Position numbers and translations under genes: made by a program. Below, piece by piece: positions 1-64,000 of a stretch of 64,000 nucleotides of DNA. The stretch comes from Pseudomonadota bacterium (GTDB lineage Bacteria; Pseudomonadota; Gammaproteobacteria; Steroidobacterales; Steroidobacteraceae), in the NCBI GenBank assembly GCA_025357635.1, contig JANXOV010000105.1:1-64000 (forward strand), in the 5' to 3' direction. The notes beneath the pieces were generated by a model. That model was given only the letters and a program-made list of their open reading frames with translations. It searched no databases and was not told the origin of the DNA. The stretch's first letter is position 1; each line of letters starts with the position of its first letter.

Positions 1-2026
1 CGCCGGTTTCCGGCTTCTGCAGCGGCATGATCGTCTGCCGAAACAATTCGAAACGGCCTTCTTCGAGCGCGTTGTTGATGCGGGCGGCCCATTGCATTTC
101 GCGGCGCCGGCGCATGAGGTCGATGTCGTTTTCCTCGAAGCTGTGCACCCGGTTGCGCCCGGCTTCCTTGGCTGCCTGGCAGGCACTGTCGGCGGCGCTG
201 AGCACGGAGGCCACGTCGGCATTGTCGGCGGAGATCGGCACCACCCCGATGCTGGCGCCCAGACGGAAGGTGCGCTCTTCCCATGTGAACTTGAAATTGC
301 GCACCGCTTCGCGCAGCGCTTCGGCCGTGCGCATCGCTTCGTCCAACGAGCAGCTCTCGAGCAGAATGCCGAACTCATCGCCGCCCAGGCGCGCCAGCGT
401 GTCGCGCCAGCGGACCTTTGACTTCAGCAGCGCACCGACCTGACCCAGCAGCGCATCCCCGGCGCTGTGGCCGCAGGTGTCATTGATGATCTTGAACTGA
501 TCCAGATCCAGGTAGCACAGCGCATAAGACGTCTCGCGCGCTTTGGCACTCTTGAGGGCACGCTCCATCCGGTGCTCGAATTCCCGGCGGTTGACAAGGC
601 CGGTGAGCACGTCATGGCTGGCGTGATAGCTCAACCGCCGGTTCAGTTCACGGGCCTCGCTCACGTCATGGAACACCAGCACACCGCCGGATACCGCGCC
701 GCTGCCGTCGCGGATCGGCGATGCAGTGCTCTCGACGTAGATCTCGTTGCCGTCGCGCCGGATCAGCAGCATCGGCCGCACCGACTTGATGGAACGCGTT
801 CGTCGGATGGCCACCGCGAGTGGGTTTTCCAGCGGTTCGCAGGTCTCCTCATGGAATGCGCGGAAGATTTCCTCGATCGCGCGTCCCTGACTGTCCTCCA
901 GACGCCACCCGGTCAGGGTCTCTGCCACCGGATTCAGGTAATCGATCACGCCGGTGGCATCGGTGGTGATGACGCCATCACCGATGCTTTGCAGGGTGAT
1001 CTGCGCGCTCTCCTTTTCCCGAAACAGCGCCTCTTCGTACAATTTGCGCTCGGTGATGTCGAGTTCCACGCCCACCAGACGCAGCAGCCGGCCTTTGTCA
1101 TCGACCTTGGCCTTGGCGCGGCTGATCACCCAGCGCCACTCGCCGGAGGCATGGCGCATGCGGTGCAGGCTCTCGAACAGCGGCGTCTTGCCGGCCACAT
1201 GGTCGCGGATCGCGGCCTGCACCCGCGACATGTCATCGGAGTGCACCAAGGTGCGCCAGTCCGGCGCGGTGCCCACTTCCTGCTCGTCATAGCCGAGCAT
1301 GGTTTTCCAGCGGGGCGACATGTACACGCGGTTGTTGAGCGTATCGAAATCCCACAACCCATCGTTCGCGCTGTACAGCGCCAGGTCATTGCGCTCCTCC
1401 AGATCATGCAGGCTTGCCTCGATCTGAATCCGCGTCAACCCGGCGGCGAGACTCGAGCCGAGCAGCTTCAGCAGCAGGTGCAACTGCACATCCCAGCTCT
1501 CGCGCGGATGCGCCCAGGCCAGACCCAGAAATCCGGCGGGCTTGTCCTGGATGAAAAAGGCGATCATGAGTACGCAGCCAACACCCAGCTGTGACCAGAT
1601 CTGTGCATCGGGCGCCTGTTCACGGCGCGGATTCGCGGAATCGCGCAATTCGAACAGACGCAGATGCGTGAGCCGCGAACTCAGCCAGGGAAAACTTTCC
1701 AGACTCTGCCCGTTCAATTGCTCCGGACTGCCGGTGGCAAGCATCGAGCGCGCGATCTGGGTGTCGGAAAACAGCAGGGTCTGCGGATCCAGACGCACGA
1801 TGAACGCGGTGTCGGCCTCGGTGGATTCGCGCAACGCTTCAAGGTTGACGCGGATGCAGGCGCCGCTAGTGGCAGCCGTAATCGATTGAAATTCAACGGC
1901 GATTTTCGTGCAGACCGCATCTAAGCCCAGTACCAGCCGGCGGCCAGGCTTGCTCCACAGCTGCGGCGACAAAATGTCTGACGCAGTCAGATCAGCTTGT
2001 TGGGGATCGCTGGGTGCGGTGGCCAT
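1..2026 (-). CDS. GAF-PAS-PAS-GGDEF-EAL signalling protein (3' end outside window)
   Basis: This is a cyclic-di-GMP enzyme read on the minus strand from ATG at 2026, with 675 codons inside the window. A GAF-like region covers about residues 40-190. A PAS/PAC unit starts near residue 218 and a second PAS follows it. The GGDEF domain has its signature at 548-552 and an RxxD inhibitory site at 539-542, five residues before it. The sequence then enters what looks like the start of an EAL domain near residue 657 (RFELFRQTIMPL) before the window edge. The intact GGDEF and I-site indicate an active, product-inhibited diguanylate cyclase. Whether the EAL part is catalytic cannot be seen. There is no signal peptide or membrane segment, so it is probably cytosolic. 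It lies downstream of the DUF374 gene on the same strand, with an inverted repeat between them. Confidence 0.9.
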   Translation of the reverse strand, partial: MATAPSDPQQADLTASDILSPQLWSKPGRRLVLGLDAVCTKIAVEFQSITAATSGACIRVNLEALRESTEADTAFIVRLDPQTLLFSDTQIARSMLATGSPEQLNGQSLESFPWLSSRLTHLRLFELRDSANPRREQAPDAQIWSQLGVGCVLMIAFFIQDKPAGFLGLAWAHPRESWDVQLHLLLKLLGSSLAAGLTRIQIEASLHDLEERNDLALYSANDGLWDFDTLNNRVYMSPRWKTMLGYDEQEVGTAPDWRTLVHSDDMSRVQAAIRDHVAGKTPLFESLHRMRHASGEWRWVISRAKAKVDDKGRLLRLVGVELDITERKLYEEALFREKESAQITLQSIGDGVITTDATGVIDYLNPVAETLTGWRLEDSQGRAIEEIFRAFHEETCEPLENPLAVAIRRTRSIKSVRPMLLIRRDGNEIYVESTASPIRDGSGAVSGGVLVFHDVSEARELNRRLSYHASHDVLTGLVNRREFEHRMERALKSAKARETSYALCYLDLDQFKIINDTCGHSAGDALLGQVGALLKSKVRWRDTLARLGGDEFGILLESCSLDEAMRTAEALREAVRNFKFTWEERTFRLGASIGVVPISADNADVASVLSAADSACQAAKEAGRNRVHSFEENDIDLMRRRREMQWAARINNALEEGRFELFRQTIMPLQKPETG

Positions 2027-2042
2027 GTTTCCCTGATTCTCG

Positions 2043-2075
2043 CATAGACTATGAAGATAATCTAGTAAGTCTATG
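2043..2075. promoter_or_regulatory. 8-bp inverted repeat upstream of the GGDEF gene
   Basis: CATAGACT at 2043-2050 is mirrored perfectly by AGTCTATG at 2068-2075, with a 17-bp AT-rich spacer. The site lies 17 bp upstream of the GGDEF start codon and touches the stop codon of the acyltransferase gene. The AT-rich spacer could hold a promoter -10 element, so it is a candidate operator. No known regulator is assigned. Confidence 0.35.
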
Positions 2076-2823
2076 ATGCCAAAGCAATTACGGCCCGGTC
2101 GTATAGCGCCTTCAATCGCGCTTCCATGTCGACCTGATTCCGCTCCAACCCTACCGCATCCAGGCCCTTAGGAACGTAGACCGGTTCACCAACTACGATA
2201 CAAATCCGCGCAAACGGCCAGGGGATGACAAAGCGGTCCCATTTGATTTTCCAGGCACGCGAAGCTGCATAAGCCATTGGGATGATGGGGCGCTGCGACA
2301 ATTGCGACAGAAGCACTGCGCCGGGCTTGAATTTCCACGGCGGGCCGCGCGGCCCGTCGGGGGTGATCGCGGGCGAGACGGCGTCCTGCACCAAGGCCTG
2401 ATAGTAGTCGCGCAGTGCCCGCGCACCCGTATGCGAAGATGACCCGCGGATGACGGTTGCGCCGGCCCGCCGCACGGTGATCGCTCCGATTTCTCCGTCC
2501 ACCGACGGGCTGATGAGAAAGCCGAGATTCACCCCGCTGGCGCGCATGGCCAGCAACTGCTTCACGCAGAACAACTGATGCTGGTGCCAATACACGGGGA
2601 TGAACGAGGGCGCGCGTGCCAGGGCCGCGCGGATGTGCTCCTCCCCTTCCACGCGAACGACCCGGGACCAGCTCCAGACCAGGCGCACCAGCGCAAGACC
2701 CATCGGCACCAGCATCTGATAGAGCAACAGGCGCGGGCGCGTGAGCTTGCGCAGCGAACGAGTCTTCTGCTCGTACAGCGTATTGCGAAGCTGGCCGTCA
2801 TCCGGATCTGTCACGGAGCGCAT
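2071..2823 (-). CDS. DUF374-type lysophospholipid acyltransferase
   Basis: A 250-residue protein of the LPLAT-related DUF374 family. Members are thought to transfer acyl groups to a lipid acceptor at the inner membrane. A hydrophobic segment lies at about residues 32-52. It is followed by a His motif (PVYWHQHQ, His80), SPSVDGE near 106 and PDGPRGP at 155-161, which are conserved family blocks. I chose ATG 2823; a longer frame would run back into the divergent P450 gene. The P450 start is 53 bp away on the other strand, so they probably share a promoter region. Association with an acyl-AMP ligase and a second acyltransferase suggests one lipid-modifying locus. Confidence 0.8.
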   Translation of the reverse strand: MRSVTDPDDGQLRNTLYEQKTRSLRKLTRPRLLLYQMLVPMGLALVRLVWSWSRVVRVEGEEHIRAALARAPSFIPVYWHQHQLFCVKQLLAMRASGVNLGFLISPSVDGEIGAITVRRAGATVIRGSSSHTGARALRDYYQALVQDAVSPAITPDGPRGPPWKFKPGAVLLSQLSQRPIIPMAYAASRAWKIKWDRFVIPWPFARICIVVGEPVYVPKGLDAVGLERNQVDMEARLKALYDRAVIALAS

Positions 2824-2876
2824 TGTGTAAGACGCGCCACAGCTTGCGCAAGGTTCGCGTCGGTTACAATGGCCGG

Positions 2877-4175
2877 ATGCAAACCGCCACCTTGCCACCG
2901 GGACCGCCCGCCGGATTCGATCTGGGAGCAACCGATGAGACGCTTGCGCTGATGCGTGAGTGGTTTCCCCGCTACGGAGACATCTACCGCGTGTTTTCAC
3001 CGGCGCGCGGCACGCACGACTATGTGATCAACAATCCCGAGGACATCAAGCGGGTGATGTTGTCCAACCACCGCAACTACACCAAGGGCGGCGGCATGGA
3101 CCGGGTCAAGATCCTCCTCGGCAATGGCATCATGACCAGCGAAGGCGCCTTCTGGCGCCGCCAGCGGCGCATGATGCAGCCGGCTTTTCACCGACGAATC
3201 ATCGGCCAGTTCGCCCAACTCATTGGCGATATCAACGAAAAGCACGCGCAACGGTGGGATGCGGCCTGCAAGCGCGGCGAGCCGATCAATCTCACCGACG
3301 AAACCAGCGCGCTGACCCTGGACATCGTGCTGCAGTCGATTTTCGGCACCGACCTTGCGCGCATCGAAAGGCAGCTCGGCGCCAACCCCTTCGAGGTGGT
3401 CGCCAAGGAACAGGCGCGCGATCTGAAATTTGCGTTCCGCTTCCGCTCCCTGGGCAAGCTGGTGTCCGAGGTCATGCAGCGCCGCCGGCAGGAGCAAGAA
3501 CCGCATTTCGACTTTCTGGCCATGCTGATGGATGCGCGCGATCGCGAAACCGATCAGGCCATGGATGACCGCGAACTGATCGACGAAGTATTGACCTTGA
3601 TCGTGGCGGGCCATGAAACCACCGCGGCGGCGCTGACCTGGACATGGTATCTGCTGAGCCAGAACGCGGAAGCCGAAGCCAGGCTGCAGGCCGAGGCAGA
3701 CCGGGCTCCCGACACAGGCGCGCCGTCGCTGGAAGTGGCCGAGGCGCAGGCCTATACGCATCAGGTTGCGCAGGAGTCTCTGCGCCTGTATCCCCCGGGA
3801 TGGCTGTTGGTGCGCAAAACCATCGAGCCCGACACGCTGGGCGGCTATGACATACCGGCGCGCGCCGAGGTGTTTCTGAGCCCCTTCATGCTGCACCGTC
3901 ATCCGCAATTCTGGCCCGATCCGGAAGCCTTCGATCCGGGGCGCTTTGCAGGCTCGGACGCTGCCGAGCGGCATCGGTTCGCCTACATCCCGTTTGCCGT
4001 CGGCCCGCGCCACTGCATTGGGGAAAACATGGCCATGTACGAAATGCTCGTGCATTTGCAGCGCATGGCGCGGCGTTTCCGGCTGGTGCGAGCCGACGAC
4101 TCCCCGATCGAACTGGAAGCGCAGATCAACCTTCGACCTCGATCCAATCTCATGATGATGGTGCAGACGCGATGA
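2877..4175 (+). CDS. Cytochrome P450
   Basis: A 432-residue soluble bacterial P450 monooxygenase. Visible signatures are the I-helix oxygen-activation motif AGHETT at 244-249, the ExxR motif (ESLR) at 300-303, and the haem loop FAVGPRHCIG at 373-382 with Cys380 as the haem thiolate. The N-terminus has no membrane anchor and begins MQTATLPPGPP. An in-frame extension upstream exists but lacks family character, so ATG 2877 is preferred. Its TGA overlaps the ATG of the acyl-AMP ligase by four bases, implying translational coupling. The likely substrate is therefore a fatty acid or a carrier-bound acyl chain; that is inference. No ferredoxin or ferredoxin reductase partner is adjacent. Confidence 0.93.
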   Translation: MQTATLPPGPPAGFDLGATDETLALMREWFPRYGDIYRVFSPARGTHDYVINNPEDIKRVMLSNHRNYTKGGGMDRVKILLGNGIMTSEGAFWRRQRRMMQPAFHRRIIGQFAQLIGDINEKHAQRWDAACKRGEPINLTDETSALTLDIVLQSIFGTDLARIERQLGANPFEVVAKEQARDLKFAFRFRSLGKLVSEVMQRRRQEQEPHFDFLAMLMDARDRETDQAMDDRELIDEVLTLIVAGHETTAAALTWTWYLLSQNAEAEARLQAEADRAPDTGAPSLEVAEAQAYTHQVAQESLRLYPPGWLLVRKTIEPDTLGGYDIPARAEVFLSPFMLHRHPQFWPDPEAFDPGRFAGSDAAERHRFAYIPFAVGPRHCIGENMAMYEMLVHLQRMARRFRLVRADDSPIELEAQINLRPRSNLMMMVQTR

Positions 4176-6130
4176 GCTACGAAACGCTGGTGGACATTCT
4201 GGAAAGCAACCGCAAGGTCGACCGGGCCGTGACCTATGTCCTGGGAGAAAACGAGGAACGCCGTCTGTCGTACGGCGAGGTGCATTCCCGTGCGCTGGGC
4301 ATCTTGTATCACCTGCAAGCCATGGGCGCGCAGCACGGTGACAAGATGATCATTTTCCTGAGCAACAATGAACAGTTCATGGATGGGTTTTGGGCGGCCG
4401 TGTGCGGCGGCATCGTGCCCGTCCCCATCGCGGTGGGGATCAGCGACGAACACCGCCACAAACTGCTGCGCGTCGCCGCCAAGCTCGGCGATCCCCTGCT
4501 TTACACCGACCGCAAGAGCCTGGAGCGGCTGCAGACACTGGCGCAAGAATCCGATCAAGGCGCACTGTTCGACAAACTCAAGGCGCGCACCTTCCTGGCC
4601 GATTCAATCACCGACATCTCGCGCGCCGGCAAGCTGCATCGCCCCTCCCCCGGCGACATCGCTTTCATTCAGTTTTCCTCCGGGTCCACCAGCGAACCCA
4701 AAGGCGTGGTGCTGACGCACGCCAATCTGGTGGCCAACACCAAAGGCTCGGCGCAGATTGCAAAATTCACTGAAAACGACGTCACGCTGAGCTGGATGCC
4801 GCTCACCCACGATATGGGATTGATCGGTTTTTATCTGATGCAATTCGCCGCACGCGCGCACGTCAATCTGATGCCCACCGAGTTGTTCGTGCGCCGCCCC
4901 CTGCTGTGGCTGCAAGTAGCTTCCAAGAAACGGGTGACGGTCACCTGCTCGCCGAATTTTGGCTACCGGCACCTGCTCAAAGTACTGGGCGGCCGCAAAC
5001 TCGAGGGCGTAGATCTGTCCTCGATCCGCCTGATTTTCAACGGGGCCGAGCCCATCTCGGTGGCCTTGTGCAATGAGTTCATGGACACGCTGGCGTATAC
5101 CGGCCTGAAGCGTAGAGCCATGTTTCCCGTTTACGGACTGGCCGAAGCCTCGCTCGCGGTCACGCTGCCTGCGTTGGACTGCGACTATCGATGGATCCGG
5201 GTCAACCGCCACCGGCTCAATGTCGGCGATAGCCTCGAATTGAATCCGGCGCAAAGCCGCGATGCGCTGGAAATCATGGCGGTCGGCAGCGTCATTCCCT
5301 ACACCGAGTTGCGCATCGCCGACGGCTCACGCGCGCCACTGGGGGCGGGCCAGGTCGGCCACATCTTGATTCGTGGCGAGAACGTCACGCGCCAGTATTA
5401 CGGCGACCCCGGCGCGACCGCGCAGGCCATCGACGCCGAGGGCTGGCTGGACACCGGCGACCTGGGGGCGCTTTACGAAGGCCAGCTGTACATCACGGGA
5501 CGCGCCAAGGAAATCATTTTCATCAACGGCCAGAACTACTACCCCTACGATCTGGAAAACATCGCGCAACGCGCGCCCGGATTGGAACTGGGCAAGGTGG
5601 TGGCGGCCGGTGTGCGCAAACCGGATGCGCAGACCGACGAGCTTACCGTGTTCGTTCTGCATCGCACCGACATGGCGGAGTTCCTGCCCATCGCCAATGC
5701 GGTGAGCCGGCTGGTCAACGAGCACGCGGGCCTGGAGGTCGCACACGTGGTTCCCGTCAAGCGCATCCCCAAGACCACCAGTGGCAAAGTGCAGCGGCAT
5801 TTACTCGAACAGAGCTACATCGACGGCGAGTTCGATCAAGAGCTGGCTGAACTTGACCGTCTGCGGGCCGCACACGCCGGCAGCGCCGCACCGAGCGCAT
5901 CCGACCTTGAAAACCGCTTGCTGTCGATCTGCGACGCAGCCCTGCCCGGCAAGGGTCTTGGCGCAAACGACAACCTGTTCGAAATCGGCGCCAGCTCCCT
6001 CAAGCTGATTGAAATCCACGAGAACATCGATCGCGAATTCCCCGGGCTGATCGACCTGACCGAATTATTCGATCATCCAACGGTGGCGCAACTGGCAAAA
6101 CACCTGGAAGGCAAACTCGCGAGCGCGTGA
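4172..6130 (+). CDS. Fatty acyl-AMP ligase with C-terminal acyl-carrier domain
   Basis: A 652-residue two-domain protein. The first ~570 residues are an ANL-superfamily adenylation domain of fatty acyl-AMP ligase type. The P-loop-like SSGSTSEPKG is at 169-178, LTHDMGLIG at 211-219, and a TGDLG hinge-region motif sits near residue 430. A carrier domain follows, with DNLFEIGASSLKLIEI, where Ser609 is the expected phosphopantetheine site. It should activate a fatty acid as acyl-AMP and load it onto its own carrier arm. Coupling to the P450 suggests oxidation of the tethered chain. No ketosynthase or thioesterase is present in the window, so the acyl acceptor is unknown; the neighbouring acyltransferases are candidates. 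The stop is 8 bp from the convergent LpxL-like gene. Confidence 0.88.
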   Translation: MSYETLVDILESNRKVDRAVTYVLGENEERRLSYGEVHSRALGILYHLQAMGAQHGDKMIIFLSNNEQFMDGFWAAVCGGIVPVPIAVGISDEHRHKLLRVAAKLGDPLLYTDRKSLERLQTLAQESDQGALFDKLKARTFLADSITDISRAGKLHRPSPGDIAFIQFSSGSTSEPKGVVLTHANLVANTKGSAQIAKFTENDVTLSWMPLTHDMGLIGFYLMQFAARAHVNLMPTELFVRRPLLWLQVASKKRVTVTCSPNFGYRHLLKVLGGRKLEGVDLSSIRLIFNGAEPISVALCNEFMDTLAYTGLKRRAMFPVYGLAEASLAVTLPALDCDYRWIRVNRHRLNVGDSLELNPAQSRDALEIMAVGSVIPYTELRIADGSRAPLGAGQVGHILIRGENVTRQYYGDPGATAQAIDAEGWLDTGDLGALYEGQLYITGRAKEIIFINGQNYYPYDLENIAQRAPGLELGKVVAAGVRKPDAQTDELTVFVLHRTDMAEFLPIANAVSRLVNEHAGLEVAHVVPVKRIPKTTSGKVQRHLLEQSYIDGEFDQELAELDRLRAAHAGSAAPSASDLENRLLSICDAALPGKGLGANDNLFEIGASSLKLIEIHENIDREFPGLIDLTELFDHPTVAQLAKHLEGKLASA

Positions 6131-6137
6131 CCGGACT

Positions 6138-7055
6138 TTACTCTGGCGCCGTTTCGTACAAGGGCTTCTTGAGTTTCCAACGGCGGTAGGACCACAGCCA
6201 GTCGGCCGGTGCGCGATATACTTCGGCCTCGCACAGCCGCGCATAGCGCTCGGTAATGGCGCCGCTTTCCAGGCGTTCGACGCCGTCCCACAGGCGCTCC
6301 AGTTCCACCTCGTAGTAGCCGCGACGAATGCGCCGCATGGCCAGAAAGATCATGGGCAGCCGCGTGCTGCGGGAGATCTGCTCAGCGCCCACGTAGAAGG
6401 CCGTCTCCTGACCGAGGAACCAGGTCCAATGGCGGCGATCCGTGGACACGGGCGCCTGATCGGCGTTCATGGCGAGCGCGCGCACGATGCCGCGACGCTT
6501 TAGAAAATCCGCGAGCAGATCCTTGGCCGGGATCAGGCGCGCGCCGAAACGCGTGCGCAAGTTGTACATCAGGCGCTCGCCCCACTGATCATGAAGCGGT
6601 TTGTACGCCGCATCGACGGGGTACCCCAGCTGCAGCACCATGCCGTGCAGCAGCCACTCCCAATTGCACAGATGCGAAGTCACCAGCATCACGCTCTTGC
6701 CGGCCGCCAGATGCTCGCGCGCCATCTCGGGGTTGCGGATCTGCACGCGCTCGCACAGTTGCTCAGGCGTGATGGTCACCGACTTGATGAGTTCCACCGC
6801 CACATCACAAAAGCTCTTCAGAAATTGCCTGTGAATGGCGCGCCGCTGCGCTGCCGTGCGCTGCGGGAACACTGTTTCCAGTTGATCGCCAATCACGCGA
6901 TGCCGGTGCCTGACCACGTAGTAGGCAAGCACATAGAGAAAGGACGAAAAGGCGTACAGGACCGGCAGCGGCAATCGCGACAGCCAGCGCAGAGCGGCAG
7001 GAAACTTGACCTTCAAAGACAAACTCCACCAGTAGCCATTGGATCGCACCTGCAT
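6138..7055 (-). CDS. LpxL/HtrB-like lysophospholipid acyltransferase
   Basis: A 305-residue inner-membrane acyltransferase of the lipid A late-acyltransferase family. It has a hydrophobic N-terminal segment at about 28-48 and the catalytic HxxxxE signature in SHLCNWEWL (His128, Glu133). Further family blocks follow, such as NADQAPV and a region near residue 220 with FLGQETAFYVGA. A TTG start at 7124 would add 23 residues; ATG 7055 is preferred because the sequence before it has no family character, but the ribosome site is weak for both. It faces the P450/ligase pair convergently. It may acylate lipid A or use an acyl chain made by its neighbours. Confidence 0.8.
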   Translation of the reverse strand: MQVRSNGYWWSLSLKVKFPAALRWLSRLPLPVLYAFSSFLYVLAYYVVRHRHRVIGDQLETVFPQRTAAQRRAIHRQFLKSFCDVAVELIKSVTITPEQLCERVQIRNPEMAREHLAAGKSVMLVTSHLCNWEWLLHGMVLQLGYPVDAAYKPLHDQWGERLMYNLRTRFGARLIPAKDLLADFLKRRGIVRALAMNADQAPVSTDRRHWTWFLGQETAFYVGAEQISRSTRLPMIFLAMRRIRRGYYEVELERLWDGVERLESGAITERYARLCEAEVYRAPADWLWSYRRWKLKKPLYETAPE

Positions 7056-7243
7056 TGCAAGATCAACGCGCAGCGGCGCGAATCCCAGCAAATGCAGCCT
7101 CGAGGCTGCGTTTTCGAGAAGCAATCGTCGGCCAGCACCGCATCCTTGCTTCTACCATGACCCAGATTGACCCGAACGATCACCCCAACGCGCACCTCCC
7201 CAGATTATGTCGAATCACTCGTGCGCCTGCTGGAGTCTTTGGA

Positions 7244-8344
7244 ATGAATAACTTACATCGCCGAGGATTGGCGGCAATCGCCACCCTTCTCGTCCTTGGG
7301 ATCACCCCTTGCCAGGCGCAGCACGAACACTCCTCCGGCGAATTTGACGTGTTCCTGTCAGCCCTGGCACTCAAATCATCCAATGACGTGAAGCGCGGAG
7401 AAGAGGACTCCTGGTTCAACGCTGACATCGTATTCGGTCTGACGCAGCATCGATTCCGGGTATTTGGCGAATATTTCATCACCGCCGAAGAGCACGATCT
7501 GGAGCGGTTTCAGGTCGGCTACGAGTTCGTGCCGGAAACCGTCTTATGGATCGGCCGTTTTCATCAACCCGCCAGCGCCTGGAACACCGAGCACCATCAC
7601 GGGCGCTATCTGCAGACCGCAATCACCCGGCCCTCGATCGAACGTTGGGAAGATGAGCACGGCGTTATACCGCAGCATATCGTCGGTGCGCTGTTCGAAT
7701 CGCGCCAGGCGATCGGCGAGGACGGCGCGATACAATTTTCCACCGGTGTCGGCGCCGGACCCTCGATCGGGAAAAATCAGCTCGAACCCGTCGAACTGCT
7801 CGACAAAACGCCTGGACGGCATCGATTGTCCATCACCGCCCGCATCGCCTACCTGCCTGAGTATGTGGGACCCACCAGCGCCGGCTTGTTGTACGGGCAC
7901 CATCAGCTGTTGGTGCGCGATGCAGGCGTCGCGGCTTCGCTGCAATCCGAAAGTGCCAATCTGAGCATTTACGGCGCCTATGCCGATTGGAATCAGGATC
8001 CCTGGCGAGTCATCGCCGCGCTTTACCACGCGCGAGTCGAATTTGAATCGCCCGGACAGCGCGAATCCTTCGTGTCAGGCTACGCACAGGTCGAACGGCA
8101 GCTGCCCAAACGCCTGACGGCCTTCGGCCGCATCGAGTCTTCCGATCGCATGCGGCAATCGCGATTCGTCGCCGCCTTCGATGACCGCGACGGTGATATC
8201 GACCTGCCCCTGCGGCGAAATGCGCTGGGCATGCGCTGGGACTATGCGCACCGGCAAGCCCTCAGCATCGAGTTGTCGCACGTCGTCTCGCCAACCCAGG
8301 ATTCCAACGAAGTGCGGCTGCAATGGAGCGCTGCGGTTCCGTGA
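7244..8344 (+). CDS. Predicted outer-membrane beta-barrel protein
   Basis: A 366-residue exported protein. The start at ATG 7244 has GGAG upstream and is followed by a clear signal peptide ending PCQAQ. The mature part is His-rich at the beginning (QHEHSS). It consists of alternating amphipathic segments rich in aromatic and charged residues, with no Cys, as expected of a porin-like barrel. I do not recognise a specific family. Its stop overlaps a GTG start of the next gene (GTGA), so it is the first gene of a four-gene set with a PstS-like protein, a sensor kinase and a receiver protein. It may be the outer-membrane entry point for the sensed ligand (inference). Confidence 0.65.
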   Translation: MNNLHRRGLAAIATLLVLGITPCQAQHEHSSGEFDVFLSALALKSSNDVKRGEEDSWFNADIVFGLTQHRFRVFGEYFITAEEHDLERFQVGYEFVPETVLWIGRFHQPASAWNTEHHHGRYLQTAITRPSIERWEDEHGVIPQHIVGALFESRQAIGEDGAIQFSTGVGAGPSIGKNQLEPVELLDKTPGRHRLSITARIAYLPEYVGPTSAGLLYGHHQLLVRDAGVAASLQSESANLSIYGAYADWNQDPWRVIAALYHARVEFESPGQRESFVSGYAQVERQLPKRLTAFGRIESSDRMRQSRFVAAFDDRDGDIDLPLRRNALGMRWDYAHRQALSIELSHVVSPTQDSNEVRLQWSAAVP

Positions 8345-8784
8345 GCCGGCGCGTGCGCCAATTGACGTTGATACTTGCGCTGCTATGCGCAGCGGCGCCG
8401 TCCTTCGCCAACGAAAAACTGGTGCTCATCGTAAGCGCGAACAGCCAGATTCAGCAGCTTGACTCTCTGGAGGTCCGCAAGCTGTTCCTGGGTCTCACCG
8501 TCACGCACGGCGGCAACCGCCTGCGTCCGCTGCTCAATGAGTCCGATCCGCATATGAAGGACATATTTCTGCAAAATATCGTGTCGATGTCGGATATCAC
8601 ATACGATCGCCATCTGCTGGGAATGGCACTCAAACAGGGCAAGTCCCAACCGGACAGCTTCAAAGACAGCGCCCTGTTACACGCCGCAGTCGGCGCCGAT
8701 CCGAACGCCGTGAGTTTTGCGTGGCTCAAGGATGTCGAGCGAAACACTCATCTGAAAGTATTGCGTATCTTATGGCACGACTGA
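8341..8784 (+). CDS. Small PstS-like periplasmic protein
   Basis: A 147-residue exported protein starting at GTG 8341, overlapping the preceding stop; an ATG at 8323 is an alternative. A signal peptide ends near SFANEK. The mature sequence resembles the small substrate-binding-like proteins related to phosphate-binding PstS: VLIVSANSQIQQLDSLEVRKL at the start, then LFLGL, with no permease or ATPase nearby. Its position directly before a membrane sensor kinase, overlapping it by 13 bp, suggests a periplasmic ligand-sensing accessory rather than a transporter subunit. The ligand cannot be predicted. Confidence 0.65.
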   Translation: MSRRVRQLTLILALLCAAAPSFANEKLVLIVSANSQIQQLDSLEVRKLFLGLTVTHGGNRLRPLLNESDPHMKDIFLQNIVSMSDITYDRHLLGMALKQGKSQPDSFKDSALLHAAVGADPNAVSFAWLKDVERNTHLKVLRILWHD

Positions 8785-10247
8785 AAACCTCGTTCTCGAA
8801 CCTGGTCGGCGCCTGGGTGGTGGCCTTGCATCTGGCGCTGCTGCCGGCACTGTACTTCGGGTTGGGTTATGTCGTGCGCATCAGTCACGAGGATCTGTTT
8901 GTGGAGCATGCGCGCACCTTCGCCCGGATAATCGCCGATGAGTTCGAAATAGGCGCGGCGCTGGATAGTCCGGCCCGCATCAAGGACCTGCTCGATCTTG
9001 CGATGATCCACGGCGAGGGCAGCTTTGCCGAGTTGCTTTATCAGGGCCACAGCTATCGCAGCGACATCGGACGTGAGGACATAAAGACCCCCGATGCACC
9101 GGACCTGGGATTCGCCCGCGGCGGAGATGACACGTATTTCATCGTGCTGCCCATTGTGCATGCGGGCATCAATGCCGAGCTGCGCCTGGGCTTCGATGAA
9201 CGGCCGACCCGCGATCGCATCGCGCTGGCCCTGACGCGCATGTTCTGGCTGCTGACAGTCTATCTCTGCATTGCCATCAGTGTCGCCTTTGTTTTGAGTT
9301 ATCGCCTGTCACGGCCGATTCATTCGCTTCGCAAAGTGTCGCGGTCGATCGCCTCGGGCAACTATGCGCAGGCGCTGAACGTCAACACCGGGATACGCGA
9401 ATTGCATGAGCTGGCGGTGGATCTGGAGAACATGCGCGGGGAACTCGTGGGCGTCAACGCCCGGCTACAGGCGAAGATAAAGGAAAAAGAAGCCGCCGAA
9501 CTGCAACGCGAGGAACTTCAAAAGCAGCTGCGCCATCGTCAGCGCTTGGAAACCGTCGGCACCTTGGCGGGGGGCATCGCGCACGAGTTCAACAATCTGC
9601 TCGTGCCGATCATCTTGTTTACCGATGCGGCACTGCAAGACCTGGATCCGTCCAGCATTTCCCGCTCGGATCTGGAACGAGTGCTGGTCTCCGCGCGGCG
9701 CGCCAAGGATGTGGTGAAGAAGATCCTGACTTTCAGCCGGGAACTGGGTGACGCCAGCCTACAGCCCATCGATCTGCGTGCGGTGGTCACCGACGGAATG
9801 CACTTGTTCTCGACGCTGGCCTCTCCCAGCATCGAGATTCGAACCCAGATCGCCGATGCCGTGCCGGCCGTCAATGGCGATGCCACGCTTGCCATGCACC
9901 TGGTCTTGAACCTGTGCACCAACGCCTATCAAGCCATGCGCAATGGAAACGGCGTCCTGACCATCGGGCTTGAGCACCGGCGCGAGGCAGTGGAATTGTG
10001 GGTCAGCGACACCGGGCACGGCATGGACGCGGCGACCGTGGAGCGGATTTTCGAGCCATTCTTTACAACCCGGTCGGTTGGCGAAGGCACCGGACTTGGC
10101 CTTTCGGTGGTGCACGGCATTGTGCAAAGTTTCGGCGCGAGCATAAAAGTTGAATCCGAGCAGGGCGTCGGCTCGACATTTAGGATACTTTTCCCATTGA
10201 TCTCACAACCACCCCCGGCAGCCACTGTTGTGGCTCCGCCGGCTTGA
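8772..10247 (+). CDS. Membrane sensor histidine kinase (HAMP-HisKA-HATPase)
   Basis: A 491-residue kinase. A first transmembrane helix lies at about residues 10-37, a periplasmic sensor region runs to about 155, and a second helix is near 158-180. HAMP and a coiled coil follow. The dimerisation and phosphotransfer box GGIAHEFNNLL contains His271. The ATPase domain shows the N box (NLCTNAYQAM), DTGHGMD and GEGTGLGLSVV. ATG 8772 is preferred; it overlaps the end of the PstS-like gene. The HEFNNLL box is typical of kinases that pair with single receiver proteins, and one follows after 7 bp. It probably reads a signal presented by the periplasmic protein upstream. Confidence 0.9.
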   Translation: MARLKTSFSNLVGAWVVALHLALLPALYFGLGYVVRISHEDLFVEHARTFARIIADEFEIGAALDSPARIKDLLDLAMIHGEGSFAELLYQGHSYRSDIGREDIKTPDAPDLGFARGGDDTYFIVLPIVHAGINAELRLGFDERPTRDRIALALTRMFWLLTVYLCIAISVAFVLSYRLSRPIHSLRKVSRSIASGNYAQALNVNTGIRELHELAVDLENMRGELVGVNARLQAKIKEKEAAELQREELQKQLRHRQRLETVGTLAGGIAHEFNNLLVPIILFTDAALQDLDPSSISRSDLERVLVSARRAKDVVKKILTFSRELGDASLQPIDLRAVVTDGMHLFSTLASPSIEIRTQIADAVPAVNGDATLAMHLVLNLCTNAYQAMRNGNGVLTIGLEHRREAVELWVSDTGHGMDAATVERIFEPFFTTRSVGEGTGLGLSVVHGIVQSFGASIKVESEQGVGSTFRILFPLISQPPPAATVVAPPA

Positions 10248-10254
10248 GGCACGC

Positions 10255-10662
10255 ATGCAAGACATACTGGTCATAGATGACGAAGTCGATGTGCGCGACG
10301 CGATAAAGCGCGTGCTGGAACGTGCCGGGTATCGTGTGCGCACCGCCGACAACGCGGTCGATGCGATTGCCGGCATGCGGCATGAGAGAACCGATATCGT
10401 GATCACCGATATCATCATGCCGAAGGTCAATGGGGTCGAAGCCATTCAATCCATCCGCGAGCAATTTCCCGAAGTTCGCATCCTGGCGATTTCCGGTGGC
10501 GGCAATTTTGGAATAACCGCCTATAAACCCAGCGCTATCACCACCACCGCCTACCTTGCGGCGGCGGAGAAGGCAGGCGCCCACATGATCCTCACCAAAC
10601 CGTTTGAGTCCAAGGATCTGTTGCAAGCCCTGCAACAGCTGGTGACCGCGCGTGATGCCTGA
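10255..10662 (+). CDS. Single-domain response regulator (CheY-like receiver)
   Basis: A 135-residue protein made only of a receiver domain: acidic pocket Asp9/Asp10, phospho-acceptor Asp52 (IVITDIIMP), and Lys in the ILTKPFE motif near the end. ATG 10255 has GAGG just upstream. There is no DNA-binding or enzymatic output domain, so it acts by protein contact or as a phosphorelay intermediate. An insertion rich in Thr and Ala (ITTTAYLAAA) between the beta-4 and beta-5 regions makes it slightly longer than CheY. It is the cognate partner of the kinase immediately before it. Confidence 0.9.
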   Translation: MQDILVIDDEVDVRDAIKRVLERAGYRVRTADNAVDAIAGMRHERTDIVITDIIMPKVNGVEAIQSIREQFPEVRILAISGGGNFGITAYKPSAITTTAYLAAAEKAGAHMILTKPFESKDLLQALQQLVTARDA

Positions 10663-10745
10663 GATACCCTGAGCCTGACCGCCAGGATCTGGCTACCGTG
10701 TTTGCCTACTGTGCACGGGAACCTGGGTTGAGTTAAATAGGCCGC

Positions 10746-11375
10746 ATGATTCCCCCTTTGCGTATGGCGTTACTGCTCGGTTTGGCGCTGACGGCGGGAT
10801 CATCGCTGGCGCGGGCAGATATTTTTTCGTACACCGATGCGCAGGGTATCACTCACTTTAGCAACGTACCGGCCGACTCGCGCTACCGGCTGCTGCTCGT
10901 TGCGCCCGCAGAGAAAACAGAGAGCGCCACTTCGCCCCGATCGGGAAAGTGGCTTGCCAAATCCGCCGCCTACGACTCCATGATCGAATCGGCCGCCCTG
11001 ACACATACGATTCACGCGGCGCTGATCCGTGCGGTCATTGTGGTTGAGTCCGGGTTCAACCCGCGCGCCCTGTCCAAGCGCGGGGCGGTCGGGCTGATGC
11101 AACTGCTGCCATCGACGGCACGCCGCTATGGGGTTTCCAATATTTACGACCCGGCGCAGAACATTCGCGCCGGAACGCACTATTTGAGCGATCTGATGGT
11201 CCGTTATGACAGCAATGTCAACCTGGTCCTGGCGGCGTACAACGCCGGTGAAAATGCCGTCGAGCGCTATGGTGGACAGATTCCACCCTTCAAAGAAACT
11301 CAGGATTATGTTCCCAATGTGTTGCGCATCTACCACGCCCTGCTCGCGCATCAGCGGGCATCGGAGCATGGATAG
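10746..11375 (+). CDS. Lytic transglycosylase with N-terminal DUF4124 domain
   Basis: A 209-residue exported murein hydrolase. The signal peptide (about residues 1-24) is followed by a short DUF4124-type segment (IFSYTDAQGITHFSN). The SLT domain has catalytic Glu101 in VVESGFNPRA, then GLMQLLPSTA and LAAYNAGENAVERYGG, all family landmarks. It cleaves peptidoglycan glycan strands in the periplasm. Lying just before the secretion operon, it is a plausible enzyme for opening the wall for the secretin or pseudopilus, although a stem-loop and a separate promoter-sized gap sit between them. Confidence 0.9.
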   Translation: MIPPLRMALLLGLALTAGSSLARADIFSYTDAQGITHFSNVPADSRYRLLLVAPAEKTESATSPRSGKWLAKSAAYDSMIESAALTHTIHAALIRAVIVVESGFNPRALSKRGAVGLMQLLPSTARRYGVSNIYDPAQNIRAGTHYLSDLMVRYDSNVNLVLAAYNAGENAVERYGGQIPPFKETQDYVPNVLRIYHALLAHQRASEHG

Positions 11376-11420
11376 CTACAGTAAATCCCTACCTCCTACC
11401 CACTACCCCCCCATGCACGT

Positions 11421-11454
11421 AGAGCGCTAGCCCACTGTCAGTGGGGCCCGCTCT
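11421..11454 (+). terminator. Terminator-like stem-loop after the transglycosylase
   Basis: AGAGCG pairs with CGCTCT and, inside, CCCAC pairs with GTGGG around a TGTCA loop. There is no T-run after the stem, so it may be a weak or factor-dependent terminator or an mRNA-stabilising hairpin between two transcription units. Confidence 0.4.
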
Positions 11455-11494
11455 AGACGACCATGTCCGCTAGCATCAATAGCGAGGTCGCTCA

Positions 11495-12763
11495 ATGAAC
11501 TCGTCTCCCACCTATCTACGAGGCGCTCAAGATGCGGCCATCGCGCGAGCCAAAAGAGAATGGCAATGCATAGCCGATGCACTGCCGCAATTGCTCTGTC
11601 TGGTGGACAAGCACGGTCAGGTCATTCGCACCAATCTGACCGTGGAACGCTGGTCCATTGGGCCGGTGCGCGAGGTGCTGGGATTGGACCTGCACAACCT
11701 GTTGCATCGCAATTGCAGCGATGACTGCCCACTTCGCGATGCCTTGATCGGCGCGTGGCGCTCGCTCCCCGAGTCCGACCGGAGCGAGTTTGAACTGCTT
11801 GATGAAGCGCTGGGCATGGCGGTCAAGGTCGAGATGAAGTTGATGCCGGAGGAGACGACCGCAGCGCGCGATAAATCGGCCAGCTACGCGGTTTGCATCG
11901 TTTCAGATATTACGCAATTGCGCCTCGCGCAAGAGAATCAGCGGATCCTGAATCAAGAACTTGAAACGCGAGTACGCGAGCGCACGCAAGAACTCTCCAC
12001 CGCCGTGCGCGGACTCAGGGCGGAAGTAACCCGCCGTGAACTGGCGGAGAGCTCATTGCGAAACTCACGCAATGAACTCAGTCTGCTGTCCGAGCAGCTC
12101 ATGAAAGCACAGGAGAGCGAGCGCAAGCGGATTGCGCAGGATCTGCACGATGCCGTGGGGCAATCACTGAGCGCCATCAAATATTCACTGGAACGCGCCA
12201 TCCTAATGCTCGCATCGCCGCATTTGGGAAACCCGGTCAACGTGATCGGCAAGGCGGTCGAACACGTGCAGAACACCATCGATGAAGTACGTACGATTTC
12301 CGAGAACCTGCGACCCGCGTTGCTGGACGGATTGGGCGCCGTCTCCGCCATCCGCTGGCTGTGCCGCGAATGGGGCGAGGTTTTTTCGGCCATACAGATT
12401 GAAATCAACCTGCACGTCACCGATGCGGACATCGAGGAGCCGATCGGAACTGCTTTGTTTCGCTCGGTGCAGGAGGCATTGAACAACGTCGCCCGCCACT
12501 CAAAAGCCACGCGAGTGGCCATTTCCATAGGCAAGGAGTCCGATCAACTGCGGGTCGACATCGCCGACAACGGCATGGGCTTTGACCAGGACAATGGCGC
12601 CTTGCGGCGCGGCCGCGGCTTGAGCGGCCTGCGCGAACGCACCGCGAACACCGGCGGACAGTTCTCATTGACCTCCTACCCCGGTGGCGGCACACACCTG
12701 AGCCTGTTGTGGCCTTTGCATACCGATGTGAATCCAGGAGCAATCGTCTTATGCGCCAGCTAG
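11495..12763 (+). CDS. NarX/DegS-type sensor histidine kinase with PAS domain
   Basis: A 422-residue cytosolic kinase with no transmembrane helix. A PAS-like domain occupies about residues 20-150, with a Cys pair in HRNCSDDCPL near 70. A coiled coil runs to about 200. The HisKA_3 box RKRIAQDLHDAVGQ has phospho-acceptor His218. The ATPase region shows EALNNVARHSKA, DNGMGFD and GRGLSGLRER. Kinases of this type pair with LuxR/NarL regulators; none is adjacent, but one lies at 41859-42593. ATG 11495 has GAGG upstream. Its 3' end overlaps gspG by 13 bp, so it is apparently co-transcribed with the secretion operon, which it may control. Confidence 0.88.
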   Translation: MNSSPTYLRGAQDAAIARAKREWQCIADALPQLLCLVDKHGQVIRTNLTVERWSIGPVREVLGLDLHNLLHRNCSDDCPLRDALIGAWRSLPESDRSEFELLDEALGMAVKVEMKLMPEETTAARDKSASYAVCIVSDITQLRLAQENQRILNQELETRVRERTQELSTAVRGLRAEVTRRELAESSLRNSRNELSLLSEQLMKAQESERKRIAQDLHDAVGQSLSAIKYSLERAILMLASPHLGNPVNVIGKAVEHVQNTIDEVRTISENLRPALLDGLGAVSAIRWLCREWGEVFSAIQIEINLHVTDADIEEPIGTALFRSVQEALNNVARHSKATRVAISIGKESDQLRVDIADNGMGFDQDNGALRRGRGLSGLRERTANTGGQFSLTSYPGGGTHLSLLWPLHTDVNPGAIVLCAS

Positions 12764-13185
12764 TTCCCCAATCTCAGCGAGATTCTCGCGGCTTCACGCT
12801 GCTCGAGCTGCTGGTGGTGATGGTCATCATCGGCCTGCTCGCCGGGTTCGTCGCCCCGCGCTACTTCGCCCAGGTTGGCAAATCGCAGGTCAAGGCTGCA
12901 CGCGCGCAGATCGATGCGCTGGAAAAGGCGCTGGATCAGTACCGCATCGACATGGGGCGATACCCCACCACGGAAGAAGGAATGGACGCACTGGTGACCG
13001 CGCCGATCAACGAACCCAATTGGGGCGGACCGTATCTCAAGAAGGCGGTGCCGATGGATCCCTGGGGCCACCCGTACGTTTTCGCAAGTCCCGGCACTCA
13101 CAACAATGACATCGACTTGTTTTCGTATGGCAAGGATGGCCGCCCGGGCGGAACCGGCGAAAACGCCGATCTGACCAACTGGTAA
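12751..13185 (+). CDS. gspG: Major pseudopilin GspG
   Basis: A 144-residue type II secretion major pseudopilin. It has a short basic leader, then the prepilin peptidase site G^FTLLELLVVMVIIGLLAG with Glu at +5. The GspG body includes MGRYPTTEEGMDAL, WGGPYLKK, DPWGHPYVF and a C-terminal calcium-loop-like stretch ending NADLTNW. ATG 12751 with AGGAG upstream is preferred. It opens the structural part of the secretion operon. In Geobacter the homologue OxpG is needed for export of a multicopper protein (from memory), which is relevant to the copper operon downstream. Confidence 0.95.
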   Translation: MRQLVPQSQRDSRGFTLLELLVVMVIIGLLAGFVAPRYFAQVGKSQVKAARAQIDALEKALDQYRIDMGRYPTTEEGMDALVTAPINEPNWGGPYLKKAVPMDPWGHPYVFASPGTHNNDIDLFSYGKDGRPGGTGENADLTNW

Positions 13186-13194
13186 GCCACGAAC

Positions 13195-14373
13195 ATGGAG
13201 TTTCGCGCAAAAGCCTTGAGTGCCGCCGGAGTGATGGTGTACCCCATCAATGCCGTGGACGAGGCCGACGCGCGCCGGCAGCTGGGAGAGCGCGGCCTGC
13301 AGGTCATCACCTTGACGGCCAGTCGAACCTGGCGCCGATCCAAGAGCTCGAAGATTCCTTTGGTCAACTTCACCCAGGAGCTGGTTGCACTGCTGGACGC
13401 CGGGCTGTCCCTGACCGAATCGATCGACACGCTCTCCGAGAAGGAGGCGGACCCCGGCATCAAGCGCACATTGTTTCAGATCCGCAACCGGCTGTTCGAG
13501 GGACAGACACTCTCAGCATGCCTGGGCGAACTGCCCACGAGCTTCCCGCCCCTGTATGTCGCCACGGTGCGCGCCAGCGAACGAACCGGCGCGATTCGCG
13601 AAGCATTAGTGCGTTTCGTCGCCTACCAGCAGCAAGTGGACATATTGCGAAAAAGCCTGGTAAACGCATCGATTTATCCGGCGGTGCTTGCCGTGGCCGG
13701 CACGCTGGTGACCATATTTCTAATGTCCTACGTGGTTCCGCGTTTCAGCGGAATCTATGAGGACTTGGGCAGCGACTTGCCGTTTGCCTCGCGTATGCTG
13801 ATGCAATGGGGTCAACTGCTGCGGGCTCATGGCTTGTTGATCTTCGTGATATTCGCAAGCATTTGCGGAATCGGCGGATACGTACTGAGCCGCCCGCAAA
13901 CGCGCGCCGCATTCGGCCGTCAGGTTGCGAAGATTCCGGCATTCGGAGCGAAGCTGCGCGTGTACCAGCTGGCCCGGCTGTATCGCACCGTGGGCATGCT
14001 GCTGCGCGGCGGCACACCGGCGGTGAGCGCCTTCGACATGTCAGCTGGTCTGCTGAGCGCGTCCATGCGGCCCGCGCTGGCCGCAGCGACACGCGCGGTG
14101 CGAGAGGGCCAATCCATTGCCAATGCGCTGGAACAGCACGAGCTGACGACGCATGTCGCGGCACGCATGCTGCGCGTCGGCGAGCGCAGCGGCAACATGG
14201 GGGAAATGATGGAGCGAATCGCCGCCTTCTACGACGAGGAACTCGGCCGCTGGGTTCAGTTCATGACACGCCTGATCGAGCCGGTATTGATGACGGTCAT
14301 CGGCTTGATCATCGGCGTGATCGTCGTGCTCATGTATTTCCCGATCTTTGAACTGGCTGGAAGCATCCGATGA
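13195..14373 (+). CDS. gspF: Type II secretion / type IV pilus platform protein GspF
   Basis: A 392-residue inner-membrane platform protein with the two tandem GspF/PilC domains. The first has NFTQELVALLDAGLSLTESI, and the second has LYRTVGMLLRGGTPAVSAF and LRVGERSGNMGEMM. Three transmembrane segments are visible, near residues 160-185, 215-240 and 358-385. It anchors the pseudopilus motor GspE. The stop overlaps the gspE start by four bases. It carries the usual N-terminal segment of about 60 residues. Confidence 0.94.
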   Translation: MEFRAKALSAAGVMVYPINAVDEADARRQLGERGLQVITLTASRTWRRSKSSKIPLVNFTQELVALLDAGLSLTESIDTLSEKEADPGIKRTLFQIRNRLFEGQTLSACLGELPTSFPPLYVATVRASERTGAIREALVRFVAYQQQVDILRKSLVNASIYPAVLAVAGTLVTIFLMSYVVPRFSGIYEDLGSDLPFASRMLMQWGQLLRAHGLLIFVIFASICGIGGYVLSRPQTRAAFGRQVAKIPAFGAKLRVYQLARLYRTVGMLLRGGTPAVSAFDMSAGLLSASMRPALAAATRAVREGQSIANALEQHELTTHVAARMLRVGERSGNMGEMMERIAAFYDEELGRWVQFMTRLIEPVLMTVIGLIIGVIVVLMYFPIFELAGSIR

Positions 14374-16061
14374 ATGCCGCGCTGAGCCCGATTTCCCAAT
14401 TCGAGACTGACGAAGCGCGCATCTCGGCAGCCATCGCCCAGGCTGCCGGCAGCGGCCGCTCCACACTGGCCGTCCTGGAAGAAACGAGCGGCCTCGGGCC
14501 GACGGAACTGGCCACGGCCCTCGGGCGTTTGTTCCAGTACCGCCATATCGATTCGACCGAGTTGAACAATCTCGAGCCCGCATTCAACCTGCTGTCCTCC
14601 GCCGATGCAACGCGCCGTCATTGCGTGTTGGTCAACAGCCCCGATGGACTGATCGCGGTCATCGCGGATCCCTTCGACAGCGACTTGCGCGCCTGGCTGG
14701 AAGTCCGGATTTCCGCTTCACTGAATTGGGCGATCGCCGCGCGCGCCGATATCAATGCCTTCTTATCGCGCCACGAAGCCGGCCTGCGCGCCATCGACTC
14801 GGCCGTTGCGGCCGCGCAGACCGGCACGGGCATGAACCGGGAGATGGAAAATCTCTCGCTGGCTTCGATCAACCTGGATTCCAGCCCCATCGTCAAGCTG
14901 GTGCATTCGACGATATTCGACGCCCTGCGCACCGGCGCCAGCGACATCCACCTGGAGACCACCAATGCGGGCCTGGTCGTGCGCTATCGCATCGACGGGG
15001 TGCTCGTCAGCGTCGCCACTGTCAGCGGCGCAGACGTGTCCGAGCAGGTCATCTCGCGTATCAAGGTCATGTCGGAGCTGGATATTGCCGAGCGCAGAAC
15101 CCCGCAGGATGGACGGTTCAAGACGGGCATCAACGGCCGCGCCATCGATTTCCGCGTCTCCATCATCCCCAGCGTGTTTGGCGAGGATGCGGTCTTGCGC
15201 GTGCTGGACAAGCAGGCGCTGACCGATGAGTTGCGCGGTCTGCGGCTCGATGCCCTGGGGTTCAATGCAGGCACAATCGCCAAATTGCGCCGCCTGAGCG
15301 CGCAGCCCTACGGCATGCTGCTCGTGACCGGCCCCACGGGCAGCGGCAAGACAACGACGCTCTATGCCGCCATTTCCGAAACCCATACCGGCAGCGACAA
15401 GTTCGTCACCATCGAAGACCCAGTCGAGTATCAACTGCCCGGCGTGCTGCAAATCCCGGTCAACGAAAAGAAGGGCCTTACCTTCGCGCGCGGACTGCGC
15501 TCGATCCTGCGCCACGACCCCGACAAGATCATGGTCGGTGAAATTCGCGATCCTGAGACCGCGCAGATCGCCATTCAATCCGCGCTCACCGGCCACCTCG
15601 TGTTCACCACCGTCCACGCCAACAACGTGTTCGACGTCATGGGGCGTTTCGTTCACATGGGTGTGGATGCCTACAGTTTCGTGTCCGCATTGAGCGGCAT
15701 TCTGGCGCAACGCCTGATCCGTATCGTTTGCGATCAATGCGCCGAAAGCGTGCGTCCGCCGCGCCAGCTGCTGGACGAATCCGGCGTCTCTGCGGTTGCC
15801 ACCGCCGCGTACAACTTCCGCGCCGGGCGCGGCTGCATGCACTGCCGCGGCAGCGGCTATCGAGGCCGAAAGGCAATTGGCGAGCTGCTGGTGCTGAACG
15901 ATGAAATCCGTGAAGCCTTCATTGCTCGGGTTCCGGTGCGACAACTGAAAGAACTGGCCGTCACCGCGGGCGTGCGCTTCATCCGCGACGCCGCCCTGGA
16001 CCTTGTACGGAACGGGGAAACGACTCTCGAGGAGGTCAATCGTGTCACCACTATGGCGTGA
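14370..16061 (+). CDS. gspE: Secretion ATPase GspE/PilB
   Basis: A 563-residue hexameric assembly ATPase. An N-terminal MshEN/GspE-N region (about 1-150) precedes the ATPase core. Visible are Walker A GPTGSGKTT at about 321-329, the Asp box FVTIEDPVEYQL, Walker B region IMVGEIRDPETAQIA and a His box with TGHLVFTTVHAN. A zinc-type pair of CxxC motifs is present (CDQC near 454 and CMHC near 489). Everything needed for activity is present. It would power pseudopilus growth from the cytosolic face of GspF. The start overlaps gspF, and the 3' end overlaps the next gene by 20 bp. Confidence 0.95.
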   Translation: MNAALSPISQFETDEARISAAIAQAAGSGRSTLAVLEETSGLGPTELATALGRLFQYRHIDSTELNNLEPAFNLLSSADATRRHCVLVNSPDGLIAVIADPFDSDLRAWLEVRISASLNWAIAARADINAFLSRHEAGLRAIDSAVAAAQTGTGMNREMENLSLASINLDSSPIVKLVHSTIFDALRTGASDIHLETTNAGLVVRYRIDGVLVSVATVSGADVSEQVISRIKVMSELDIAERRTPQDGRFKTGINGRAIDFRVSIIPSVFGEDAVLRVLDKQALTDELRGLRLDALGFNAGTIAKLRRLSAQPYGMLLVTGPTGSGKTTTLYAAISETHTGSDKFVTIEDPVEYQLPGVLQIPVNEKKGLTFARGLRSILRHDPDKIMVGEIRDPETAQIAIQSALTGHLVFTTVHANNVFDVMGRFVHMGVDAYSFVSALSGILAQRLIRIVCDQCAESVRPPRQLLDESGVSAVATAAYNFRAGRGCMHCRGSGYRGRKAIGELLVLNDEIREAFIARVPVRQLKELAVTAGVRFIRDAALDLVRNGETTLEEVNRVTTMA

Positions 16062-16854
16062 TGAAATCGGGCTGTTCATGGCGCCGAAACGCGTCGTCAT
16101 GGCACGCATGAAACGCGGTGTCCGCCCCGTCAACGTAGCTGAACGCAACATCGCCGTCGATACGCGCGAGACGCATCAATGGGAGGCTGCCATCGCCACC
16201 CTGGAACATTGCCTGGAGGATGAAATCTGGCACGAGGCCAATGTGCGCCTGGTTCTCGCGGATCATTGGGCTCGTTACGTCATCGTGCCCTGGTCGGACG
16301 AGCTGAGCAGTGAGGCGGAGCGGATGCAACACGCGCGGCTGTGCATGGCCAACACATTCGGCGACATCGTATCGCAATGGACCGTCACGGTGAGCGAATC
16401 GGCGCCGGGAACAGCGCAGGTGGCCTGCGCCATTCCCAGCGCCCTGCTCGAGCGGATCCGAATGCTCACCGAACCGCGCGGCTTGCGCATCAAGTCCGTG
16501 CAGCCACACCTGATCGCCGCCTTTAACGGCTGGCGCGCGCGGCTGCCGCGTGGCGGCGCCTGGTTCGTGACGCTGGATGAGGGCTCACTCGCGGCGGCTC
16601 ATTTCACCGCGACTCAGTGGGATTGCGTGCGCTCCGTGCGCATCGGCGATGATTGGGAGGTGGAGCTGAAGCGCCTGCAGACCTTCGGACGACTGGCGCG
16701 CACCTCAGCCGAAGGCTCGAAAGTGTACGTGGATGCGCCGCAATGGCTGCGCAATCAGGCGAACGGCGCGCATCAGGACTTCGAATGGCTCACCGAGGAG
16801 ACCGGTGCTGAAGGCGCCGATCGATTCACCCTGCTGCAGCGGATGTATGCATGA
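16042..16854 (+). CDS. PilM/GspL-like assembly protein
   Basis: A 270-residue cytosolic protein occupying the pilM/gspL position. The start is GTG 16042, with a strong GGAGG six bases upstream, inside the end of gspE. The sequence is divergent; the actin-like PilM fold is suggested by position and by segments such as NVRLVLADHWARYVIVPW and GGAWFVTLDEGSLAAAHF. There is no transmembrane segment. It probably links the ATPase to the PilN-like membrane protein that follows, whose start overlaps its stop by four bases. Family assignment rests mainly on gene order. Confidence 0.65.
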   Translation: MSPLWRDEIGLFMAPKRVVMARMKRGVRPVNVAERNIAVDTRETHQWEAAIATLEHCLEDEIWHEANVRLVLADHWARYVIVPWSDELSSEAERMQHARLCMANTFGDIVSQWTVTVSESAPGTAQVACAIPSALLERIRMLTEPRGLRIKSVQPHLIAAFNGWRARLPRGGAWFVTLDEGSLAAAHFTATQWDCVRSVRIGDDWEVELKRLQTFGRLARTSAEGSKVYVDAPQWLRNQANGAHQDFEWLTEETGAEGADRFTLLQRMYA

Positions 16855-17375
16855 GCGCGCAACCGCTGCTGCTTGATTTTCAGCCCCAACCCAGCCGCGG
16901 CGGATGGATCGGGGCCGGCGTGCTCGTGCTCGGCGCGGTCGGTGCGGTGTTCGCCGGCTTGCAGTTTCACGCGCAGAATCTCAGGCGCGAAGGACTCGAA
17001 ATGCGGCTGGAGGCCCTGGAGTCGGCTCACAACGCCTCCATCGGCGCGAACGGCGCCGCGTCCATAGAAGGAGCGGGCCCCGTCGTCAACGCGCTGGGCG
17101 CGCCCTGGTCGCTGTTGCTGCAGGAGCTGGAATCGGCGAGCCATGACGAGGGAAGCACCGTGGCGGTCCTGGCTGTGGAGCCGGACAAAGAAAAAGGACG
17201 TATCCGGATCGTCGCCGAAGCACGAGATCTGGGCAAGGCGCTTGCCTACATCCAGCGGTTGCAGAAAAGCCGCGCCTTGCGCTTTCCGATGTTGGACAGC
17301 CACGAGGTGCGCACGGAAGATCGCGATCAGCCGGTGCGTTTTCAACTCTCCGCAGACTGGAAAGTCTCCACGTGA
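16851..17375 (+). CDS. PilN-like inner-membrane assembly protein
   Basis: A 174-residue bitopic membrane protein. A short cytosolic N-terminus (LLLDFQPQP) is followed by one transmembrane helix at about 19-40, a coiled coil with LEMRLEALESAH, and a ferredoxin-like periplasmic domain. This layout is that of PilN or the GspL periplasmic part. It overlaps both neighbours by four bases. It should pair with the PilM-like protein in the cytosol and the PilO-like protein in the periplasm. Confidence 0.65.
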   Translation: MSAQPLLLDFQPQPSRGGWIGAGVLVLGAVGAVFAGLQFHAQNLRREGLEMRLEALESAHNASIGANGAASIEGAGPVVNALGAPWSLLLQELESASHDEGSTVAVLAVEPDKEKGRIRIVAEARDLGKALAYIQRLQKSRALRFPMLDSHEVRTEDRDQPVRFQLSADWKVST

Positions 17376-18019
17376 GCGCAGTTGAACCCATCGGACCGGT
17401 GACTCAGCCGACGCAGCCGACGGCGGTTGCGTTGCGCACGAACCGCGTCGTGGCGCAGATCCTGCCGCTCAAGGAGCGGCTCGGCACGGCCCTGACGCGG
17501 TCGGGTCCGATGCTCGTCTATCAGATGAATCGCATCGGCCGCACCGGCGCGGCCGGCGCGGCCATGCTGCTGTTTGCCGTGATCTTCTTTTTCTCCGCCC
17601 TGTTGCCGCAGCGCCAGCAGCTGATGGCATTGGAACACCAGATCCAGTTGGCGCACCGCCCCGGTGGACTGGCGGAAACAGCTCCCGTGCGGTTGAGCCG
17701 GTTCATGAGCAGCCTGCCCCGACGCAGCGAACTGCCGACAGTCGTGGGGCAGGTTTTCACTCTCGCGGCAACCGCGAATGTGACGCTGGATCGCGGCCGC
17801 TATGAATTGAGCCCGGTTCGCGGCGGGAATCTGGCGCAATACCGCATGACTTTCCCGATCAAGGGACATTACCCGGATATCCGCCAGTTCATCGATTCCG
17901 TCTTGACGGCCATACCCAGCGCGGCGGTCGAGGGCATGCGCATCGAGCGCAAGGCCGTCGGAGATGACAACGTCGCAGCGGATCTGCGCTTCAGCGTGTT
18001 CGTCAGGAACGACTCATGA
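17372..18019 (+). CDS. PilO/GspM-like inner-membrane assembly protein
   Basis: A 215-residue bitopic protein starting at GTG 17372, overlapping the previous stop. It has a long cytosolic N-terminus of about 60 residues, one transmembrane helix (about 62-82, AAMLLFAVIFFFSALL), a coiled coil, and a periplasmic domain with an ordinary PilO-like pattern (YRMTFPIKGHYPDIRQFIDS). It likely dimerises with the PilN-like protein and contacts the PilP-like lipoprotein or coupling protein encoded next. Confidence 0.65.
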   Translation: MSAVEPIGPVTQPTQPTAVALRTNRVVAQILPLKERLGTALTRSGPMLVYQMNRIGRTGAAGAAMLLFAVIFFFSALLPQRQQLMALEHQIQLAHRPGGLAETAPVRLSRFMSSLPRRSELPTVVGQVFTLAATANVTLDRGRYELSPVRGGNLAQYRMTFPIKGHYPDIRQFIDSVLTAIPSAAVEGMRIERKAVGDDNVAADLRFSVFVRNDS

Positions 18020-18558
18020 AGACGACCATCGCATCGCGGCGAATGATCATTTACGGCGTCATTGGCGCAGCCTCGCTGGCCCTGGCTATTTTCGGACAGC
18101 CCGCCGAAGACACCAGTGCGGCGGCACAGAATCCGCAGAAGGGACCGGCCCGCACACAGCAGGGTTCTGCCCCTAACTCCACCCTGAGCGCCGGAGCGGC
18201 CGCTTTTCTGACGCGGCTCGCCCATCGCACTGCAGACTCCAAGGCATCCGCAGATTTGTTTGCGACGCGCTCCTGGTACGTCGCGCCGCCACCTCCGCCG
18301 CCTCCGCCGCCCCCGCCGCCGTACGTGCCGCCGGCACCCATCGCGCCACCGCTGCCCTTCGCGTTCCTGGGCAGTTACACGCCCGAGGGCGAACAGTCGA
18401 CCTTTTTTCTATCTCGCGGCGATCGGATCTACGACGTCAAAGCCGGGAGTTCAATTGACGATGAATATTCTCTCGATGCATTGGAAGGGTCGAACTTGAT
18501 TTTCACATACAAACCTCTGAAGACACGTCAGAGCTTGCCTGCTGGAGGTTCTCCGTGA
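18016..18558 (+). CDS. PilP/GspC-like coupling protein with polyproline linker
   Basis: A 180-residue protein with an N-terminal membrane anchor (about 9-27). A Gln/Ala-rich region follows, then a run of twelve prolines near residues 91-102 continuing into YVPPAPIAPPLP. It ends with a small beta domain typical of GspC-HR or PilP (FAFLGSYTPEGEQSTFFLSR, DRIYDVKAGSSI). It would span the periplasm and dock the inner-membrane platform to the secretin encoded immediately downstream, with four bases of overlap. The polyproline stretch probably serves as a stiff periplasmic spacer. Confidence 0.7.
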   Translation: MKTTIASRRMIIYGVIGAASLALAIFGQPAEDTSAAAQNPQKGPARTQQGSAPNSTLSAGAAAFLTRLAHRTADSKASADLFATRSWYVAPPPPPPPPPPPPYVPPAPIAPPLPFAFLGSYTPEGEQSTFFLSRGDRIYDVKAGSSIDDEYSLDALEGSNLIFTYKPLKTRQSLPAGGSP

Positions 18559-20975
18559 GCTTACTATTGAAACGCATGGGCGCCACGCTGATGGTGGCAG
18601 TAATGGCCAGCTCTTGCGCCGGCTCGCGCCTGCAGAGCGATGGACTCAAAGCCATCGAAAACGGCAACTATGAGGAAGGCCTGAGCAAACTCGAGCAGGC
18701 GACACGGGCGAACCCCGGCAATCTGGACTATCGGCTTGCACTGAAGGCGCGCCACGACGAAATCGTGACGCGCCTGCTGGGCGAGGCGGACAAAGCGCGC
18801 GGCGCGGGCAAGCTGGACGAGGCTGAACACCATTTTCATCGAGTGCTTGTGATCGAAGCGGGGAATGACAGAGCCCAGCGGGGACTTGATGGCGTCTCGG
18901 GAGACCGCCGCCACTCCGTCATGGTGGCAAAGGCCGGCCAAGCATTGGAAGCACGGGATTTCGAAAAGGCGGAAAGCCAGCTTCGCGCAGTCCTTGCCGA
19001 GGATCCGGGCTTCGCGCCGGCCAACGCCATGCAGGTCAAGATCGACACGGCCAAGGGCCCTATCAAGATCACGCCACGGCTGAAAGCCCGCAACAACAAA
19101 CCAGTCACTCTGCAATTTCGCGACGCAAACACCAAGATGGTCTTCGAGGTGCTGTCGCGGGAGACCGGCATCAATTTCATTTTTGACAAAGACGTCAAGA
19201 GCGATGGCAAGACGACGATATTCGTGCAGCAAGTCCCGGTGGAACAAGCGGTTGAACTCGTTCTTGGGCAGAACCAGCTGGCGCGGCAGATGCTGTCCGA
19301 GAATATGGTCCTGATCTATCCGAACACGGCGGCCAAGCAAAAGGAATATCAGGACGAGATCGTCAAGACCTTTTACCTGACCAACACCGACCCGAAAAAG
19401 GCCCAGGATCTTCTGAAAACGGTGTTGAACACCAAGACGTTGTTCGTCGATGACAAGGCAAACCTGCTCATCATGCGCGACACGCCCGAAGCGGTGCGCA
19501 TGGCGGAAAAACTGATCGCCTCATTGGATCTGGCCGAGTCTGAGGTGATGCTGGAGGTCGAGGTGCTGGAGATCACCCGCAGCAACCTGCAGCAGCTGGG
19601 CATCAACTATCCGACGAGCGCGTCGATTTCAACACCGAAGAATCTGAATCTGGAAAGCGTGGGAAACCTGACCAAAGCGGATATCGACTTGACTCCGTTC
19701 ACGGTATCGGCCGACGCATTGAAGCAGGTTGGATTGACCAACACACTGGCGAGCCCGCGCATTCGCGCGCGCAACCGTGAAAAGGCCAGGATCCTGATCG
19801 GTTCGCGCGTACCGGTCATCACCAACTCAGTCACGCCCACTTCCAGTGGAGCGGCGGTTGTCACCGGCAATGTGCAGTATCTGGACGTCGGCTTGACGCT
19901 CGAGGTGGAACCCACCGTGCATCTGGACAATGCGGTATCGATCAAGCTCAACCTCGAGGTCAGCTCCATCATCAAGCAGGTGACCACGGGCACCTCCGGA
20001 ACGCTGGCCTACGAAATCGGAACGCGCAACGCGCAGACGCTGTTGAGCCTGAAGGACGGTGAAACTCAGATTCTGGCGGGATTGATTCAAGACAGTGACA
20101 CGCGCAATTCCTCCCATATCCCCGGACTGGGCGACATTCCGATCCTTGGACGCCTGTTCGGATCCAATCGAACGGACAAGCAGAAAACCGAAATCGTGCT
20201 GTCGATTACACCCAGGGTGATCCGCTCCGCGCCGCGCCCATCCAGTGAGACAACCGAATTCTGGTATGGCACCGAATCCAACATCCGCAGCGCCCCGCTG
20301 GGTTCGCAATCCGATGCCGCCACCAGTTCGCGCGATGCGGGCAGCGTATCGGCGGCACCGGCTGCAGCGACTCAAACCACCTCGGCTACGCCGCCCAGTG
20401 AGGCGGCGGCAGCGCCTGTTGCATCATCGTCCTCGGCCGACGCGACCGGCGCCGCAGTTGGCGCCGTTGCGGCCACCGGAGTCATCGCCGCATCCGCCGC
20501 CCATGACGCCGCAAGCGCCGTACCGCTGTCGAGTGAAAAGCCGCAGAGTGCCGCCGACGGCGAGCGCCCCGCCTTGACGTGGTCGGGTGCCACGAGCGCC
20601 ACAGTCGGGCAGGAGTTCAGCGTGGCCGTGAATCTTTCCAGCCAAACGCCGCTGACGCGCGTCAAGTCCCAGTTGCATTTCGAAGGCCGGGCATTGCAGT
20701 TGATCAGCGCGGACGCCGGCGCAATCATCCCCGGTAATCTGAGTGGCGGTATGCCGCCGCAAATCAATCAACGCGCCGGCGTCGTGCAATTCGTGGTTCC
20801 AGCCACCAAGGAGGCCCCAGTGCAAGGCGACGGCAGCTTCCTGACGCTGCGCTTCAAGGCCATCGGGGCCGCCCCGGCGTCCGCGATAACGCTGCAGTTC
20901 GCTGCATCCAGCGCCGCGGGCGCCAATGTGCCCGTACAGATTCCCGCGCCTCTGAAAGTCGCCATTGGGCCTTAG
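18555..20975 (+). CDS. Secretin (GspD/PilQ) lipoprotein with C-terminal cohesin domain
   Basis: An 806-residue outer-membrane secretin starting at GTG 18555. A lipobox-like signal (MASSC, Cys21) suggests a lipid anchor. A TPR-like region covers about 30-150. Secretin N domains follow from about 175 (VTLQFRDANTKMVFEVL; TKTLFVDDKANLLIM). The secretin core has LASPRIRARNREKARI, VGLTLEVEPTV, LKDGETQILAGLI, and IPGLGDIPILGRLFG. After an Ala/Ser-rich linker (about 575-675) comes a cohesin-type domain to the end. Cohesin-tailed secretins belong to atypical type II systems. It forms the exit pore of this operon. Confidence 0.93.
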   Translation: MSLLLKRMGATLMVAVMASSCAGSRLQSDGLKAIENGNYEEGLSKLEQATRANPGNLDYRLALKARHDEIVTRLLGEADKARGAGKLDEAEHHFHRVLVIEAGNDRAQRGLDGVSGDRRHSVMVAKAGQALEARDFEKAESQLRAVLAEDPGFAPANAMQVKIDTAKGPIKITPRLKARNNKPVTLQFRDANTKMVFEVLSRETGINFIFDKDVKSDGKTTIFVQQVPVEQAVELVLGQNQLARQMLSENMVLIYPNTAAKQKEYQDEIVKTFYLTNTDPKKAQDLLKTVLNTKTLFVDDKANLLIMRDTPEAVRMAEKLIASLDLAESEVMLEVEVLEITRSNLQQLGINYPTSASISTPKNLNLESVGNLTKADIDLTPFTVSADALKQVGLTNTLASPRIRARNREKARILIGSRVPVITNSVTPTSSGAAVVTGNVQYLDVGLTLEVEPTVHLDNAVSIKLNLEVSSIIKQVTTGTSGTLAYEIGTRNAQTLLSLKDGETQILAGLIQDSDTRNSSHIPGLGDIPILGRLFGSNRTDKQKTEIVLSITPRVIRSAPRPSSETTEFWYGTESNIRSAPLGSQSDAATSSRDAGSVSAAPAAATQTTSATPPSEAAAAPVASSSSADATGAAVGAVAATGVIAASAAHDAASAVPLSSEKPQSAADGERPALTWSGATSATVGQEFSVAVNLSSQTPLTRVKSQLHFEGRALQLISADAGAIIPGNLSGGMPPQINQRAGVVQFVVPATKEAPVQGDGSFLTLRFKAIGAAPASAITLQFAASSAAGANVPVQIPAPLKVAIGP

Positions 20976-20981
20976 GCTGCA

Positions 20982-21455
20982 ATGCGTGCGCGCGGCTTCA
21001 CGCTGATCGAGTTGGTGATTACGGTGGCGATCGTAAGCCTCCTGGCGACGGTCGCCATGCCGCTGGGGAAAATGGCCACGCAGCGGCTGAAGGAATCCGA
21101 ACTGCGCACGGCGCTGCGCGACCTGCGCACCGGCATAGACGCCTACAAGCGTGCCGGGGACGAGGGCCGGATTGCCATCGAGGCCGACACCAGCGGCTAC
21201 CCCGCCTCTCTGGACTTGCTCGTGAACGGCGTCGATGACATCCGTGATCCGGAGAAAAACAAGAAAATCTATTTCATGCGACGCCTGCCGCGTGATCCGC
21301 TTTTCCCGGACAGCGCCGCACCGCCGGCCGAGACATGGGGTCTGCGCAGCTACAAGAGCCCGCCGACGGAGCCGCAGCCAGGGGACGACGTGTTCGACAT
21401 TCATTCACTGTCGCAAGGAGTGGGCCTGAATGGCGTACCGTATCGGGAATGGTAG
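20982..21455 (+). CDS. Type II secretion pseudopilin A
   Basis: A 157-residue pseudopilin with a minimal leader (MRARG^FTLIELVITVAIVSLL) and Glu at +5 after the cleavage Gly. The body resembles GspG-type minor subunits: a long helix, then TSGYPASLDLL, RRLPRDPLFP and TWGLRSYKSPP, ending in GVPYREW. It starts 6 bp after the secretin stop, and its 3' end overlaps the next pseudopilin by 26 bp. The C-terminal PYxEW ending is shared with pseudopilin B. Confidence 0.88.
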   Translation: MRARGFTLIELVITVAIVSLLATVAMPLGKMATQRLKESELRTALRDLRTGIDAYKRAGDEGRIAIEADTSGYPASLDLLVNGVDDIRDPEKNKKIYFMRRLPRDPLFPDSAAPPAETWGLRSYKSPPTEPQPGDDVFDIHSLSQGVGLNGVPYREW

Positions 21456-21828
21456 GTCCCCGTTGAGGGGCTTCACGCTGATCGAATTGATCGTCGTCAT
21501 GGCGATCATCGCAACACTGTTGACGATAGCGGTGCCGCGTTACTTCAAGAGCCTGGAGAAGTCGAAGGAGGCGGTGCTGCGTCAGGACCTGTCGATATTG
21601 CGGGACGCAATCGACAAGTTCAGTTCGGATCTGGGGCACAATCCGGAGACCCTGGAGAACCTGGTGGAGCGAAAGTACATCCGCAGCGTTCCTGTTGACC
21701 CGTTCACCAAGTCCGCGGGTGCCTGGATTGCATCGCTGTCGGAGGATGGCGAGGCCCCCGGAGTCGTCGATGTGCACAGTGGAGCCAAGGGAACCGCCTT
21801 GGACGGGACGCCGTACCTTGAGTGGTGA
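21430..21828 (+). CDS. Type II secretion pseudopilin B
   Basis: A 132-residue pseudopilin. The leader (about 14 residues) ends in Gly before FTLIELIVVMAIIATLLT, with Glu at +5. The globular part has LGHNPETLENLVERKYI, SVPVDPFT and ends in GTPYLEW. The start at ATG 21430 lies inside the end of pseudopilin A, indicating coupled translation. Together with A it probably forms the pseudopilus tip or a second fibre component distinct from GspG. Confidence 0.88.
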   Translation: MAYRIGNGRSPLRGFTLIELIVVMAIIATLLTIAVPRYFKSLEKSKEAVLRQDLSILRDAIDKFSSDLGHNPETLENLVERKYIRSVPVDPFTKSAGAWIASLSEDGEAPGVVDVHSGAKGTALDGTPYLEW

Positions 21829-21835
21829 GCGCCTT

Positions 21836-22324
21836 GTGTTGGCAGGGCAGCGCCACAGCGGTGGGTTCACCTACATCGGCATGCTCATCGTCGTCGTCAT
21901 CCTCGGCGTCTCCCTCGGCGCCGCGGGAAGCCTGTGGAGCCTTTCCGCACAGCGCGAAAAGGAGGTGGAACTGCTGTTCATCGGGCACCAGTTTCGCAAC
22001 GCGATTGCCGCATACTACGCCGCCGCCGGCGCGGGCTTTCGATACCCTCGGGAATTGCAGAATCTCGTCGATGACGATCGCTCGCCGGTGCCGCGGCACT
22101 TCTTGCGGCAGATATACCGCGACCCAATCACCGGTAAGGACGATTGGAACCTGATCCGGACCGACGACGGCGAGATCATCGGTGTCGCCAGCAGCTCCAT
22201 CGCAACGCCGATCAAGAAGGCCAACTTTGAGATTGAGGACGCCGCCTTCCAGGATCAGGAATGCTATTGCGACTGGCAGTTCTTGTATCAGCCGAGACGC
22301 GCTCGCGTCTTGCGCAAGCCGTAA
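21836..22324 (+). CDS. Pseudopilin-like protein lacking Glu+5
   Basis: About 162 residues, read from GTG 21836, eight bases after the pseudopilin B stop; TTG 21818 is an alternative start. A short leader ends in Gly, followed by FTYIGMLIVVVILGVSLGAAG. The position normally held by Glu+5 is Gly. The body has ELLFIGHQFRNAIAAYY, RHFLRQIYRDPITGKDDW and a Cys pair in QECYCDW near the end. It looks like a minor pseudopilin; in GspK the lack of Glu+5 marks the tip subunit, but GspK is longer. It is the last gene of the operon. Confidence 0.78.
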   Translation: MLAGQRHSGGFTYIGMLIVVVILGVSLGAAGSLWSLSAQREKEVELLFIGHQFRNAIAAYYAAAGAGFRYPRELQNLVDDDRSPVPRHFLRQIYRDPITGKDDWNLIRTDDGEIIGVASSSIATPIKKANFEIEDAAFQDQECYCDWQFLYQPRRARVLRKP

Positions 22325-22941
22325 GACGCGCGGATGCTGCGGTTTACTTGATCGCCTCGGTACACAGCCGCATCGCATCGCTGAGCGGCATTTCGCGGAA
22401 GGTGCCGTGCATCAGCTTGCGACTGGCGTGATAATCAGGGTTGTTTTTCGCTTTATCCAACGGCTCATCGCTCGCCCCGCCGGTCAAGGTCCGGCGCAAT
22501 AGGACAATACGCCCTCCACCAATCCGAGCACTTGCAGATTCACCGGGGTGTTTGCACGCATGGCCGAATCAAACGTGAGTGCAAACCCGAGCGCCATCAA
22601 TAATTTTTTTGCATAGTCCAGCCTGACGTTGAGTTCGGTGACTATGATCGCCGATCTCGCAGCAGACCGTGCAGCGGTGCTCCAGTCCAAGCGAGGACAT
22701 CAAAAAGAAATGCAGCTCGCTTGCCGTAAGCGCCTGTCAGCTGACTCCGCTCAAACGCGATGGCGCTCGTTTGACGTATGGTTCGAGCTGCCAGAAGAAC
22801 GGCATCGCGCTGTAAACAAACAGCGCCATAACCGTCAACAGCGACGGTACCTACCGGGGCGATACGGAAACCCACACGAACGCCGTCGTCCAAAAGGAGT
22901 TGCTGACGGCGCGGCGCCTGAGGGCCTGCGCCAAGTAGATC
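22325..22941. other. Gene-poor stretch with degraded coding fragments
   Basis: About 600 bp between convergent operons without an intact gene. It contains a frameshifted minus-strand remnant (22344-22690). A short plus-strand reading segment ends at a TAG near 22940 and includes the phrase GDTETHTNAVVQKELLTARR, without a start codon in frame. I see no transposase, inverted repeat or RNA gene. Confidence 0.5.
22344..22690 (-). pseudogene. Frameshifted gene remnant, family unknown
   Basis: Two minus-strand reading segments in adjacent frames look like one former protein. The first runs from about 22690 to 22486 and contains DYAKKLLMALGFALTFDSAM and NLQVLGLVEGVLSYCAGP. The second, shifted by one base near 22490, continues to TAA at 22344-22346 with NNPDYHASRKLMHGTFREM and SDAMRLCTEAIK. 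The composition and phrasing look like real protein sequence, unlike chance high-GC frames, but I do not recognise the family. Confidence 0.4.
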
Positions 22942-24558
22942 CTATGGGGCGATCCAGGCGCTGTCGGCAACCACGCGGTTGCCGGTTGGGTCGGCGAAGC
23001 GCACCAGGTACCCGCCCTTGGAGGCAAAACGCTGACCCGGCGCAAGTGCAAGCCGGGGGTAATGGCCGGTGATGATGCGATGCTCGAGCATCGTTTCGAC
23101 GCGCTCGACCAGATAATCGCGAACGAAGGTGTCAACCATGTGGTTGATCGTGTCTGAGACGATGCCACAGGCAAGATAGGTATCGGTCTGCTCCTCCAGA
23201 GCGACCACCGGAATCTGCCGGATCCGAAACCAGCCGAGTGGGTAGTCGAGGCGAACACGGCTGCGCTCAGGCAGGTCAAACGGATACGCAAGACGAGTGA
23301 GGTCGCGCCAGGCGGCCGGCAGAGGCGCTCGATCCAGACCCCCCATCCGTCCGGACATGAACACTGTCGACAACTCGGGCGGCGGGGATCCCAGTGCGGC
23401 GATGTCTTCGGCCCGCAACCACAGAACGAGCGCATCGCCAGGTTCTATCTTGCGCACCGCCGCCGACAGTTCGCGCGCGTGCGCACGGGCCGGAATACTG
23501 CGGTTTATGAATGTCAGCCCTTCGCCGGCAAATTCCGCAGCAAGCGGGGCGGCCGGGTCCTTGCCAACGTCGGTTGCGCGATAGACCTGAACGACCCGGT
23601 GCACCCCGGCCGTTGCGCGCCGCCCCTTGAGTTCATGCGCGATCAACTCGGTCTCGAGCAGCACGCCCTTGGAGAAATACAAGTTGTCGAAGTCGTTTTC
23701 CGCGACGACCGGAAGCTCGACATTAGGAAAAAGACACGGCAGCGCAGCCTCCTCGCAAAAACGATGCACCGGTGCCCACGTCTTGCCGCCGATTCCGGAG
23801 ATCACCGCATACACCGGCTCGGCGACAAGCTTTGCGTGCAGCTGCTTTTCCCAGGTTTCGGGCGCACCGGTCAGTTCCCAGACATGCAACTCCCAGTGGC
23901 GGTTGACCTTGAACATCATCCGGCGTGAAGAGCGCAGCCGCGGGCTCTGGGCGCGCACGTAGTGATTCTTGTCTTCAAAGAACTTGGTGAGCACCTCCAG
24001 CACGGCCTTGCGCTTCACTGGATCCGCATCGGGCGTGACAATGGTGGCAAAATGCAGCACCAAATCGGTCACGCCCGGCACCGCGCCGGGCGAGAGCTTC
24101 TTGAGGTAGGAGATCAGCTCCGTCATCGCCGCATCATCGAGCCGGTAGTGCGGCATGAGGTAGCTCAGCTTGTTGCCATCCGCGCGGACTCCCTCGCGGA
24201 TCGCGCGTGCGAGCGTCGCTTCCGTGTACGGGTCGCGATCGGGCCGCATGCCTTCCACAAACGGCAGGTCCAGATCATCGACGGTGCCGGCGCGCGGATG
24301 AAACAAATAACTGCCGGCGATGGGCGGGATTGTCTGACGGCCCTCCATCATGCCCAGGCCGCTGCGCCGGTGACAAGTGACGCAGGCTGCCGCGGCGCCC
24401 CTGATGCGCACACCAGGGTCGCGGTCGGCCTCGAGCGGCGCGCCCGTGGGCAAGACGCCATGGCGGTAAATGGCCTCGCCGACGGATTCAGGCGGCTTCT
24501 GCGCAAGCGCAGAGGATGCCCACACGAGGGCCAGTCCGAGGGCAGCGAAACCGCGCAT
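22942..24558 (-). CDS. Cytochrome c domain fused to periplasmic-binding-protein-like domain
   Basis: A 538-residue exported protein. The signal peptide ends ASSALAQ. A class I-like cytochrome c domain occupies about 25-165, with haem motif CVTCH at 59-63 and a likely distal Met in YLMPHYRL near 128. From about 190 the sequence resembles type I periplasmic-binding folds (LHFATIVTPDADPVKRKAVLEV, LVAEPVYAVISGIGGKTWAPVHRF, ELIAHELKGRRATAG), with no transport genes around. ATG 24558 is preferred over longer options. It lies 23 bp after the Sco gene at the end of the copper operon. A ligand-gated or docking electron carrier is a reasonable guess. Confidence 0.78.
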   Translation of the reverse strand: MRGFAALGLALVWASSALAQKPPESVGEAIYRHGVLPTGAPLEADRDPGVRIRGAAAACVTCHRRSGLGMMEGRQTIPPIAGSYLFHPRAGTVDDLDLPFVEGMRPDRDPYTEATLARAIREGVRADGNKLSYLMPHYRLDDAAMTELISYLKKLSPGAVPGVTDLVLHFATIVTPDADPVKRKAVLEVLTKFFEDKNHYVRAQSPRLRSSRRMMFKVNRHWELHVWELTGAPETWEKQLHAKLVAEPVYAVISGIGGKTWAPVHRFCEEAALPCLFPNVELPVVAENDFDNLYFSKGVLLETELIAHELKGRRATAGVHRVVQVYRATDVGKDPAAPLAAEFAGEGLTFINRSIPARAHARELSAAVRKIEPGDALVLWLRAEDIAALGSPPPELSTVFMSGRMGGLDRAPLPAAWRDLTRLAYPFDLPERSRVRLDYPLGWFRIRQIPVVALEEQTDTYLACGIVSDTINHMVDTFVRDYLVERVETMLEHRIITGHYPRLALAPGQRFASKGGYLVRFADPTGNRVVADSAWIAP

Positions 24559-24581
24559 GGATCGACTGATCAAGCGGCCTC

Positions 24582-25187
24582 TCACCGGGCTGCGAGCAGC
24601 GTACGGTACTCGCGCATCAGTTGATCCGGGGTCACCAGTCCATCGATGCGCCGCCATGGCTGGCCCGGCGCAACGCGCAGCAGCGTCACCGGAGCGTGGC
24701 TCATCTTATCGCCACGGTACACATCGAAGGCACGTTGCGCGGCCAGACTCGTGGCGAGAGTCCCAGTGTAATGTTGCCACCCAGGGCCTGCCTCAAACTG
24801 CGCGGCATACGCACGCAGCCGCTCCGGGGTGTCCTGCTCGGGGTCGATGGAGATCGACATCAAATGCACCTTGCCGCTGTCGTCGCCGAGTCGCTGTTGA
24901 AACTGCGCAAAGATCGCGCTCATCAGCGGACAGACCGAACCGCAGCTGGTGAAAATGAAGTTCAGCAGCACCGGACGCCCGTCGTTGATCTCATCAGGCA
25001 GCGACACGGCTTTGCTGTCATCGCGCACGAGCTTGATGTCCGGCACGGTGTATTGCACCGTGGAGATCAGCAACTGCGAACGGACCGGCGGATTCTGCGC
25101 CATCAACTCTGCGTCACTCGCCGCCGCGCTGCCCGCAGCGAGCGCCAGCGCTGCGATTGCGACATTGAACATATTGGCTCGTGACAT
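24582..25187 (-). CDS. Sco1/SenC-type copper chaperone
   Basis: A 201-residue exported thioredoxin-fold protein. A signal peptide is followed by the copper-binding CGSVCP motif (Cys82, Cys86). SISIDPEQDTPERL and the third copper ligand His164 in DKMSHAPVTLL follow. All Sco ligands are present. Sco proteins deliver copper to CuA or other cupric sites, or act as thiol reductases. No haem-copper oxidase genes are in the window, so here it probably loads the multicopper proteins encoded upstream. ATG 25187 has GAGGAG upstream; the preceding TTG is less likely. Confidence 0.92.
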   Translation of the reverse strand: MSRANMFNVAIAALALAAGSAAASDAELMAQNPPVRSQLLISTVQYTVPDIKLVRDDSKAVSLPDEINDGRPVLLNFIFTSCGSVCPLMSAIFAQFQQRLGDDSGKVHLMSISIDPEQDTPERLRAYAAQFEAGPGWQHYTGTLATSLAAQRAFDVYRGDKMSHAPVTLLRVAPGQPWRRIDGLVTPDQLMREYRTLLAAR

Positions 25188-25383
25188 CAAATGCTCCTCA
25201 TGAGATCCGCTTCAAGGCCAGGCCAAACACTCACCCTGCCCGCTCCGCCCCCACGGATCAAGCGGACAGTCGTCAGTCGGGCTGGCCGCACAATGGACTC
25301 CCGCTTAATGCGAGCGGACCGAAGTCATCCTGTCATCGCACAACCGGTGCAATGCATCGTGACGGGTGACATAACGTCATCCG
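25187..25383. other. Intergenic gap inside the copper operon
   Basis: About 195 bp between the LolA-like gene and the Sco gene. Its only clear feature is the hairpin at the LolA-like stop codon; I see no small gene in it. The gap is long enough for a secondary promoter for the Sco-cytochrome pair. Confidence 0.4.
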
Positions 25384-25386
25384 TCA
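25360..25386 (-). terminator. Hairpin spanning the stop codon of the LolA-like gene
   Basis: TGACGGGTGAC at 25360-25370 pairs with GTCATCCGTCA at 25376-25386 around ATAAC, with one G-T-type mismatch in 11 pairs. It includes the TGA of the upstream gene. There is no T-run on the minus strand, so partial termination or mRNA 3'-end protection is as likely as full termination. Confidence 0.4.
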
Positions 25387-26250
25387 ATGGCGCGGCCGCG
25401 GCGCTGCGTTCGCGCCAGCCGGGGGCGGGTTGCGCGTGTCGACGGTAACACCGCGGTGACGCGTGGTGGGCACGTCAGGCTTGCTGAACATGCGCGCATC
25501 AAGCTGAGGATTGAGCGCGATCTTTTCGATCACCAGTCTATTGACCGTTCCGCCGTCGGCCGAGACCATTTCGATCGTCGTGGGCAATTGCAGGCCTTCG
25601 AAGGCCTGATAACTGCGATAGCTCACTGAGGCCACGCCCGACCGGCCGGCCGCGTTACGGAAATCGCGCTCGAAGCGGGCTTCGAGGAAGGTCTCGGCAT
25701 CGACCCAGACGCGGTGCCTGACGCCCGAGGGCAGTGTCACCTGCAACCTGTAGGTCTTGCGGCCCTCGATTGCATCGATGCCGATCAGCCCGATGGCCGC
25801 ACCGCGGGCGGCATCATCCATCAGCGGCCCGTCGATCACCTGCGCATCGCGCGCGAAACTCAGTTCATCCTCGCTGTAAGCTGTCAGTTCCGGGGCGCCA
25901 TTACCGAGCGGACGCAACTTCCAGCCGTTGCTGCCGTCATAAATGCGCACCGACCGCTGGTTTTGCGCCATGACTTCAAAGCGCGTCTGATTGGGACGCT
26001 GCTGCTCGAGCAGGAATGGCATCTCGCGCCCCGGCACCGCAGCGCTTTCAATATGGCCTGCCCAGGCCATGGTCTTGATCTTGCTCCACGCCTCAACTCC
26101 ACCGCGGGCGCGCGCATTCTTTTCCACGATCTGAGCAGCGGTCAGCTCACCGGCAGGCATCACCGACGGTAGCGGGGCGGGAGCAGCAGCCGCCAACGCA
26201 AAACCACAAGCGAGCGTCAAACAGCCGCCGGCAAGGGCCAGATTTTTCAT
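25384..26250 (-). CDS. LolA-like exported protein 2
   Basis: A 288-residue exported protein. The signal peptide (MKNLALAGGC..., Ala-rich) is followed by ELTAAQIVEKNARARGGVEAW, the opening found in LolA/LolB-fold outer-membrane lipoprotein-sorting-like proteins. A run of beta strands includes IKTMAWAGHIE, VRIYDGSNGWKLRP and YRLQVTLPSGVRHRVWVDA. The C-terminal 25 residues are Pro/Arg-rich. It is a paralogue of the gene directly upstream, sharing the whole architecture. ATG 26250 has GGGG upstream. The fold suggests binding of a hydrophobic or lipid ligand in the periplasm; the role in a copper operon is unknown. Confidence 0.75.
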   Translation of the reverse strand: MKNLALAGGCLTLACGFALAAAAPAPLPSVMPAGELTAAQIVEKNARARGGVEAWSKIKTMAWAGHIESAAVPGREMPFLLEQQRPNQTRFEVMAQNQRSVRIYDGSNGWKLRPLGNGAPELTAYSEDELSFARDAQVIDGPLMDDAARGAAIGLIGIDAIEGRKTYRLQVTLPSGVRHRVWVDAETFLEARFERDFRNAAGRSGVASVSYRSYQAFEGLQLPTTIEMVSADGGTVNRLVIEKIALNPQLDARMFSKPDVPTTRHRGVTVDTRNPPPAGANAAPRPRH

Positions 26251-26267
26251 GACGGCACCCCTTCCGA

Positions 26268-27086
26268 TCACGTCGGCTTGGTGAACCGCGATGCCGCAAG
26301 CGGCGGATTCACCACCACCTTGTCGATACGAATCTTCTCGGTACGCTGCACCCCGTCCACCACGGTTTCGATCACGTGCGGAATCTGCAGACCGTTGACG
26401 GATTTATAATCGCGCAGGTAGACCGATACGGCATGCACCTTCTTATCCAGCCGGCGCGGGGTGCCCTCGATCTTCACTTCCAGGAACGAAGTCGCGTCGA
26501 TCCACTCATGCCGCACCTCACCGCCTTTCAGTGTGAGCGCGAGTTTATAGGCCTCCTTGCCTTCGACCATTTCCGTACCCGCCAACTCGACGCGCGTACC
26601 CTTGGCCGCATAGCCGATGAGCATGCCGTCGAGGTCAGACTGAGCGGCTGCGATTTTCAATTCCTCCGCCGTGTAGGGTTCCACGTCGTTACGATTCAGA
26701 AATGGCCGCAGCTTCCAGCCTTGGGCGCCATCGTAGACCTGCACCGCGGCCTGGCCGTTGAATATGATCTCCAGACGCGACTTGCGACCGCGCTGCAGCT
26801 CCAGCGTGAACGGCAACTGCACCTGTTCTGCTGGGGTGTTGGACGGGGGCGGCGGCGGCGGCATTCCCGGAGCGCTGTAGCGCGGCTGATTGTTGCCGCC
26901 GGCGTCCATCTTGCCCGACCAGCTCAGCGTCTTCACGGCCTGCCAGGGGGCGAGGCCGCCGCGCGCCGCGATGTTGCGGTCGACGATCTCGGCGGCGGTC
27001 ATTTTCGGCGCTGCAGCCAGTGCGCTGCCAGTGCATATCGAGGTCAGCGCCAGCAGCGCGACACCCGCAAATCTTGCTCGTGACAT
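26268..27086 (-). CDS. LolA-like exported protein 1
   Basis: A 272-residue exported protein with the same plan as its downstream neighbour. A signal peptide is followed by KMTAAEIVDRNIAARGGLAPW, then a proline-rich insertion (MPPPPPPSNTP near residue 75). Beta strands follow with VQVYDGAQGWKLRPF, YKLALTLKGGEVRHEWIDA and YKSVNGLQIPHVIETV. Half-barrel LolA-type fold is inferred. ATG 27086 follows AAGGAG. The pair probably arose by tandem duplication. Related proteins often sit beside exported redox enzymes, so a carrier or assembly role is plausible. Confidence 0.75.
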   Translation of the reverse strand: MSRARFAGVALLALTSICTGSALAAAPKMTAAEIVDRNIAARGGLAPWQAVKTLSWSGKMDAGGNNQPRYSAPGMPPPPPPSNTPAEQVQLPFTLELQRGRKSRLEIIFNGQAAVQVYDGAQGWKLRPFLNRNDVEPYTAEELKIAAAQSDLDGMLIGYAAKGTRVELAGTEMVEGKEAYKLALTLKGGEVRHEWIDATSFLEVKIEGTPRRLDKKVHAVSVYLRDYKSVNGLQIPHVIETVVDGVQRTEKIRIDKVVVNPPLAASRFTKPT

Positions 27087-27119
27087 CAAAAACTCCTTGG
27101 TGAAACTGGCGCCAGAGCG

Positions 27120-27605
27120 CTACTGCACGATCAACCCGTCGATACGGACCGCTCCGATCACGACGCTGACCCGGTCGCCCTGCTTGACATGATCGCCTTT
27201 GTTCGAAAAAGTCATCCAATAGGTCTTGCCGTTTACCGGGGTCATCGCTTGACGCAATGGGCCGACCTTTTCCATCACGGGCACCTGCAGCACCACGCGC
27301 GAGATCTCATCCAACATCTGCGGAGTCGCGGCACGTTCGCTGAGCGGAGCGGCTTTCACCGCGTCGATCACCCGGTAATCGAAACGCACCAGTTGTCCGG
27401 ACTCGGCAAGCTTAGCCGACAGCCGGTCCACTCCCCAGGTGTTGGCGTAATACTGCCGCGCCCCCTCGGGCATGCCCGCGGCGCGGCGTGTGACGTGCTT
27501 CGCAGTTTTCGAATGAGCCGGTGCAGCGGCGTTGGCCGGTGAAGCCACCGCGTCCACGGATAACGTCACGGAGACAACGAAAACTAAGGCAAACAAGTGG
27601 TTCAT
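27120..27605 (-). CDS. Exported hypothetical protein
   Basis: A 161-residue protein with a signal peptide (MNHLFALVFVVSVTLSV, cleavage near ANAA). The mature part has YYANTWGVDRLSAKLAESG and LVRFDYRVIDAVKAAPLSE. The C-terminus is a small beta domain with KTYWMTFSNKGDHVKQGD and VSVVIGAVRIDGLIVQ, the last resembling a beta-barrel or OB-like strand set. I do not recognise a family. It is in line with the copper operon, 33 bp before the first LolA-like gene. Confidence 0.65.
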   Translation of the reverse strand: MNHLFALVFVVSVTLSVDAVASPANAAAPAHSKTAKHVTRRAAGMPEGARQYYANTWGVDRLSAKLAESGQLVRFDYRVIDAVKAAPLSERAATPQMLDEISRVVLQVPVMEKVGPLRQAMTPVNGKTYWMTFSNKGDHVKQGDRVSVVIGAVRIDGLIVQ

Positions 27606-27695
27606 GGTCGCATGCTTTGGTGCCATCTCTTCGCGCTACACCCTGCCTAAGCGGTGCACCCGAGTCAAGGCAACACGCCTCGTTTGCTCCGTCCG

Positions 27696-28217
27696 CTAGG
27701 GGGACTTGGTTGGACTTTGCCAGGAGTCCACATTTGCCCCCGGCGCTCCAACCTGTACGGTGCGCTTGCGCGGCTGGATGTACTTCTTGCGTTGCTCGTC
27801 GTTGAGCAGGGCCCGGATCTGGTCGGCGGTCCTGTCTGCGAGGCCCTGCGTCCTGCTCACGCGCAGGGCAGCGGGCACGCTCGTATCGTTCCATAAGGCC
27901 AGCAGCTGTTCGCGCTGGTCGAGCAACACGCTTTTGAGCTCCGCCTGCTGATGGTCGTTGAGATCGAGTTCCCGCGTCATCAATGCTATCCGATCGTCGA
28001 GAGGCGTTGCTTGCGCCGGCAGGGTTGCTTGCCAGGCTGCAAACGTGACCCAGAGCAGCGCGAGTATCAGTTGCCTGACGCGGCTGTGGCCACCATTTCC
28101 ACGCGCTGCGCTTCCGAGGTGCAGCCCAATCCCCGCGCTACCACGCGTCGGGAGGGGTGGTGTGGCCTGGAGGCACCCTCCAGGCCACAGCCGTCTCGAC
28201 GTACTGTCATCAGTCAT
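27696..28217 (-). CDS. Spy/CpxP-like small exported protein (start uncertain)
   Basis: The mature part is a helical protein. After a hydrophobic segment (LILALLWVTFAAWQATLPAQ) come DRIALMTRELDLNDHQQAEL and then ADRTADQIRALLNDEQRKKY. This matches the LTxxQ-like pattern of Spy/CpxP periplasmic proteins, which bind unfolded proteins or metals. ATG 28217 has GAGGA at good spacing, just 8 bp after the giant gene, but it gives about 48 residues before the signal-like helix, and that part contains a perfect hairpin. The true start could be a rarer codon nearer the helix. Confidence 0.55.
   Translation of the reverse strand: MTDDSTSRRLWPGGCLQATPPLPTRGSAGIGLHLGSAARGNGGHSRVRQLILALLWVTFAAWQATLPAQATPLDDRIALMTRELDLNDHQQAELKSVLLDQREQLLALWNDTSVPAALRVSRTQGLADRTADQIRALLNDEQRKKYIQPRKRTVQVGAPGANVDSWQSPTKSP
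28161..28189 (-). terminator. Perfect 13-bp hairpin after the giant gene
   Basis: TGTGGCCTGGAGG pairs perfectly with CCTCCAGGCCACA around a CAC loop. It lies about 37 bp downstream of the stop codon of the 3,294-codon gene, inside the 5' part of the Spy-like reading frame. There is no T-run on either side. It could reduce readthrough from the giant gene, hide the downstream ribosome site, or stabilise the long mRNA. Confidence 0.55.
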
Positions 28218-28225
28218 TCAATTCC

Positions 28226-31200
28226 TCAAGAGCCCGCCAGTGCGCGGCTCGCGGAATAGCTGCCCGAACCATCGGATGCCGTGCCCGTCACCGTCAGTCT
28301 TCCGAGCGTGATACTGAAATTGCTCTGAGAATTGAAGTTGACGATGACGATGCAGCTGCCGCCATTGCTGACGGTGTTGCCGACGACGCAGGTTCCACCC
28401 GTTACGGTATAGATGCCATTGCCGCCGCCAAGCTTTGCCGCGCTGATCGCTGAAATCTTGAACGCCCCAGGTCCCGAATTAGACAGCGTGAACGTTTTCG
28501 TCACATTGCCGCTCACTGCACCCCAAGACGTGGAGGAGCCGCCAATGCAGGTGTTCGGACAATTCAGGGCCGGGTTCGGCGCTGGCGGCGGCGGCAGGTT
28601 GACGGTGAAGCTCAACCCGTTGCTGACGCCGACCGGCGTCGTCACGGTCACGGTCCGCGCACCCGTGGCGGCAGTCGCCGCGATGGCGCAGCTCGCCGAG
28701 ACGGAAGTCGCCGTCGGCGTGCCGTTGATGGTGCAGCTAACACCCGTACCCGACACCGTCACCAGGCTGGTCCCGCTGAGGCCCGTGCCCGTCAATGTCA
28801 CCGTTACGTTTCTGCCCTGAATGCCGCTGGTTGGCGAGATCAGAGTCAAATTCGGCGGTGCCACGTTGACGGTAAAGGTCACTGCATTGCTGGTCCCGCC
28901 CGGCGTCGTCACGGTGACGTCCCGCGCACCCGTCGCCGCACTCGCGGCGATCGCGCAGTTTGCCGACACGGAGGTCCTCGTAGCCGCAGTGATCGCGCAG
29001 TTGATGTCGGCGCCAGCGTTGATCACGCTGGTACGGGCGAGTGCCGAACCGGTCAGAGTGACCGGCACCGTAGCGCCTTGTACACCGCTGCTCGGTGAGA
29101 TCGAGGTCAACACCGGCGGCACGACCGCCACTTCCACTGCACCGACCGAGGTCTGGGCTGCAAAACGCGGACGGCCGAAGAAGTCAGTCGCGGGCGTGAG
29201 TCCATTGACGATGCCGGCCCCGGCTGCATCCGAGATACCGGTGATCGAATAGGCGCCACCAACGGCTCCGATGCTCGCCGAGGCGACCATCAGTTCAGGC
29301 GCGTCCGCCGCACTTGTATTGACCGCAGAACGATTCAGGGTCAAAGGACCGTAGGTCAGGTTCAGCCAGTTGTGGCCTTCGTCGACCGTCGCCGTGGGCC
29401 TGATGCCGTTGAACACGAACACCGTGGCAAGACCCGTGGTTTCCGACGCGCCCGGAGGTGCGTTGTAACCCTTGAACGCATCGCCCTTCTCAGGCGCCAC
29501 ACGCGCGCCATTGCAGTACTCGGCGATGAACGGCGTGCCGGTGGCGGTAACCGGATTGTTCTTCGTCACCACGTTCTGCGGGTCACCGCTGATGATGGAG
29601 TAGTACGACACCAACTTGTTGGCCGTGAAGCTGGCGTTGCCGGCAAGCACGTCGTCCGTGCGCAAGCCCATGTCGTAGTAGAACGTGCCCGGCACGGTGC
29701 CGGTCGTCGGCACTGCACACTCACCGGTCTTCGACTGGTTCAGCAGCGGCATCACGGCAATCAGGTTCTGCTGCGACAGCAGGCCGGTGCCCGTGGGCGT
29801 CCCGGTGCCATCGCCATTGCCGACGATATTGCCCGCCACGTCCACCACGTTCACTTCAAACGCGCGGTTGTGCCAGAACAGATCGTTGACCAAGCGAGGT
29901 TTGGAGACCTTCATGCAGTCGCCATTGGCCCCAAGCGTACCGGTGTAGCCGAAGCCCTGCCCCGTCGGGGCCGGGCAGAGGACCTTGACACCCAATACGC
30001 TGGACAGCGTGCCGATCGCCTCGATCAGGTTCGGCGTGTGCGCCAGCGTCACCAAACCCGCGGGCTGTGGCGAATGCGGTGCACCATCCTGCGGGCAGAC
30101 GAGGTTCTGCTGCTGCGCCGGGAAGTTCAGGCAACCAGGCGGCGTCGAACCGGTATTTATCGCACCGAGAGTCTTGAACAGCGCTCCGGCCGAAGCCGTC
30201 GTGTCATTGGACGCAATGGTGTTGTTGGCAAGCGTCACCTTCAACGCATCCTGCATCGACACGCCACCGCCATCCCAGCCAGCCACGTTGTTGGCAATGA
30301 TGTTGTTGCTGAGCGTGACGCCGTACCAGCGCGAGTTCTGCAGCGGGAAGGCAATCATCTCGCTGCCGTTGATGCTCAGCAGGCTGATGCCGCCGCCGCT
30401 GCCGCTCTCGGCACTGTTGCCGAGAATCAGGTTGCCGTCGATTATGAGGTTAGCGCCGGTGCCATCGCCCAACCCAGGCGGGCAGTCGACGTCGGTGGCC
30501 GCACCGCACTCCTGGCCGTTGATCGAGCGCGGCTCATTGGCGCCTTGGATCACGATGCCGCCACCATTGGTGGGCAGCGTCGGATTCGTGCTCTGGTTGA
30601 AGAGCACGTAGTTGTTGGTGATGCGGCCATTGAAACTGACACCCAGGGTCTGCACGCCACCGCCATCGCCGGTCGACAAATTGCCGGCGATCCAGTTGTG
30701 ATGGATGTGGTAGTTGTCACCACCCGAACTGACTGTGACGCCACCCGCTCCGGCCGGCGTGCCCGTGAACAGCGCATCACCGATGGAGGCGTTGTTGTAG
30801 AGCATGTTGTTATGGATATGAACCCTGGTGTTGAAACCGAACGGAATGGCGGCGCCAGTCGGTGTGCCTTCGGGAATTGGCGGGCACAGCGTCGTGACAC
30901 CCGCACCGCAGGTGGCGCCGTCATTGAGGAACACCGGCGGTGTCTCGCCATTGCCCAGGTTGATTGCGCCGGCCAGCGTACCGTGATTGCCCTGGATGCG
31001 CGTGTTGGCAATTACGAGGTTGTGTCCCCAGCCATGCACGAACACGCCGCCGCCGCCCTGCGAACTATTGATGATTGACACACCGTCAATGCGCGACGGA
31101 TTGCAATGGTAGTTCGAAGTGGCGTAATTCCTGTTCAGATCAGTTCCGCCGGTGCTGTCGCAGTCTCCGGCCGTCAGGTAGCGGCTGCCGGCGGCAAAAG

Positions 31201-34200
31201 CGCCGGCCGCCGTGGGATCTGCACCCCAGAAGTCGGTGCTGAGGCGGGGGACGCGCACACCGCGGCCCACCACCGTGATACCGGCGCCTTCATAGGCACC
31301 CATCAGCGTGGGCTCCTGGAGCACCTGCGCGAGGTTGCCGTTACCAGACGCATCCCAGCCCGTGATGGCTTCGAAGGGGATGCGATCCGCCTTCAAGAAC
31401 ATGGCGTTCGGGCAGGTGTATTTACCAGTGGGGTCGAAGTTGGCCTGTACGTTATTCAGATTGGGTCTGCCGTCCAGATCGAGGCCGAAGGCGCACACCA
31501 CCTGACGGCGCCACTGGTCCATCTTGCCGGCCGGATGCGCATCGGCATTGATGGTCACCGAGTTGGCGCCCACGCCCTGCAGGCGCACCGGCTTCCACAT
31601 GATCAGGTTCTCGCGGTAGACGCCTGGCTGCACCAGGATGAGGTCACCGGGATTGGCGCTGTCAATCGCCGTCTGGATCGGGCTGAAGAACATACGGCCG
31701 AGGTTGGTCGTATAGTCCTTGACCGATTTGCCCGCCGGCGCAATGACAGCACCGCCGGTGTTGGTGGCAAAGTCGTTGGGCGTCACCACCCAGGGTTCGC
31801 TTCCGCCCACCGTCACCGTGATGGCGTCGATGGACTGCTTGCCGTTACCCGCCGTGATGACCATTTCACCGCAAAGCGTGGCCGTCTGACCGCGTTGCTG
31901 CACGCGGCAAGGCGCGATTCCGGCCGGCACCGACACCGTGATCGAAGTGGTCGACCAGCCGGTCACCGGTGCCGTTACACCGCGAATGGTCACGCTCGAG
32001 AGCGTGTTGCACGTGGGGCTGCCAGCGGCCGGGCTGGTGCACTGATTGCCGAAGCCGTACTGCCGGGTGATGGTCTTCTGATTGTAGGGCGCAACCGTGG
32101 CATTGGGCCCCGAGTAGTTCGGGTTCTGCACTTCCTTCTTGCAGTCGTTCGCCACTCCGCCCGGGCAATTGATGGTCAGCGTGCCACTGGGCGCTGTGCC
32201 TGAGCCGCCGGCCATGGCCAGCGTCGCAGGAACGGTGAGGCCGACTTGTGTCACTACCACGGCACTCGTATCGGCTCCGGTTCCCAGCGGCGCCGTAATG
32301 GTCACCGAAGCCGGATAAGGAGCGGTTGCGGATGCATTGGTGGACGTCGCGGTATAGCCGCTGGTGCCGGCGTTGATGTTCGCCGCCACCTGCTGCGCCA
32401 TCCAGGTATTCCGTCCCCGGATCGCATTGGTGGTGGTGGCCGACGGGCATCCAGCCGAAGCGACACAAGCGATGGGACCCGTCGTCACGGTGGTGGCACC
32501 GATCGTGACCGAGGTCACTTGGTCGATGGTGGTTCCTTGCGGATCAACACCGCTGATGCTGAAGGCAACCCTGGCCGGCGTCGAACCCGCCCAGCGGATC
32601 CACGGACCTTTGGCGCTATCGCTGACCACACTGCCAATCGTGGGAGTTCCGTCCGGATACTCGGTATCCGGCAGGTTGTAGCCGTCGGCAAAAGACTGCG
32701 TCGGGATGACCGGCGTGTCCATGTAGGCCGTGAAGCCGGGCATGAACGGGGTCTCGTAGCAGAAGTTGCTGTAGGCCGGGTTGTACGCCGGATCCGTGAT
32801 CATCGTCGTGCCATCCGGGCCAAGGATCGGACCCGGGTCGTTCATGCACGCGATCGACATCTGCGGCACGTAGCCCGTCGGATTCGGCGGGTTGACGCTG
32901 TAGCTCGAGAAGTACAGGCCGTTGTAGATGCCCCACTGGTCGGAGTACACGCGTGCCACTTCGTTGCCGGTGAAATCGCGCATGGCGACCGGCAGGTTCG
33001 GCGGGCCGAACTTTTCACCGAACTGAGGCGAGAACGGATCGAACTCGGCCGCGAAGTCGTTGGTGATTGTGCCGGTGAAATGGCCGGCAATGTGCGTGGA
33101 GCTGAAGATGTAGAACTTGGCCAGCGCAGCAGCCTCGTTCTGCAAGGTCACTTCCTTGCGATCGCACAACCGGCGCTTGGCACCGGCAAACGGTGCGGCC
33201 TGCCCGGCGCCCGGGTACAGGCTGTTGAGGTCGGGCACGATGCGCTCGGCGCCGACGCAGGGCCAGAACGACTCGATGCTGCCGGTGTCACCCTCGTGGC
33301 GCGGTGTTGCACCCAGATTGGTCGTAAGGTTCAGCGAACCCGGATTGTTCGGGTTGTAGGACGCGTTGACGGCTGCCTGGTCAGGCATGATGAAAATGTT
33401 GCCGGGGCCGCCGAACTGCTGCGTGACCGGTGCAATGTACACATCGCCCAAGAGGATGTTCTTGTCCTCTTCCTTCACGAGCTCGTAGCCGGGCGGCATC
33501 ACCACTTCGACCACGTACTTGCCGGCGGGCAACATCGGCGTGCCGTCATCCGGATTAGGGACGCACGTCAGGCAGTTCGACTTGGCAGACTTGCCGTTCG
33601 CGGGGTCGATCGCGACCACGCTCGGGAACTTGTACAGGCCGTCATAGGGCGCCGGCTGCACCTGGTTGAGCTGCGACCAGCCGTCGTAGCACTTGAACTG
33701 CGAGTGGTAGGCCAAGGTGTTGCCGTCGGCATCCAGCCACTGCTTGCTGTCCTTCAACGTGGCAAAGAACGGACTGTCGCCGGCCTGGCCGGGGCAGTTC
33801 ATGTTCGGTACCTTGCCTGCTTTGTCGGCGGTGCCGGCTGTCAGCAGGGTGGTGCCATCGGCCCCCTTGCGAAAACCCTGGGACCAATCGTCCCAGCTTG
33901 CGGTGGTGGTCGTATCCGCGAGCGTCAACTTCTCATGACCGGAGGCATCAACCTCCTTCTTGTACAGGTTGACCTTGACGCGCGGGATGCCTGGCTCCCA
34001 GCTCAGTTGCAACGAGAGAGCCGGATCATCGAACGGCCGCGTCGAGGCGTAGATCACCATGCCGCTGATACCGCCGTTCTCGGCCGGAGCGGTGCCCGCG
34101 GACGCCTTGAAGGGCTTCACGCCGAATTCGATGAACGTATTCTGGCCAAGCAACCCCTGCCAGCCCATGGTCGTGCCCCACGCTTGAGGCGGGAACACCG

Positions 34201-37200
34201 CGCCGGTCGACTGACCGCCGCTGGCGCCAGTGTCGGTCGGCGAACAATCCGCATTGTCGCAATAACGCGCGCCCGGCATCCGCAGATCCCGCGGCAATGG
34301 CACGCGCACCTGGGTGTTGGCGACATTGGCGGCAAGATCCGACGGCGTCCAGTTCGTGACGCCAGGCTGCGCTGCAGAACCATCGACCGGGCCGCCGGCA
34401 TCGTACACCGCGTGCACGCCGGTGACCTTGTAGCGCGTCGACGAGGTATCCACCACCAGCCAGTTCATGAAGGGGAATACTTCGTTGAAGCCGGCATAAC
34501 CGTTCAGGTCGGTGTTGTTGAAAAAGCCAACGCTGCCGTCGCGGTAGTGAATGTTGGTGTTGACCAACGCGAGACCCGGTTCGCAGTCCTGCGAGACGCC
34601 ATCGCCCGCATTTGCCGCCGTACCCGTCGGACCGCAGCCATTGTCGATGAAGGTGCGCGTGGCAAGGTTAGTGCGCCACTGCGTGACCGGCAGGGTCTCA
34701 ACGGTGTCACCCTTGACCGAAATGGTGCCGACCAGGCCGTCGAGCATGATGTCGTTCCACTGGTCGAAAACGGAAATCTTGTACACGCCGTTGGGCATGT
34801 TGTCGAAGTTCGCCGTGGCAACGGTCTTGCCATTAACCTGGGTCAGATCGCATTTCTTGAACGCGAAGTCCTCGGCGTCGGCTGGTCCGATCGAGACGTA
34901 GCACTGCGTGAACGCGTAATGGTCGTAGCTTTCGCTGCTGTAGGTACGTTGATCGGGCGTGCGGCTCATGTGTGCATTGGTCACGTGCACCGTCAACTTG
35001 TGGGTGCACGCTTGATCCCCGGTCCGGCCCGAGCAGTAGCCGGCCTTGCGATTGTTGATGACCTTCGGATTGGCGAAGCCGATCGAAACGTGATAGCCAC
35101 CGGGGCCGAATTCCTGGAAGTAGCCAGGTTCGTCGGGCTTGATGAATGCCTCGTGCGGCTTGCCGCCGTCGAGGGTGTTGGTCTGCAGCCATTCCTCACC
35201 GCGCGCAATGCGGTCGGCGGAAGGCGACGCAACCACTTCGTAAAGGCCCGGATAGAGGTTGGCGATGACGACCTGACCTGCCAGCGGCGAGAGCGTCTTG
35301 CCGTCGGATTCATAGGTCGGGCAAGCCGGAATCATTCCCACCAGGCCATCGCTGCGCTTGGTGATCGGGCAGGCATCATTGCCGGTGACCGGGTCTTTCT
35401 TGCCGGCCAGTGCGTTGGACACCGGCATGTTGAACATGTCGTAGGTGATCTGGCCCGTCGCATCACCCAGGCCGCCGGCCTGGTCGAAGAGCTTGACTTC
35501 AAATCCGCCGAGGCCCGGCTCATTCGGGGCCAACACGTCCACTCCGCCGCCGGCGTCGTTCTCGCCATTGAGCGGATTGTCGTCCTGGTAGACCTGCACG
35601 GAGATCTTCGCGGTGGGCAGTGGCGTGCGCTGCAGCTTGATGTCCACTGAAGACTGGTTGACGGCGATCGGCGCGCCGCCCATGGCATGACCGCAAATGG
35701 CGCCGACATCGCCGGCTATCCATGCGGGATTGCCCGGAGCGTAGTCGCCACAGTCCATTGCAATGTCGAACTGGCGCACGCCGCCAACAACAGTCGGGTC
35801 GGTCACAGGCCCGGTGGCTCCGCCGATAGTGGCGTTGACACCGTCACCCGGCAGAATCGAGATGAAGTAATGCTTGTTGCTGTCGAGATGGACCGCGCGG
35901 GGATCCAGTGGCGCCTTGCTATCACCCAAACGGCACGCGCCGTCGCCGACATCGCACACAGCCGGTGCCCCGCCCAGGGTCTGTCCAAGTTCGCAGGAAA
36001 TCGTGCCGACGCAACCGGCTGCCACCACCGGCATGTGGGCCGTGTGAAAATTGTAGCCCTGGCTCATAACCGGCAGCGCGGGACACGGACGATTGAACGA
36101 ATCAAGCGGCCGCGGATTGACGTTCACCTGGCACTTGGGATCAACCTTGACGGTCTGGTCCTCTTCGATGATCCAGCGAAAATCGGTGATTCCCACGCCG
36201 TTCTTGGCGTCTTTGACGTTGACTGCGAGGTTCGAGGCCGGCAGGAACACGACCGTCGCGAGCGCGGGATCGCTGGTCAACCCGGTCGACGTCTTCGCCT
36301 CGTACTGGAACTGCACGCAGCTTGCGCCGGTGGGTGCCGCGGGAATCAGCGTGGGGCAGTCGGTGCCAGGACCTGCAGCCGTGAAGGAGCCGTCTGCATT
36401 CATCGTGATGCCGGCCGGCGTTCCAACCAGCGCGGCGGCGAGTGCGAAGCCGCTGGGGTTCTTCACGTTGTCGCCCAGCACGCCAGGCGTCGATGAGATG
36501 TAACGCGTGGCAACGTTGCTGGTAAATTGCACGGCTTTGGCCACCGGCTTTGAACCAACGCAGGTCGTGGCCGTGCAGGCCGACAAGTGTACGACCGCGC
36601 AGGCAGCGCCACTCACCGCGCCGTTGCCGCAATAGTTGAAGTCGGCGTCGGTCGTGAAGCCGCTCACCGTGAAAGTGCCGTTCGGGTTCAGGCTTACTGA
36701 CATCCCGGCCGGCGTACCCGAAATGGCAACACCGTAAATGCCCGAGTCATTGGCCATAACGCCTTTGGCCGGATCGGAAATCGCGATCGAATTGCCGACG
36801 ACTGAATAACTGTCGGTGACCGCGGTTGCCGGATTGAGTTGCGCAACCGACCCCGCTCCGGACGTCGCGCCGCCGGCCACCTGCAGGTAAGCCTGCATGC
36901 CGCCGTCGAGCTGGTTGTTGGTGGAAAGACCCAGGGCCCTGTCGAACACCGGATAGGTCGCGGGCTTGTATTGCCCCGGGGTCGTGGTATCCGCGGCCGG
37001 CTGGATGGTTACATCAAAGGTCTTACCCGGCGCGAGGAACACCTCGTTTTGCACGCGCGCAAGTCCGGGCAGCTTGTTGCCGTCCTCGGCCCGTAGCGTC
37101 AGGGGCGCACCAACCACCGACGGTACATGCATGCGCAAGCCTGCATTGACGAAGCGCAGCAGAACGCGCCCTTGAGTCGCGGTGGCGGGAACCGCCATCG

Positions 37201-38110
37201 CGGAGGCGGTTGTATTGCCGGCGTCGAACGAAACTCCATTGATGAGGTAATAGCGCGGGCTGTAATTCACAGCGGGCGGATAGCAGGAGTGCGCAGCGGC
37301 GGATACGCCCACATCACCACATTTTCCAACCTGCCCATCCCATACGGCCGTTTCAGAGAAAGCGGCGTTCAGCACGACCTGTGCGACTTCGGCATTTTGC
37401 GCCGGGTCGATCTCGCTGAACAGCAGCGGCACATCCTGGTCGAACGTGGCTCCGTAGGCTGTCGGCGTGACGGCGGGGTCGGTCACGACCAACACGGCGT
37501 ACAACCCCATCGGTCCTTGTATCGAAGGTTCGGTGCCCGACTCGATCAGGTAGGTGCCCGGACGCAGGTTGTTCCAGACCAATGCATCGCTGCTGCCACC
37601 GGAAAGAACTTCAACGCCAAATGATCGCACTCTGTCCACCTGTGCGGGCGGTGTGAAGGTGGGATCATTGGGGCCGGTGCCACCCAGCGTGCCCGGCCAT
37701 GTGGTGCCCTGAGGACCATGAGTGGGACTGGCCATGCGCTTCGGATTCGCGCCTAAGCCGCCCCCCAATTGACCCACGACGACGAGCGATGTCGGAACCT
37801 TGGCAGGTAGCTGGTTGAACAGAGTGATGGTCAACGGCGAACCTGCCGGCACGCGGATCAACGGGGGCTGCCAGCTGCCGGTCTGGGCAGAGCCATTCAA
37901 GGCTGTGCACGAAACACCGGTTCCGGTCACCGCACCGCAGGTGTAACCCCACATCGGCACGCTATTGCCATCCGGCATGGCCGCAGATTGCGATGACGCA
38001 GTCAGCGTGACAGCGCTTTGGGCAAGAGCAGCACCACTGGCGAACAGGAGAGCGGATGCAGCGAGTCCTGAACGGATCAGATTCGCCTTGAGCATTTTGA
38101 TATTCATCAT
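28226..38110 (-). CDS. Giant secreted cupredoxin / Ig-like / beta-helix protein
   Basis: A 3,294-residue exported protein starting at ATG 38110 (GAGG upstream) with a signal peptide ending GAALAQ. In order: a cupredoxin-like region (about 35-415) aligned in plan with the two upstream multicopper proteins but without their HxH or HCH ligands; Ig/VCBS-like repeats (about 430-640); SdrD/CNA-B-type beta domains (about 830-1,030 and 1,340-1,560); and an IPT/TIG domain near 2,030. A right-handed parallel beta-helix follows (about 2,140-2,900; IQTAIDSANPGDLILVQPGVY, IHHNWIAGNLSTGDGGGV). It ends with two tandem IPT/TIG repeats (about 3,000-3,170) and a beta domain. It is likely cell-surface or extracellular, an adhesin-like scaffold or substrate-binding arm. 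It follows the second copper protein by 12 bp. Confidence 0.85.
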   Translation of the reverse strand: MMNIKMLKANLIRSGLAASALLFASGAALAQSAVTLTASSQSAAMPDGNSVPMWGYTCGAVTGTGVSCTALNGSAQTGSWQPPLIRVPAGSPLTITLFNQLPAKVPTSLVVVGQLGGGLGANPKRMASPTHGPQGTTWPGTLGGTGPNDPTFTPPAQVDRVRSFGVEVLSGGSSDALVWNNLRPGTYLIESGTEPSIQGPMGLYAVLVVTDPAVTPTAYGATFDQDVPLLFSEIDPAQNAEVAQVVLNAAFSETAVWDGQVGKCGDVGVSAAAHSCYPPAVNYSPRYYLINGVSFDAGNTTASAMAVPATATQGRVLLRFVNAGLRMHVPSVVGAPLTLRAEDGNKLPGLARVQNEVFLAPGKTFDVTIQPAADTTTPGQYKPATYPVFDRALGLSTNNQLDGGMQAYLQVAGGATSGAGSVAQLNPATAVTDSYSVVGNSIAISDPAKGVMANDSGIYGVAISGTPAGMSVSLNPNGTFTVSGFTTDADFNYCGNGAVSGAACAVVHLSACTATTCVGSKPVAKAVQFTSNVATRYISSTPGVLGDNVKNPSGFALAAALVGTPAGITMNADGSFTAAGPGTDCPTLIPAAPTGASCVQFQYEAKTSTGLTSDPALATVVFLPASNLAVNVKDAKNGVGITDFRWIIEEDQTVKVDPKCQVNVNPRPLDSFNRPCPALPVMSQGYNFHTAHMPVVAAGCVGTISCELGQTLGGAPAVCDVGDGACRLGDSKAPLDPRAVHLDSNKHYFISILPGDGVNATIGGATGPVTDPTVVGGVRQFDIAMDCGDYAPGNPAWIAGDVGAICGHAMGGAPIAVNQSSVDIKLQRTPLPTAKISVQVYQDDNPLNGENDAGGGVDVLAPNEPGLGGFEVKLFDQAGGLGDATGQITYDMFNMPVSNALAGKKDPVTGNDACPITKRSDGLVGMIPACPTYESDGKTLSPLAGQVVIANLYPGLYEVVASPSADRIARGEEWLQTNTLDGGKPHEAFIKPDEPGYFQEFGPGGYHVSIGFANPKVINNRKAGYCSGRTGDQACTHKLTVHVTNAHMSRTPDQRTYSSESYDHYAFTQCYVSIGPADAEDFAFKKCDLTQVNGKTVATANFDNMPNGVYKISVFDQWNDIMLDGLVGTISVKGDTVETLPVTQWRTNLATRTFIDNGCGPTGTAANAGDGVSQDCEPGLALVNTNIHYRDGSVGFFNNTDLNGYAGFNEVFPFMNWLVVDTSSTRYKVTGVHAVYDAGGPVDGSAAQPGVTNWTPSDLAANVANTQVRVPLPRDLRMPGARYCDNADCSPTDTGASGGQSTGAVFPPQAWGTTMGWQGLLGQNTFIEFGVKPFKASAGTAPAENGGISGMVIYASTRPFDDPALSLQLSWEPGIPRVKVNLYKKEVDASGHEKLTLADTTTTASWDDWSQGFRKGADGTTLLTAGTADKAGKVPNMNCPGQAGDSPFFATLKDSKQWLDADGNTLAYHSQFKCYDGWSQLNQVQPAPYDGLYKFPSVVAIDPANGKSAKSNCLTCVPNPDDGTPMLPAGKYVVEVVMPPGYELVKEEDKNILLGDVYIAPVTQQFGGPGNIFIMPDQAAVNASYNPNNPGSLNLTTNLGATPRHEGDTGSIESFWPCVGAERIVPDLNSLYPGAGQAAPFAGAKRRLCDRKEVTLQNEAAALAKFYIFSSTHIAGHFTGTITNDFAAEFDPFSPQFGEKFGPPNLPVAMRDFTGNEVARVYSDQWGIYNGLYFSSYSVNPPNPTGYVPQMSIACMNDPGPILGPDGTTMITDPAYNPAYSNFCYETPFMPGFTAYMDTPVIPTQSFADGYNLPDTEYPDGTPTIGSVVSDSAKGPWIRWAGSTPARVAFSISGVDPQGTTIDQVTSVTIGATTVTTGPIACVASAGCPSATTTNAIRGRNTWMAQQVAANINAGTSGYTATSTNASATAPYPASVTITAPLGTGADTSAVVVTQVGLTVPATLAMAGGSGTAPSGTLTINCPGGVANDCKKEVQNPNYSGPNATVAPYNQKTITRQYGFGNQCTSPAAGSPTCNTLSSVTIRGVTAPVTGWSTTSITVSVPAGIAPCRVQQRGQTATLCGEMVITAGNGKQSIDAITVTVGGSEPWVVTPNDFATNTGGAVIAPAGKSVKDYTTNLGRMFFSPIQTAIDSANPGDLILVQPGVYRENLIMWKPVRLQGVGANSVTINADAHPAGKMDQWRRQVVCAFGLDLDGRPNLNNVQANFDPTGKYTCPNAMFLKADRIPFEAITGWDASGNGNLAQVLQEPTLMGAYEGAGITVVGRGVRVPRLSTDFWGADPTAAGAFAAGSRYLTAGDCDSTGGTDLNRNYATSNYHCNPSRIDGVSIINSSQGGGGVFVHGWGHNLVIANTRIQGNHGTLAGAINLGNGETPPVFLNDGATCGAGVTTLCPPIPEGTPTGAAIPFGFNTRVHIHNNMLYNNASIGDALFTGTPAGAGGVTVSSGGDNYHIHHNWIAGNLSTGDGGGVQTLGVSFNGRITNNYVLFNQSTNPTLPTNGGGIVIQGANEPRSINGQECGAATDVDCPPGLGDGTGANLIIDGNLILGNSAESGSGGGISLLSINGSEMIAFPLQNSRWYGVTLSNNIIANNVAGWDGGGVSMQDALKVTLANNTIASNDTTASAGALFKTLGAINTGSTPPGCLNFPAQQQNLVCPQDGAPHSPQPAGLVTLAHTPNLIEAIGTLSSVLGVKVLCPAPTGQGFGYTGTLGANGDCMKVSKPRLVNDLFWHNRAFEVNVVDVAGNIVGNGDGTGTPTGTGLLSQQNLIAVMPLLNQSKTGECAVPTTGTVPGTFYYDMGLRTDDVLAGNASFTANKLVSYYSIISGDPQNVVTKNNPVTATGTPFIAEYCNGARVAPEKGDAFKGYNAPPGASETTGLATVFVFNGIRPTATVDEGHNWLNLTYGPLTLNRSAVNTSAADAPELMVASASIGAVGGAYSITGISDAAGAGIVNGLTPATDFFGRPRFAAQTSVGAVEVAVVPPVLTSISPSSGVQGATVPVTLTGSALARTSVINAGADINCAITAATRTSVSANCAIAASAATGARDVTVTTPGGTSNAVTFTVNVAPPNLTLISPTSGIQGRNVTVTLTGTGLSGTSLVTVSGTGVSCTINGTPTATSVSASCAIAATAATGARTVTVTTPVGVSNGLSFTVNLPPPPAPNPALNCPNTCIGGSSTSWGAVSGNVTKTFTLSNSGPGAFKISAISAAKLGGGNGIYTVTGGTCVVGNTVSNGGSCIVIVNFNSQSNFSITLGRLTVTGTASDGSGSYSASRALAGS

Positions 38111-38122
38111 GTTGGTCCTCAC

Positions 38123-39757
38123 CTATTTCGCTTCGTCGATGCTAAAGACCCAGGGGTCCACCAGCATCATCATCATCATTCCGCCTGGGAAGATATTGTT
38201 GGTCGTAATCTCTCGCTCGTTGTGCGAGTGCCACATGTAGGCGAACCCGGCTTCAGAACCAGGATCGTTGGCGATCGTGCCGAATGGCGGGATTGGTGTT
38301 GCACCCACCGAGCGCAGGTTCGCGTCAGGTCCGAGGTAGGGGCTGCCCGAATACCACGCGCCATTGGCCACGATGTTCGGATCAGGGAGAGTGACGGGGC
38401 CGCCGCTGCCGACGCTGCCGAATGGCTTGTCTTCCAGAGCATGCTTGTGATCCGCGCACCATTCGTAGTAGTTGGGCGCGTCGGGCTTGGCAGTGTAGTA
38501 GCCGTTCGCATCGGCATCGCATGGCGCGCCACCGTTACCTTCGAGGCCACCGCTCGGGTTGTTCGAGGTGTGTCCGTGGACGTCCCAGTTCAGACCCTTA
38601 CCGGTCCACTGGAAAATGCCGTCGAGCGTTTGCCCCGGGGTGGTCGTAGTCGTGAACAAGAGCGGGCCAGCAAGGTTATTCGAGCCGCTCGTTTCACTCA
38701 GGAGCAAGTTGCCGTCGCGAGCCAGCAGACGCAGATGGTTGGCGTGCTCATGCAAGGGATGCTGCATGCGGCCTTGGCCAATGACCCGCACCAGGGTGAG
38801 CTCACCCGGATGCATGTGCGGATTGCCGTTGTAGGGCTGATGCGGATACTGCGCGGCGTAGTTGGGGTCCATGTCATCGGGCATGGAGCGGCCATTCACC
38901 AGGAAATACGCAGCCTTGTAGGGTTCGGTTTCCACGTTCATGCAACCGCTCGGCGAGTTGCAGTCAACGCCCGCCTGCTCTTCAGCCTGGCGGTGGATGG
39001 CCGGGTCCATCTCGGACAACTGGAACAAGTATTCACGGTCGTAACAGGCGGCCGGGTTGTTGTACGCGGCGGCTGCGTGCCGGAAGTCGACATCATCTGC
39101 GGCCCGAGCGGGCTTGCTGCCGACCGCGACACAAGTTGCGGCGGCGTTGGTCGGGGCACTGTAGCCAGTGGGCAGGCCACCTGCATCGAGCGTCGGCATG
39201 ACGATCAAGGCACCAAAAAGTCCCAGTTCCACCTGCAGGTTGCCGCGCGTACCGCTGTAGTAAGCGTGCGTGCCCGGAACGTCGGCGACGAAGGTGTAGG
39301 TCACGGCACAGCCGTGCGGCGCTTCCGTCGTCAGGACGCCGGCGGAGGCCGAGCTGCTGCAAGGTCCGGGCGCGGCGGTAACCGTAAACCCCGGAAACAG
39401 GAGCGAGGTGTTGCCGGCGGCTGCCGGCAGGTTATTGGTCAGGGTGACGCTCACCGTTTGTCCTTGAGTGACGATGAGCGTCGGACCCGGGAGTTGCATC
39501 GTGCCGCAGGAGCCGCCAGCGATGGCTGATGGCGCGAAGGCCGGCGCGGCCGAGCCGGCGGAGCAGCCGTAACCCCAGGAATAGACGCTCGCGCCATCGG
39601 GCTGGCTGATATAGCCCGCCTCGGCGTTGAGGTTGAAAACGCCCGAGGCTGCGGTGATGCCGGGAACGGCCGCTTGAATGCCGACTGCCAGCAGCGAGCC
39701 GCCCGTAATTGCAGCGCCGTAGAAGAGCCGCCCGATGAGTGAATTCGTGTGTCGCAT
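38123..39757 (-). CDS. Multicopper-oxidase-like protein with HPLHEH and Met5 run
   Basis: A 544-residue exported cupredoxin-domain protein. Copper-type motifs are HMHPGE (His314, His316), HPLHEHANH (His333, 336, 338, 341) and, near the end, MWHSHNERE (His510, His512). A run of five methionines follows at 527-531. The type 1 copper signature HCHxxxH...M is not present; the equivalent segment early in the protein reads GTHAYYSGT. It therefore carries candidate type 2/3 ligands but no recognisable type 1 Cys. There are several paired Cys in loops. It sits 10 bp after the first copper protein. Function could be oxidase subunit, copper store or scaffold. Confidence 0.8.
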   Translation of the reverse strand: MRHTNSLIGRLFYGAAITGGSLLAVGIQAAVPGITAASGVFNLNAEAGYISQPDGASVYSWGYGCSAGSAAPAFAPSAIAGGSCGTMQLPGPTLIVTQGQTVSVTLTNNLPAAAGNTSLLFPGFTVTAAPGPCSSSASAGVLTTEAPHGCAVTYTFVADVPGTHAYYSGTRGNLQVELGLFGALIVMPTLDAGGLPTGYSAPTNAAATCVAVGSKPARAADDVDFRHAAAAYNNPAACYDREYLFQLSEMDPAIHRQAEEQAGVDCNSPSGCMNVETEPYKAAYFLVNGRSMPDDMDPNYAAQYPHQPYNGNPHMHPGELTLVRVIGQGRMQHPLHEHANHLRLLARDGNLLLSETSGSNNLAGPLLFTTTTTPGQTLDGIFQWTGKGLNWDVHGHTSNNPSGGLEGNGGAPCDADANGYYTAKPDAPNYYEWCADHKHALEDKPFGSVGSGGPVTLPDPNIVANGAWYSGSPYLGPDANLRSVGATPIPPFGTIANDPGSEAGFAYMWHSHNEREITTNNIFPGGMMMMMLVDPWVFSIDEAK

Positions 39758-39767
39758 GGGTGCTCTC

Positions 39768-41387
39768 CTAGATGCTCGGCCCGACGATGATCTCGGTCAT
39801 CATGCCGCCGAAATTTTCGGCGTCGTTTGACAAGTGATCCAATTGCGGTGTGTACAAGTAATACGTGCACGGAGCGCTCGTCGTGCATCCTGCATATTCC
39901 GGCTTGCTTGCGTCCAGGATCACGTCCACAGATTCACCGCCCGCTAGCGTGATCGAGTTGGTGTCGTAGTACATATTGTTGCCGTCCAGGTCGCGCAGCA
40001 AACGCGCGTTGTAGCCGATGACGTGCATGGGCATACCCAGCGAGGCGAGCGTGTGGTACTCGGTGACGTTCAGGTCGGAGAATCGCAGCAGCGCCTTGCC
40101 ACCGGCGGGAATCTTGATCAAAGACCGCATCGGCTGCGTCGTGCGGGTCACGCCGTCGGACTGTTGGGTCGTCAGCGCATCGGGGTTGATCGTATCCGGG
40201 TAGCTGCGTCCATTGAGGAGAAAATACTTGTCCTTGTTGTCGGCGAACGATTCCGGGTTGAACGTCATGCCGACGAAGTGGAAGTTCGGATCGAAGCCGT
40301 GCATCTGGATCGGATACTCGACATCGTATTCAGTGGATCCGTCGCCGTCGTTATAGGCGTACTTCTTGCCAGTCGCATTGGCGGTGGCGTTATTGGCCGG
40401 TAACGGCGTCTGCCCGGTGCACAGAAGATCACTGCAGGTAGCGCCGGTCCCGCCCGTGCTGCTGCTCTGGTTCGCAGTCTGCAGTGCCGAGCGCAGATCG
40501 TTGCCGACGACGATGGAGTTCTGCTTCGGCCGCACGTAGATCTGTCCGACCATGCCCATCTGCAGATGCTCGGGCGGCGAGATGTGGCAGTGCCACATGT
40601 AGGTTCCCGCGTCGGGCGCAAGGTAGTAGTAGGTGAAGCTGCCGCCGATATTAATGGCAACCGAGGCGTCCGGCACGCCGTCGTAGAAAGCCGAGGCGTT
40701 CGGGTAACCGTGGAAGTGCACAGTGTGCTGTTCGAACAAGTCCGGGCGCATGATCTGCCCAACGTTGGTCAGCGTCAGAAACAATTCGTCACCCTCGTCT
40801 ATGGCGATCAGAGGCGCCGGGATGTTGCCGTTCAGAACACCGACATCCATGATCAGCCGCGGGTCGACATGTCCGTCGAGGCAGCCGCCGCCAGACGAGT
40901 GGCCCAAAGGACAGATCGGACTGCCGGTCGAATCTCGAGCCGGTTCCGGATTTGGAACCAGACCGATTGCACCATTGAACTTGTACCCGCTGGGGTCGGG
41001 TGCGCCGACCTTGACGGCGTCCAGAACTCCGTCGGAATCAAGGTTTCCATCGCTTCCATCAAAGTTCGCGTGCGTCGCATCCAGGTTCGATTTGTTGAAC
41101 TCCGCCGCGGTCACCGTGCCGGGTAATCCTTGGGCCATGTTGGCCAGGCCCGAGAGCGGACCAAATGCGAACAGATAGATTTGCGTTCCGTCGGCCATGG
41201 TCGCAAATCCATCACCGCCGGAGATCTGCTGGCACTTGATGCCCGGGTTCGGCTTTCCATTGATCAGCGGATGCAGTTTCGTATGCGTAGGGCACTGCAC
41301 CCGAAACGACTGTGCCGCCGCCGGCAGCGCAACAAGCGCCAAAAGAATCGCTGGTAACCCGCGGCGAAAAAACTGTGTGCTAAACAT
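39768..41387 (-). CDS. Multicopper oxidase-like protein with type 1 copper site
   Basis: A 539-residue exported protein, first gene of the copper operon; ATG 41387 has GGAGG seven bases upstream. After the signal peptide, an N-terminal insert with an Asp/Gly calcium-type loop (DGSDGNLDSDG near 110-120) precedes the cupredoxin core. HTVHFHGY (His221, 224, 226) resembles the HWHG motif. MWHCHISPPEHLQMGM gives a type 1 set: Cys267, His268 or His274, and Met277/279. The gap between HCH and the next His is five residues, not the usual three. The second domain has GMPMHVIGY in place of HPxHLHG. With the type 1 site in the first half it resembles two-domain oxidases of type C or nitrite-reductase plan. 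The substrate is unknown. Confidence 0.85.
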   Translation of the reverse strand: MFSTQFFRRGLPAILLALVALPAAAQSFRVQCPTHTKLHPLINGKPNPGIKCQQISGGDGFATMADGTQIYLFAFGPLSGLANMAQGLPGTVTAAEFNKSNLDATHANFDGSDGNLDSDGVLDAVKVGAPDPSGYKFNGAIGLVPNPEPARDSTGSPICPLGHSSGGGCLDGHVDPRLIMDVGVLNGNIPAPLIAIDEGDELFLTLTNVGQIMRPDLFEQHTVHFHGYPNASAFYDGVPDASVAINIGGSFTYYYLAPDAGTYMWHCHISPPEHLQMGMVGQIYVRPKQNSIVVGNDLRSALQTANQSSSTGGTGATCSDLLCTGQTPLPANNATANATGKKYAYNDGDGSTEYDVEYPIQMHGFDPNFHFVGMTFNPESFADNKDKYFLLNGRSYPDTINPDALTTQQSDGVTRTTQPMRSLIKIPAGGKALLRFSDLNVTEYHTLASLGMPMHVIGYNARLLRDLDGNNMYYDTNSITLAGGESVDVILDASKPEYAGCTTSAPCTYYLYTPQLDHLSNDAENFGGMMTEIIVGPSI

Positions 41388-41858
41388 TATGACCTCCGGC
41401 CTCGCGTACGTGCGCAAGCTGCGCGCCAATCAAACCCTTCGTGATCAATCTGCGACATCGGCTGGATTCCCCCGGCTAAATCCACATCGAACTTTTTGTT
41501 TTTGTTCATGTCCCAAGACAGGCTCGCAAGGAATCTGGCTGCGCCTTGAAGCGGCGCATCCGGACGGAGATCAATGTCGATTCGTTCATGCATCCCTCGA
41601 AACCTCGCGGAATTCGAACGGGAATTCCGGCAGGGCTATTCTTGGTTGCGGCGCAATGGCCGTATATGCGGTCGAGTGCCTACAGGAGATGAAGGGTTTC
41701 ACTGTAGATTTGACTGACGATGAGTTACATCGGCGCTGACAAATGAGGTGAAGCGCCTGCGTTAAGTAATATGCGCGGGGTGGAAAATTGTCTGCAGCGC
41801 GTCGGACTTGAGCGCTGTTCGACGCCGGACGAGTTGTTATGTTCCCTCGCCGACCTTC
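41388..41858. promoter_or_regulatory. Leader region upstream of the copper operon, with inverted repeat
   Basis: About 470 bp separate the copper operon from the LuxR-type gene, which lies upstream on the same strand. At 41608-41629 CGGAATTC and GAATTCCG form a perfect 8-6-8 inverted repeat (spacer GAACGG), a candidate operator about 220 bp before the first gene. A 68-codon minus-strand frame directly before the operon (41593-41387) has no recognisable product and is not called as a gene. The rest shows nothing clear. Confidence 0.45.
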
Positions 41859-42593
41859 TCAATAAGCCGCGGCTTTTTTCTCGGTCTTGGCGGGCATGTC
41901 AGGCCGCGGCAGTTCGCTCATCGGCCGGCTGCCGGCAAGACCGTGACGAACCGCATACATCGTGATGGCCGCTGTGTTGTGCAACTGCAGTTTGCGCATC
42001 AGATTGGAACGATGTTTCTCGATGGTCTTGACGCTCAGGTCAAGCGCCCGCGCGATGATCTTGTTGGATTCACCGAGCGCGATCCGCGTCAGCACTTCGC
42101 GTTCACGGCCCGTGATGGATTGCGGGTCGACCAACGGCCGCCGCGGCTCGCTGCCGGCCAGATACCCCGACAGGATCTTGCTGGCGATCGCTTTGCACAG
42201 AAACTGCTGCCCCGCCGAGACCGTGCGAATCGCCAGCATCAACTCGGCGCGATTCGCATCTTTCAACACATATCCATCGGCGCCGGCGTTGAGGGCTGCG
42301 CGGATGTATTCCTCGCTATTGTGGGCCGTGAGAACCAGTTTGCGCGCGCTGGGGCAGCATTGCCGGATATCGGCGAGCAAGTCGAAACCGGAACGGCCTG
42401 GGAGCGCAAGATCGGTGAGCACCAGAGCCGGCTGCAACTGGCGCAACCCCTCGAGGCATTCTTCGACGCAGCCGAAGTCTCCGACCACTTCAAAATCCGC
42501 CTCGATTTCGATCAGCGCCTTGAGTCCTTCGCGCAGAATCGCGTGGTCTTCGACCAAAACGATGCGCGTTCGAACTTTCGAACGGACGTTCAT
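41859..42593 (-). CDS. LuxR/NarL-family response regulator
   Basis: A 244-residue two-domain regulator. The receiver has an acidic pocket in VLVEDHA, phospho-acceptor Asp61 (LVLTDLALPG), Thr in LVLTAHN and Lys in YVLKDAN. The C-terminal LuxR helix-turn-helix has ITGREREVLTRIALGES, NKIIARALDLSVKTIEKHRS. An Ala/Lys-rich tail follows. ATG 42593 is preferred; a GTG at 42614 would add seven residues. No kinase is adjacent; the NarX-type kinase at 11495-12763 is of the right type. It lies just upstream of the copper operon and may control it. Confidence 0.92.
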   Translation of the reverse strand: MNVRSKVRTRIVLVEDHAILREGLKALIEIEADFEVVGDFGCVEECLEGLRQLQPALVLTDLALPGRSGFDLLADIRQCCPSARKLVLTAHNSEEYIRAALNAGADGYVLKDANRAELMLAIRTVSAGQQFLCKAIASKILSGYLAGSEPRRPLVDPQSITGREREVLTRIALGESNKIIARALDLSVKTIEKHRSNLMRKLQLHNTAAITMYAVRHGLAGSRPMSELPRPDMPAKTEKKAAAY

Positions 42594-42653
42594 TCCAGGC
42601 GTCGAATCAAGCACGAAAGCTCACCGCACGTCTCCCTGACTCCAACATTCGGC

Positions 42654-42667
42654 GCAAATGTATTTGC
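42654..42667. promoter_or_regulatory. Palindrome upstream of the LuxR-type gene
   Basis: GCAAAT and ATTTGC form a perfect 6-2-6 palindrome 60 bp before the regulator start, in an AT-richer promoter-like stretch. Possible autoregulatory or promoter-proximal operator; no regulator is assigned. Confidence 0.3.
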
Positions 42668-42829
42668 TCGCGGATGTAAATACCGTCAACCACTGCGTTC
42701 TGGCAGCGAATATACGGGTAAGCGCTTATATTGCGGCGCGGATGCGACATATTTGCGACGCGCGGCGCCCTTATTCGCGGCGTTGGGCGCTCATCCACAC
42801 TTCCTGAAGATTATGTCAACTCAAAGACG

Positions 42830-44140
42830 CTAGTCGACCTCCTCCTCTGCCGCGTCCCTGAGGTCGGAGCTGGATCGCAAGAGCCGCGTCTGAGCGGCGT
42901 CGGTGACATCGGCCAGCGCCTGCGGAACCCGCGGGACCATCGTTATCTCGCCCCGCTCCGATCGATCCATTCTGGAAAATATCAGGCGATGCTCACCGAC
43001 CAGCACCTCATCCCCGTCCTGCAGCCGATGCACCGACACGCGACGTGAACGCACGAGGATGCCGTTTTGGCTCTGCAAGTCTTCGATGACGGAGAACTGC
43101 GGCGTCGTCAGCACCTGGCAATGATGCCGGCTGATGTATTGGCTATCGATGCAAATGTCATTGCTCTTGGCGCGACCGATGGTCAACTTGCCCATCGGCA
43201 GGTCCAGATCCGCCACGATTTCGCTTTCGTATTCCACGCTAATATGTGCGATTCCAGCTTGGACCTGCGCCACTGGTTCAACTTCGAGGACGGGCTCCAC
43301 CGGCAGCTCGGGCAATGATGCGCGGGAATAGAACTCCACCCATTGCAGCTGATCCACGGCGCTGCGAACATCGATGGCATTGACGCGATCCCGGCTGCGA
43401 TTGAACGCCAGCATCAACGCGGCATCCGCGAGAATATTCAATAGTCGCGGCACGCCACCGGTGTAGCGCTGAAATTCCACGAAGGCGTCATCTTCAAAAA
43501 TCTGCGCGGGCTTGCCGGCCGCAATGGACAAGCGATGTTCCAGGTACCGTCGGGTATCGGCATCCTTCAACGGCGCCAGCTTGATGTGCAGGCTCACGCG
43601 CGACGGACGCCCTTGCTCACGCGATTGAGCGATGACCTTCTCGAGCGGGGTCCGGGCGGCGAGGATCACGCGCAAGTTGCGTTCACCGGCGCTGCGGCGC
43701 ACGGGAAGCCCCAGAATTTCATCCAGCAATTCCGGCGACAGCAATTCGCCATTGTCCACAACCAGCACGACGATGCGATGCATTGCCGCCTGCCGGGCGA
43801 GACAGTCATCCAAGTTGGCCAACAGTTCCGCGCGCGCTGTCGCCGGCGTAGGCTCATCCAACTGTGCAAGCACTGCCTGGAGGAACTCGGTGATCGACAT
43901 TTCGGGGTGACGAATCTGCACGACCAGGTACCGCGCCGGGATCGCAGCCAACAGATCCTGGATCAAGAGGGTTTTGCCAACACCCGCATCCGCACTCAGC
44001 AGCATGCAGCCTTGAGCTTCTGCCAAGCCGTTTCGGATCTGCGCTTTCGCCAGTTCCTGCGCAGTCCCCAGAAAATAAAACCGACGGTCGGCGGTCAGTC
44101 GAAAAGGCAGTTCCTTCAACTTGAAGAAATCGAGGTACAT
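42830..44140 (-). CDS. ExeA/GspA-like AAA ATPase fused to FHA domain
   Basis: A 436-residue protein. It begins MYLDFFKLKELPFRLTADRR, the opening of ExeA/GspA-type ATPases associated with type II secretion. Walker A is SADAGVGKT at 49-57, the Walker B-like stretch VVLVVDNGELLSPELLDEIL is near 125, and RYTGGVPRLLNILAD near 235 is typical of the family. From about 320 a forkhead-associated domain follows (LTIGRAKSNDICIDSQYISR, HHCQV), which binds phosphothreonine. No peptidoglycan-binding domain or transmembrane helix is seen, unlike ExeA itself. It may tie secretion or secretin assembly to Ser/Thr phosphorylation. Confidence 0.85.
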   Translation of the reverse strand: MYLDFFKLKELPFRLTADRRFYFLGTAQELAKAQIRNGLAEAQGCMLLSADAGVGKTLLIQDLLAAIPARYLVVQIRHPEMSITEFLQAVLAQLDEPTPATARAELLANLDDCLARQAAMHRIVVLVVDNGELLSPELLDEILGLPVRRSAGERNLRVILAARTPLEKVIAQSREQGRPSRVSLHIKLAPLKDADTRRYLEHRLSIAAGKPAQIFEDDAFVEFQRYTGGVPRLLNILADAALMLAFNRSRDRVNAIDVRSAVDQLQWVEFYSRASLPELPVEPVLEVEPVAQVQAGIAHISVEYESEIVADLDLPMGKLTIGRAKSNDICIDSQYISRHHCQVLTTPQFSVIEDLQSQNGILVRSRRVSVHRLQDGDEVLVGEHRLIFSRMDRSERGEITMVPRVPQALADVTDAAQTRLLRSSSDLRDAAEEEVD

Positions 44141-44230
44141 AGGCGAATAATAAAGGAAAAGTCAGCCCTGCAAGGCGGAAAATTCGGCGGCAAACCCGCG
44201 CCACGCGCGCCGATCGGGCCGATGAGGAAA

Positions 44231-45541
44231 CTAGCGGATTCCGTACTTGGTCGCCACCTCGATGCCCGCGCTCTTCAGGAATTCGGTGGGCAGGATGCCG
44301 CCGGCGCTGACGATCACCGCATCGTTGGATATCTCCATGGCCTTGCCGCGCAGATCCACGACCACGGTTTGATCGTCGATCTTTTGAATCTTCGACCCCA
44401 GCAGGACATGCAGGCGCCCGGTCTTGGTCGCCGAGACGACCCGTTCGCGGTTCTTGGCCTTGGCCCGATCGAACGCATCGCCTCGATACGACAGCGACAC
44501 CTTGGTCTCGGGCAGCTCGGCAATGCTCGCTGCCGCTTCGAGCGCGCTGTCCCCGCCGCCGACGATCAACACGCTCTGGCCGCGGTACTGTTCGGGGTCC
44601 ATCAATCGATAAACGACTTTTGGCAATTCCTCACCCGGCACGCCGAGCTTGCGCGGTGTGCCGCGCCGGCCGATGGCCAGCAGCACGCTGCTGGCCTGAT
44701 AGGTTTTTTTCTGCGTCTTCACGGCGAACGTGCCATCGGGAAGCCGCTGCACGGTTTCCACGCGTTCACGATAATTGATCTTCAGCCCGGTCTTGCGCTC
44801 AGCGTCCTGCCAGAATTTCAGCAGATCCTCTTTCGATGTATGCCGGAACTGCATTTTTCCCACCAGCGGCAGTTCCGCCGGCGAGGTCATGACCAATTTG
44901 GCGCGTGGGTACTGGAACACGCAGCCACCCAGAGAATCTTGTTCAATCGTGGCGAAACTCAATTTATGCTGCATCGCCGCCAGTGATGCGGCAAACCCGG
45001 CCGGACCTGCGCCAACGATCAACAGATCAAGCACGCCCTTTTTCTTGGGCCGGGTTTTGGCGACGACATCAACGGCCTGACGCCCCTGCTCGAGTGCGTT
45101 GCGGATCAAGCCCATGCCGCCCAGTTCACCGGCGACAAAAATGCCCGGGACGGTGGTCTCAAATGCCGGACTCAACACCGGGATGTCGACGCCGCGCTTC
45201 TCCGTGCCGAACACCAGAGTGATCGCATTCACGGGGCACGCCGTCTTGCACGCCCCATGGCCGATGCAGTCGGTCGGGCTCACCAGGTGCGCCTTGCCTT
45301 GAATGAGCCCCAGCACATTGTGCAGCGGCTGTTCCGGACATGCCTTTACGCAGGACCCGCAACCGATGCAGGTTTTCAAGTCAATGACGGGATGCAGCGA
45401 TGCAGGCTCCGTAAGCCCTGCCTGGACCGACTGCTCCTTGACCGCGGAATTGCGCCGGTCATTCGCCCGGCGCCGCATCCAATACCAGGTGCAGATTGCC
45501 AGCGCCGGAATGCCGTAAATCAGGTACTCAAGTGGAAACAT
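44231..45541 (-). CDS. Membrane-anchored 2x[4Fe-4S] YpdA-like flavoprotein oxidoreductase
   Basis: A 436-residue protein with an N-terminal membrane helix (about 5-22) and two ferredoxin motifs: CxxCxxCxxxCP at Cys58-68, and C92-IGHGA-C98-KTA-C102 in which the second Cys is replaced by His95. The rest is a thioredoxin-reductase-like flavoprotein: FAD motif IVGAGPAGFAAS, and NAD(P) motif IVGGGDSALEAAAS. There is no redox CxxC disulfide, as in YpdA-type enzymes. It should pass electrons between NAD(P)H and a membrane or periplasmic partner. ATG 45541 or 45559 are possible starts. It is divergent from the membrane protein that follows. Confidence 0.85.
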   Translation of the reverse strand: MFPLEYLIYGIPALAICTWYWMRRRANDRRNSAVKEQSVQAGLTEPASLHPVIDLKTCIGCGSCVKACPEQPLHNVLGLIQGKAHLVSPTDCIGHGACKTACPVNAITLVFGTEKRGVDIPVLSPAFETTVPGIFVAGELGGMGLIRNALEQGRQAVDVVAKTRPKKKGVLDLLIVGAGPAGFAASLAAMQHKLSFATIEQDSLGGCVFQYPRAKLVMTSPAELPLVGKMQFRHTSKEDLLKFWQDAERKTGLKINYRERVETVQRLPDGTFAVKTQKKTYQASSVLLAIGRRGTPRKLGVPGEELPKVVYRLMDPEQYRGQSVLIVGGGDSALEAAASIAELPETKVSLSYRGDAFDRAKAKNRERVVSATKTGRLHVLLGSKIQKIDDQTVVVDLRGKAMEISNDAVIVSAGGILPTEFLKSAGIEVATKYGIR

Positions 45542-45558
45542 TGCTGGTAGTAGTACCA

Positions 45559-45658
45559 TGACTATGCAAATGAATCTCTACGTTAAATTACTGATCAGAA
45601 AATTCGGTTGCATCGTTAGCGCAAGAATGACGTTTTTGTGACGAAGTTTGCATAGTCA
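45559..45658. promoter_or_regulatory. Divergent promoter region with 12-bp inverted repeat pair
   Basis: TGACTATGCAAA at 45559-45570 is mirrored exactly by TTTGCATAGTCA at 45647-45658, 76 bp apart, in the gap between the divergent flavoprotein and membrane-protein genes. Each copy stands near one start region (18 and 60 bp away). The symmetry suggests one regulator or sigma-factor element controlling both directions. Confidence 0.55.
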
Positions 45659-45718
45659 ATTCGTCGTCAAGCAGCGACGTCATGAACTTAGACCCCATAA
45701 ACGTTAGGATCTGTCGCC

Positions 45719-46597
45719 ATGGCCTCCACCGCTGAATCCCTGACCGCACCGCGCGTACGGCGAAAACCGCTACCCGCGGCCTTCTGGTTTGCGTTGTTCA
45801 TCCTGGCGATGCTGTATTTCGGCACGCATTTTCCGATCGACAGCTATATTTCCCCGCAGCACGGATTCGGGTATGCGCTGGGCATCACCGGCGGCAGCAT
45901 GATGCTGCTGCTGCTCTTGTACCCGTTGCGCAAGCGAGTGCGGTGGCTGAATTTCATGGGGAAAATGCAGATCTGGTTTCGCGCGCACATGGTCCTGGGC
46001 GTGCTTGGACCGGTGCTGATCCTGTTTCATTCCAATTTCAAAACCGGCGCGACCAACAGCAACGTGGCGCTCGTGTGCATGCTGGTCGTATCGGGAAGCG
46101 GACTGTTCGGCCGTTATTTCTACACCAAGCTTCACCACGGCCTGTACGGCACGCGCGCTACGCTGGATGAACTCAGAGCGGCGGCCGATCGCCTGCGCGG
46201 CCAGGCAACCACAGTTCAGTTTCTGCCCGACCTCGTGACCCGTCTGCAAAAAGACGAGGTGCGGTTGATGTCGCTGGCGGCGACACCAGGATTTAACTTA
46301 ATCAGCCCGATCATCCTGGCGGTCATGAGCGCCGTTTCAAGATTTCAGATTCGCCGGTACATCAATCACGAGCTGGCGGTCGCCGCCCGCTCCTCGTTGA
46401 CGCTATCGCAGCATCGCCGCCGTCTCACCGCGCTGGCCAATGACTACGCGGCCAGACGCCTGAGCGCAGCCAGCCGCGTCGCCACCTTCCAGTCCTATGA
46501 ACGGCTCTTTTCCTTGTGGCACGTTCTGCATTTGCCGCTGTTCTTCATGCTGATCATTGCCGGCATCGTGCACGTCATTGCCGTGCACGTTTACTAG
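45719..46597 (+). CDS. Four-helix membrane protein, possible b-type cytochrome
   Basis: A 292-residue inner-membrane protein with about four transmembrane helices (near 20-38, 50-68, 88-125 and 265-290). His residues fall inside or at the ends of helices: AHMVLGVLGPVLILFH in the third and LWHVLHLPLFFMLIIAGIVH in the last, the spacing expected of di-haem b561-like or ferric-reductase-like proteins. A long cytosolic or periplasmic helical region lies between the third and last helices. It is next to the iron-sulfur flavoprotein and upstream of the multihaem cytochromes, so it may link the quinone pool or flavoprotein to the periplasmic cytochromes. Its stop overlaps the convergent ankyrin gene. 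Confidence 0.65.
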   Translation: MASTAESLTAPRVRRKPLPAAFWFALFILAMLYFGTHFPIDSYISPQHGFGYALGITGGSMMLLLLLYPLRKRVRWLNFMGKMQIWFRAHMVLGVLGPVLILFHSNFKTGATNSNVALVCMLVVSGSGLFGRYFYTKLHHGLYGTRATLDELRAAADRLRGQATTVQFLPDLVTRLQKDEVRLMSLAATPGFNLISPIILAVMSAVSRFQIRRYINHELAVAARSSLTLSQHRRRLTALANDYAARRLSAASRVATFQSYERLFSLWHVLHLPLFFMLIIAGIVHVIAVHVY

Positions 46598-48591
46598 GCG
46601 GCATCCAGCAGCTTCACGATGCTCGCAAATCCCCGCTCCTTCGCAATGTCGGAGGCGGTCGAACGGTTGATGTTGCGCAGCGACGCCTTGGCACCGGCCT
46701 TGAGCAGCAGCTCGCACGAGTCGGCGTGACCGCCGCGGCTGGCCGCAATCAACGCCGTATCGCCGAACGCGTTCTGTTCATTGATCGCTTTGGTGCTTTT
46801 GATCAATCGCTGCACGGAGTCGGTGCGGCCGGCTTCCGCTGCCATCATCAGCGCAGTCGTCCCATTCTTGGATTTCGCATCCACCACCGCACCCGCCTCG
46901 ATCAACTGCGACACAATGGCCGTATGTCCTGCCGCGGCCGCCTGCATCAGCGGCGTCACGCCGGCGCGGTCCGACTGATTGACCGTCTCGCCGTGCTGCG
47001 CCAGCAATTGAACGACCTCGGTCTGGCCGGAACTGGCGGCGAACCACATGACCCCATGGCCGAACTCGTCTTTTTCCGTGGTGGATGCGCCATGCGCAAT
47101 CAGCATCACCGCCAGTTCAGCCTGGCCGCTCTGCGCCGCGCGCATCAGCGCCGTCACGCCGCGCGCATCGGTCAGGCCGACCGACGCCTTTGCCGCGAGC
47201 AATGCGCCGGCAATGCGCGTCTGCCCGGATTCGGCCGCCACCATCAACGGCGTCGATTCGTTCTTCGCACGGGTATCGGCCGGGACGCCGGCGGCCAATA
47301 ACTCGCGCACCATGACTTCGGCGCCATTGCTGACCGCGGCCGCCAACGGCGTGCGTCCGCTGGCGCCGGCAGTCGCTGGATCCGCGCCCCGCTTGAGCAG
47401 CGCCTTGGCCGTTTCGACGGCATTGGATTCCACGGCAATGAGCAACGCACTGTCGCCGTTGGGCGCAGTGAGTTTCGCGCTGCCGCCGGCATCGAGCAGC
47501 CGATTCACGTTCGCCGCATCATCACGGGTCACGGCGATCAAGAGTTCCGGCCAGCCGCGATACAACGCACCCACGCGGGAATAATCGGCATTCTCGCCGC
47601 TATGCGCTGCCAGCAGGTCCGCCGACAGCGCAGGCTTCGCGCCCTGGACGCGCAGAGCGGCCGCCGCCAACTCAGCGCCGGACTTGATGGCCAGATCCAA
47701 CGCCGTCCACTTCTGCGAATTCAGTGCGGCGATTGGCACGCCACCCTTGATCAGCGCATCGATCTGTTCGCCGCGATTCGCGCGCGCCGCGTACATCAAG
47801 GCGGTGTTGCCGACCTGGTCCACGGCTTTCGGATCGGCGCCCTTGGCCAGCAGCGCGTTGCTGAGGGCCACATTGGGTTGCGCCGCAGCCTGCATCAACG
47901 CCGTCACGCCGAAGCGGTTCGGCAGGTTCACGCTGGCGCGAGCCTCCAGCAGCGCGTTAAGCGTATCGATCGCTCCGGCTCGCGCTGCCTGTGCCAACGC
48001 CGACGTGCCAAATTCATCGGCCGCATCGACACCGACACGGCCGTTCATCGTGCGCAGCAGCTCGGTGTCGTTGGATCGCGCGCTCCACAGGTACAATTCA
48101 CGGCGTGCGGATTCCTCTTGCATCGCGGCCGCGCGCTCCGCTTGCAAGGGAACTCGGCCGGCCTTGAGCGCCGTTTGCGCCGATGGGTTGCCCAGACGAG
48201 AAGCGCGATTCAACCAGTCTTTGGCTTCCGCGATCTCCGATTTGTCGCCGCGGAACAATAGTGCGGCGAGCGCAAACGACGCACCGGCATGATTGCTCTG
48301 CGCCGCGGATTTCAGCCAGCGCTTGGCCTGTGGCATATCCGGTTCGCTGCTCAGCCCATTGAGCAGGGACAGTCCAAGCAGGTATTGCGCCTCCACGTTG
48401 CCGCCTTCAGCCTGTTTTCTAAGCTCCGTGAGGGCGCGATCGAACTGTTTGACCCGAACGGCGCCGCGGGCCGATTCCAGGGGATCCGTGGCGGTGCCTG
48501 GAGCGCCGGCCGCCCAGACCGTCGGGAGGGTAGAAAAGCCAGCAGCACTCAAAACGAAGCCACACAGCATCCGCACTATCTTTCTGCTCAT
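46594..48591 (-). CDS. Exported Sel1/ankyrin-repeat protein
   Basis: A 665-residue protein from ATG 48591 with a signal peptide (MSRKIVRMLCGFVLSAAG..., cleavage near VWAAG). Two or three Sel1-type repeats come first (NVEAQYLLGLSLLNGLSSE, PQAKRWLKSAAQSN). A long ankyrin array follows to the end, with repeats such as DEFGTSALAQAARAG, GVTALMQAAAQ and GTTALMMAAEAG. Ankyrin arrays bind proteins; in the periplasm some protect or dock redox enzymes. It is on the opposite strand within the electron-transfer cluster and ends convergently with the membrane protein by a 4-bp overlap. Confidence 0.85.
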   Translation of the reverse strand: MSRKIVRMLCGFVLSAAGFSTLPTVWAAGAPGTATDPLESARGAVRVKQFDRALTELRKQAEGGNVEAQYLLGLSLLNGLSSEPDMPQAKRWLKSAAQSNHAGASFALAALLFRGDKSEIAEAKDWLNRASRLGNPSAQTALKAGRVPLQAERAAAMQEESARRELYLWSARSNDTELLRTMNGRVGVDAADEFGTSALAQAARAGAIDTLNALLEARASVNLPNRFGVTALMQAAAQPNVALSNALLAKGADPKAVDQVGNTALMYAARANRGEQIDALIKGGVPIAALNSQKWTALDLAIKSGAELAAAALRVQGAKPALSADLLAAHSGENADYSRVGALYRGWPELLIAVTRDDAANVNRLLDAGGSAKLTAPNGDSALLIAVESNAVETAKALLKRGADPATAGASGRTPLAAAVSNGAEVMVRELLAAGVPADTRAKNESTPLMVAAESGQTRIAGALLAAKASVGLTDARGVTALMRAAQSGQAELAVMLIAHGASTTEKDEFGHGVMWFAASSGQTEVVQLLAQHGETVNQSDRAGVTPLMQAAAAGHTAIVSQLIEAGAVVDAKSKNGTTALMMAAEAGRTDSVQRLIKSTKAINEQNAFGDTALIAASRGGHADSCELLLKAGAKASLRNINRSTASDIAKERGFASIVKLLDAA

Positions 48592-48625
48592 GAAGTCACA
48601 CTCTGAACGCGAATGAATCTCGAAT

Positions 48626-48654
48626 GGATGGTTTCCAGCCGGCGACAACCATCC
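48626..48654. promoter_or_regulatory. Inverted repeat between divergent ankyrin and CcmI-like genes
   Basis: GGATGGTT at 48626-48633 and AACCATCC at 48647-48654 form a perfect 8-bp inverted repeat with a 13-bp spacer, 35 bp upstream of the ankyrin gene start. The divergent gap (48592-48829) otherwise holds AT-richer promoter-like sequence before the CcmI-like gene and no small gene that I can support. Confidence 0.35.
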
Positions 48655-48829
48655 GACATCGGGGTAGGGAAACACTGTATGTCCCTGACGGCGAAATGTC
48701 GCACCATGCAGACGCAGTTACAGGCGCGCATAGTGTGATTAGACTCGCGGCATCGATTAAACATATGCGCAAGTATGCCGACTCATTTCTGCGTGTCGAC
48801 TATGAAGATCAAACAAAAATCGAAAACCG

Positions 48830-50104
48830 ATGACTAGTGATCATATTTTCTGGTTCGCCGCGGGCGCGATGACTTCGGCGGCGGCATTGGCGTTGTCGAT
48901 GCCGCTCTTCAACCATCTGCGCACTCGTTTTGGCGCTGTACGCGCACGGGCTCTCGTGTTGGGCGCCGTTGGCCTTGCCATCGCGGCGTCGCTGGGTCTG
49001 TATCAACTGTGGGGCACACCCGGTGCCATCAGCCTGAGTTCAAAAGAATCCGCGCTCGTGTCCGGCATGGCGCATCCCGGCGAGCCCGCGCCGCAATCCA
49101 GCGCCGCCGGCGCTGTAGGCACAGCCAAAGTGGGTTCAGTGGAGGAAGCCACCGAAAAACTGGCGAAGCGGCTGACCTCCCAGGGCGGGTCCGCAGCGGA
49201 CTGGAATCTGCTCGCGCAATCCTACGACTTCATGGGGCGCAGCGCGGAGGCAGCCGAAGCACGCAAGAAAGCCGGGGTTCCGGCCACTGCCGCGTCCGCG
49301 GCCCAGGTGCCCGGCGCTGCGGCGCCGGCGGTTTCCGCCGCGGGGACCGCGTTGCTCGCGCAGGCGGAAAAAGCGCGCATCGCGCATGACTACAAGAAGG
49401 CGCTGGATCTTTACGCTCAGGCGGTCCGGTTGAATGCGCTCAATGCCGACGCCTGGGCCAACTATGCCGACGCCACTGCCTCGGTCACGGGCGGCAAGCT
49501 CGACAGCGCGTCGGCGCAATATCTGACCAAGGCCCTGCAACTGGATCCGGATCATCCGAAGGCGCTGTGGCTGCAGGCCAGCCTCTTGCACGAACAGAAA
49601 CACTACGCGCAGTCCGTGGAAGTCTGGCGGCATCTGGCCGGCGTACTGCCCGCCGGCTCCTCCGATGCGAAAATCATTTCTGCCAACATTGCCGAAGCGC
49701 TTCGGCTGTCCGGCATTGACTCTGCATCACCCGTCGCCACCGCGGCCGCCGCCGGTGCAGCGCAGATCAACGGCACCATCGACATCGACCCGACACTCAA
49801 GGCCAAGTCCCTCGCCGGTCAGACCCTTTTCGTCTTTGCCAAGTCGGTCGATTCGCCCGGCCCGCCGCTCGCAGTCGTGCGCACCACCGTCGGACAATGG
49901 CCAGTCAAATTTTCGTTGAACGACTCTCAGGCCATGATGCCGCAGCGCAAGTTGTCGGACTTTCGCGCAGTCACCGTGGAAGCACGAATTTCGGCGAACG
50001 GTCAACCTCTGGCTCAACCGGGAGATCTTCACGGCGTTACTGGCACGCTCAACCCGAAAAGCGGCAAGCCGGTCCATGTGGTGATTCGCGAGGTCATCGG
50101 CTGA
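48830..50104 (+). CDS. CcmI/CycH-like cytochrome c maturation protein
   Basis: A 424-residue protein with two N-terminal transmembrane helices (about 5-25 and 40-58). A periplasmic TPR region follows (about 100-270; AADWNLLAQSYDFMGRSAEA, YKKALDLYAQAVRLNALNAD). The C-terminal domain is typical of CcmI/CycH (LKAKSLAGQTLFVFAKS, GPPLAVVRTTVGQWPVKF, LSDFRAVTVEARISANG). CcmI feeds apocytochrome to the haem lyase. A dedicated copy beside cytochromes with 21 and about 60 haems fits the heavy maturation load. No other ccm gene is in the window. Confidence 0.88.
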   Translation: MTSDHIFWFAAGAMTSAAALALSMPLFNHLRTRFGAVRARALVLGAVGLAIAASLGLYQLWGTPGAISLSSKESALVSGMAHPGEPAPQSSAAGAVGTAKVGSVEEATEKLAKRLTSQGGSAADWNLLAQSYDFMGRSAEAAEARKKAGVPATAASAAQVPGAAAPAVSAAGTALLAQAEKARIAHDYKKALDLYAQAVRLNALNADAWANYADATASVTGGKLDSASAQYLTKALQLDPDHPKALWLQASLLHEQKHYAQSVEVWRHLAGVLPAGSSDAKIISANIAEALRLSGIDSASPVATAAAAGAAQINGTIDIDPTLKAKSLAGQTLFVFAKSVDSPGPPLAVVRTTVGQWPVKFSLNDSQAMMPQRKLSDFRAVTVEARISANGQPLAQPGDLHGVTGTLNPKSGKPVHVVIREVIG

Positions 50105-50162
50105 TGCGCCGGAGTCCGACCATGCCGCGCACTCGCCACCCTTCGCAAAGCGATACGGCCCC

Positions 50163-51731
50163 GTGCGCCGTCATTTAGGACTGCTGGCGATCATGTACGC
50201 GACAGTGGCATTTCTCGGCAATCCGGGCCAGCGAGCCTGGTCGGCCAATGTCGAAACCCTGCTCATGCCCGGCAAGCTCAGCCAGGCGCACGCCAAGTAC
50301 GAAGAATCCTGCACCAACTGTCACGACAAGGCGGATCGCGCGCGGCAGACGCCGTTGTGCCTTGACTGCCACAAGGACATCCGCGCCGATATCGCGGCCA
50401 AGCACGGCCTGCACGGCAACATCACCAACGCCGAGAAGACCGACTGCCGCGGCTGCCACACCGAACACAAGGGGCGCGGCGCGGATATCGTGCATTTCAC
50501 GCCCAGCGGCTTCAACCACGATCTCACCAGCTTTGCGTTGAAAGGCTCGCACGTGGGCATCGCCTGCGAGGCCTGCCACCGCAAGAACGACCCCTATCGA
50601 AAGGCCGAGACCGGCTGTCTGGCCTGTCACAAAGATCAAGACGTGCACAAGGGCAGCCTGGGAAAGGACTGCGCAAGCTGTCACGAACCCGCCGCCTGGT
50701 CCACCGTGCGATTCGATCACGACAAGACCGACTTCAAGCTGCGCGATGCGCATACCAAGATCGCCTGCAACACCTGTCATTTCGGGCCGCGCTACAAAGG
50801 CACGCCGAAGCGCTGCGCGGATTGTCACGCCCCGGATGACGTGCATCGCGGTGCGCGCGGTGAAGAATGCGGCAAGTGCCACACGATGGTGAACTGGAAG
50901 AGCGCCAAGTTCGACCACTTCAAGGAAACGCAATTCGCGCTGAACGGCGCACACGCCGACATCCCCTGCACCGCCTGTCACACCAGCGGAAACTTCAAGG
51001 ACAAGACGCCCAAGGAGTGCATCGGCTGTCACCGCGCGCTGGACTCTCACGCCACCCGCTTTGGCGCGGAGTGCGGCAGCTGCCATACCGAAGTGCACTG
51101 GAAGCCGCTGGAATACGATCACCTGAAGAGCGCCAAATTTGCGCTCGTGGGCGCGCACGCCAAACTGGACTGCCATGTCTGCCATACCGCCGAGGTCAAG
51201 AAGCAGAGACTGGGCAATACCTGCGTTGCCTGCCATCGTGCACAGGACCCGCATGGCGGCAAACTCGGTACTGCTTGCGATCAATGCCACGGCAACGAGA
51301 CCTGGCGCGGCGGCGTGCGTTTCGATCACGATCTGACCGGCTATCCGCTGTTGGGCCAACATGTGCTGGCGAGCTGCGCGCAATGCCACACCTCGCTGAG
51401 TTTCAAGGGCGCATCGCAAAAATGCGTGGATTGCCACAAGAGCCAGGACGTGCACAAGGGCGGCCTGGGTGAAGACTGCGCCGCCTGCCACTCGCCCAAT
51501 GGCTGGAAGATCTGGGAATTCGATCATGCCAAGGAAACCGGCTTTGCGCTGACCGGCGCGCATCGCAAGATCACCTGCAACGACTGTCACCGCGAGCCGC
51601 CCAAGAAGGTCAAATTATCGTCGGATTGCGCCTCCTGCCACGCCAAAGATGACATTCACGTAGGCGAGTTCGGCCGGCAATGCCAACGCTGTCACACCAC
51701 CATCAGCTTTGCAGCGGCGAAAATCCACTAG
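50163..51731 (+). CDS. Multihaem c-type cytochrome, 21 CxxCH motifs
   Basis: A 522-residue exported cytochrome. I count 21 CxxCH haem-binding motifs, about one per 25 residues, from CTNCH near residue 50 to CQRCH near the end. Many additional His residues occur in repeated phrases such as FDH, GAHA and DVHKG that can serve as distal ligands. The start at GTG 50163 gives a signal-like N-terminus (HLGLLAIMYATVAFLGN); ATG 50193 is an alternative. It is 9 bp upstream of the larger cytochrome and would be the periplasmic member of a porin-cytochrome conduit, or a periplasm-spanning wire. Confidence 0.92.
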   Translation: MRRHLGLLAIMYATVAFLGNPGQRAWSANVETLLMPGKLSQAHAKYEESCTNCHDKADRARQTPLCLDCHKDIRADIAAKHGLHGNITNAEKTDCRGCHTEHKGRGADIVHFTPSGFNHDLTSFALKGSHVGIACEACHRKNDPYRKAETGCLACHKDQDVHKGSLGKDCASCHEPAAWSTVRFDHDKTDFKLRDAHTKIACNTCHFGPRYKGTPKRCADCHAPDDVHRGARGEECGKCHTMVNWKSAKFDHFKETQFALNGAHADIPCTACHTSGNFKDKTPKECIGCHRALDSHATRFGAECGSCHTEVHWKPLEYDHLKSAKFALVGAHAKLDCHVCHTAEVKKQRLGNTCVACHRAQDPHGGKLGTACDQCHGNETWRGGVRFDHDLTGYPLLGQHVLASCAQCHTSLSFKGASQKCVDCHKSQDVHKGGLGEDCAACHSPNGWKIWEFDHAKETGFALTGAHRKITCNDCHREPPKKVKLSSDCASCHAKDDIHVGEFGRQCQRCHTTISFAAAKIH

Positions 51732-51740
51732 GGACACATC

Positions 51741-54700
51741 ATGACGCGCATTTTACATATTGCACTGGCGCTGATGCTCTGCCTGCTTTGCATGAAGGCC
51801 GGTGCGGCGCAGATTGCTCCGACGAAATTCGATCACCTCACCACGGGATTCGAGCTGATGGGCGCGCATTTGAACGTGCCCTGCGAATCCTGCCATGTGG
51901 GCGCCATTTTCAAGGGCACGCCACGCGATTGCTCCTCCTGCCATAGCCGCGGATCGCGCATATCCGCCACCGTGAAGCCCCAGAATCACGTGCTGAGTTC
52001 GGATCGCTGCGATGCCTGCCACACCTCGGTGGCGTGGAAGCCCGCCAGTCATTTCGATCACCAGGAAGTTCAGGGAAGCTGTGCGACCTGCCACAACGGC
52101 GTCACTGCGACCGGCAAATCCTTCAACCATGTCGCCTCCACCATGGAGTGCGAAGCCTGCCACTCGGTGTTCGGCTGGAAGCCGGTGATTCGCGTGGATC
52201 ACACGCAGGTCAACGGCACCTGCGCCACCTGTCATGACGGCAAGCAAGCCACGGGCAAGCCCGGCAACCACATTGCGACAACCGACAGCTGCGACAACTG
52301 CCACTCGACCTTCCAGTGGAAGCCGGCCAACGTCATGCACATCGGCAACATCAGTAACTGCGTGGGCTGCCACAACGGCACCATCGCCACCGGCAAGACG
52401 CTGACGCATATGCAGACCAGCGATCAATGCGCGGCCTGCCATACCGTGGTCGTCTGGAAACCTTCGAGCAAGGTGGATCACACACAAGTCAACGGCACCT
52501 GCGTCTCCTGCCACAACGGCACGACCGCCAAGGGCAAGTCCACGAATCATCCGACCACCGACAACACGTGCGAGAACTGCCACTCCACCACGGCCTTCAA
52601 GCCGGCGAACGTCAGTCATAACGGGATCACCAATAACTGCGTCAGTTGCCATAACGGCAAGACCGCCACCGGAAAGCCGGCCAAACACATCAACACCAGC
52701 GATGCCTGTCAGGCCTGCCATTCGGTTTTGGTGTGGAAACCCCAGGTGACGGTGGATCACACGCAAGTACTGGGTGCCTGCGCTTCTTGTCACAATGGCG
52801 CCATTGCCATGGGCCGCGCAGCGAACCACATTCCGGCCGCGGCCGATTGCGGCGTGTGCCATCTGTCCACCGTCGTGTTCGGTCCCGGCACGCAGATGAA
52901 CCACGCGGGCATCACCAGCAATTGTTCGGCCTGTCACGAGGGCGGCAGGACCTGGCTGGGCGTCAACAATATGGTGACGCGCCCGACCAAGGCACAGGAC
53001 CCAAATCACCCGGTCGCCGGCGACTGCTCGCAATGTCACACCTCGACCACCTCGTTCATGGTCGATGTGTCGGGCGGCAAACCCGTGAATCACATTCCGA
53101 CCTCGCAGGCCTGCTCGGTCTGTCACGCGGACCCGGGCGACTACTCCATCTTCAAGATGAACCACGTCGGCATCACCGGCAATTGCGCGCAATGCCACGG
53201 CAAGGGCTTGAGCTTCGCCAACATCGTGCCCAAGCAGCCGCCGGCGAATCACATTCCGACGACCACGGCCTGCGAAACCTGCCATTCACCGACCAACTTC
53301 ACGGCCTTCGGTCCGAACAACCCGATGAGCCACACCGGCATCACCAACAATTGCCAGACCTGCCACGAAACCGGCATGACGTGGTTCGGTGTGACCATGG
53401 TCAACCGGCCGACGGCGGCCCAGGACCCGAACCATCCGAAGACCGGGGATTGCGCGCAGTGCCATACCTCGACGACTTCGTTCGCCGTCGTGAGTGCGGG
53501 CAAACCCGCCAATCACATTCCGACGACGCAGGCCTGCACGCTGTGCCACAGCAACGCCAACGACTACTCCGTCTATCAGATGAACCATCAGGGCATCAGC
53601 AACGGATGTGCGACCTGCCATGCGGCGGGTTTAAGCTTCGCCAATATTGTGCCGAAGGCGCCGCCGGCCAATCACTTTCCGATTGTGGGTTTGCCGTGCG
53701 AGAACTGCCATTCGCCGACCAACTTCGGCGCGTTCGGACCCGGTACGCAAATGAGCCACACGGGCATCAGCGGCAATTGCGCCACCTGCCACGAGAAGGG
53801 CATGAGCTGGTTCGGCGTAACCATGGTGACCCGCCCCACGACCGCACAGGATCCGAATCATCCGGCATCCGGTGAGTGCTCGAACTGCCACACCTCGACG
53901 ACCTCATTCGCGGCAGGCATCACCGGCGGCAATAAACCGGCCAACCACATTCCCACGACGCAGGCCTGCACGCTGTGTCATGCGAACTCGAAGGATTATT
54001 CCGTTTTCAAGATGGATCACACCGGCATCACCGGCAATTGCGCCCAATGCCACGCCGCGGGTCTGAGCTTTGCCAACATCGTGCCCAAGGCGCCGCCTTC
54101 GAACCATTTGCCGATCACGAACCTGCCGTGCGAGAACTGCCACGCGCCGACTAAGTTCACCGCCTTCGGTCCGGGTACACCGATGAGCCACACCGGCATC
54201 ACTCGCAATTGCGCCACCTGCCACGAAACCGGCATGAACTGGTTCGGTGTGACCATGGTCAACCGCCCCACCACCGCACAGGATCCAAACCATCCGACGA
54301 CGGGCGAGTGTTCGCAGTGTCATAGCTCGACGGTGTCGTTCACCACGGGATTGGCAAAACCGAGCAACCATATACCGACGACGCAGGCCTGCGCCCTGTG
54401 CCACACCAATCCGTCGAACTACGCCGTCTATACGATGAGCCACGCCGGCATCACCAACAATTGCGCGCAGTGCCACGCTACTGGCTCGGCCTTTGCGAAT
54501 ATCAATCCCAAAGCGCCGCCGGCGAACCACATACCCTCGACCACCGCCTGTGAAAACTGCCACTCGCCAAGCCAATTCACGGCCTTTGGTCCCGGCACGC
54601 CGATGAGTCACACGGGCATTGTCAGCAATTGCGCGTCATGTCACGAGACCGGCATGACTTGGTTCGGCGTCACCATGGTCAATCGCCCCACCGCGGCGCA

Positions 54701-56987
54701 GGACCCGAACCATCCGAAGACCGGGGAATGCCACGATTGCCATTCGTCGACGACCTCGTTTGCGCAAGGTGTCACCTCCAAGCCCGCGAACCATATTCCA
54801 ACCTCGCAGCCATGCGCTACCTGCCACTCGAATCCTAACGATTATTCGATATTCGTGATGAGCCACGCCGGCATCACCAGCAATTGCGCGCAATGCCACG
54901 CTGCGGGATTGAGTTTTGCAAACATCGTGCCCAAGGCACCTCCCGCGACCCATATTCCTTCGAAGACCGCGTGCGAAACCTGTCATGCGTCGACGAACTT
55001 CACCGCTTTCGGCCCCGGCACGGCGATGAACCACACGGGCATCGTCGGCACCTGCGCGACCTGCCACGAAACCGGCATGACCTGGTTCGGCGTGACCATG
55101 GTCACGCGGCCCACGGCGGCGCAGGATCCGAATCACCCGAAGACGGGCGAGTGCTCGACCTGCCATTCATCCACGACGTCCTTCGCCGGTGGAGTCGCAA
55201 CCAAACCTGCCAATCACATTCCGACCACGCAGGCTTGCACGCTGTGTCACTCGAATCCGGCCGACTACAAGATCTACAAGATGAACCACTTGGGGATAAC
55301 CAACAATTGCGCGGTGTGCCACGGCAAGGGTCTGAGCTTCGCCAACATCGTGCCCAAGGCGCCGCCGGCGAATCACATTCCCTCGAACACGCCGTGCGAG
55401 AACTGCCACTCGCCCACGAACTTCACCGCCTTCGGTCCTGGCACGCCGATGAAGCACATCGGCATCAATGCCGGTTGCGCCGCGTGCCATGAGACAGGGT
55501 CAACCTGGTTCGGCGTGACCATGGTGAACCGCCCGACGAAGGCGCAGGACCCCAACCACCCGGCGACGGGCGAGTGTTCGAATTGTCACACCTCGACCAC
55601 GTCGTTCGCCTCCGGCGTGACCTCGAAACCGGCGAACCATATTCCGACCGCGCAGGCCTGCACGCTGTGCCATTCGAATCCGAATGACTACTCCGTGTTC
55701 AAGATGAGTCACTCGGGCATCACCAACAATTGCATCCAGTGCCATGGCCCCGGGTTGAGTTTTGCGAACATCGTGCCGAAAGCACCGCCGTCCAATCACA
55801 TCCCGACCAAGACCATCGCCTGCGAAAACTGCCATTCGAATACCAATTTCACGACCTTCGCGGGCACTAGCATGAATCACACGGCGGTGTCCTCGTACAC
55901 CTGCGTCACCTGCCACGAACTCGGCATGTCCTGGTTCGGCGTGAATATCAAGGTGCGGCCAAAGGGTCACCACACGGGTGTGGATTGCAAGGGCTGCCAC
56001 GACACCAATAACTTTGGGAATGCGAACGCCAGGGCCGCCAGGACGCTGAAGAAGACCGCGGCGGTCAGCAGCGCACCGGTGAATGGCGTCAACGCCACCG
56101 CGGCGGCCGCCTCGACGACATCTGCCCCGGCTGCAGGACCTAACGGCGGCGACAGGTTGCGCGGTGGCGCAGCCGCGGCAGCGGCCCGCGCCGGCCGCTT
56201 CAATCTCGCAGGACAAATGGCGCGGCTGGCCGACGTGACCAACACCCGGGCCGCGGGCGTGAACGGATTCAACCACTCTGGCATGCTGCGCGCCTGTGCG
56301 ACCTGCCACAACGGCCTCACCGCCGTCGGCAAGAGCGCCAAGCACATTCCCAGCAACAACAGCTGCGACAACTGCCACACGGTGAATGCCTGGACGCCGG
56401 CGCGATTCGAGCATATCGGCGTGGCCATGAACTGCAGTCAGTGTCATGACGCCGTGCACGCCACCGGCAAGCCGGCAAATCACGTGCAGACCGCGATCGC
56501 GTGCAACACCTGCCACTCCACGATGGCATGGCTGCCCGTTATTTTCCGACACTCGGGAATCAGCGGGAACTGCCAGACCTGCCACAACGGCATGGGCACC
56601 TCGGGCAAACCGCTCGCGCACATGACCTCGAGCCTGGATTGCGCCTCGTGCCACCACAACACGACGGCGTGGACTCCGGTGGACTACCGCCATCTCTCAC
56701 CGCGTTATCCCGGTGAGCACCGCGTCGATCTGACCTGCGTGCAATGCCACAGCACCAACACAGACAAGATTCCGTGGACCAGCCCCGCCAGCGCGCCGGC
56801 CTGCGGCGCCTGCCATGAACGCAACTACAAGTCTGCGCCGCACACCAAGTACGGCAACGTGAAATACACCGCAGCGGAGCTGAAGAATTGCGCAGGCTCC
56901 TGCCACGTTTACTCGGACGACACGCTCAAAGCGGTCATCAAGCTGCGGCCGGGGCCGCAGCACCAGGTGAGCAGTGGTCAGTTCTGA
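51741..56987 (+). CDS. Very large multihaem cytochrome, 60 CxxCH plus one CX3CH
   Basis: A 1,748-residue exported protein starting at ATG 51741 with a signal peptide ending KAGAAQ. I count 60 CxxCH motifs and a final CAGSCH (CX3CH) at about residues 1,717-1,722. Residues 1-369 hold 14 haems in units with NGxxATGKxxNHI phrasing. Residues 370-1,360 are seven tandem five-haem repeats, followed by a three-haem partial copy. An Ala-rich linker (about 1,425-1,490) separates a C-terminal module with eight more CxxCH and the CX3CH. Nearly every haem has nearby His for bis-His ligation. It is probably the extracellular conductor or terminal reductase/oxidase. The downstream barrel protein is its likely outer-membrane partner. 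Confidence 0.95.
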   Translation: MTRILHIALALMLCLLCMKAGAAQIAPTKFDHLTTGFELMGAHLNVPCESCHVGAIFKGTPRDCSSCHSRGSRISATVKPQNHVLSSDRCDACHTSVAWKPASHFDHQEVQGSCATCHNGVTATGKSFNHVASTMECEACHSVFGWKPVIRVDHTQVNGTCATCHDGKQATGKPGNHIATTDSCDNCHSTFQWKPANVMHIGNISNCVGCHNGTIATGKTLTHMQTSDQCAACHTVVVWKPSSKVDHTQVNGTCVSCHNGTTAKGKSTNHPTTDNTCENCHSTTAFKPANVSHNGITNNCVSCHNGKTATGKPAKHINTSDACQACHSVLVWKPQVTVDHTQVLGACASCHNGAIAMGRAANHIPAAADCGVCHLSTVVFGPGTQMNHAGITSNCSACHEGGRTWLGVNNMVTRPTKAQDPNHPVAGDCSQCHTSTTSFMVDVSGGKPVNHIPTSQACSVCHADPGDYSIFKMNHVGITGNCAQCHGKGLSFANIVPKQPPANHIPTTTACETCHSPTNFTAFGPNNPMSHTGITNNCQTCHETGMTWFGVTMVNRPTAAQDPNHPKTGDCAQCHTSTTSFAVVSAGKPANHIPTTQACTLCHSNANDYSVYQMNHQGISNGCATCHAAGLSFANIVPKAPPANHFPIVGLPCENCHSPTNFGAFGPGTQMSHTGISGNCATCHEKGMSWFGVTMVTRPTTAQDPNHPASGECSNCHTSTTSFAAGITGGNKPANHIPTTQACTLCHANSKDYSVFKMDHTGITGNCAQCHAAGLSFANIVPKAPPSNHLPITNLPCENCHAPTKFTAFGPGTPMSHTGITRNCATCHETGMNWFGVTMVNRPTTAQDPNHPTTGECSQCHSSTVSFTTGLAKPSNHIPTTQACALCHTNPSNYAVYTMSHAGITNNCAQCHATGSAFANINPKAPPANHIPSTTACENCHSPSQFTAFGPGTPMSHTGIVSNCASCHETGMTWFGVTMVNRPTAAQDPNHPKTGECHDCHSSTTSFAQGVTSKPANHIPTSQPCATCHSNPNDYSIFVMSHAGITSNCAQCHAAGLSFANIVPKAPPATHIPSKTACETCHASTNFTAFGPGTAMNHTGIVGTCATCHETGMTWFGVTMVTRPTAAQDPNHPKTGECSTCHSSTTSFAGGVATKPANHIPTTQACTLCHSNPADYKIYKMNHLGITNNCAVCHGKGLSFANIVPKAPPANHIPSNTPCENCHSPTNFTAFGPGTPMKHIGINAGCAACHETGSTWFGVTMVNRPTKAQDPNHPATGECSNCHTSTTSFASGVTSKPANHIPTAQACTLCHSNPNDYSVFKMSHSGITNNCIQCHGPGLSFANIVPKAPPSNHIPTKTIACENCHSNTNFTTFAGTSMNHTAVSSYTCVTCHELGMSWFGVNIKVRPKGHHTGVDCKGCHDTNNFGNANARAARTLKKTAAVSSAPVNGVNATAAAASTTSAPAAGPNGGDRLRGGAAAAAARAGRFNLAGQMARLADVTNTRAAGVNGFNHSGMLRACATCHNGLTAVGKSAKHIPSNNSCDNCHTVNAWTPARFEHIGVAMNCSQCHDAVHATGKPANHVQTAIACNTCHSTMAWLPVIFRHSGISGNCQTCHNGMGTSGKPLAHMTSSLDCASCHHNTTAWTPVDYRHLSPRYPGEHRVDLTCVQCHSTNTDKIPWTSPASAPACGACHERNYKSAPHTKYGNVKYTAAELKNCAGSCHVYSDDTLKAVIKLRPGPQHQVSSGQF
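52848..55820 (+). repeat. Seven tandem ~424-bp five-haem coding repeats
   Basis: Unit boundaries placed at the first Cys codon of each five-haem unit are 52848, 53271, 53697, 54129, 54549, 54972 and 55395, ending at 55820. The lengths are 423, 426, 432, 420, 423, 423 and 426 bp (140-144 residues). Each unit carries five CxxCH motifs and phrases such as FGPGTPMSHTGI, TWFGVTMV, AQDPNHP, NHIPTTQAC and LSFANIVPKAPP. A three-haem partial unit follows. The copies have diverged at synonymous sites, so the expansion is not very recent. Confidence 0.92.
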
Positions 56988-57018
56988 GCATGTCAAACAC
57001 CCTGGCAGGATCGGATTG

Positions 57019-59394
57019 ATGCGGGTGGCGATGGCGCTGGCCGCCATCGCCCTGTCGGTGCCGGCCAGTGCGCAGGTTGGCGGAAGGATCGTCGAGATCA
57101 TCGATGCCTCGCGGCGCGATGACCACATCAATCTAAATATTCAGTTCAGCTGCACCATGCGCTACATCGCGCATACGCCCGCAACCGCCGGTACCGAAAC
57201 GCTGATCCGCTTCCGACCGGGAACGGACTGTGGGCTGGGTGTAATCTCCTCCGGATTGAACGAAATTCCGTCCGTTTCCGGTGCTGAGGATCTGCTCAAG
57301 AACGCACGCCTCGAAGACGGCGCCCCCGGTGAAGTCAATCTGCTGCTGTCCTGGGCCAAATCGACGACCTACGTGGTCGCACCCACCGGCGATCAGCGCG
57401 GCTTCGTGATCCGGGTCATGCAGGAACTGCCCAAGGGGCAGATCATCATCCAGGAAGAAGTGCAGCCCAGTTCCGTCTACGCGGTGAACCTGGACTCGCG
57501 CACGACCGATTTTACGCCTGAGGAAATCGCCGCCGCCTCATCGCGCTTCGGCGAACCGGCGTACGTGTCCAAGACGGTCCTCGACGGCACCACCTGGTAC
57601 CGCCTGCGGGTTGGTCCGATCGCCACGCGCAAGGATGCAGATCAATTGCTGTCGACGGCGCAGGGCGTGTTTCCGCGCGCCTGGCTTGTGATTGGCGAGG
57701 AATCCAGCGGCGGCGGCGATGCAGCCAACGCCGTGGCGCCGGCTGCCATCGCCAAGCCCGATCCCGCGCTGCCTGATGCGCAGCGATCCAAACTATTGGG
57801 TGATGCCAAGACAGCGATGGCGAAGCGCAATTTTGTGGCGGCCACTGAGGCCCTGACTCTGCTGGTACGCCAGCCCGAATACGCCGATCGCGCCCAGGCG
57901 CAGGAGCTGCTGGGCCTGTCGCGCGAGCGAGCCGGTCAGCTGGCGCATGCGAAAGCAGAATACGAAGAGTATCTGCGCCGCTATCCCAAAGGACCGGCGG
58001 CGGATCGCATCCGCGCGCGCCTCAAGGCGCTCGCGGTGGCGGGACGCAAACCGCGTTCAACCAACCGCGGATCCGAGGATGATCAACGGGGTTGGTACTG
58101 GTCCGGCGGTGTTTCGCAGTTGTATCGGCGCGACCAGAACCGCGTGACCACCACCGGGCAGACATTCGATCAAACGAGCCAGAACGCGATTCTCAATTAC
58201 GGTGACCTGCTGGCGCGCCGCCGCGGCGAGCGCTTCGAGTTCTTGAGCCGGGTCTATGCCGGCTACACCAAGAGCCTGCTCAAGGACACCAACGGCGTCA
58301 GCAACAGTGACAGCCAGGTCAATGCCGCGTTCATCGAACTCACCGACAAGAAATGGAACATGACCGGCCGCCTGGGGCGGCAGTCGCGCGGCACCGGCGG
58401 AGTGTTCGGCACCTTCGATGGCGCCTGGGTCGCCTATCGCATGACGCCGCGATTCACCATCAACGCCACCTATGGCTATCCGGTCGATACGGTGAGAGAA
58501 GGACCGCAGACCGGCCGTACTTTTGCCGGACTGTCGCTGGACATGGGCACGTTTGCGCAGAGCTGGGATTTTTCCACGTATGTGATCAATCAAAAGATCG
58601 ACGGCCAGGTGGACCGGCGCGCCGTCGGATTGGAGACGCGCTACTTTCGTCCCGGACGCTCGCTGATCGGGCTGATCGATTACGACACGTACTTCAAGAG
58701 CGTCAACAACATCACCCTGATCGGCAGCTTGTCGCTGCCGCGCAGTTGGATGTTGAGCATGAACATCGACCGGCGCAATTCGCCCATTCTGACCATCCGC
58801 AATGCACTGATCGGTCAGCCGGTCACGACGCTCGAAGATCTCGCCATCAATTTCACGGCCGACGAGATCAATCAACTGGCCCGCGATCGCACCGCGAAGT
58901 CCAATGTGTATGCGATCACCCTGTCGCATCCCGTCGGCGAGCGCTATCAGATCAGCACCGACTTCTATCTCACCAAGACCGACGGCACCCCGGCCTCAGG
59001 CAATGTGCCCGCATCGCCGGCGAGCGGCACCGACCGCGCACTGCAGTTTCAGATCTTCGGCACCAGCTTGTGGAAGCCCAGCGATCTGCATGTTCTGTCG
59101 CTGCGCTACGAAAAGAGCGACACCGGCACGACCGAGTCGGTGTCGCTGAGCAGCCGCTTGCCGATCTGGTCAAAGTGGCGGCTGGGACCGCGGCTGCGCT
59201 TTGATCGCATCAAATACAGTTTCGACGACACGACCCAGCTCACCGTCTCGCCCTCCCTGCGGCTGGAGTTGCTGCGCGCGCGCACGCTGTTCGAGTTCGA
59301 AGTGGGCAGCGATTTCGGATCGCGCGACATTCCGCTGGACAAACAGAAAACCAACTCCTACTACGTGTCATTGGGTTATCGTTTAGGCTTCTAA
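57019..59394 (+). CDS. Outer-membrane beta-barrel with SPOR-like and TPR regions (conduit porin candidate)
   Basis: A 791-residue exported protein. ATG 57019 has AGGA eight bases upstream; the signal peptide ends VPASAQ. The N-terminal part (about 17-150) resembles an AMIN-type beta domain. A SPOR-like region follows (about 170-225, WYRLRVGPIATRKDADQLL), then TPR-like helices (about 255-330, FVAATEALTLLVRQPEYAD). From about 350 the sequence is a barrel: alternating strands such as YWSGGVSQLYRRDQNRVTTT and LHVLSLRYEKSDTG, ending YYVSLGYRLGF with terminal Phe, typical of BAM substrates. It directly follows the giant cytochrome and is the candidate pore of a porin-cytochrome complex. Confidence 0.82.
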   Translation: MRVAMALAAIALSVPASAQVGGRIVEIIDASRRDDHINLNIQFSCTMRYIAHTPATAGTETLIRFRPGTDCGLGVISSGLNEIPSVSGAEDLLKNARLEDGAPGEVNLLLSWAKSTTYVVAPTGDQRGFVIRVMQELPKGQIIIQEEVQPSSVYAVNLDSRTTDFTPEEIAAASSRFGEPAYVSKTVLDGTTWYRLRVGPIATRKDADQLLSTAQGVFPRAWLVIGEESSGGGDAANAVAPAAIAKPDPALPDAQRSKLLGDAKTAMAKRNFVAATEALTLLVRQPEYADRAQAQELLGLSRERAGQLAHAKAEYEEYLRRYPKGPAADRIRARLKALAVAGRKPRSTNRGSEDDQRGWYWSGGVSQLYRRDQNRVTTTGQTFDQTSQNAILNYGDLLARRRGERFEFLSRVYAGYTKSLLKDTNGVSNSDSQVNAAFIELTDKKWNMTGRLGRQSRGTGGVFGTFDGAWVAYRMTPRFTINATYGYPVDTVREGPQTGRTFAGLSLDMGTFAQSWDFSTYVINQKIDGQVDRRAVGLETRYFRPGRSLIGLIDYDTYFKSVNNITLIGSLSLPRSWMLSMNIDRRNSPILTIRNALIGQPVTTLEDLAINFTADEINQLARDRTAKSNVYAITLSHPVGERYQISTDFYLTKTDGTPASGNVPASPASGTDRALQFQIFGTSLWKPSDLHVLSLRYEKSDTGTTESVSLSSRLPIWSKWRLGPRLRFDRIKYSFDDTTQLTVSPSLRLELLRARTLFEFEVGSDFGSRDIPLDKQKTNSYYVSLGYRLGF

Positions 59395-59416
59395 AAGGCC
59401 CGACGAACCGATCCTG

Positions 59417-60034
59417 ATGCTGGCAAGAATTTCCGTTGCGCTGCTGCTCCTGTGCTGCGCCGTGCGCGCGCCGGCGGCAGACCTCGCGCCCAGCGAGTAC
59501 CTGGACGAACGCACGGGCGCGACCATCACCGTCGTGCATGAGCCGCTGGTGTTCGCCCTGGAGCGCTCCATTCTGGCGGCGAATGCGCGCGACTATGTCA
59601 GCCTGACGGCCGTGGAAGTGGACCGCAGCGGCCGCATCGAGGTCTATCTGATCGGTTATGTATGGTCGACCATCGACCGGCGCACGCATGGCGTGCAGGC
59701 GGATCTGATCCGCAAGCCGCTGGAACTGTCCGCGGACGGCCGGCTCGTACGCCTGGTTTCGGCGGCGCAGTTCCCCAAGGACTTGCTGGATGAGCAGCGG
59801 CTGCTCGCACCCAAGGCCTCGCGCCTGGAGCGCGCAGCCTATCCGGCTTCTCGCGAATTGCTGCGCTACATCGCCGCAAGCAAACACCTCTCCTTGAGCT
59901 TCGCGCTTGAATCGTCGGACGGCGATGCGGAAAGCGATGCTGCGCTGGATGCGGAGCGCGAAGTCTACGAACCCTGGGGGGCGGGCCAAAAGGCGCTGCA
60001 GGCGTTCGCAGAGCACACCAGTTCTTTCCAATAA
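59417..60034 (+). CDS. Exported hypothetical protein of the conduit cluster
   Basis: A 205-residue protein with a signal peptide (MLARISVALLLLCCAVRAPA). The mature part begins LAPSEYLDERTGATITVVHE, with beta strands LVFALERSILAANARDYVSLTA, VEVDRSGRIEVYLIGYVWST and an acidic C-terminus. There are no Cys in the mature part and no haem motif. I do not recognise a family. It starts 22 bp after the barrel gene and is probably co-transcribed. It could be a periplasmic assembly factor or a small subunit of the conduit. Confidence 0.7.
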   Translation: MLARISVALLLLCCAVRAPAADLAPSEYLDERTGATITVVHEPLVFALERSILAANARDYVSLTAVEVDRSGRIEVYLIGYVWSTIDRRTHGVQADLIRKPLELSADGRLVRLVSAAQFPKDLLDEQRLLAPKASRLERAAYPASRELLRYIAASKHLSLSFALESSDGDAESDAALDAEREVYEPWGAGQKALQAFAEHTSSFQ

Positions 60035-60123
60035 GGGTTCCGCGCGGATCCAGACGGCAACCGGCCGCTTGCGTTCAATCGCTGGCTGTATAACCATACA
60101 GCTCCAGATTCAAAGGACTGCTC

Positions 60124-62466
60124 ATGTACCTCACCGCGGCGGCCGCGCCGGAACCCCGCTACACCCTGGCCGTGCGCGCACTTTGCGAGTTCACCGCCAA
60201 GCAGGGCGATCTGGATTTTCGCTTCACGCCCTCCCCCACGGCCCAGGAGGGCAGCGCCGGGCACGCCTGGGTCACCTCCGGCCGTCCTCCGCATTACCTG
60301 CGCGAAGTGGTGCTGCGCGCCGATTACGGCCTGCTGCGCGTTCGCGGCCGGGCGGACGGCTATGACCCGCGGGCCAATCAACTGGAGGAGATCAAGACCT
60401 ATCGCGGCGATCTGCAGGCCATGCCGGCCAACCACCGCGCGCTGCACTGGGCACAGGTCAAGATCTACGGCGCCATCCTGTGCCGGGAGCGCAAACTGGC
60501 GCACGTCGATCTGGCGCTGGTGTATTTCGATCTGGGAACTCAGCGCGAAACCTTGCTCATCGAACGGCATTGCGCGCAAGACCTGCAGCGGTATTTCGAA
60601 ACTCAGTGTGAGTGTTTCCTGGACTGGGCGCAGCGCGAACTGGCGCACCGCGAACTACGCGACACCGCACTGGCGAATCTTGCCTTTCCTCACACCGAGT
60701 TTCATGCCGGGCAGCGCCAGCTCAGCCGCGCCGTGTACCGTGCCGCACGCAGTGCACGGCCGCTGCTGGCACAGGCGCCCACGGGGATCGGCAAGACCAT
60801 CGCCACGCTGTTCGCCCTGCTCAAGGCCTGCCCGCGGCAATCGCTCGACAAGGTATTCTTCCTCACGGCCAAGACATCCGGCCGGACTCCGGCCTTGCTT
60901 GCGCTGCAATTGCTGTTCGATGAGCGCGCCGACCTGCCGCTGCGGGTGCTGGAGTTCGCCTCCAAAGAGTCTGCCTGCGAGTATCCAGGCCGAATCTGCA
61001 GCGGATCGGCTTGTCCGCTGGCACGGGGGTTCTACGACCGGTTGCCGGCGGCACGTCAGGCGGCGCTGGAACGGCGCTTGCTCAAGCAGAGCGAGGTGCG
61101 CCAGGCCGCCCTGGCGCATCAAGTGTGCCCCTACTATCTGGGACAGGAACTGGCGCGCTGGACCGATGTGATCATCGGTGACTACAACCACTACTTCGAT
61201 GCCAGCGCCTTGTTGTATGCGCTGTGCATCGTCAACGAATGGCGCGTCGGCGTACTGGTGGACGAAGCGCACAACCTGCTTGAACGTGGCCGGCAGATGT
61301 ACACCGCGCACCTGGCGCCGCCGCTGTTTCGCGCGGCGCAGCGCGCCGCCCCCCCTACGCTGCAGGGGGCCTTCAGGCGTATCGAGCAGGCGTGGAGTTC
61401 GCTCGCCGACGCACAACAGGCGCCTTACGAGGCGTACCCGGAAGTTCCGGAGAGTCTGACGATCGCTCTACAGGCTGCGATCTCGGCGATGACCGAGCAG
61501 TTTGCGCGCGCCACTGTGGAACCCGACGCCGACCTGCAGCAATTTTATTTCGATGCGCTGTATTTCTCGCGGCTCTGCGATTCGCTCGGCTCGCATTCGG
61601 TGTTTGACGTGACATTGAGTGAAGACTTGTCAGACCCCGTGCTGAGTGCAGCACTGACCCTGCGCAACCTGATTCCGGCGCCGTTCCTCAAAGCGCGATT
61701 TGCAGCGGCGCAGGCTTGCGTGTTGTTCTCTGCAACGCTGACGCCGCATCGGTTCTACCGCGATACCCTGGGATTGCCGCAGCAGACGGATTGGATCGAG
61801 GTTGACTCGCCCTTCGACCCCGCGCAATTGTACGTGCGGATCGAGCATCGCATTTCCACCCGCTTCCGCGATCGGACTGCATCGCTTGCGCCCATCGCCG
61901 ATCTGATCGCCTGCCAGTACAACGCGCGACCGGGCAACTACCTCGCGTTCTTCTCCAGCTTCGAGTATCTGCAAGCTGCGTTGCGGCTATTGTCGCGCCG
62001 CCATCCCGATCTGCCGGTGTGGGAGCAATCGCCACGCATGCCGCCGCAGGAACGCCGGGAGTTTCTGGCGCGCTTTACGGTGCAAAGCCGCGGGGTTGGT
62101 TTCGCCGTGCTCGGCGGAGCGTTTGCCGAAGGCATCGATCTGCCCAACGAGCGCTTGATCGGCGCCTTCATCGCCACCCTGGGTCTGCCGCCGGTCAATG
62201 CGGTGAATGCGGAAATCGCGCGTCGCATGAGCAGCATGTTCGGCGCTGCCTATGAATACACGTACCTGTATCCTGGCTTGCAAAAGGTGGTGCAAGCCGC
62301 CGGCCGCGTCATCCGCACGCCTCAGGACCGTGGCGTCGTGCACCTGATCGATGACCGCTTCATGCGCCCTGAGGTCCTGGCGTTGCTGCCGCGCTGGTGG
62401 TCGGTCGCGAGCGCAGCTCAAGCCGCGCCGCTCTCCCCCAACTCGCCCGACGCGCTCTGGATATAG
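60124..62466 (+). CDS. PD-(D/E)XK nuclease fused to DinG/XPD-type helicase
   Basis: A 780-residue DNA repair-type enzyme. Residues 1-160 carry a RecB/Cas4-like nuclease pattern: GRADGYD, LEEIKTYRG (Glu and Lys of ExK) and HWAQVKIYGAIL. The helicase part follows, with Walker A APTGIGKT near 220. A Cys cluster between the Walker motifs (ACEYPGRICSGSACP, then VCPYYLG) probably binds [4Fe-4S] as in XPD. The DEAH box is VDEAHNLLERG. Motifs V-VI are in GGAFAEGIDLPNERLIGAFI and VVQAAGRVIRTPQDRG. ATG 60124 has AGGA upstream. It is unrelated to the redox cluster and overlaps bfr convergently by 49 bp. Confidence 0.88.
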   Translation: MYLTAAAAPEPRYTLAVRALCEFTAKQGDLDFRFTPSPTAQEGSAGHAWVTSGRPPHYLREVVLRADYGLLRVRGRADGYDPRANQLEEIKTYRGDLQAMPANHRALHWAQVKIYGAILCRERKLAHVDLALVYFDLGTQRETLLIERHCAQDLQRYFETQCECFLDWAQRELAHRELRDTALANLAFPHTEFHAGQRQLSRAVYRAARSARPLLAQAPTGIGKTIATLFALLKACPRQSLDKVFFLTAKTSGRTPALLALQLLFDERADLPLRVLEFASKESACEYPGRICSGSACPLARGFYDRLPAARQAALERRLLKQSEVRQAALAHQVCPYYLGQELARWTDVIIGDYNHYFDASALLYALCIVNEWRVGVLVDEAHNLLERGRQMYTAHLAPPLFRAAQRAAPPTLQGAFRRIEQAWSSLADAQQAPYEAYPEVPESLTIALQAAISAMTEQFARATVEPDADLQQFYFDALYFSRLCDSLGSHSVFDVTLSEDLSDPVLSAALTLRNLIPAPFLKARFAAAQACVLFSATLTPHRFYRDTLGLPQQTDWIEVDSPFDPAQLYVRIEHRISTRFRDRTASLAPIADLIACQYNARPGNYLAFFSSFEYLQAALRLLSRRHPDLPVWEQSPRMPPQERREFLARFTVQSRGVGFAVLGGAFAEGIDLPNERLIGAFIATLGLPPVNAVNAEIARRMSSMFGAAYEYTYLYPGLQKVVQAAGRVIRTPQDRGVVHLIDDRFMRPEVLALLPRWWSVASAAQAAPLSPNSPDALWI

Positions 62467-62909
62467 TTCTGCAATCCCATCTTGTCGATCAGCCCGAGCT
62501 GCTCTTCGATGAAATCGATATGGTCTTCTTCGCTTTTCTGGATGCCGACCAGCAATTCGCGCGTGACGAAGTCTTTGACCGATTCGCAATGCGCGATGGC
62601 GGCCGTGTAGACAGGATGCGCAGCCATTTCGCGCCTCAGATCACACTGCAGGATCTCCTTGACATCCTCGCCGATGAACAGCTTGCCGAGGTCCTGCAGA
62701 TTGGGCAGGCCGTCAAGAAACAATATGCGCTTGACCAGTCTGTCAGCATGCTTCATTTCATCAATGGATTCTTCGTACTCGATTTTTCCGAGGCGCTTCA
62801 AACCCCAGTTGTCGAGCATGCGCGCATGCAGAAAATATTGATTGACCGAGGTGAGTTCGTTCTTCAACGCCTGATTGAGAAACTCCAAAACTTTTGCATC
62901 ACCCTGCAC
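62418..62909 (-). CDS. bfr: Bacterioferritin
   Basis: A 163-residue four-helix iron-storage protein starting at GTG 62909 with GGAAGG upstream; this start aligns the N-terminus with known bacterioferritins. All ferroxidase ligands are in register: Glu18, Tyr25, Glu51, His54, Glu94, Glu127 and His130. The haem-ligand Met52 is also present. It should form a haem-containing 24-mer that oxidises and stores iron. The ferredoxin Bfd is encoded 12 bp upstream on the same strand, and a Fur box lies before the pair. The 3' end overlaps the helicase gene. Confidence 0.96.
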   Translation of the reverse strand: MQGDAKVLEFLNQALKNELTSVNQYFLHARMLDNWGLKRLGKIEYEESIDEMKHADRLVKRILFLDGLPNLQDLGKLFIGEDVKEILQCDLRREMAAHPVYTAAIAHCESVKDFVTRELLVGIQKSEEDHIDFIEEQLGLIDKMGLQNYIQSASGELGESGAA

Positions 62910-62921
62910 GACGCCTTCCTT

Positions 62922-63125
62922 TCAAACCGACAACGATGCCGATGCGGCAGTGTAAGCGCAAACCGTTGCGGCCACGGCTTCTTGCGCATGGGGCACGCAA
63001 GCACCGCAGCAGGTCCCCACGCCCAACTCCTGAACGATTTGCCCAAAGGACACGGCGCCCTTTTCCACGGCGACGCGGATGTGCTTGTCCGAAATGGCTT
63101 TGCAGACGCATACGATCATGGCCAT
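62922..63125 (-). CDS. bfd: Bacterioferritin-associated ferredoxin
   Basis: A 67-residue [2Fe-2S] protein. The cluster ligands are the pair in IVCVCKAIS and the pair in GTCCGACVPHA, the Bfd pattern. It reduces bacterioferritin to release stored iron. ATG 63125 or 63119 are possible starts. It is first in the bfd-bfr unit, immediately downstream of a Fur box, so it should be made under iron limitation. Confidence 0.95.
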   Translation of the reverse strand: MAMIVCVCKAISDKHIRVAVEKGAVSFGQIVQELGVGTCCGACVPHAQEAVAATVCAYTAASASLSV

Positions 63126-63134
63126 AATCTAAAC

Positions 63135-63153
63135 GCTAATAGGAATCATTGTC
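63135..63153. promoter_or_regulatory. Fur box in the bfd / PepSY divergent promoter
   Basis: The 19-bp site matches the classical Fur consensus at 14 positions by my count, including the full AATCATT half. It lies 10 bp before the bfd start and about 80 bp before the PepSY gene, and could repress both when iron is plentiful. Confidence 0.7.
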
Positions 63154-63233
63154 AATAGGGATTGTTCACACTTGCAACAACGCCAGATCAAGCCAGTGCC
63201 CGCCTTTTTCTTGTTTGTAGTCAAGGAGTTACA

Positions 63234-64000
63234 TTGCGGACGATACTGACCCTCTGGCACCGCTACGTCGGGCTGGCGCTGGTCCCGTTCTTGACGCTTG
63301 CCGCAATCACAGGCGTGCTGCTGGTGTGGAATCAGTCGCTGGAGCGGTTCTTCGCGCCCGCTTTGTTCGTCTTGCCCGCCTCGGCGCGCCACAGCGGGTA
63401 TTTTCTCGATCCCTTTACGCTGCGCGACAAAGCGGCCGCCGCATTCCCGCAAGCCAGTATCGATGGCGTCGACCTCACGCGTGAGGTCGATCAGCCGATC
63501 CGCTTCTACCTGGCCGGCAAGCGCGGGTTCGCACCACTGCCTTTCGATGAAATCGCTTTGAATCCGCGCACAGGGGCGTTGCTGGGAGCGCGCCGAAACG
63601 GCGACATCACGCAAGGCTGGATCAATTTCATGCCATTCGTCTATCGCATGCACGACTCCCTGGCGATGGGCGGCGTGGGCGCGACGCTGCTGGGAATCGC
63701 CGCGACAGTGTGGTGGATCGACTGTTTCATCGGGGCGATCCTGACCTTTCCTGTACGCGCGGCCATGCCTCGTACGCCGCGCTCATGGCTGATGAAATGG
63801 CGCGACGCCTGGTCAATTTGGCGCAGCGCAAGCGCCAGGAAGCTCGCGTTCACCGTGCATCGCGCCGCCGGACTGTGGCCCTGGGTCATGCTGCTGATCC
63901 TGGCTACATCGAGCATCGCATTCAATCTACCGGCGGTGTATCGGCCCATCCTCAAGGCAACGCTGGGCACCGACGACACTGTCGACTCGATCTCACTCGC
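63234..64000 (+). CDS. PepSY-associated membrane protein (3' end outside window)
   Basis: The first 255 codons of a PepSY-TM protein. The start is TTG 63234 with AAGGAG five bases before it. It opens with LTLWHRYVGLALVPFLTLAA, a helix with the His and Tyr typical of the family. A periplasmic part follows with PIRFYLAGKRGFAPLPFDE and NPRTGALLGARR, then FMPFVYRMHDSLAMG and further helices (ATLLGIAATVWWIDCFIGAI). Related proteins are iron-regulated and often accompany siderophore receptors or act as ferric-siderophore reductases. The Fur box between it and bfd supports iron regulation. Confidence 0.85.
   Translation, partial: MRTILTLWHRYVGLALVPFLTLAAITGVLLVWNQSLERFFAPALFVLPASARHSGYFLDPFTLRDKAAAAFPQASIDGVDLTREVDQPIRFYLAGKRGFAPLPFDEIALNPRTGALLGARRNGDITQGWINFMPFVYRMHDSLAMGGVGATLLGIAATVWWIDCFIGAILTFPVRAAMPRTPRSWLMKWRDAWSIWRSASARKLAFTVHRAAGLWPWVMLLILATSSIAFNLPAVYRPILKATLGTDDTVDSISL

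Follow-up and report, generated by a model that had tools for sequence, protein, structure and literature searches.

Nine open reading frames running in one direction across a 64-kb window (the whole stretch of DNA that was analysed) raise the question of what enzyme is built by two secreted copper-oxidase-like proteins (g1 and g2), the giant protein that follows them (g3) and the smaller genes beyond. All nine ORFs were verified where the earlier note had placed them, on the minus strand from 41387 to 22942:

39768..41387, minus strand: g1, secreted two-cupredoxin multicopper oxidase (MCO)-like protein, 539 aa counted from ATG
38123..39757, minus strand: g2, secreted two-cupredoxin MCO-like protein, 544 aa
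28226..38122, minus strand: g3, giant secreted protein, 3298 aa
27696..28217, minus strand: g4, small Spy/LTXXQ-like protein, Pfam match below cut-off
27120..27626, minus strand: g5, conserved, probably secreted protein with no family match in the Pfam/NCBIfam scan
26268..27089, minus strand: g6, LolA-like protein, Pfam match below cut-off
25384..26271, minus strand: g7, second LolA-like protein resembling g6, below cut-off
24582..25190, minus strand: g8, Sco/SenC copper chaperone
22942..24657, minus strand: g9, MofC-like monohaem cytochrome c whose C-terminal domain is read as periplasmic-binding-like

By ORF coordinates the intergenic gaps are 10 nt (g1-g2), 0 (g2-g3), 8 (g3-g4), 69 (g4-g5), 30 (g5-g6) and 193 nt (g7-g8), g6 and g7 overlap by 4, and g8 and g9 overlap as listed, or lie 23 nt apart if g9 starts at the Met preceding its signal peptide. 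Promoter-like and terminator-like sites were not commoner in the 64-kb stretch than in shuffles, so that scan gives a single transcript no support, and no tRNA or Rfam matches were found in the window. The protein names given to these genes from the sequence were fair in general; Pfam matches above cut-off were obtained for g1 (Cu-oxidase_3, 3.6e-16), g2 (Cu-oxidase_3, 1.2e-8) and g8 (SCO1/SenC, 2.1e-20), but several of the names are weak, as LTXXQ in g4, LolA_like in g6 and g7, cytochrome c in g9 and TIG in g3 all fell below cut-off when whole proteins were scanned.

The nearest solved relatives of g1, g2 and the N-terminus of g3 are two-domain MCOs (3g5w, 2zwn, 3gdc). The earlier note had described g1 and g2 as two separate oxidases, but the copper ligands proved to be divided between them, with neither set complete. 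By alignment, domain 1 of g1 carries four type-1 copper ligands and four of the eight trinuclear-centre histidines, and domain 2 of g2 carries the complementary four; g2 has no type-1 site and its domain 1 has no ligands. Domains 1 and 2 of g2 both align to 3g5w, domain 2 of g1 weakly. Motif patterns, and the sorting of ligands into type-1, 2 and 3 copper, follow general MCO knowledge, backed by the 3g5w alignments of g1 and g2:

40707..40727, minus strand: g1 HTVHFHG, with H221 (type-1) and H224 and H226 (trinuclear), aligned to HTIHWHG of 3g5w domain 1
40551..40592, minus strand: g1 HCHISPPEHLQMGM, with H266 and H268 (trinuclear) and C267, H274 and M279 (type-1), aligned to 3g5w domain 1
38735..38761, minus strand: g2 HPLHEHANH, with H333, H336, H338 and H341, aligned to HAIHTHGH of 3g5w domain 2
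38222..38233, minus strand: g2 WHSH, with H510 and H512, preceding a GGMMMMM strand
36803..38053, minus strand: N-terminal two-cupredoxin module of g3, modelled, ligand-free

Ligand conservation was counted on 93 g1, 90 g2 and 77 g3 rows, which are mutually related; sequences containing X, those below 350-400 aa in length, and L001/L002 were omitted. H221 and H224 of g1 are kept in 93/93 rows, H226 in 92/93 and H266, C267, H268, H274 and M279 in 93/93, counts which are partly built in because the g1 loci were retrieved by six peptide patterns, two of them inside ligand motifs. Ten of the 93 g1 rows came from loci retrieved otherwise, and all eight ligands are kept in each of these (10/10). The g2 and g3 rows were selected independently of their motifs; H333, H336, H338 and H341 of g2 are each present in 90/90 rows, and H510 and H512 in the 78/78 rows with letters at that site (12/90 have none there). 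A motif scan gave the same division, with the g1 motif in 79 of 80 g1 proteins and the domain-2 motif in 0/80, while both g2 motifs occur in 74/74 complete g2 genes and HCH in 0/77. A looser HxHG pattern does match 54 of 77 g2 proteins, always within the HPxHxHG of domain 2. When g1 and g2 were folded as one chain in AlphaFold a low-confidence model resulted (pLDDT 46.6, pTM 0.35), which was discarded as evidence for or against, and because this fold failed, a shared g1-g2 assembly is something that we infer.

The N-terminus of g3 has the same fold with no ligands. Its AF2 model is confident (pLDDT 83.9, pTM 0.85) and resembles solved structures closely (VIA Z 24.9 to 3g5w, Z 24.8 to 2zwn; residues 11-406 against 3g5w, 279 aligned, rmsd 3.1), and HXHG, HCH, HPxHxH or [WY]HxH motifs were found in 0/73 g3 N-termini. 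Beyond it lies a long body with a NosD-like beta-helix and TIG and choice-of-anchor repeats, in which TIG passes when a piece of g3 is scanned alone (22.6 against a cut-off of 20.9 bits). The NCBIfam choice-of-anchor Z repeat scores 38.4 against 30. A second lineage (L125, L126, L127, L154) carries the giant body as a fusion with g1 instead.

A synteny search found the gene order kept in other genera and in another phylum, which is more than chance; the absence of a conserved neighbourhood, which the earlier note named as refuting its reading, was not borne out. Among 80 database loci g2 follows g1 in 76 and g3 comes next in 73, with the exceptions at contig ends. Proteobacterial loci continue after g1-g2-g3 with g5, g6 and, in most cases, g9, and g5 and g6 are each present in 27/27 proteobacterial and 11/11 acidobacterial regions (g7 cannot be counted independently of g6, as both queries match the same paralogues). 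The g9 gene is present in 25/27 and Sco (g8) in 19/27 proteobacterial regions, g4 is patchy (8/27 proteobacterial, 4/11 acidobacterial), and g9, Sco and pseudopilins are all missing from the 11 acidobacterial regions. The core common to Proteobacteria and Acidobacteria is thus g1-g2-g3-g5-g6, and the proposal of a nine-gene unit is not supported, as g9 and Sco go with this lineage only in proteobacteria. The idea of a self-contained copper oxidation system survives as an extracellular copper-oxidase system with a conserved neighbourhood, but without its two oxidases, nine-gene unit, cytochrome acceptor or unnamed status. The carriers are bacteria of soil and iron-rich water, many of them Acidobacteria and Burkholderia/Paraburkholderia. 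Histidine-kinase and u41 matches in the neighbourhood search (24-40%) were taken as noise.

At lower coordinates, and outside the interval 22942-41387 that the earlier note described, lies a plus-strand cluster with GspD secretin, GspE, GspF and GspG all present, as in a type II secretion system:

12748..13185, plus strand: GspG major pseudopilin (NCBIfam GspG 175.1 bits, cut-off 88.85)
13195..14373, plus strand: GspF (T2SSF above Pfam cut-off)
14370..16061, plus strand: GspE/PilB-type ATPase (T2SSE above Pfam cut-off)
16003..18558, plus strand: four small assembly proteins, one PilN-like below cut-off, two without Pfam match
18555..20975, plus strand: TPR-secretin-cohesin outer-membrane channel (Secretin above Pfam cut-off)
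20982..21828, plus strand: two minor pseudopilins

The secretin and ATPase fall under the NCBIfam GspD/PilQ and GspE/PilB cut-offs, and the type II subtype is therefore atypical. Such a cluster is on the operon's contig in 22/27 proteobacterial genomes, as a raw count. On this linkage g1-g3 would be exported by the adjacent system; as the acidobacterial regions lack pseudopilins, g9 and Sco, export there must differ.

The earlier note knew of no named system of this composition, but the cluster type had already been noticed: He et al. 2017 (PMC5566968) noted a 'three tandem MCO' cluster in Sideroxydans, and Keffer et al. 2025 (PMC12016527) found Slit_1812-1818 of Sideroxydans lithotrophicus ES-1 raised on magnetite and pointed to comparable ones in Paraburkholderia, Ralstonia, Anaeromyxobacter and Steroidobacteraceae. 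As given in the excerpts of these papers, Slit_1812-1818 comprise a cytochrome, SCO1/SenC, two small proteins, a very large cupredoxin protein and two MCO-motif proteins, and the window operon has matching genes in matching order (MCO, MCO, giant cupredoxin protein, small proteins, Sco, cytochrome), as has a Sideroxydans-group locus, L159 (g1 g2 g3 g5 g6 g8 g9). The proteins appear in these excerpts as MCOs in their own right, with no description of a divided active site, a swapped fusion or a secretion system; the word 'secretion' is absent from the main text of PMC12016527. In open-licence literature the Slit_1816-1818 locus tags occur in PMC12016527 only, nothing among the matches listed resembled a split or heterotrimeric MCO like g1-g2-g3, and PMC8788666 and PMC12442390 make no mention of copper, MCO or secretion. 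The divided active site, the secretion link and the cross-phylum core therefore appear to be new, while the cluster type itself is not.

The histidines of the trinuclear site in two-domain MCOs come from neighbouring monomers, one contributing with its domain 1 and the other with its domain 2 (PMC13151041), and number eight, four per domain (PMC3600357). Our preferred reading, to which we give a probability of about two in three, is that the operon encodes an exported, obligately hetero-oligomeric multicopper oxidase with a split active site. Two-domain oxidases are trimeric and hold the trinuclear centre where protomers meet, which makes a heterotrimer of g1, g2 and g3 sharing a single active site the likeliest form. 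The three proteins would assemble as a pseudo-trimer of six cupredoxins resembling the homotrimers of two-domain MCOs; its only type-1 plus trinuclear site would lie where g1 domain 1 meets g2 domain 2, and g3 would be a ligand-free third protomer anchoring the enzyme on its giant beta-rich body. Sec export would come first, with copper loading assisted by Sco (g8), followed by export via the adjacent type II system; a donor outside the cell, insoluble or too big to be taken up, would then pass electrons to the type-1 copper and O2 would be reduced at the trinuclear centre. By analogy with the Sideroxydans proteome, solid Fe(II) is the best lead for the donor. The fullest version, a 'ceruloplasmin in three pieces' whose trinuclear cluster forms only when two gene products meet, whose dead third protomer is an anchor, which has dedicated type II export in Proteobacteria and which in both Acidobacteria and Proteobacteria oxidises extracellular solids or polymers, could equally well be right or wrong.

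Degenerate cupredoxins exist that merely carry electrons or bind metal. It could be, then, that g1 carries electrons as a blue-copper (type-1) protein whose second site is vestigial, that g2 is its partner, binding copper or another metal but inactive as an oxidase, and that they share no trinuclear centre; this would suit the incompleteness of both chains and the failed one-chain fold. We think this unlikely, as relaxed selection should not hold matching sets of four and four trinuclear histidines (nearly) invariant while erasing the reciprocal sets, g2 adjoins g1 wherever contig ends do not intervene in the 80 loci, and all three proteins have a fold whose active site falls between protomers. 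Copper handling, as detoxification or acquisition, instead of an energy or nutrient oxidase is more doubtful still; a Sco chaperone is in the operon, and CusB-like and CusA/CzcA genes come directly after g6 in two acidobacterial loci (L138, L142), but a giant exported body with a linked secretion system would be costly for detoxification, no operon gene reaches an NCBIfam copper-resistance cut-off, and the excerpts of PMC12016527 have Slit_1816 raised on magnetite and do not describe copper induction.

A closer contender, although we would not put it ahead, is the same split-site enzyme working on a donor other than solid Fe(II); candidates are Mn(II), phenolic or humic material and, in heterotrophs like Paraburkholderia and Acidobacteria, an organic compound specific to the host. 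Acidobacteria and Burkholderia/Paraburkholderia, to which so many carriers belong, are generally heterotrophs, and acidobacterial genomes hold several copies each, up to 5. No Paired_CXXCH_1 multihaem match occurs in the window's genome, which therefore shows no sign of a Sideroxydans-type iron oxidiser, and OmpB/MofA systems with a MofC-like partner have been proposed for Mn(II) or Fe. Against this, the sole expression evidence found, in the excerpts of PMC12016527, is on magnetite.

If the ligands are truly divided, searches requiring all MCO motifs in one protein will miss a family of the g1/g2 type, and either subunit expressed singly would give an inactive protein. The split-site oxidase would also explain why the three 'cupredoxin' proteins that Sideroxydans induces on magnetite form a set, and would connect an exported oxidase of soil bacteria that has had little study with the oxidation of iron, manganese or organic matter.

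Among known enzymes, 3g5w (N. europaea blue copper oxidase) and 2zwn (metagenomic laccase) are type C two-domain MCOs, a class which has the fold of the g3 N-terminus and to which some of the closest relatives of g1 and g2 by sequence belong. Type C enzymes have their type-1 copper in the N-terminal domain, as does g1 only, there being no such motif in g2 or the g3 N-terminus, but the known ones are homotrimers, each chain complete with both ligand sets, whereas here two gene products carry one set each and the third chain is without ligands. Six-domain MCOs (ceruloplasmin, MnxG) have six cupredoxins and one trinuclear site (PMC3600357), which the proposed g1-g2-g3 complex would match; membership was rejected, as there are three ORFs here against one polypeptide.

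The OmpB/MofA systems of Geobacter and Leptothrix, with an extracellular MCO, a MofC-like cytochrome/periplasmic-binding partner and in some cases Sco, resemble this operon in these parts. For OmpB of Geobacter, export by an atypical type II system is reported in the title of Mehta 2006. We read g9, which has a single CXXCH, as of the MofC-like kind from published descriptions of such proteins; a PDB profile search matched its cytochrome parts only, the periplasmic-binding part being a reading. The earlier note took this cytochrome for the electron acceptor, which is not supported, as an MCO passes its electrons to O2; whether g9 is a donor, alternative acceptor or sensor is guesswork, as is a periplasmic assembly or carrier role for g5-g7. 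Over more than 500 residues g9 aligns to distant homologues beside two large single-chain MCO frames (38% at L148, 32% at L152), which we read as MofA/OmpB relatives. OmpB/MofA membership was rejected for the catalytic part of the operon, which has no single chain with all the MCO motifs, in contrast to L148 (2167 aa; HWHG, HPVHFH, HCH..H..M) and L152 (762 aa; HVHG, HPLHIH, HCH..H..M). In both of these frames the type-1 motif is at the C-terminal side.

All nine genes that the earlier note had placed in one direction were found by ORF analysis of the window:

41387 down to 22942, minus strand: g1 and g2 (secreted two-cupredoxin multicopper oxidase (MCO)-like proteins), g3 (giant secreted protein, 3298 aa), g4 (Spy/LTXXQ-like), g5 (no family match), g6 and g7 (both LolA-like), g8 (Sco/SenC) and g9 (cytochrome c fusion)

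The gene labels stood for g1 and g2 as MCO-like and for g8 as Sco, all above Pfam cut-offs, while the LTXXQ, LolA-like and cytochrome c labels of g4, g6/g7 and g9 were matched only below cut-offs, and the Pfam scan gave no family for g5. Repeats in g3 are NosD-like (below cut-off), TIG and choice-of-anchor. The window's genome (4.29 Mb, the window being contig 55) holds a single strong g1 copy, the other match having E 6.1e-4.

The description of g1 and g2 as two oxidase-like enzymes was not supported by a pattern scan, in which the domain-2 set HPxHxHxxH was found in 0/80 g1 genes (among the matches listed) and HCH in 0/77 g2 genes. HxxHxHG with HCHx4-6Hx3-5M was present in 79/80 g1 genes (again among the matches listed; L073 has Ser in HXHG), HPxHxHxxH and [WY]HSH[ND] were present in 74/74 complete g2 genes, and none of 73/73 g3N modules (the N-terminal two-domain module of g3) had MCO copper motifs. 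A looser HxHG in 54/77 g2 genes always lies within HPxHxHG of domain 2. In alignments, whose rows are related to one another and not independent, g1 keeps H221, H224, H266, C267, H268, H274 and M279 in 93/93 rows and H226 in 92/93, g2 keeps H333, H336, H338 and H341 in 90/90 rows and H510 and H512 in 78/78 rows with letters there (90 in total), and g3N has only two isolated histidines, H135 (74/75) and H332 (77/77); part of this g1 conservation follows from how the loci were selected, since two of the six peptide patterns used in the locus search fall inside g1 ligand motifs. g2 and g3 were not chosen by such motifs, and 10 of the 93 g1 rows, from loci found neither with motif patterns nor via those genomes, keep all eight ligands (10/10). 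Aligned to 3g5w, the N. europaea two-domain oxidase, the g1 motifs fall on domain 1 and HPLHEHANH of g2 on domain 2; we read the g2 WHSH as preceding the closing GG-M strand, like HDH in 3g5w, although the program aligned NWDVHGH there instead. Four trinuclear histidines per domain are described in the available text of PMC3600357, and this placement together with the conservation assigns four of the eight to g1 and four to g2. We put at about two in three the probability of the model in which the active site is divided between g1 and g2.

Beyond what the usual MCO sites account for, g2 also has a conserved Met-rich strand (MMMMM) and two residue pairs kept in 89-90/90 rows, possibly an extra metal site:

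38810-38818, minus strand: H314 and H316 of g2 (HMH)
38447-38458, minus strand: C434 and H437 of g2 (CxxH)

An AlphaFold model of g3 residues 24-440 (46 rows; pLDDT 83.9, pTM 0.85) had 3g5w as its top VIA-align match (Z 24.9, rmsd 3.1, 279/318 aligned), with the metagenomic laccase 2zwn (Z 24.8, rmsd 3.3, 277 aligned) and then copper nitrite reductases (Z 23-24) behind it; as these lie within 1-2 Z of each other, the fold is established but the exact subfamily is not. With zero motifs, these matches indicate that the giant starts with a complete, copper-ligand-free two-domain MCO/nitrite-reductase fold. Two-domain MCOs are trimers in which the histidines of the trinuclear cluster are supplied jointly by the first domain of a monomer and the second domain of its neighbour (PMC13151041); were g1, g2 and g3N to form such a trimer, a single interface would have the full set. 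We infer such an assembly; when g1 and g2 of L052 were read through and folded as a single chain, AlphaFold gave a low-confidence model (pLDDT 46.6, pTM 0.35).

A diverged second lineage has the giant body joined to the N-terminus of g1 and not to the C-terminus of g3N. Body and g1 form single frames of 2671 aa in L125 and 2456 aa in L127, a frame of 1137 aa ended by the contig edge in L126, and in L154, past a stop codon, one of 1220 aa with the C-terminal body part only; g2 is next each time. A separate g3N-like gene follows g2 in L126 and L154, and in L125 and L127 the contig edge is reached before that position. One body joined to either partner would be expected if g1 and g3N share one particle, and the swapped fusion is an independent hint of a single complex. 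A secretin gene lies in L126, and Sco and g9 homologues are near in L125 and L154. A further giant-like body, cut by the region edge, lies at L153:15980-19897 (genome G239), where distant homologues of Sco and g9 are 3-4 kb away.

Whether the neighbourhood is conserved in relatives had been left to a synteny search, and it is. A genome contig database was scanned with g1 and the best 80 of 141 loci were kept (Acidobacteria, Burkholderiales, Gallionellaceae, unclassified gammaproteobacterial MAGs and others); among these, g2 lies downstream of g1 on the same strand in 76/80 and g3 in 73/80, loci missing g2 having at most 392 bases left beyond g1 and those missing g3 at most 1887. In hand-picked regions (L107, L128 and L131 seemingly from a single genome), the 27 proteobacterial ones extending beyond g3 had, within 9 kb of g3, g5 and g6 in 27/27, g9 in 25/27 (L129 and L131 end before g9), Sco in 19/27 and g4 in 8/27; three of the eight Sco misses have Sco elsewhere on the contig (before g1 in L022 and L030, more distant in L121). 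The acidobacterial regions had g5 and g6 in 11/11, g4 in 4/11, and Sco and g9 in 0/11. These g9 counts agree with a genome-wide search, which found g9 homologues (E <= 1e-20) in 28/40 genomes and none in 12/40, every one acidobacterial; the sole acidobacterial match (G228, 36%) belongs to the second lineage. The Paraburkholderia F2 plasmid annotation calls g9 an 'ABC transporter substrate-binding protein' and the six operon genes preceding it hypothetical. The operon's distribution within the family of the window is patchy: g1 matches (E <= 1e-50) occur in 32 of 200 genomes searched, the window's own not counted, and the only genome from the same genus (82% complete) has none. Some acidobacterial genomes, G216 among them, have several g1 copies, up to five per genome, which suggests variants for different donors.

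g9 has one CXXCH. Homologues that align over more than 500 residues adjoin single-chain MCO frames in L148 (38%) and L152 (32%), and another (L149, 36%) has such a frame 9 kb off on its contig. Since MofC-like proteins join a cytochrome c domain to a periplasmic-binding domain (He et al., PMC5566968, in the text available), we call g9 putatively MofC-like; a PDB profile search matched its cytochrome parts and nothing else.

Convergent with the operon are plus-strand genes for GspG, which passes its NCBIfam cut-off, for GspF and GspE, for several assembly proteins including a PilN-like one, for a TPR-secretin-cohesin protein and for a pair of pseudopilins. These secretion genes recur upstream of g1 and co-directional in L028, L030, L035, L062, L085, L086, L096, L097 and L102, with Sco (L030, L086) or g9 (L097) between. 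A close secretin copy (39% or more) shares the operon's contig in 22/27 proteobacterial carrier genomes (raw count): in 21/26 scripted genomes it is 3.5 to 36 kb from g9, larger distances spanning the operon itself, and in the 22nd, G237, it is upstream of g1 in L096. Among the exceptions, g9 lies <3 kb from a contig end in G208, G220 and G226, as does one of two g9 copies in G234; the remaining one is G201. The acidobacterial regions had pseudopilins in 0/11 and weak secretin matches in 2/11. A precedent is Geobacter OmpB, an MCO that reportedly leaves the cell through an atypical type II system.

The earlier note knew of no system of this composition; the cluster type is, however, in He et al. 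2017 (PMC5566968; three tandem MCOs in Sideroxydans) and Keffer et al. 2025 (PMC12016527), and that it may serve to oxidise solid Fe(II) is likewise prior work. The accessible part of the latter describes Slit_1812-1818 as a predicted cytochrome, SCO1/SenC, small proteins, the large cupredoxin Slit_1816 and MCO-motif Slit_1817 and 1818, a cluster higher in late magnetite cultures than with Fe(II)-citrate, Slit_1816 most, and reports similar clusters in Paraburkholderia, Ralstonia, Anaeromyxobacter and Steroidobacteraceae. One Sideroxydans-group genome has the identical order g1 g2 g3 g5 g6 g8 g9 with secretion genes upstream, and g1 is matched at E <= 1e-50 in 4/34 genomes from the genus. In the open-licence literature, as far as its text was accessible, we saw neither the divided site nor the swapped fusion nor the link to secretion described.

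Following MCO chemistry, electrons would pass from an extracellular donor to the type-1 copper of g1 and would then reduce O2 at the cluster shared by g1 and g2; the type-1 site, with its Met axial ligand, is presumably of moderate potential. Solid Fe(II) is, in the published text available, the sole candidate donor with expression evidence, which comes from the magnetite cultures. Other donors are possible, as many carriers belong to groups that are generally heterotrophs and Paired_CXXCH_1 has no match in the window's genome.

Near the operon in the window, a histidine kinase follows a lytic transglycosylase, which possibly points to regulation and cell-wall passage:

10746-12763, plus strand: lytic transglycosylase (SLT + DUF4124) and the histidine kinase after it

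The transglycosylase is near the operon in 10/27 proteobacterial regions; loci with it include L104, L117, L161 and L162. In two acidobacterial loci (L138:5248-10073 and L142:4380-9175), a CusB-like adaptor, which in L138 has heavy-metal-binding and YHS domains, and a CusA/CzcA pump come directly after g6, which we read as linking the locus to the supply or efflux of copper; in L144 and L146, inspection by eye places similar genes at 4-7 kb from g6.
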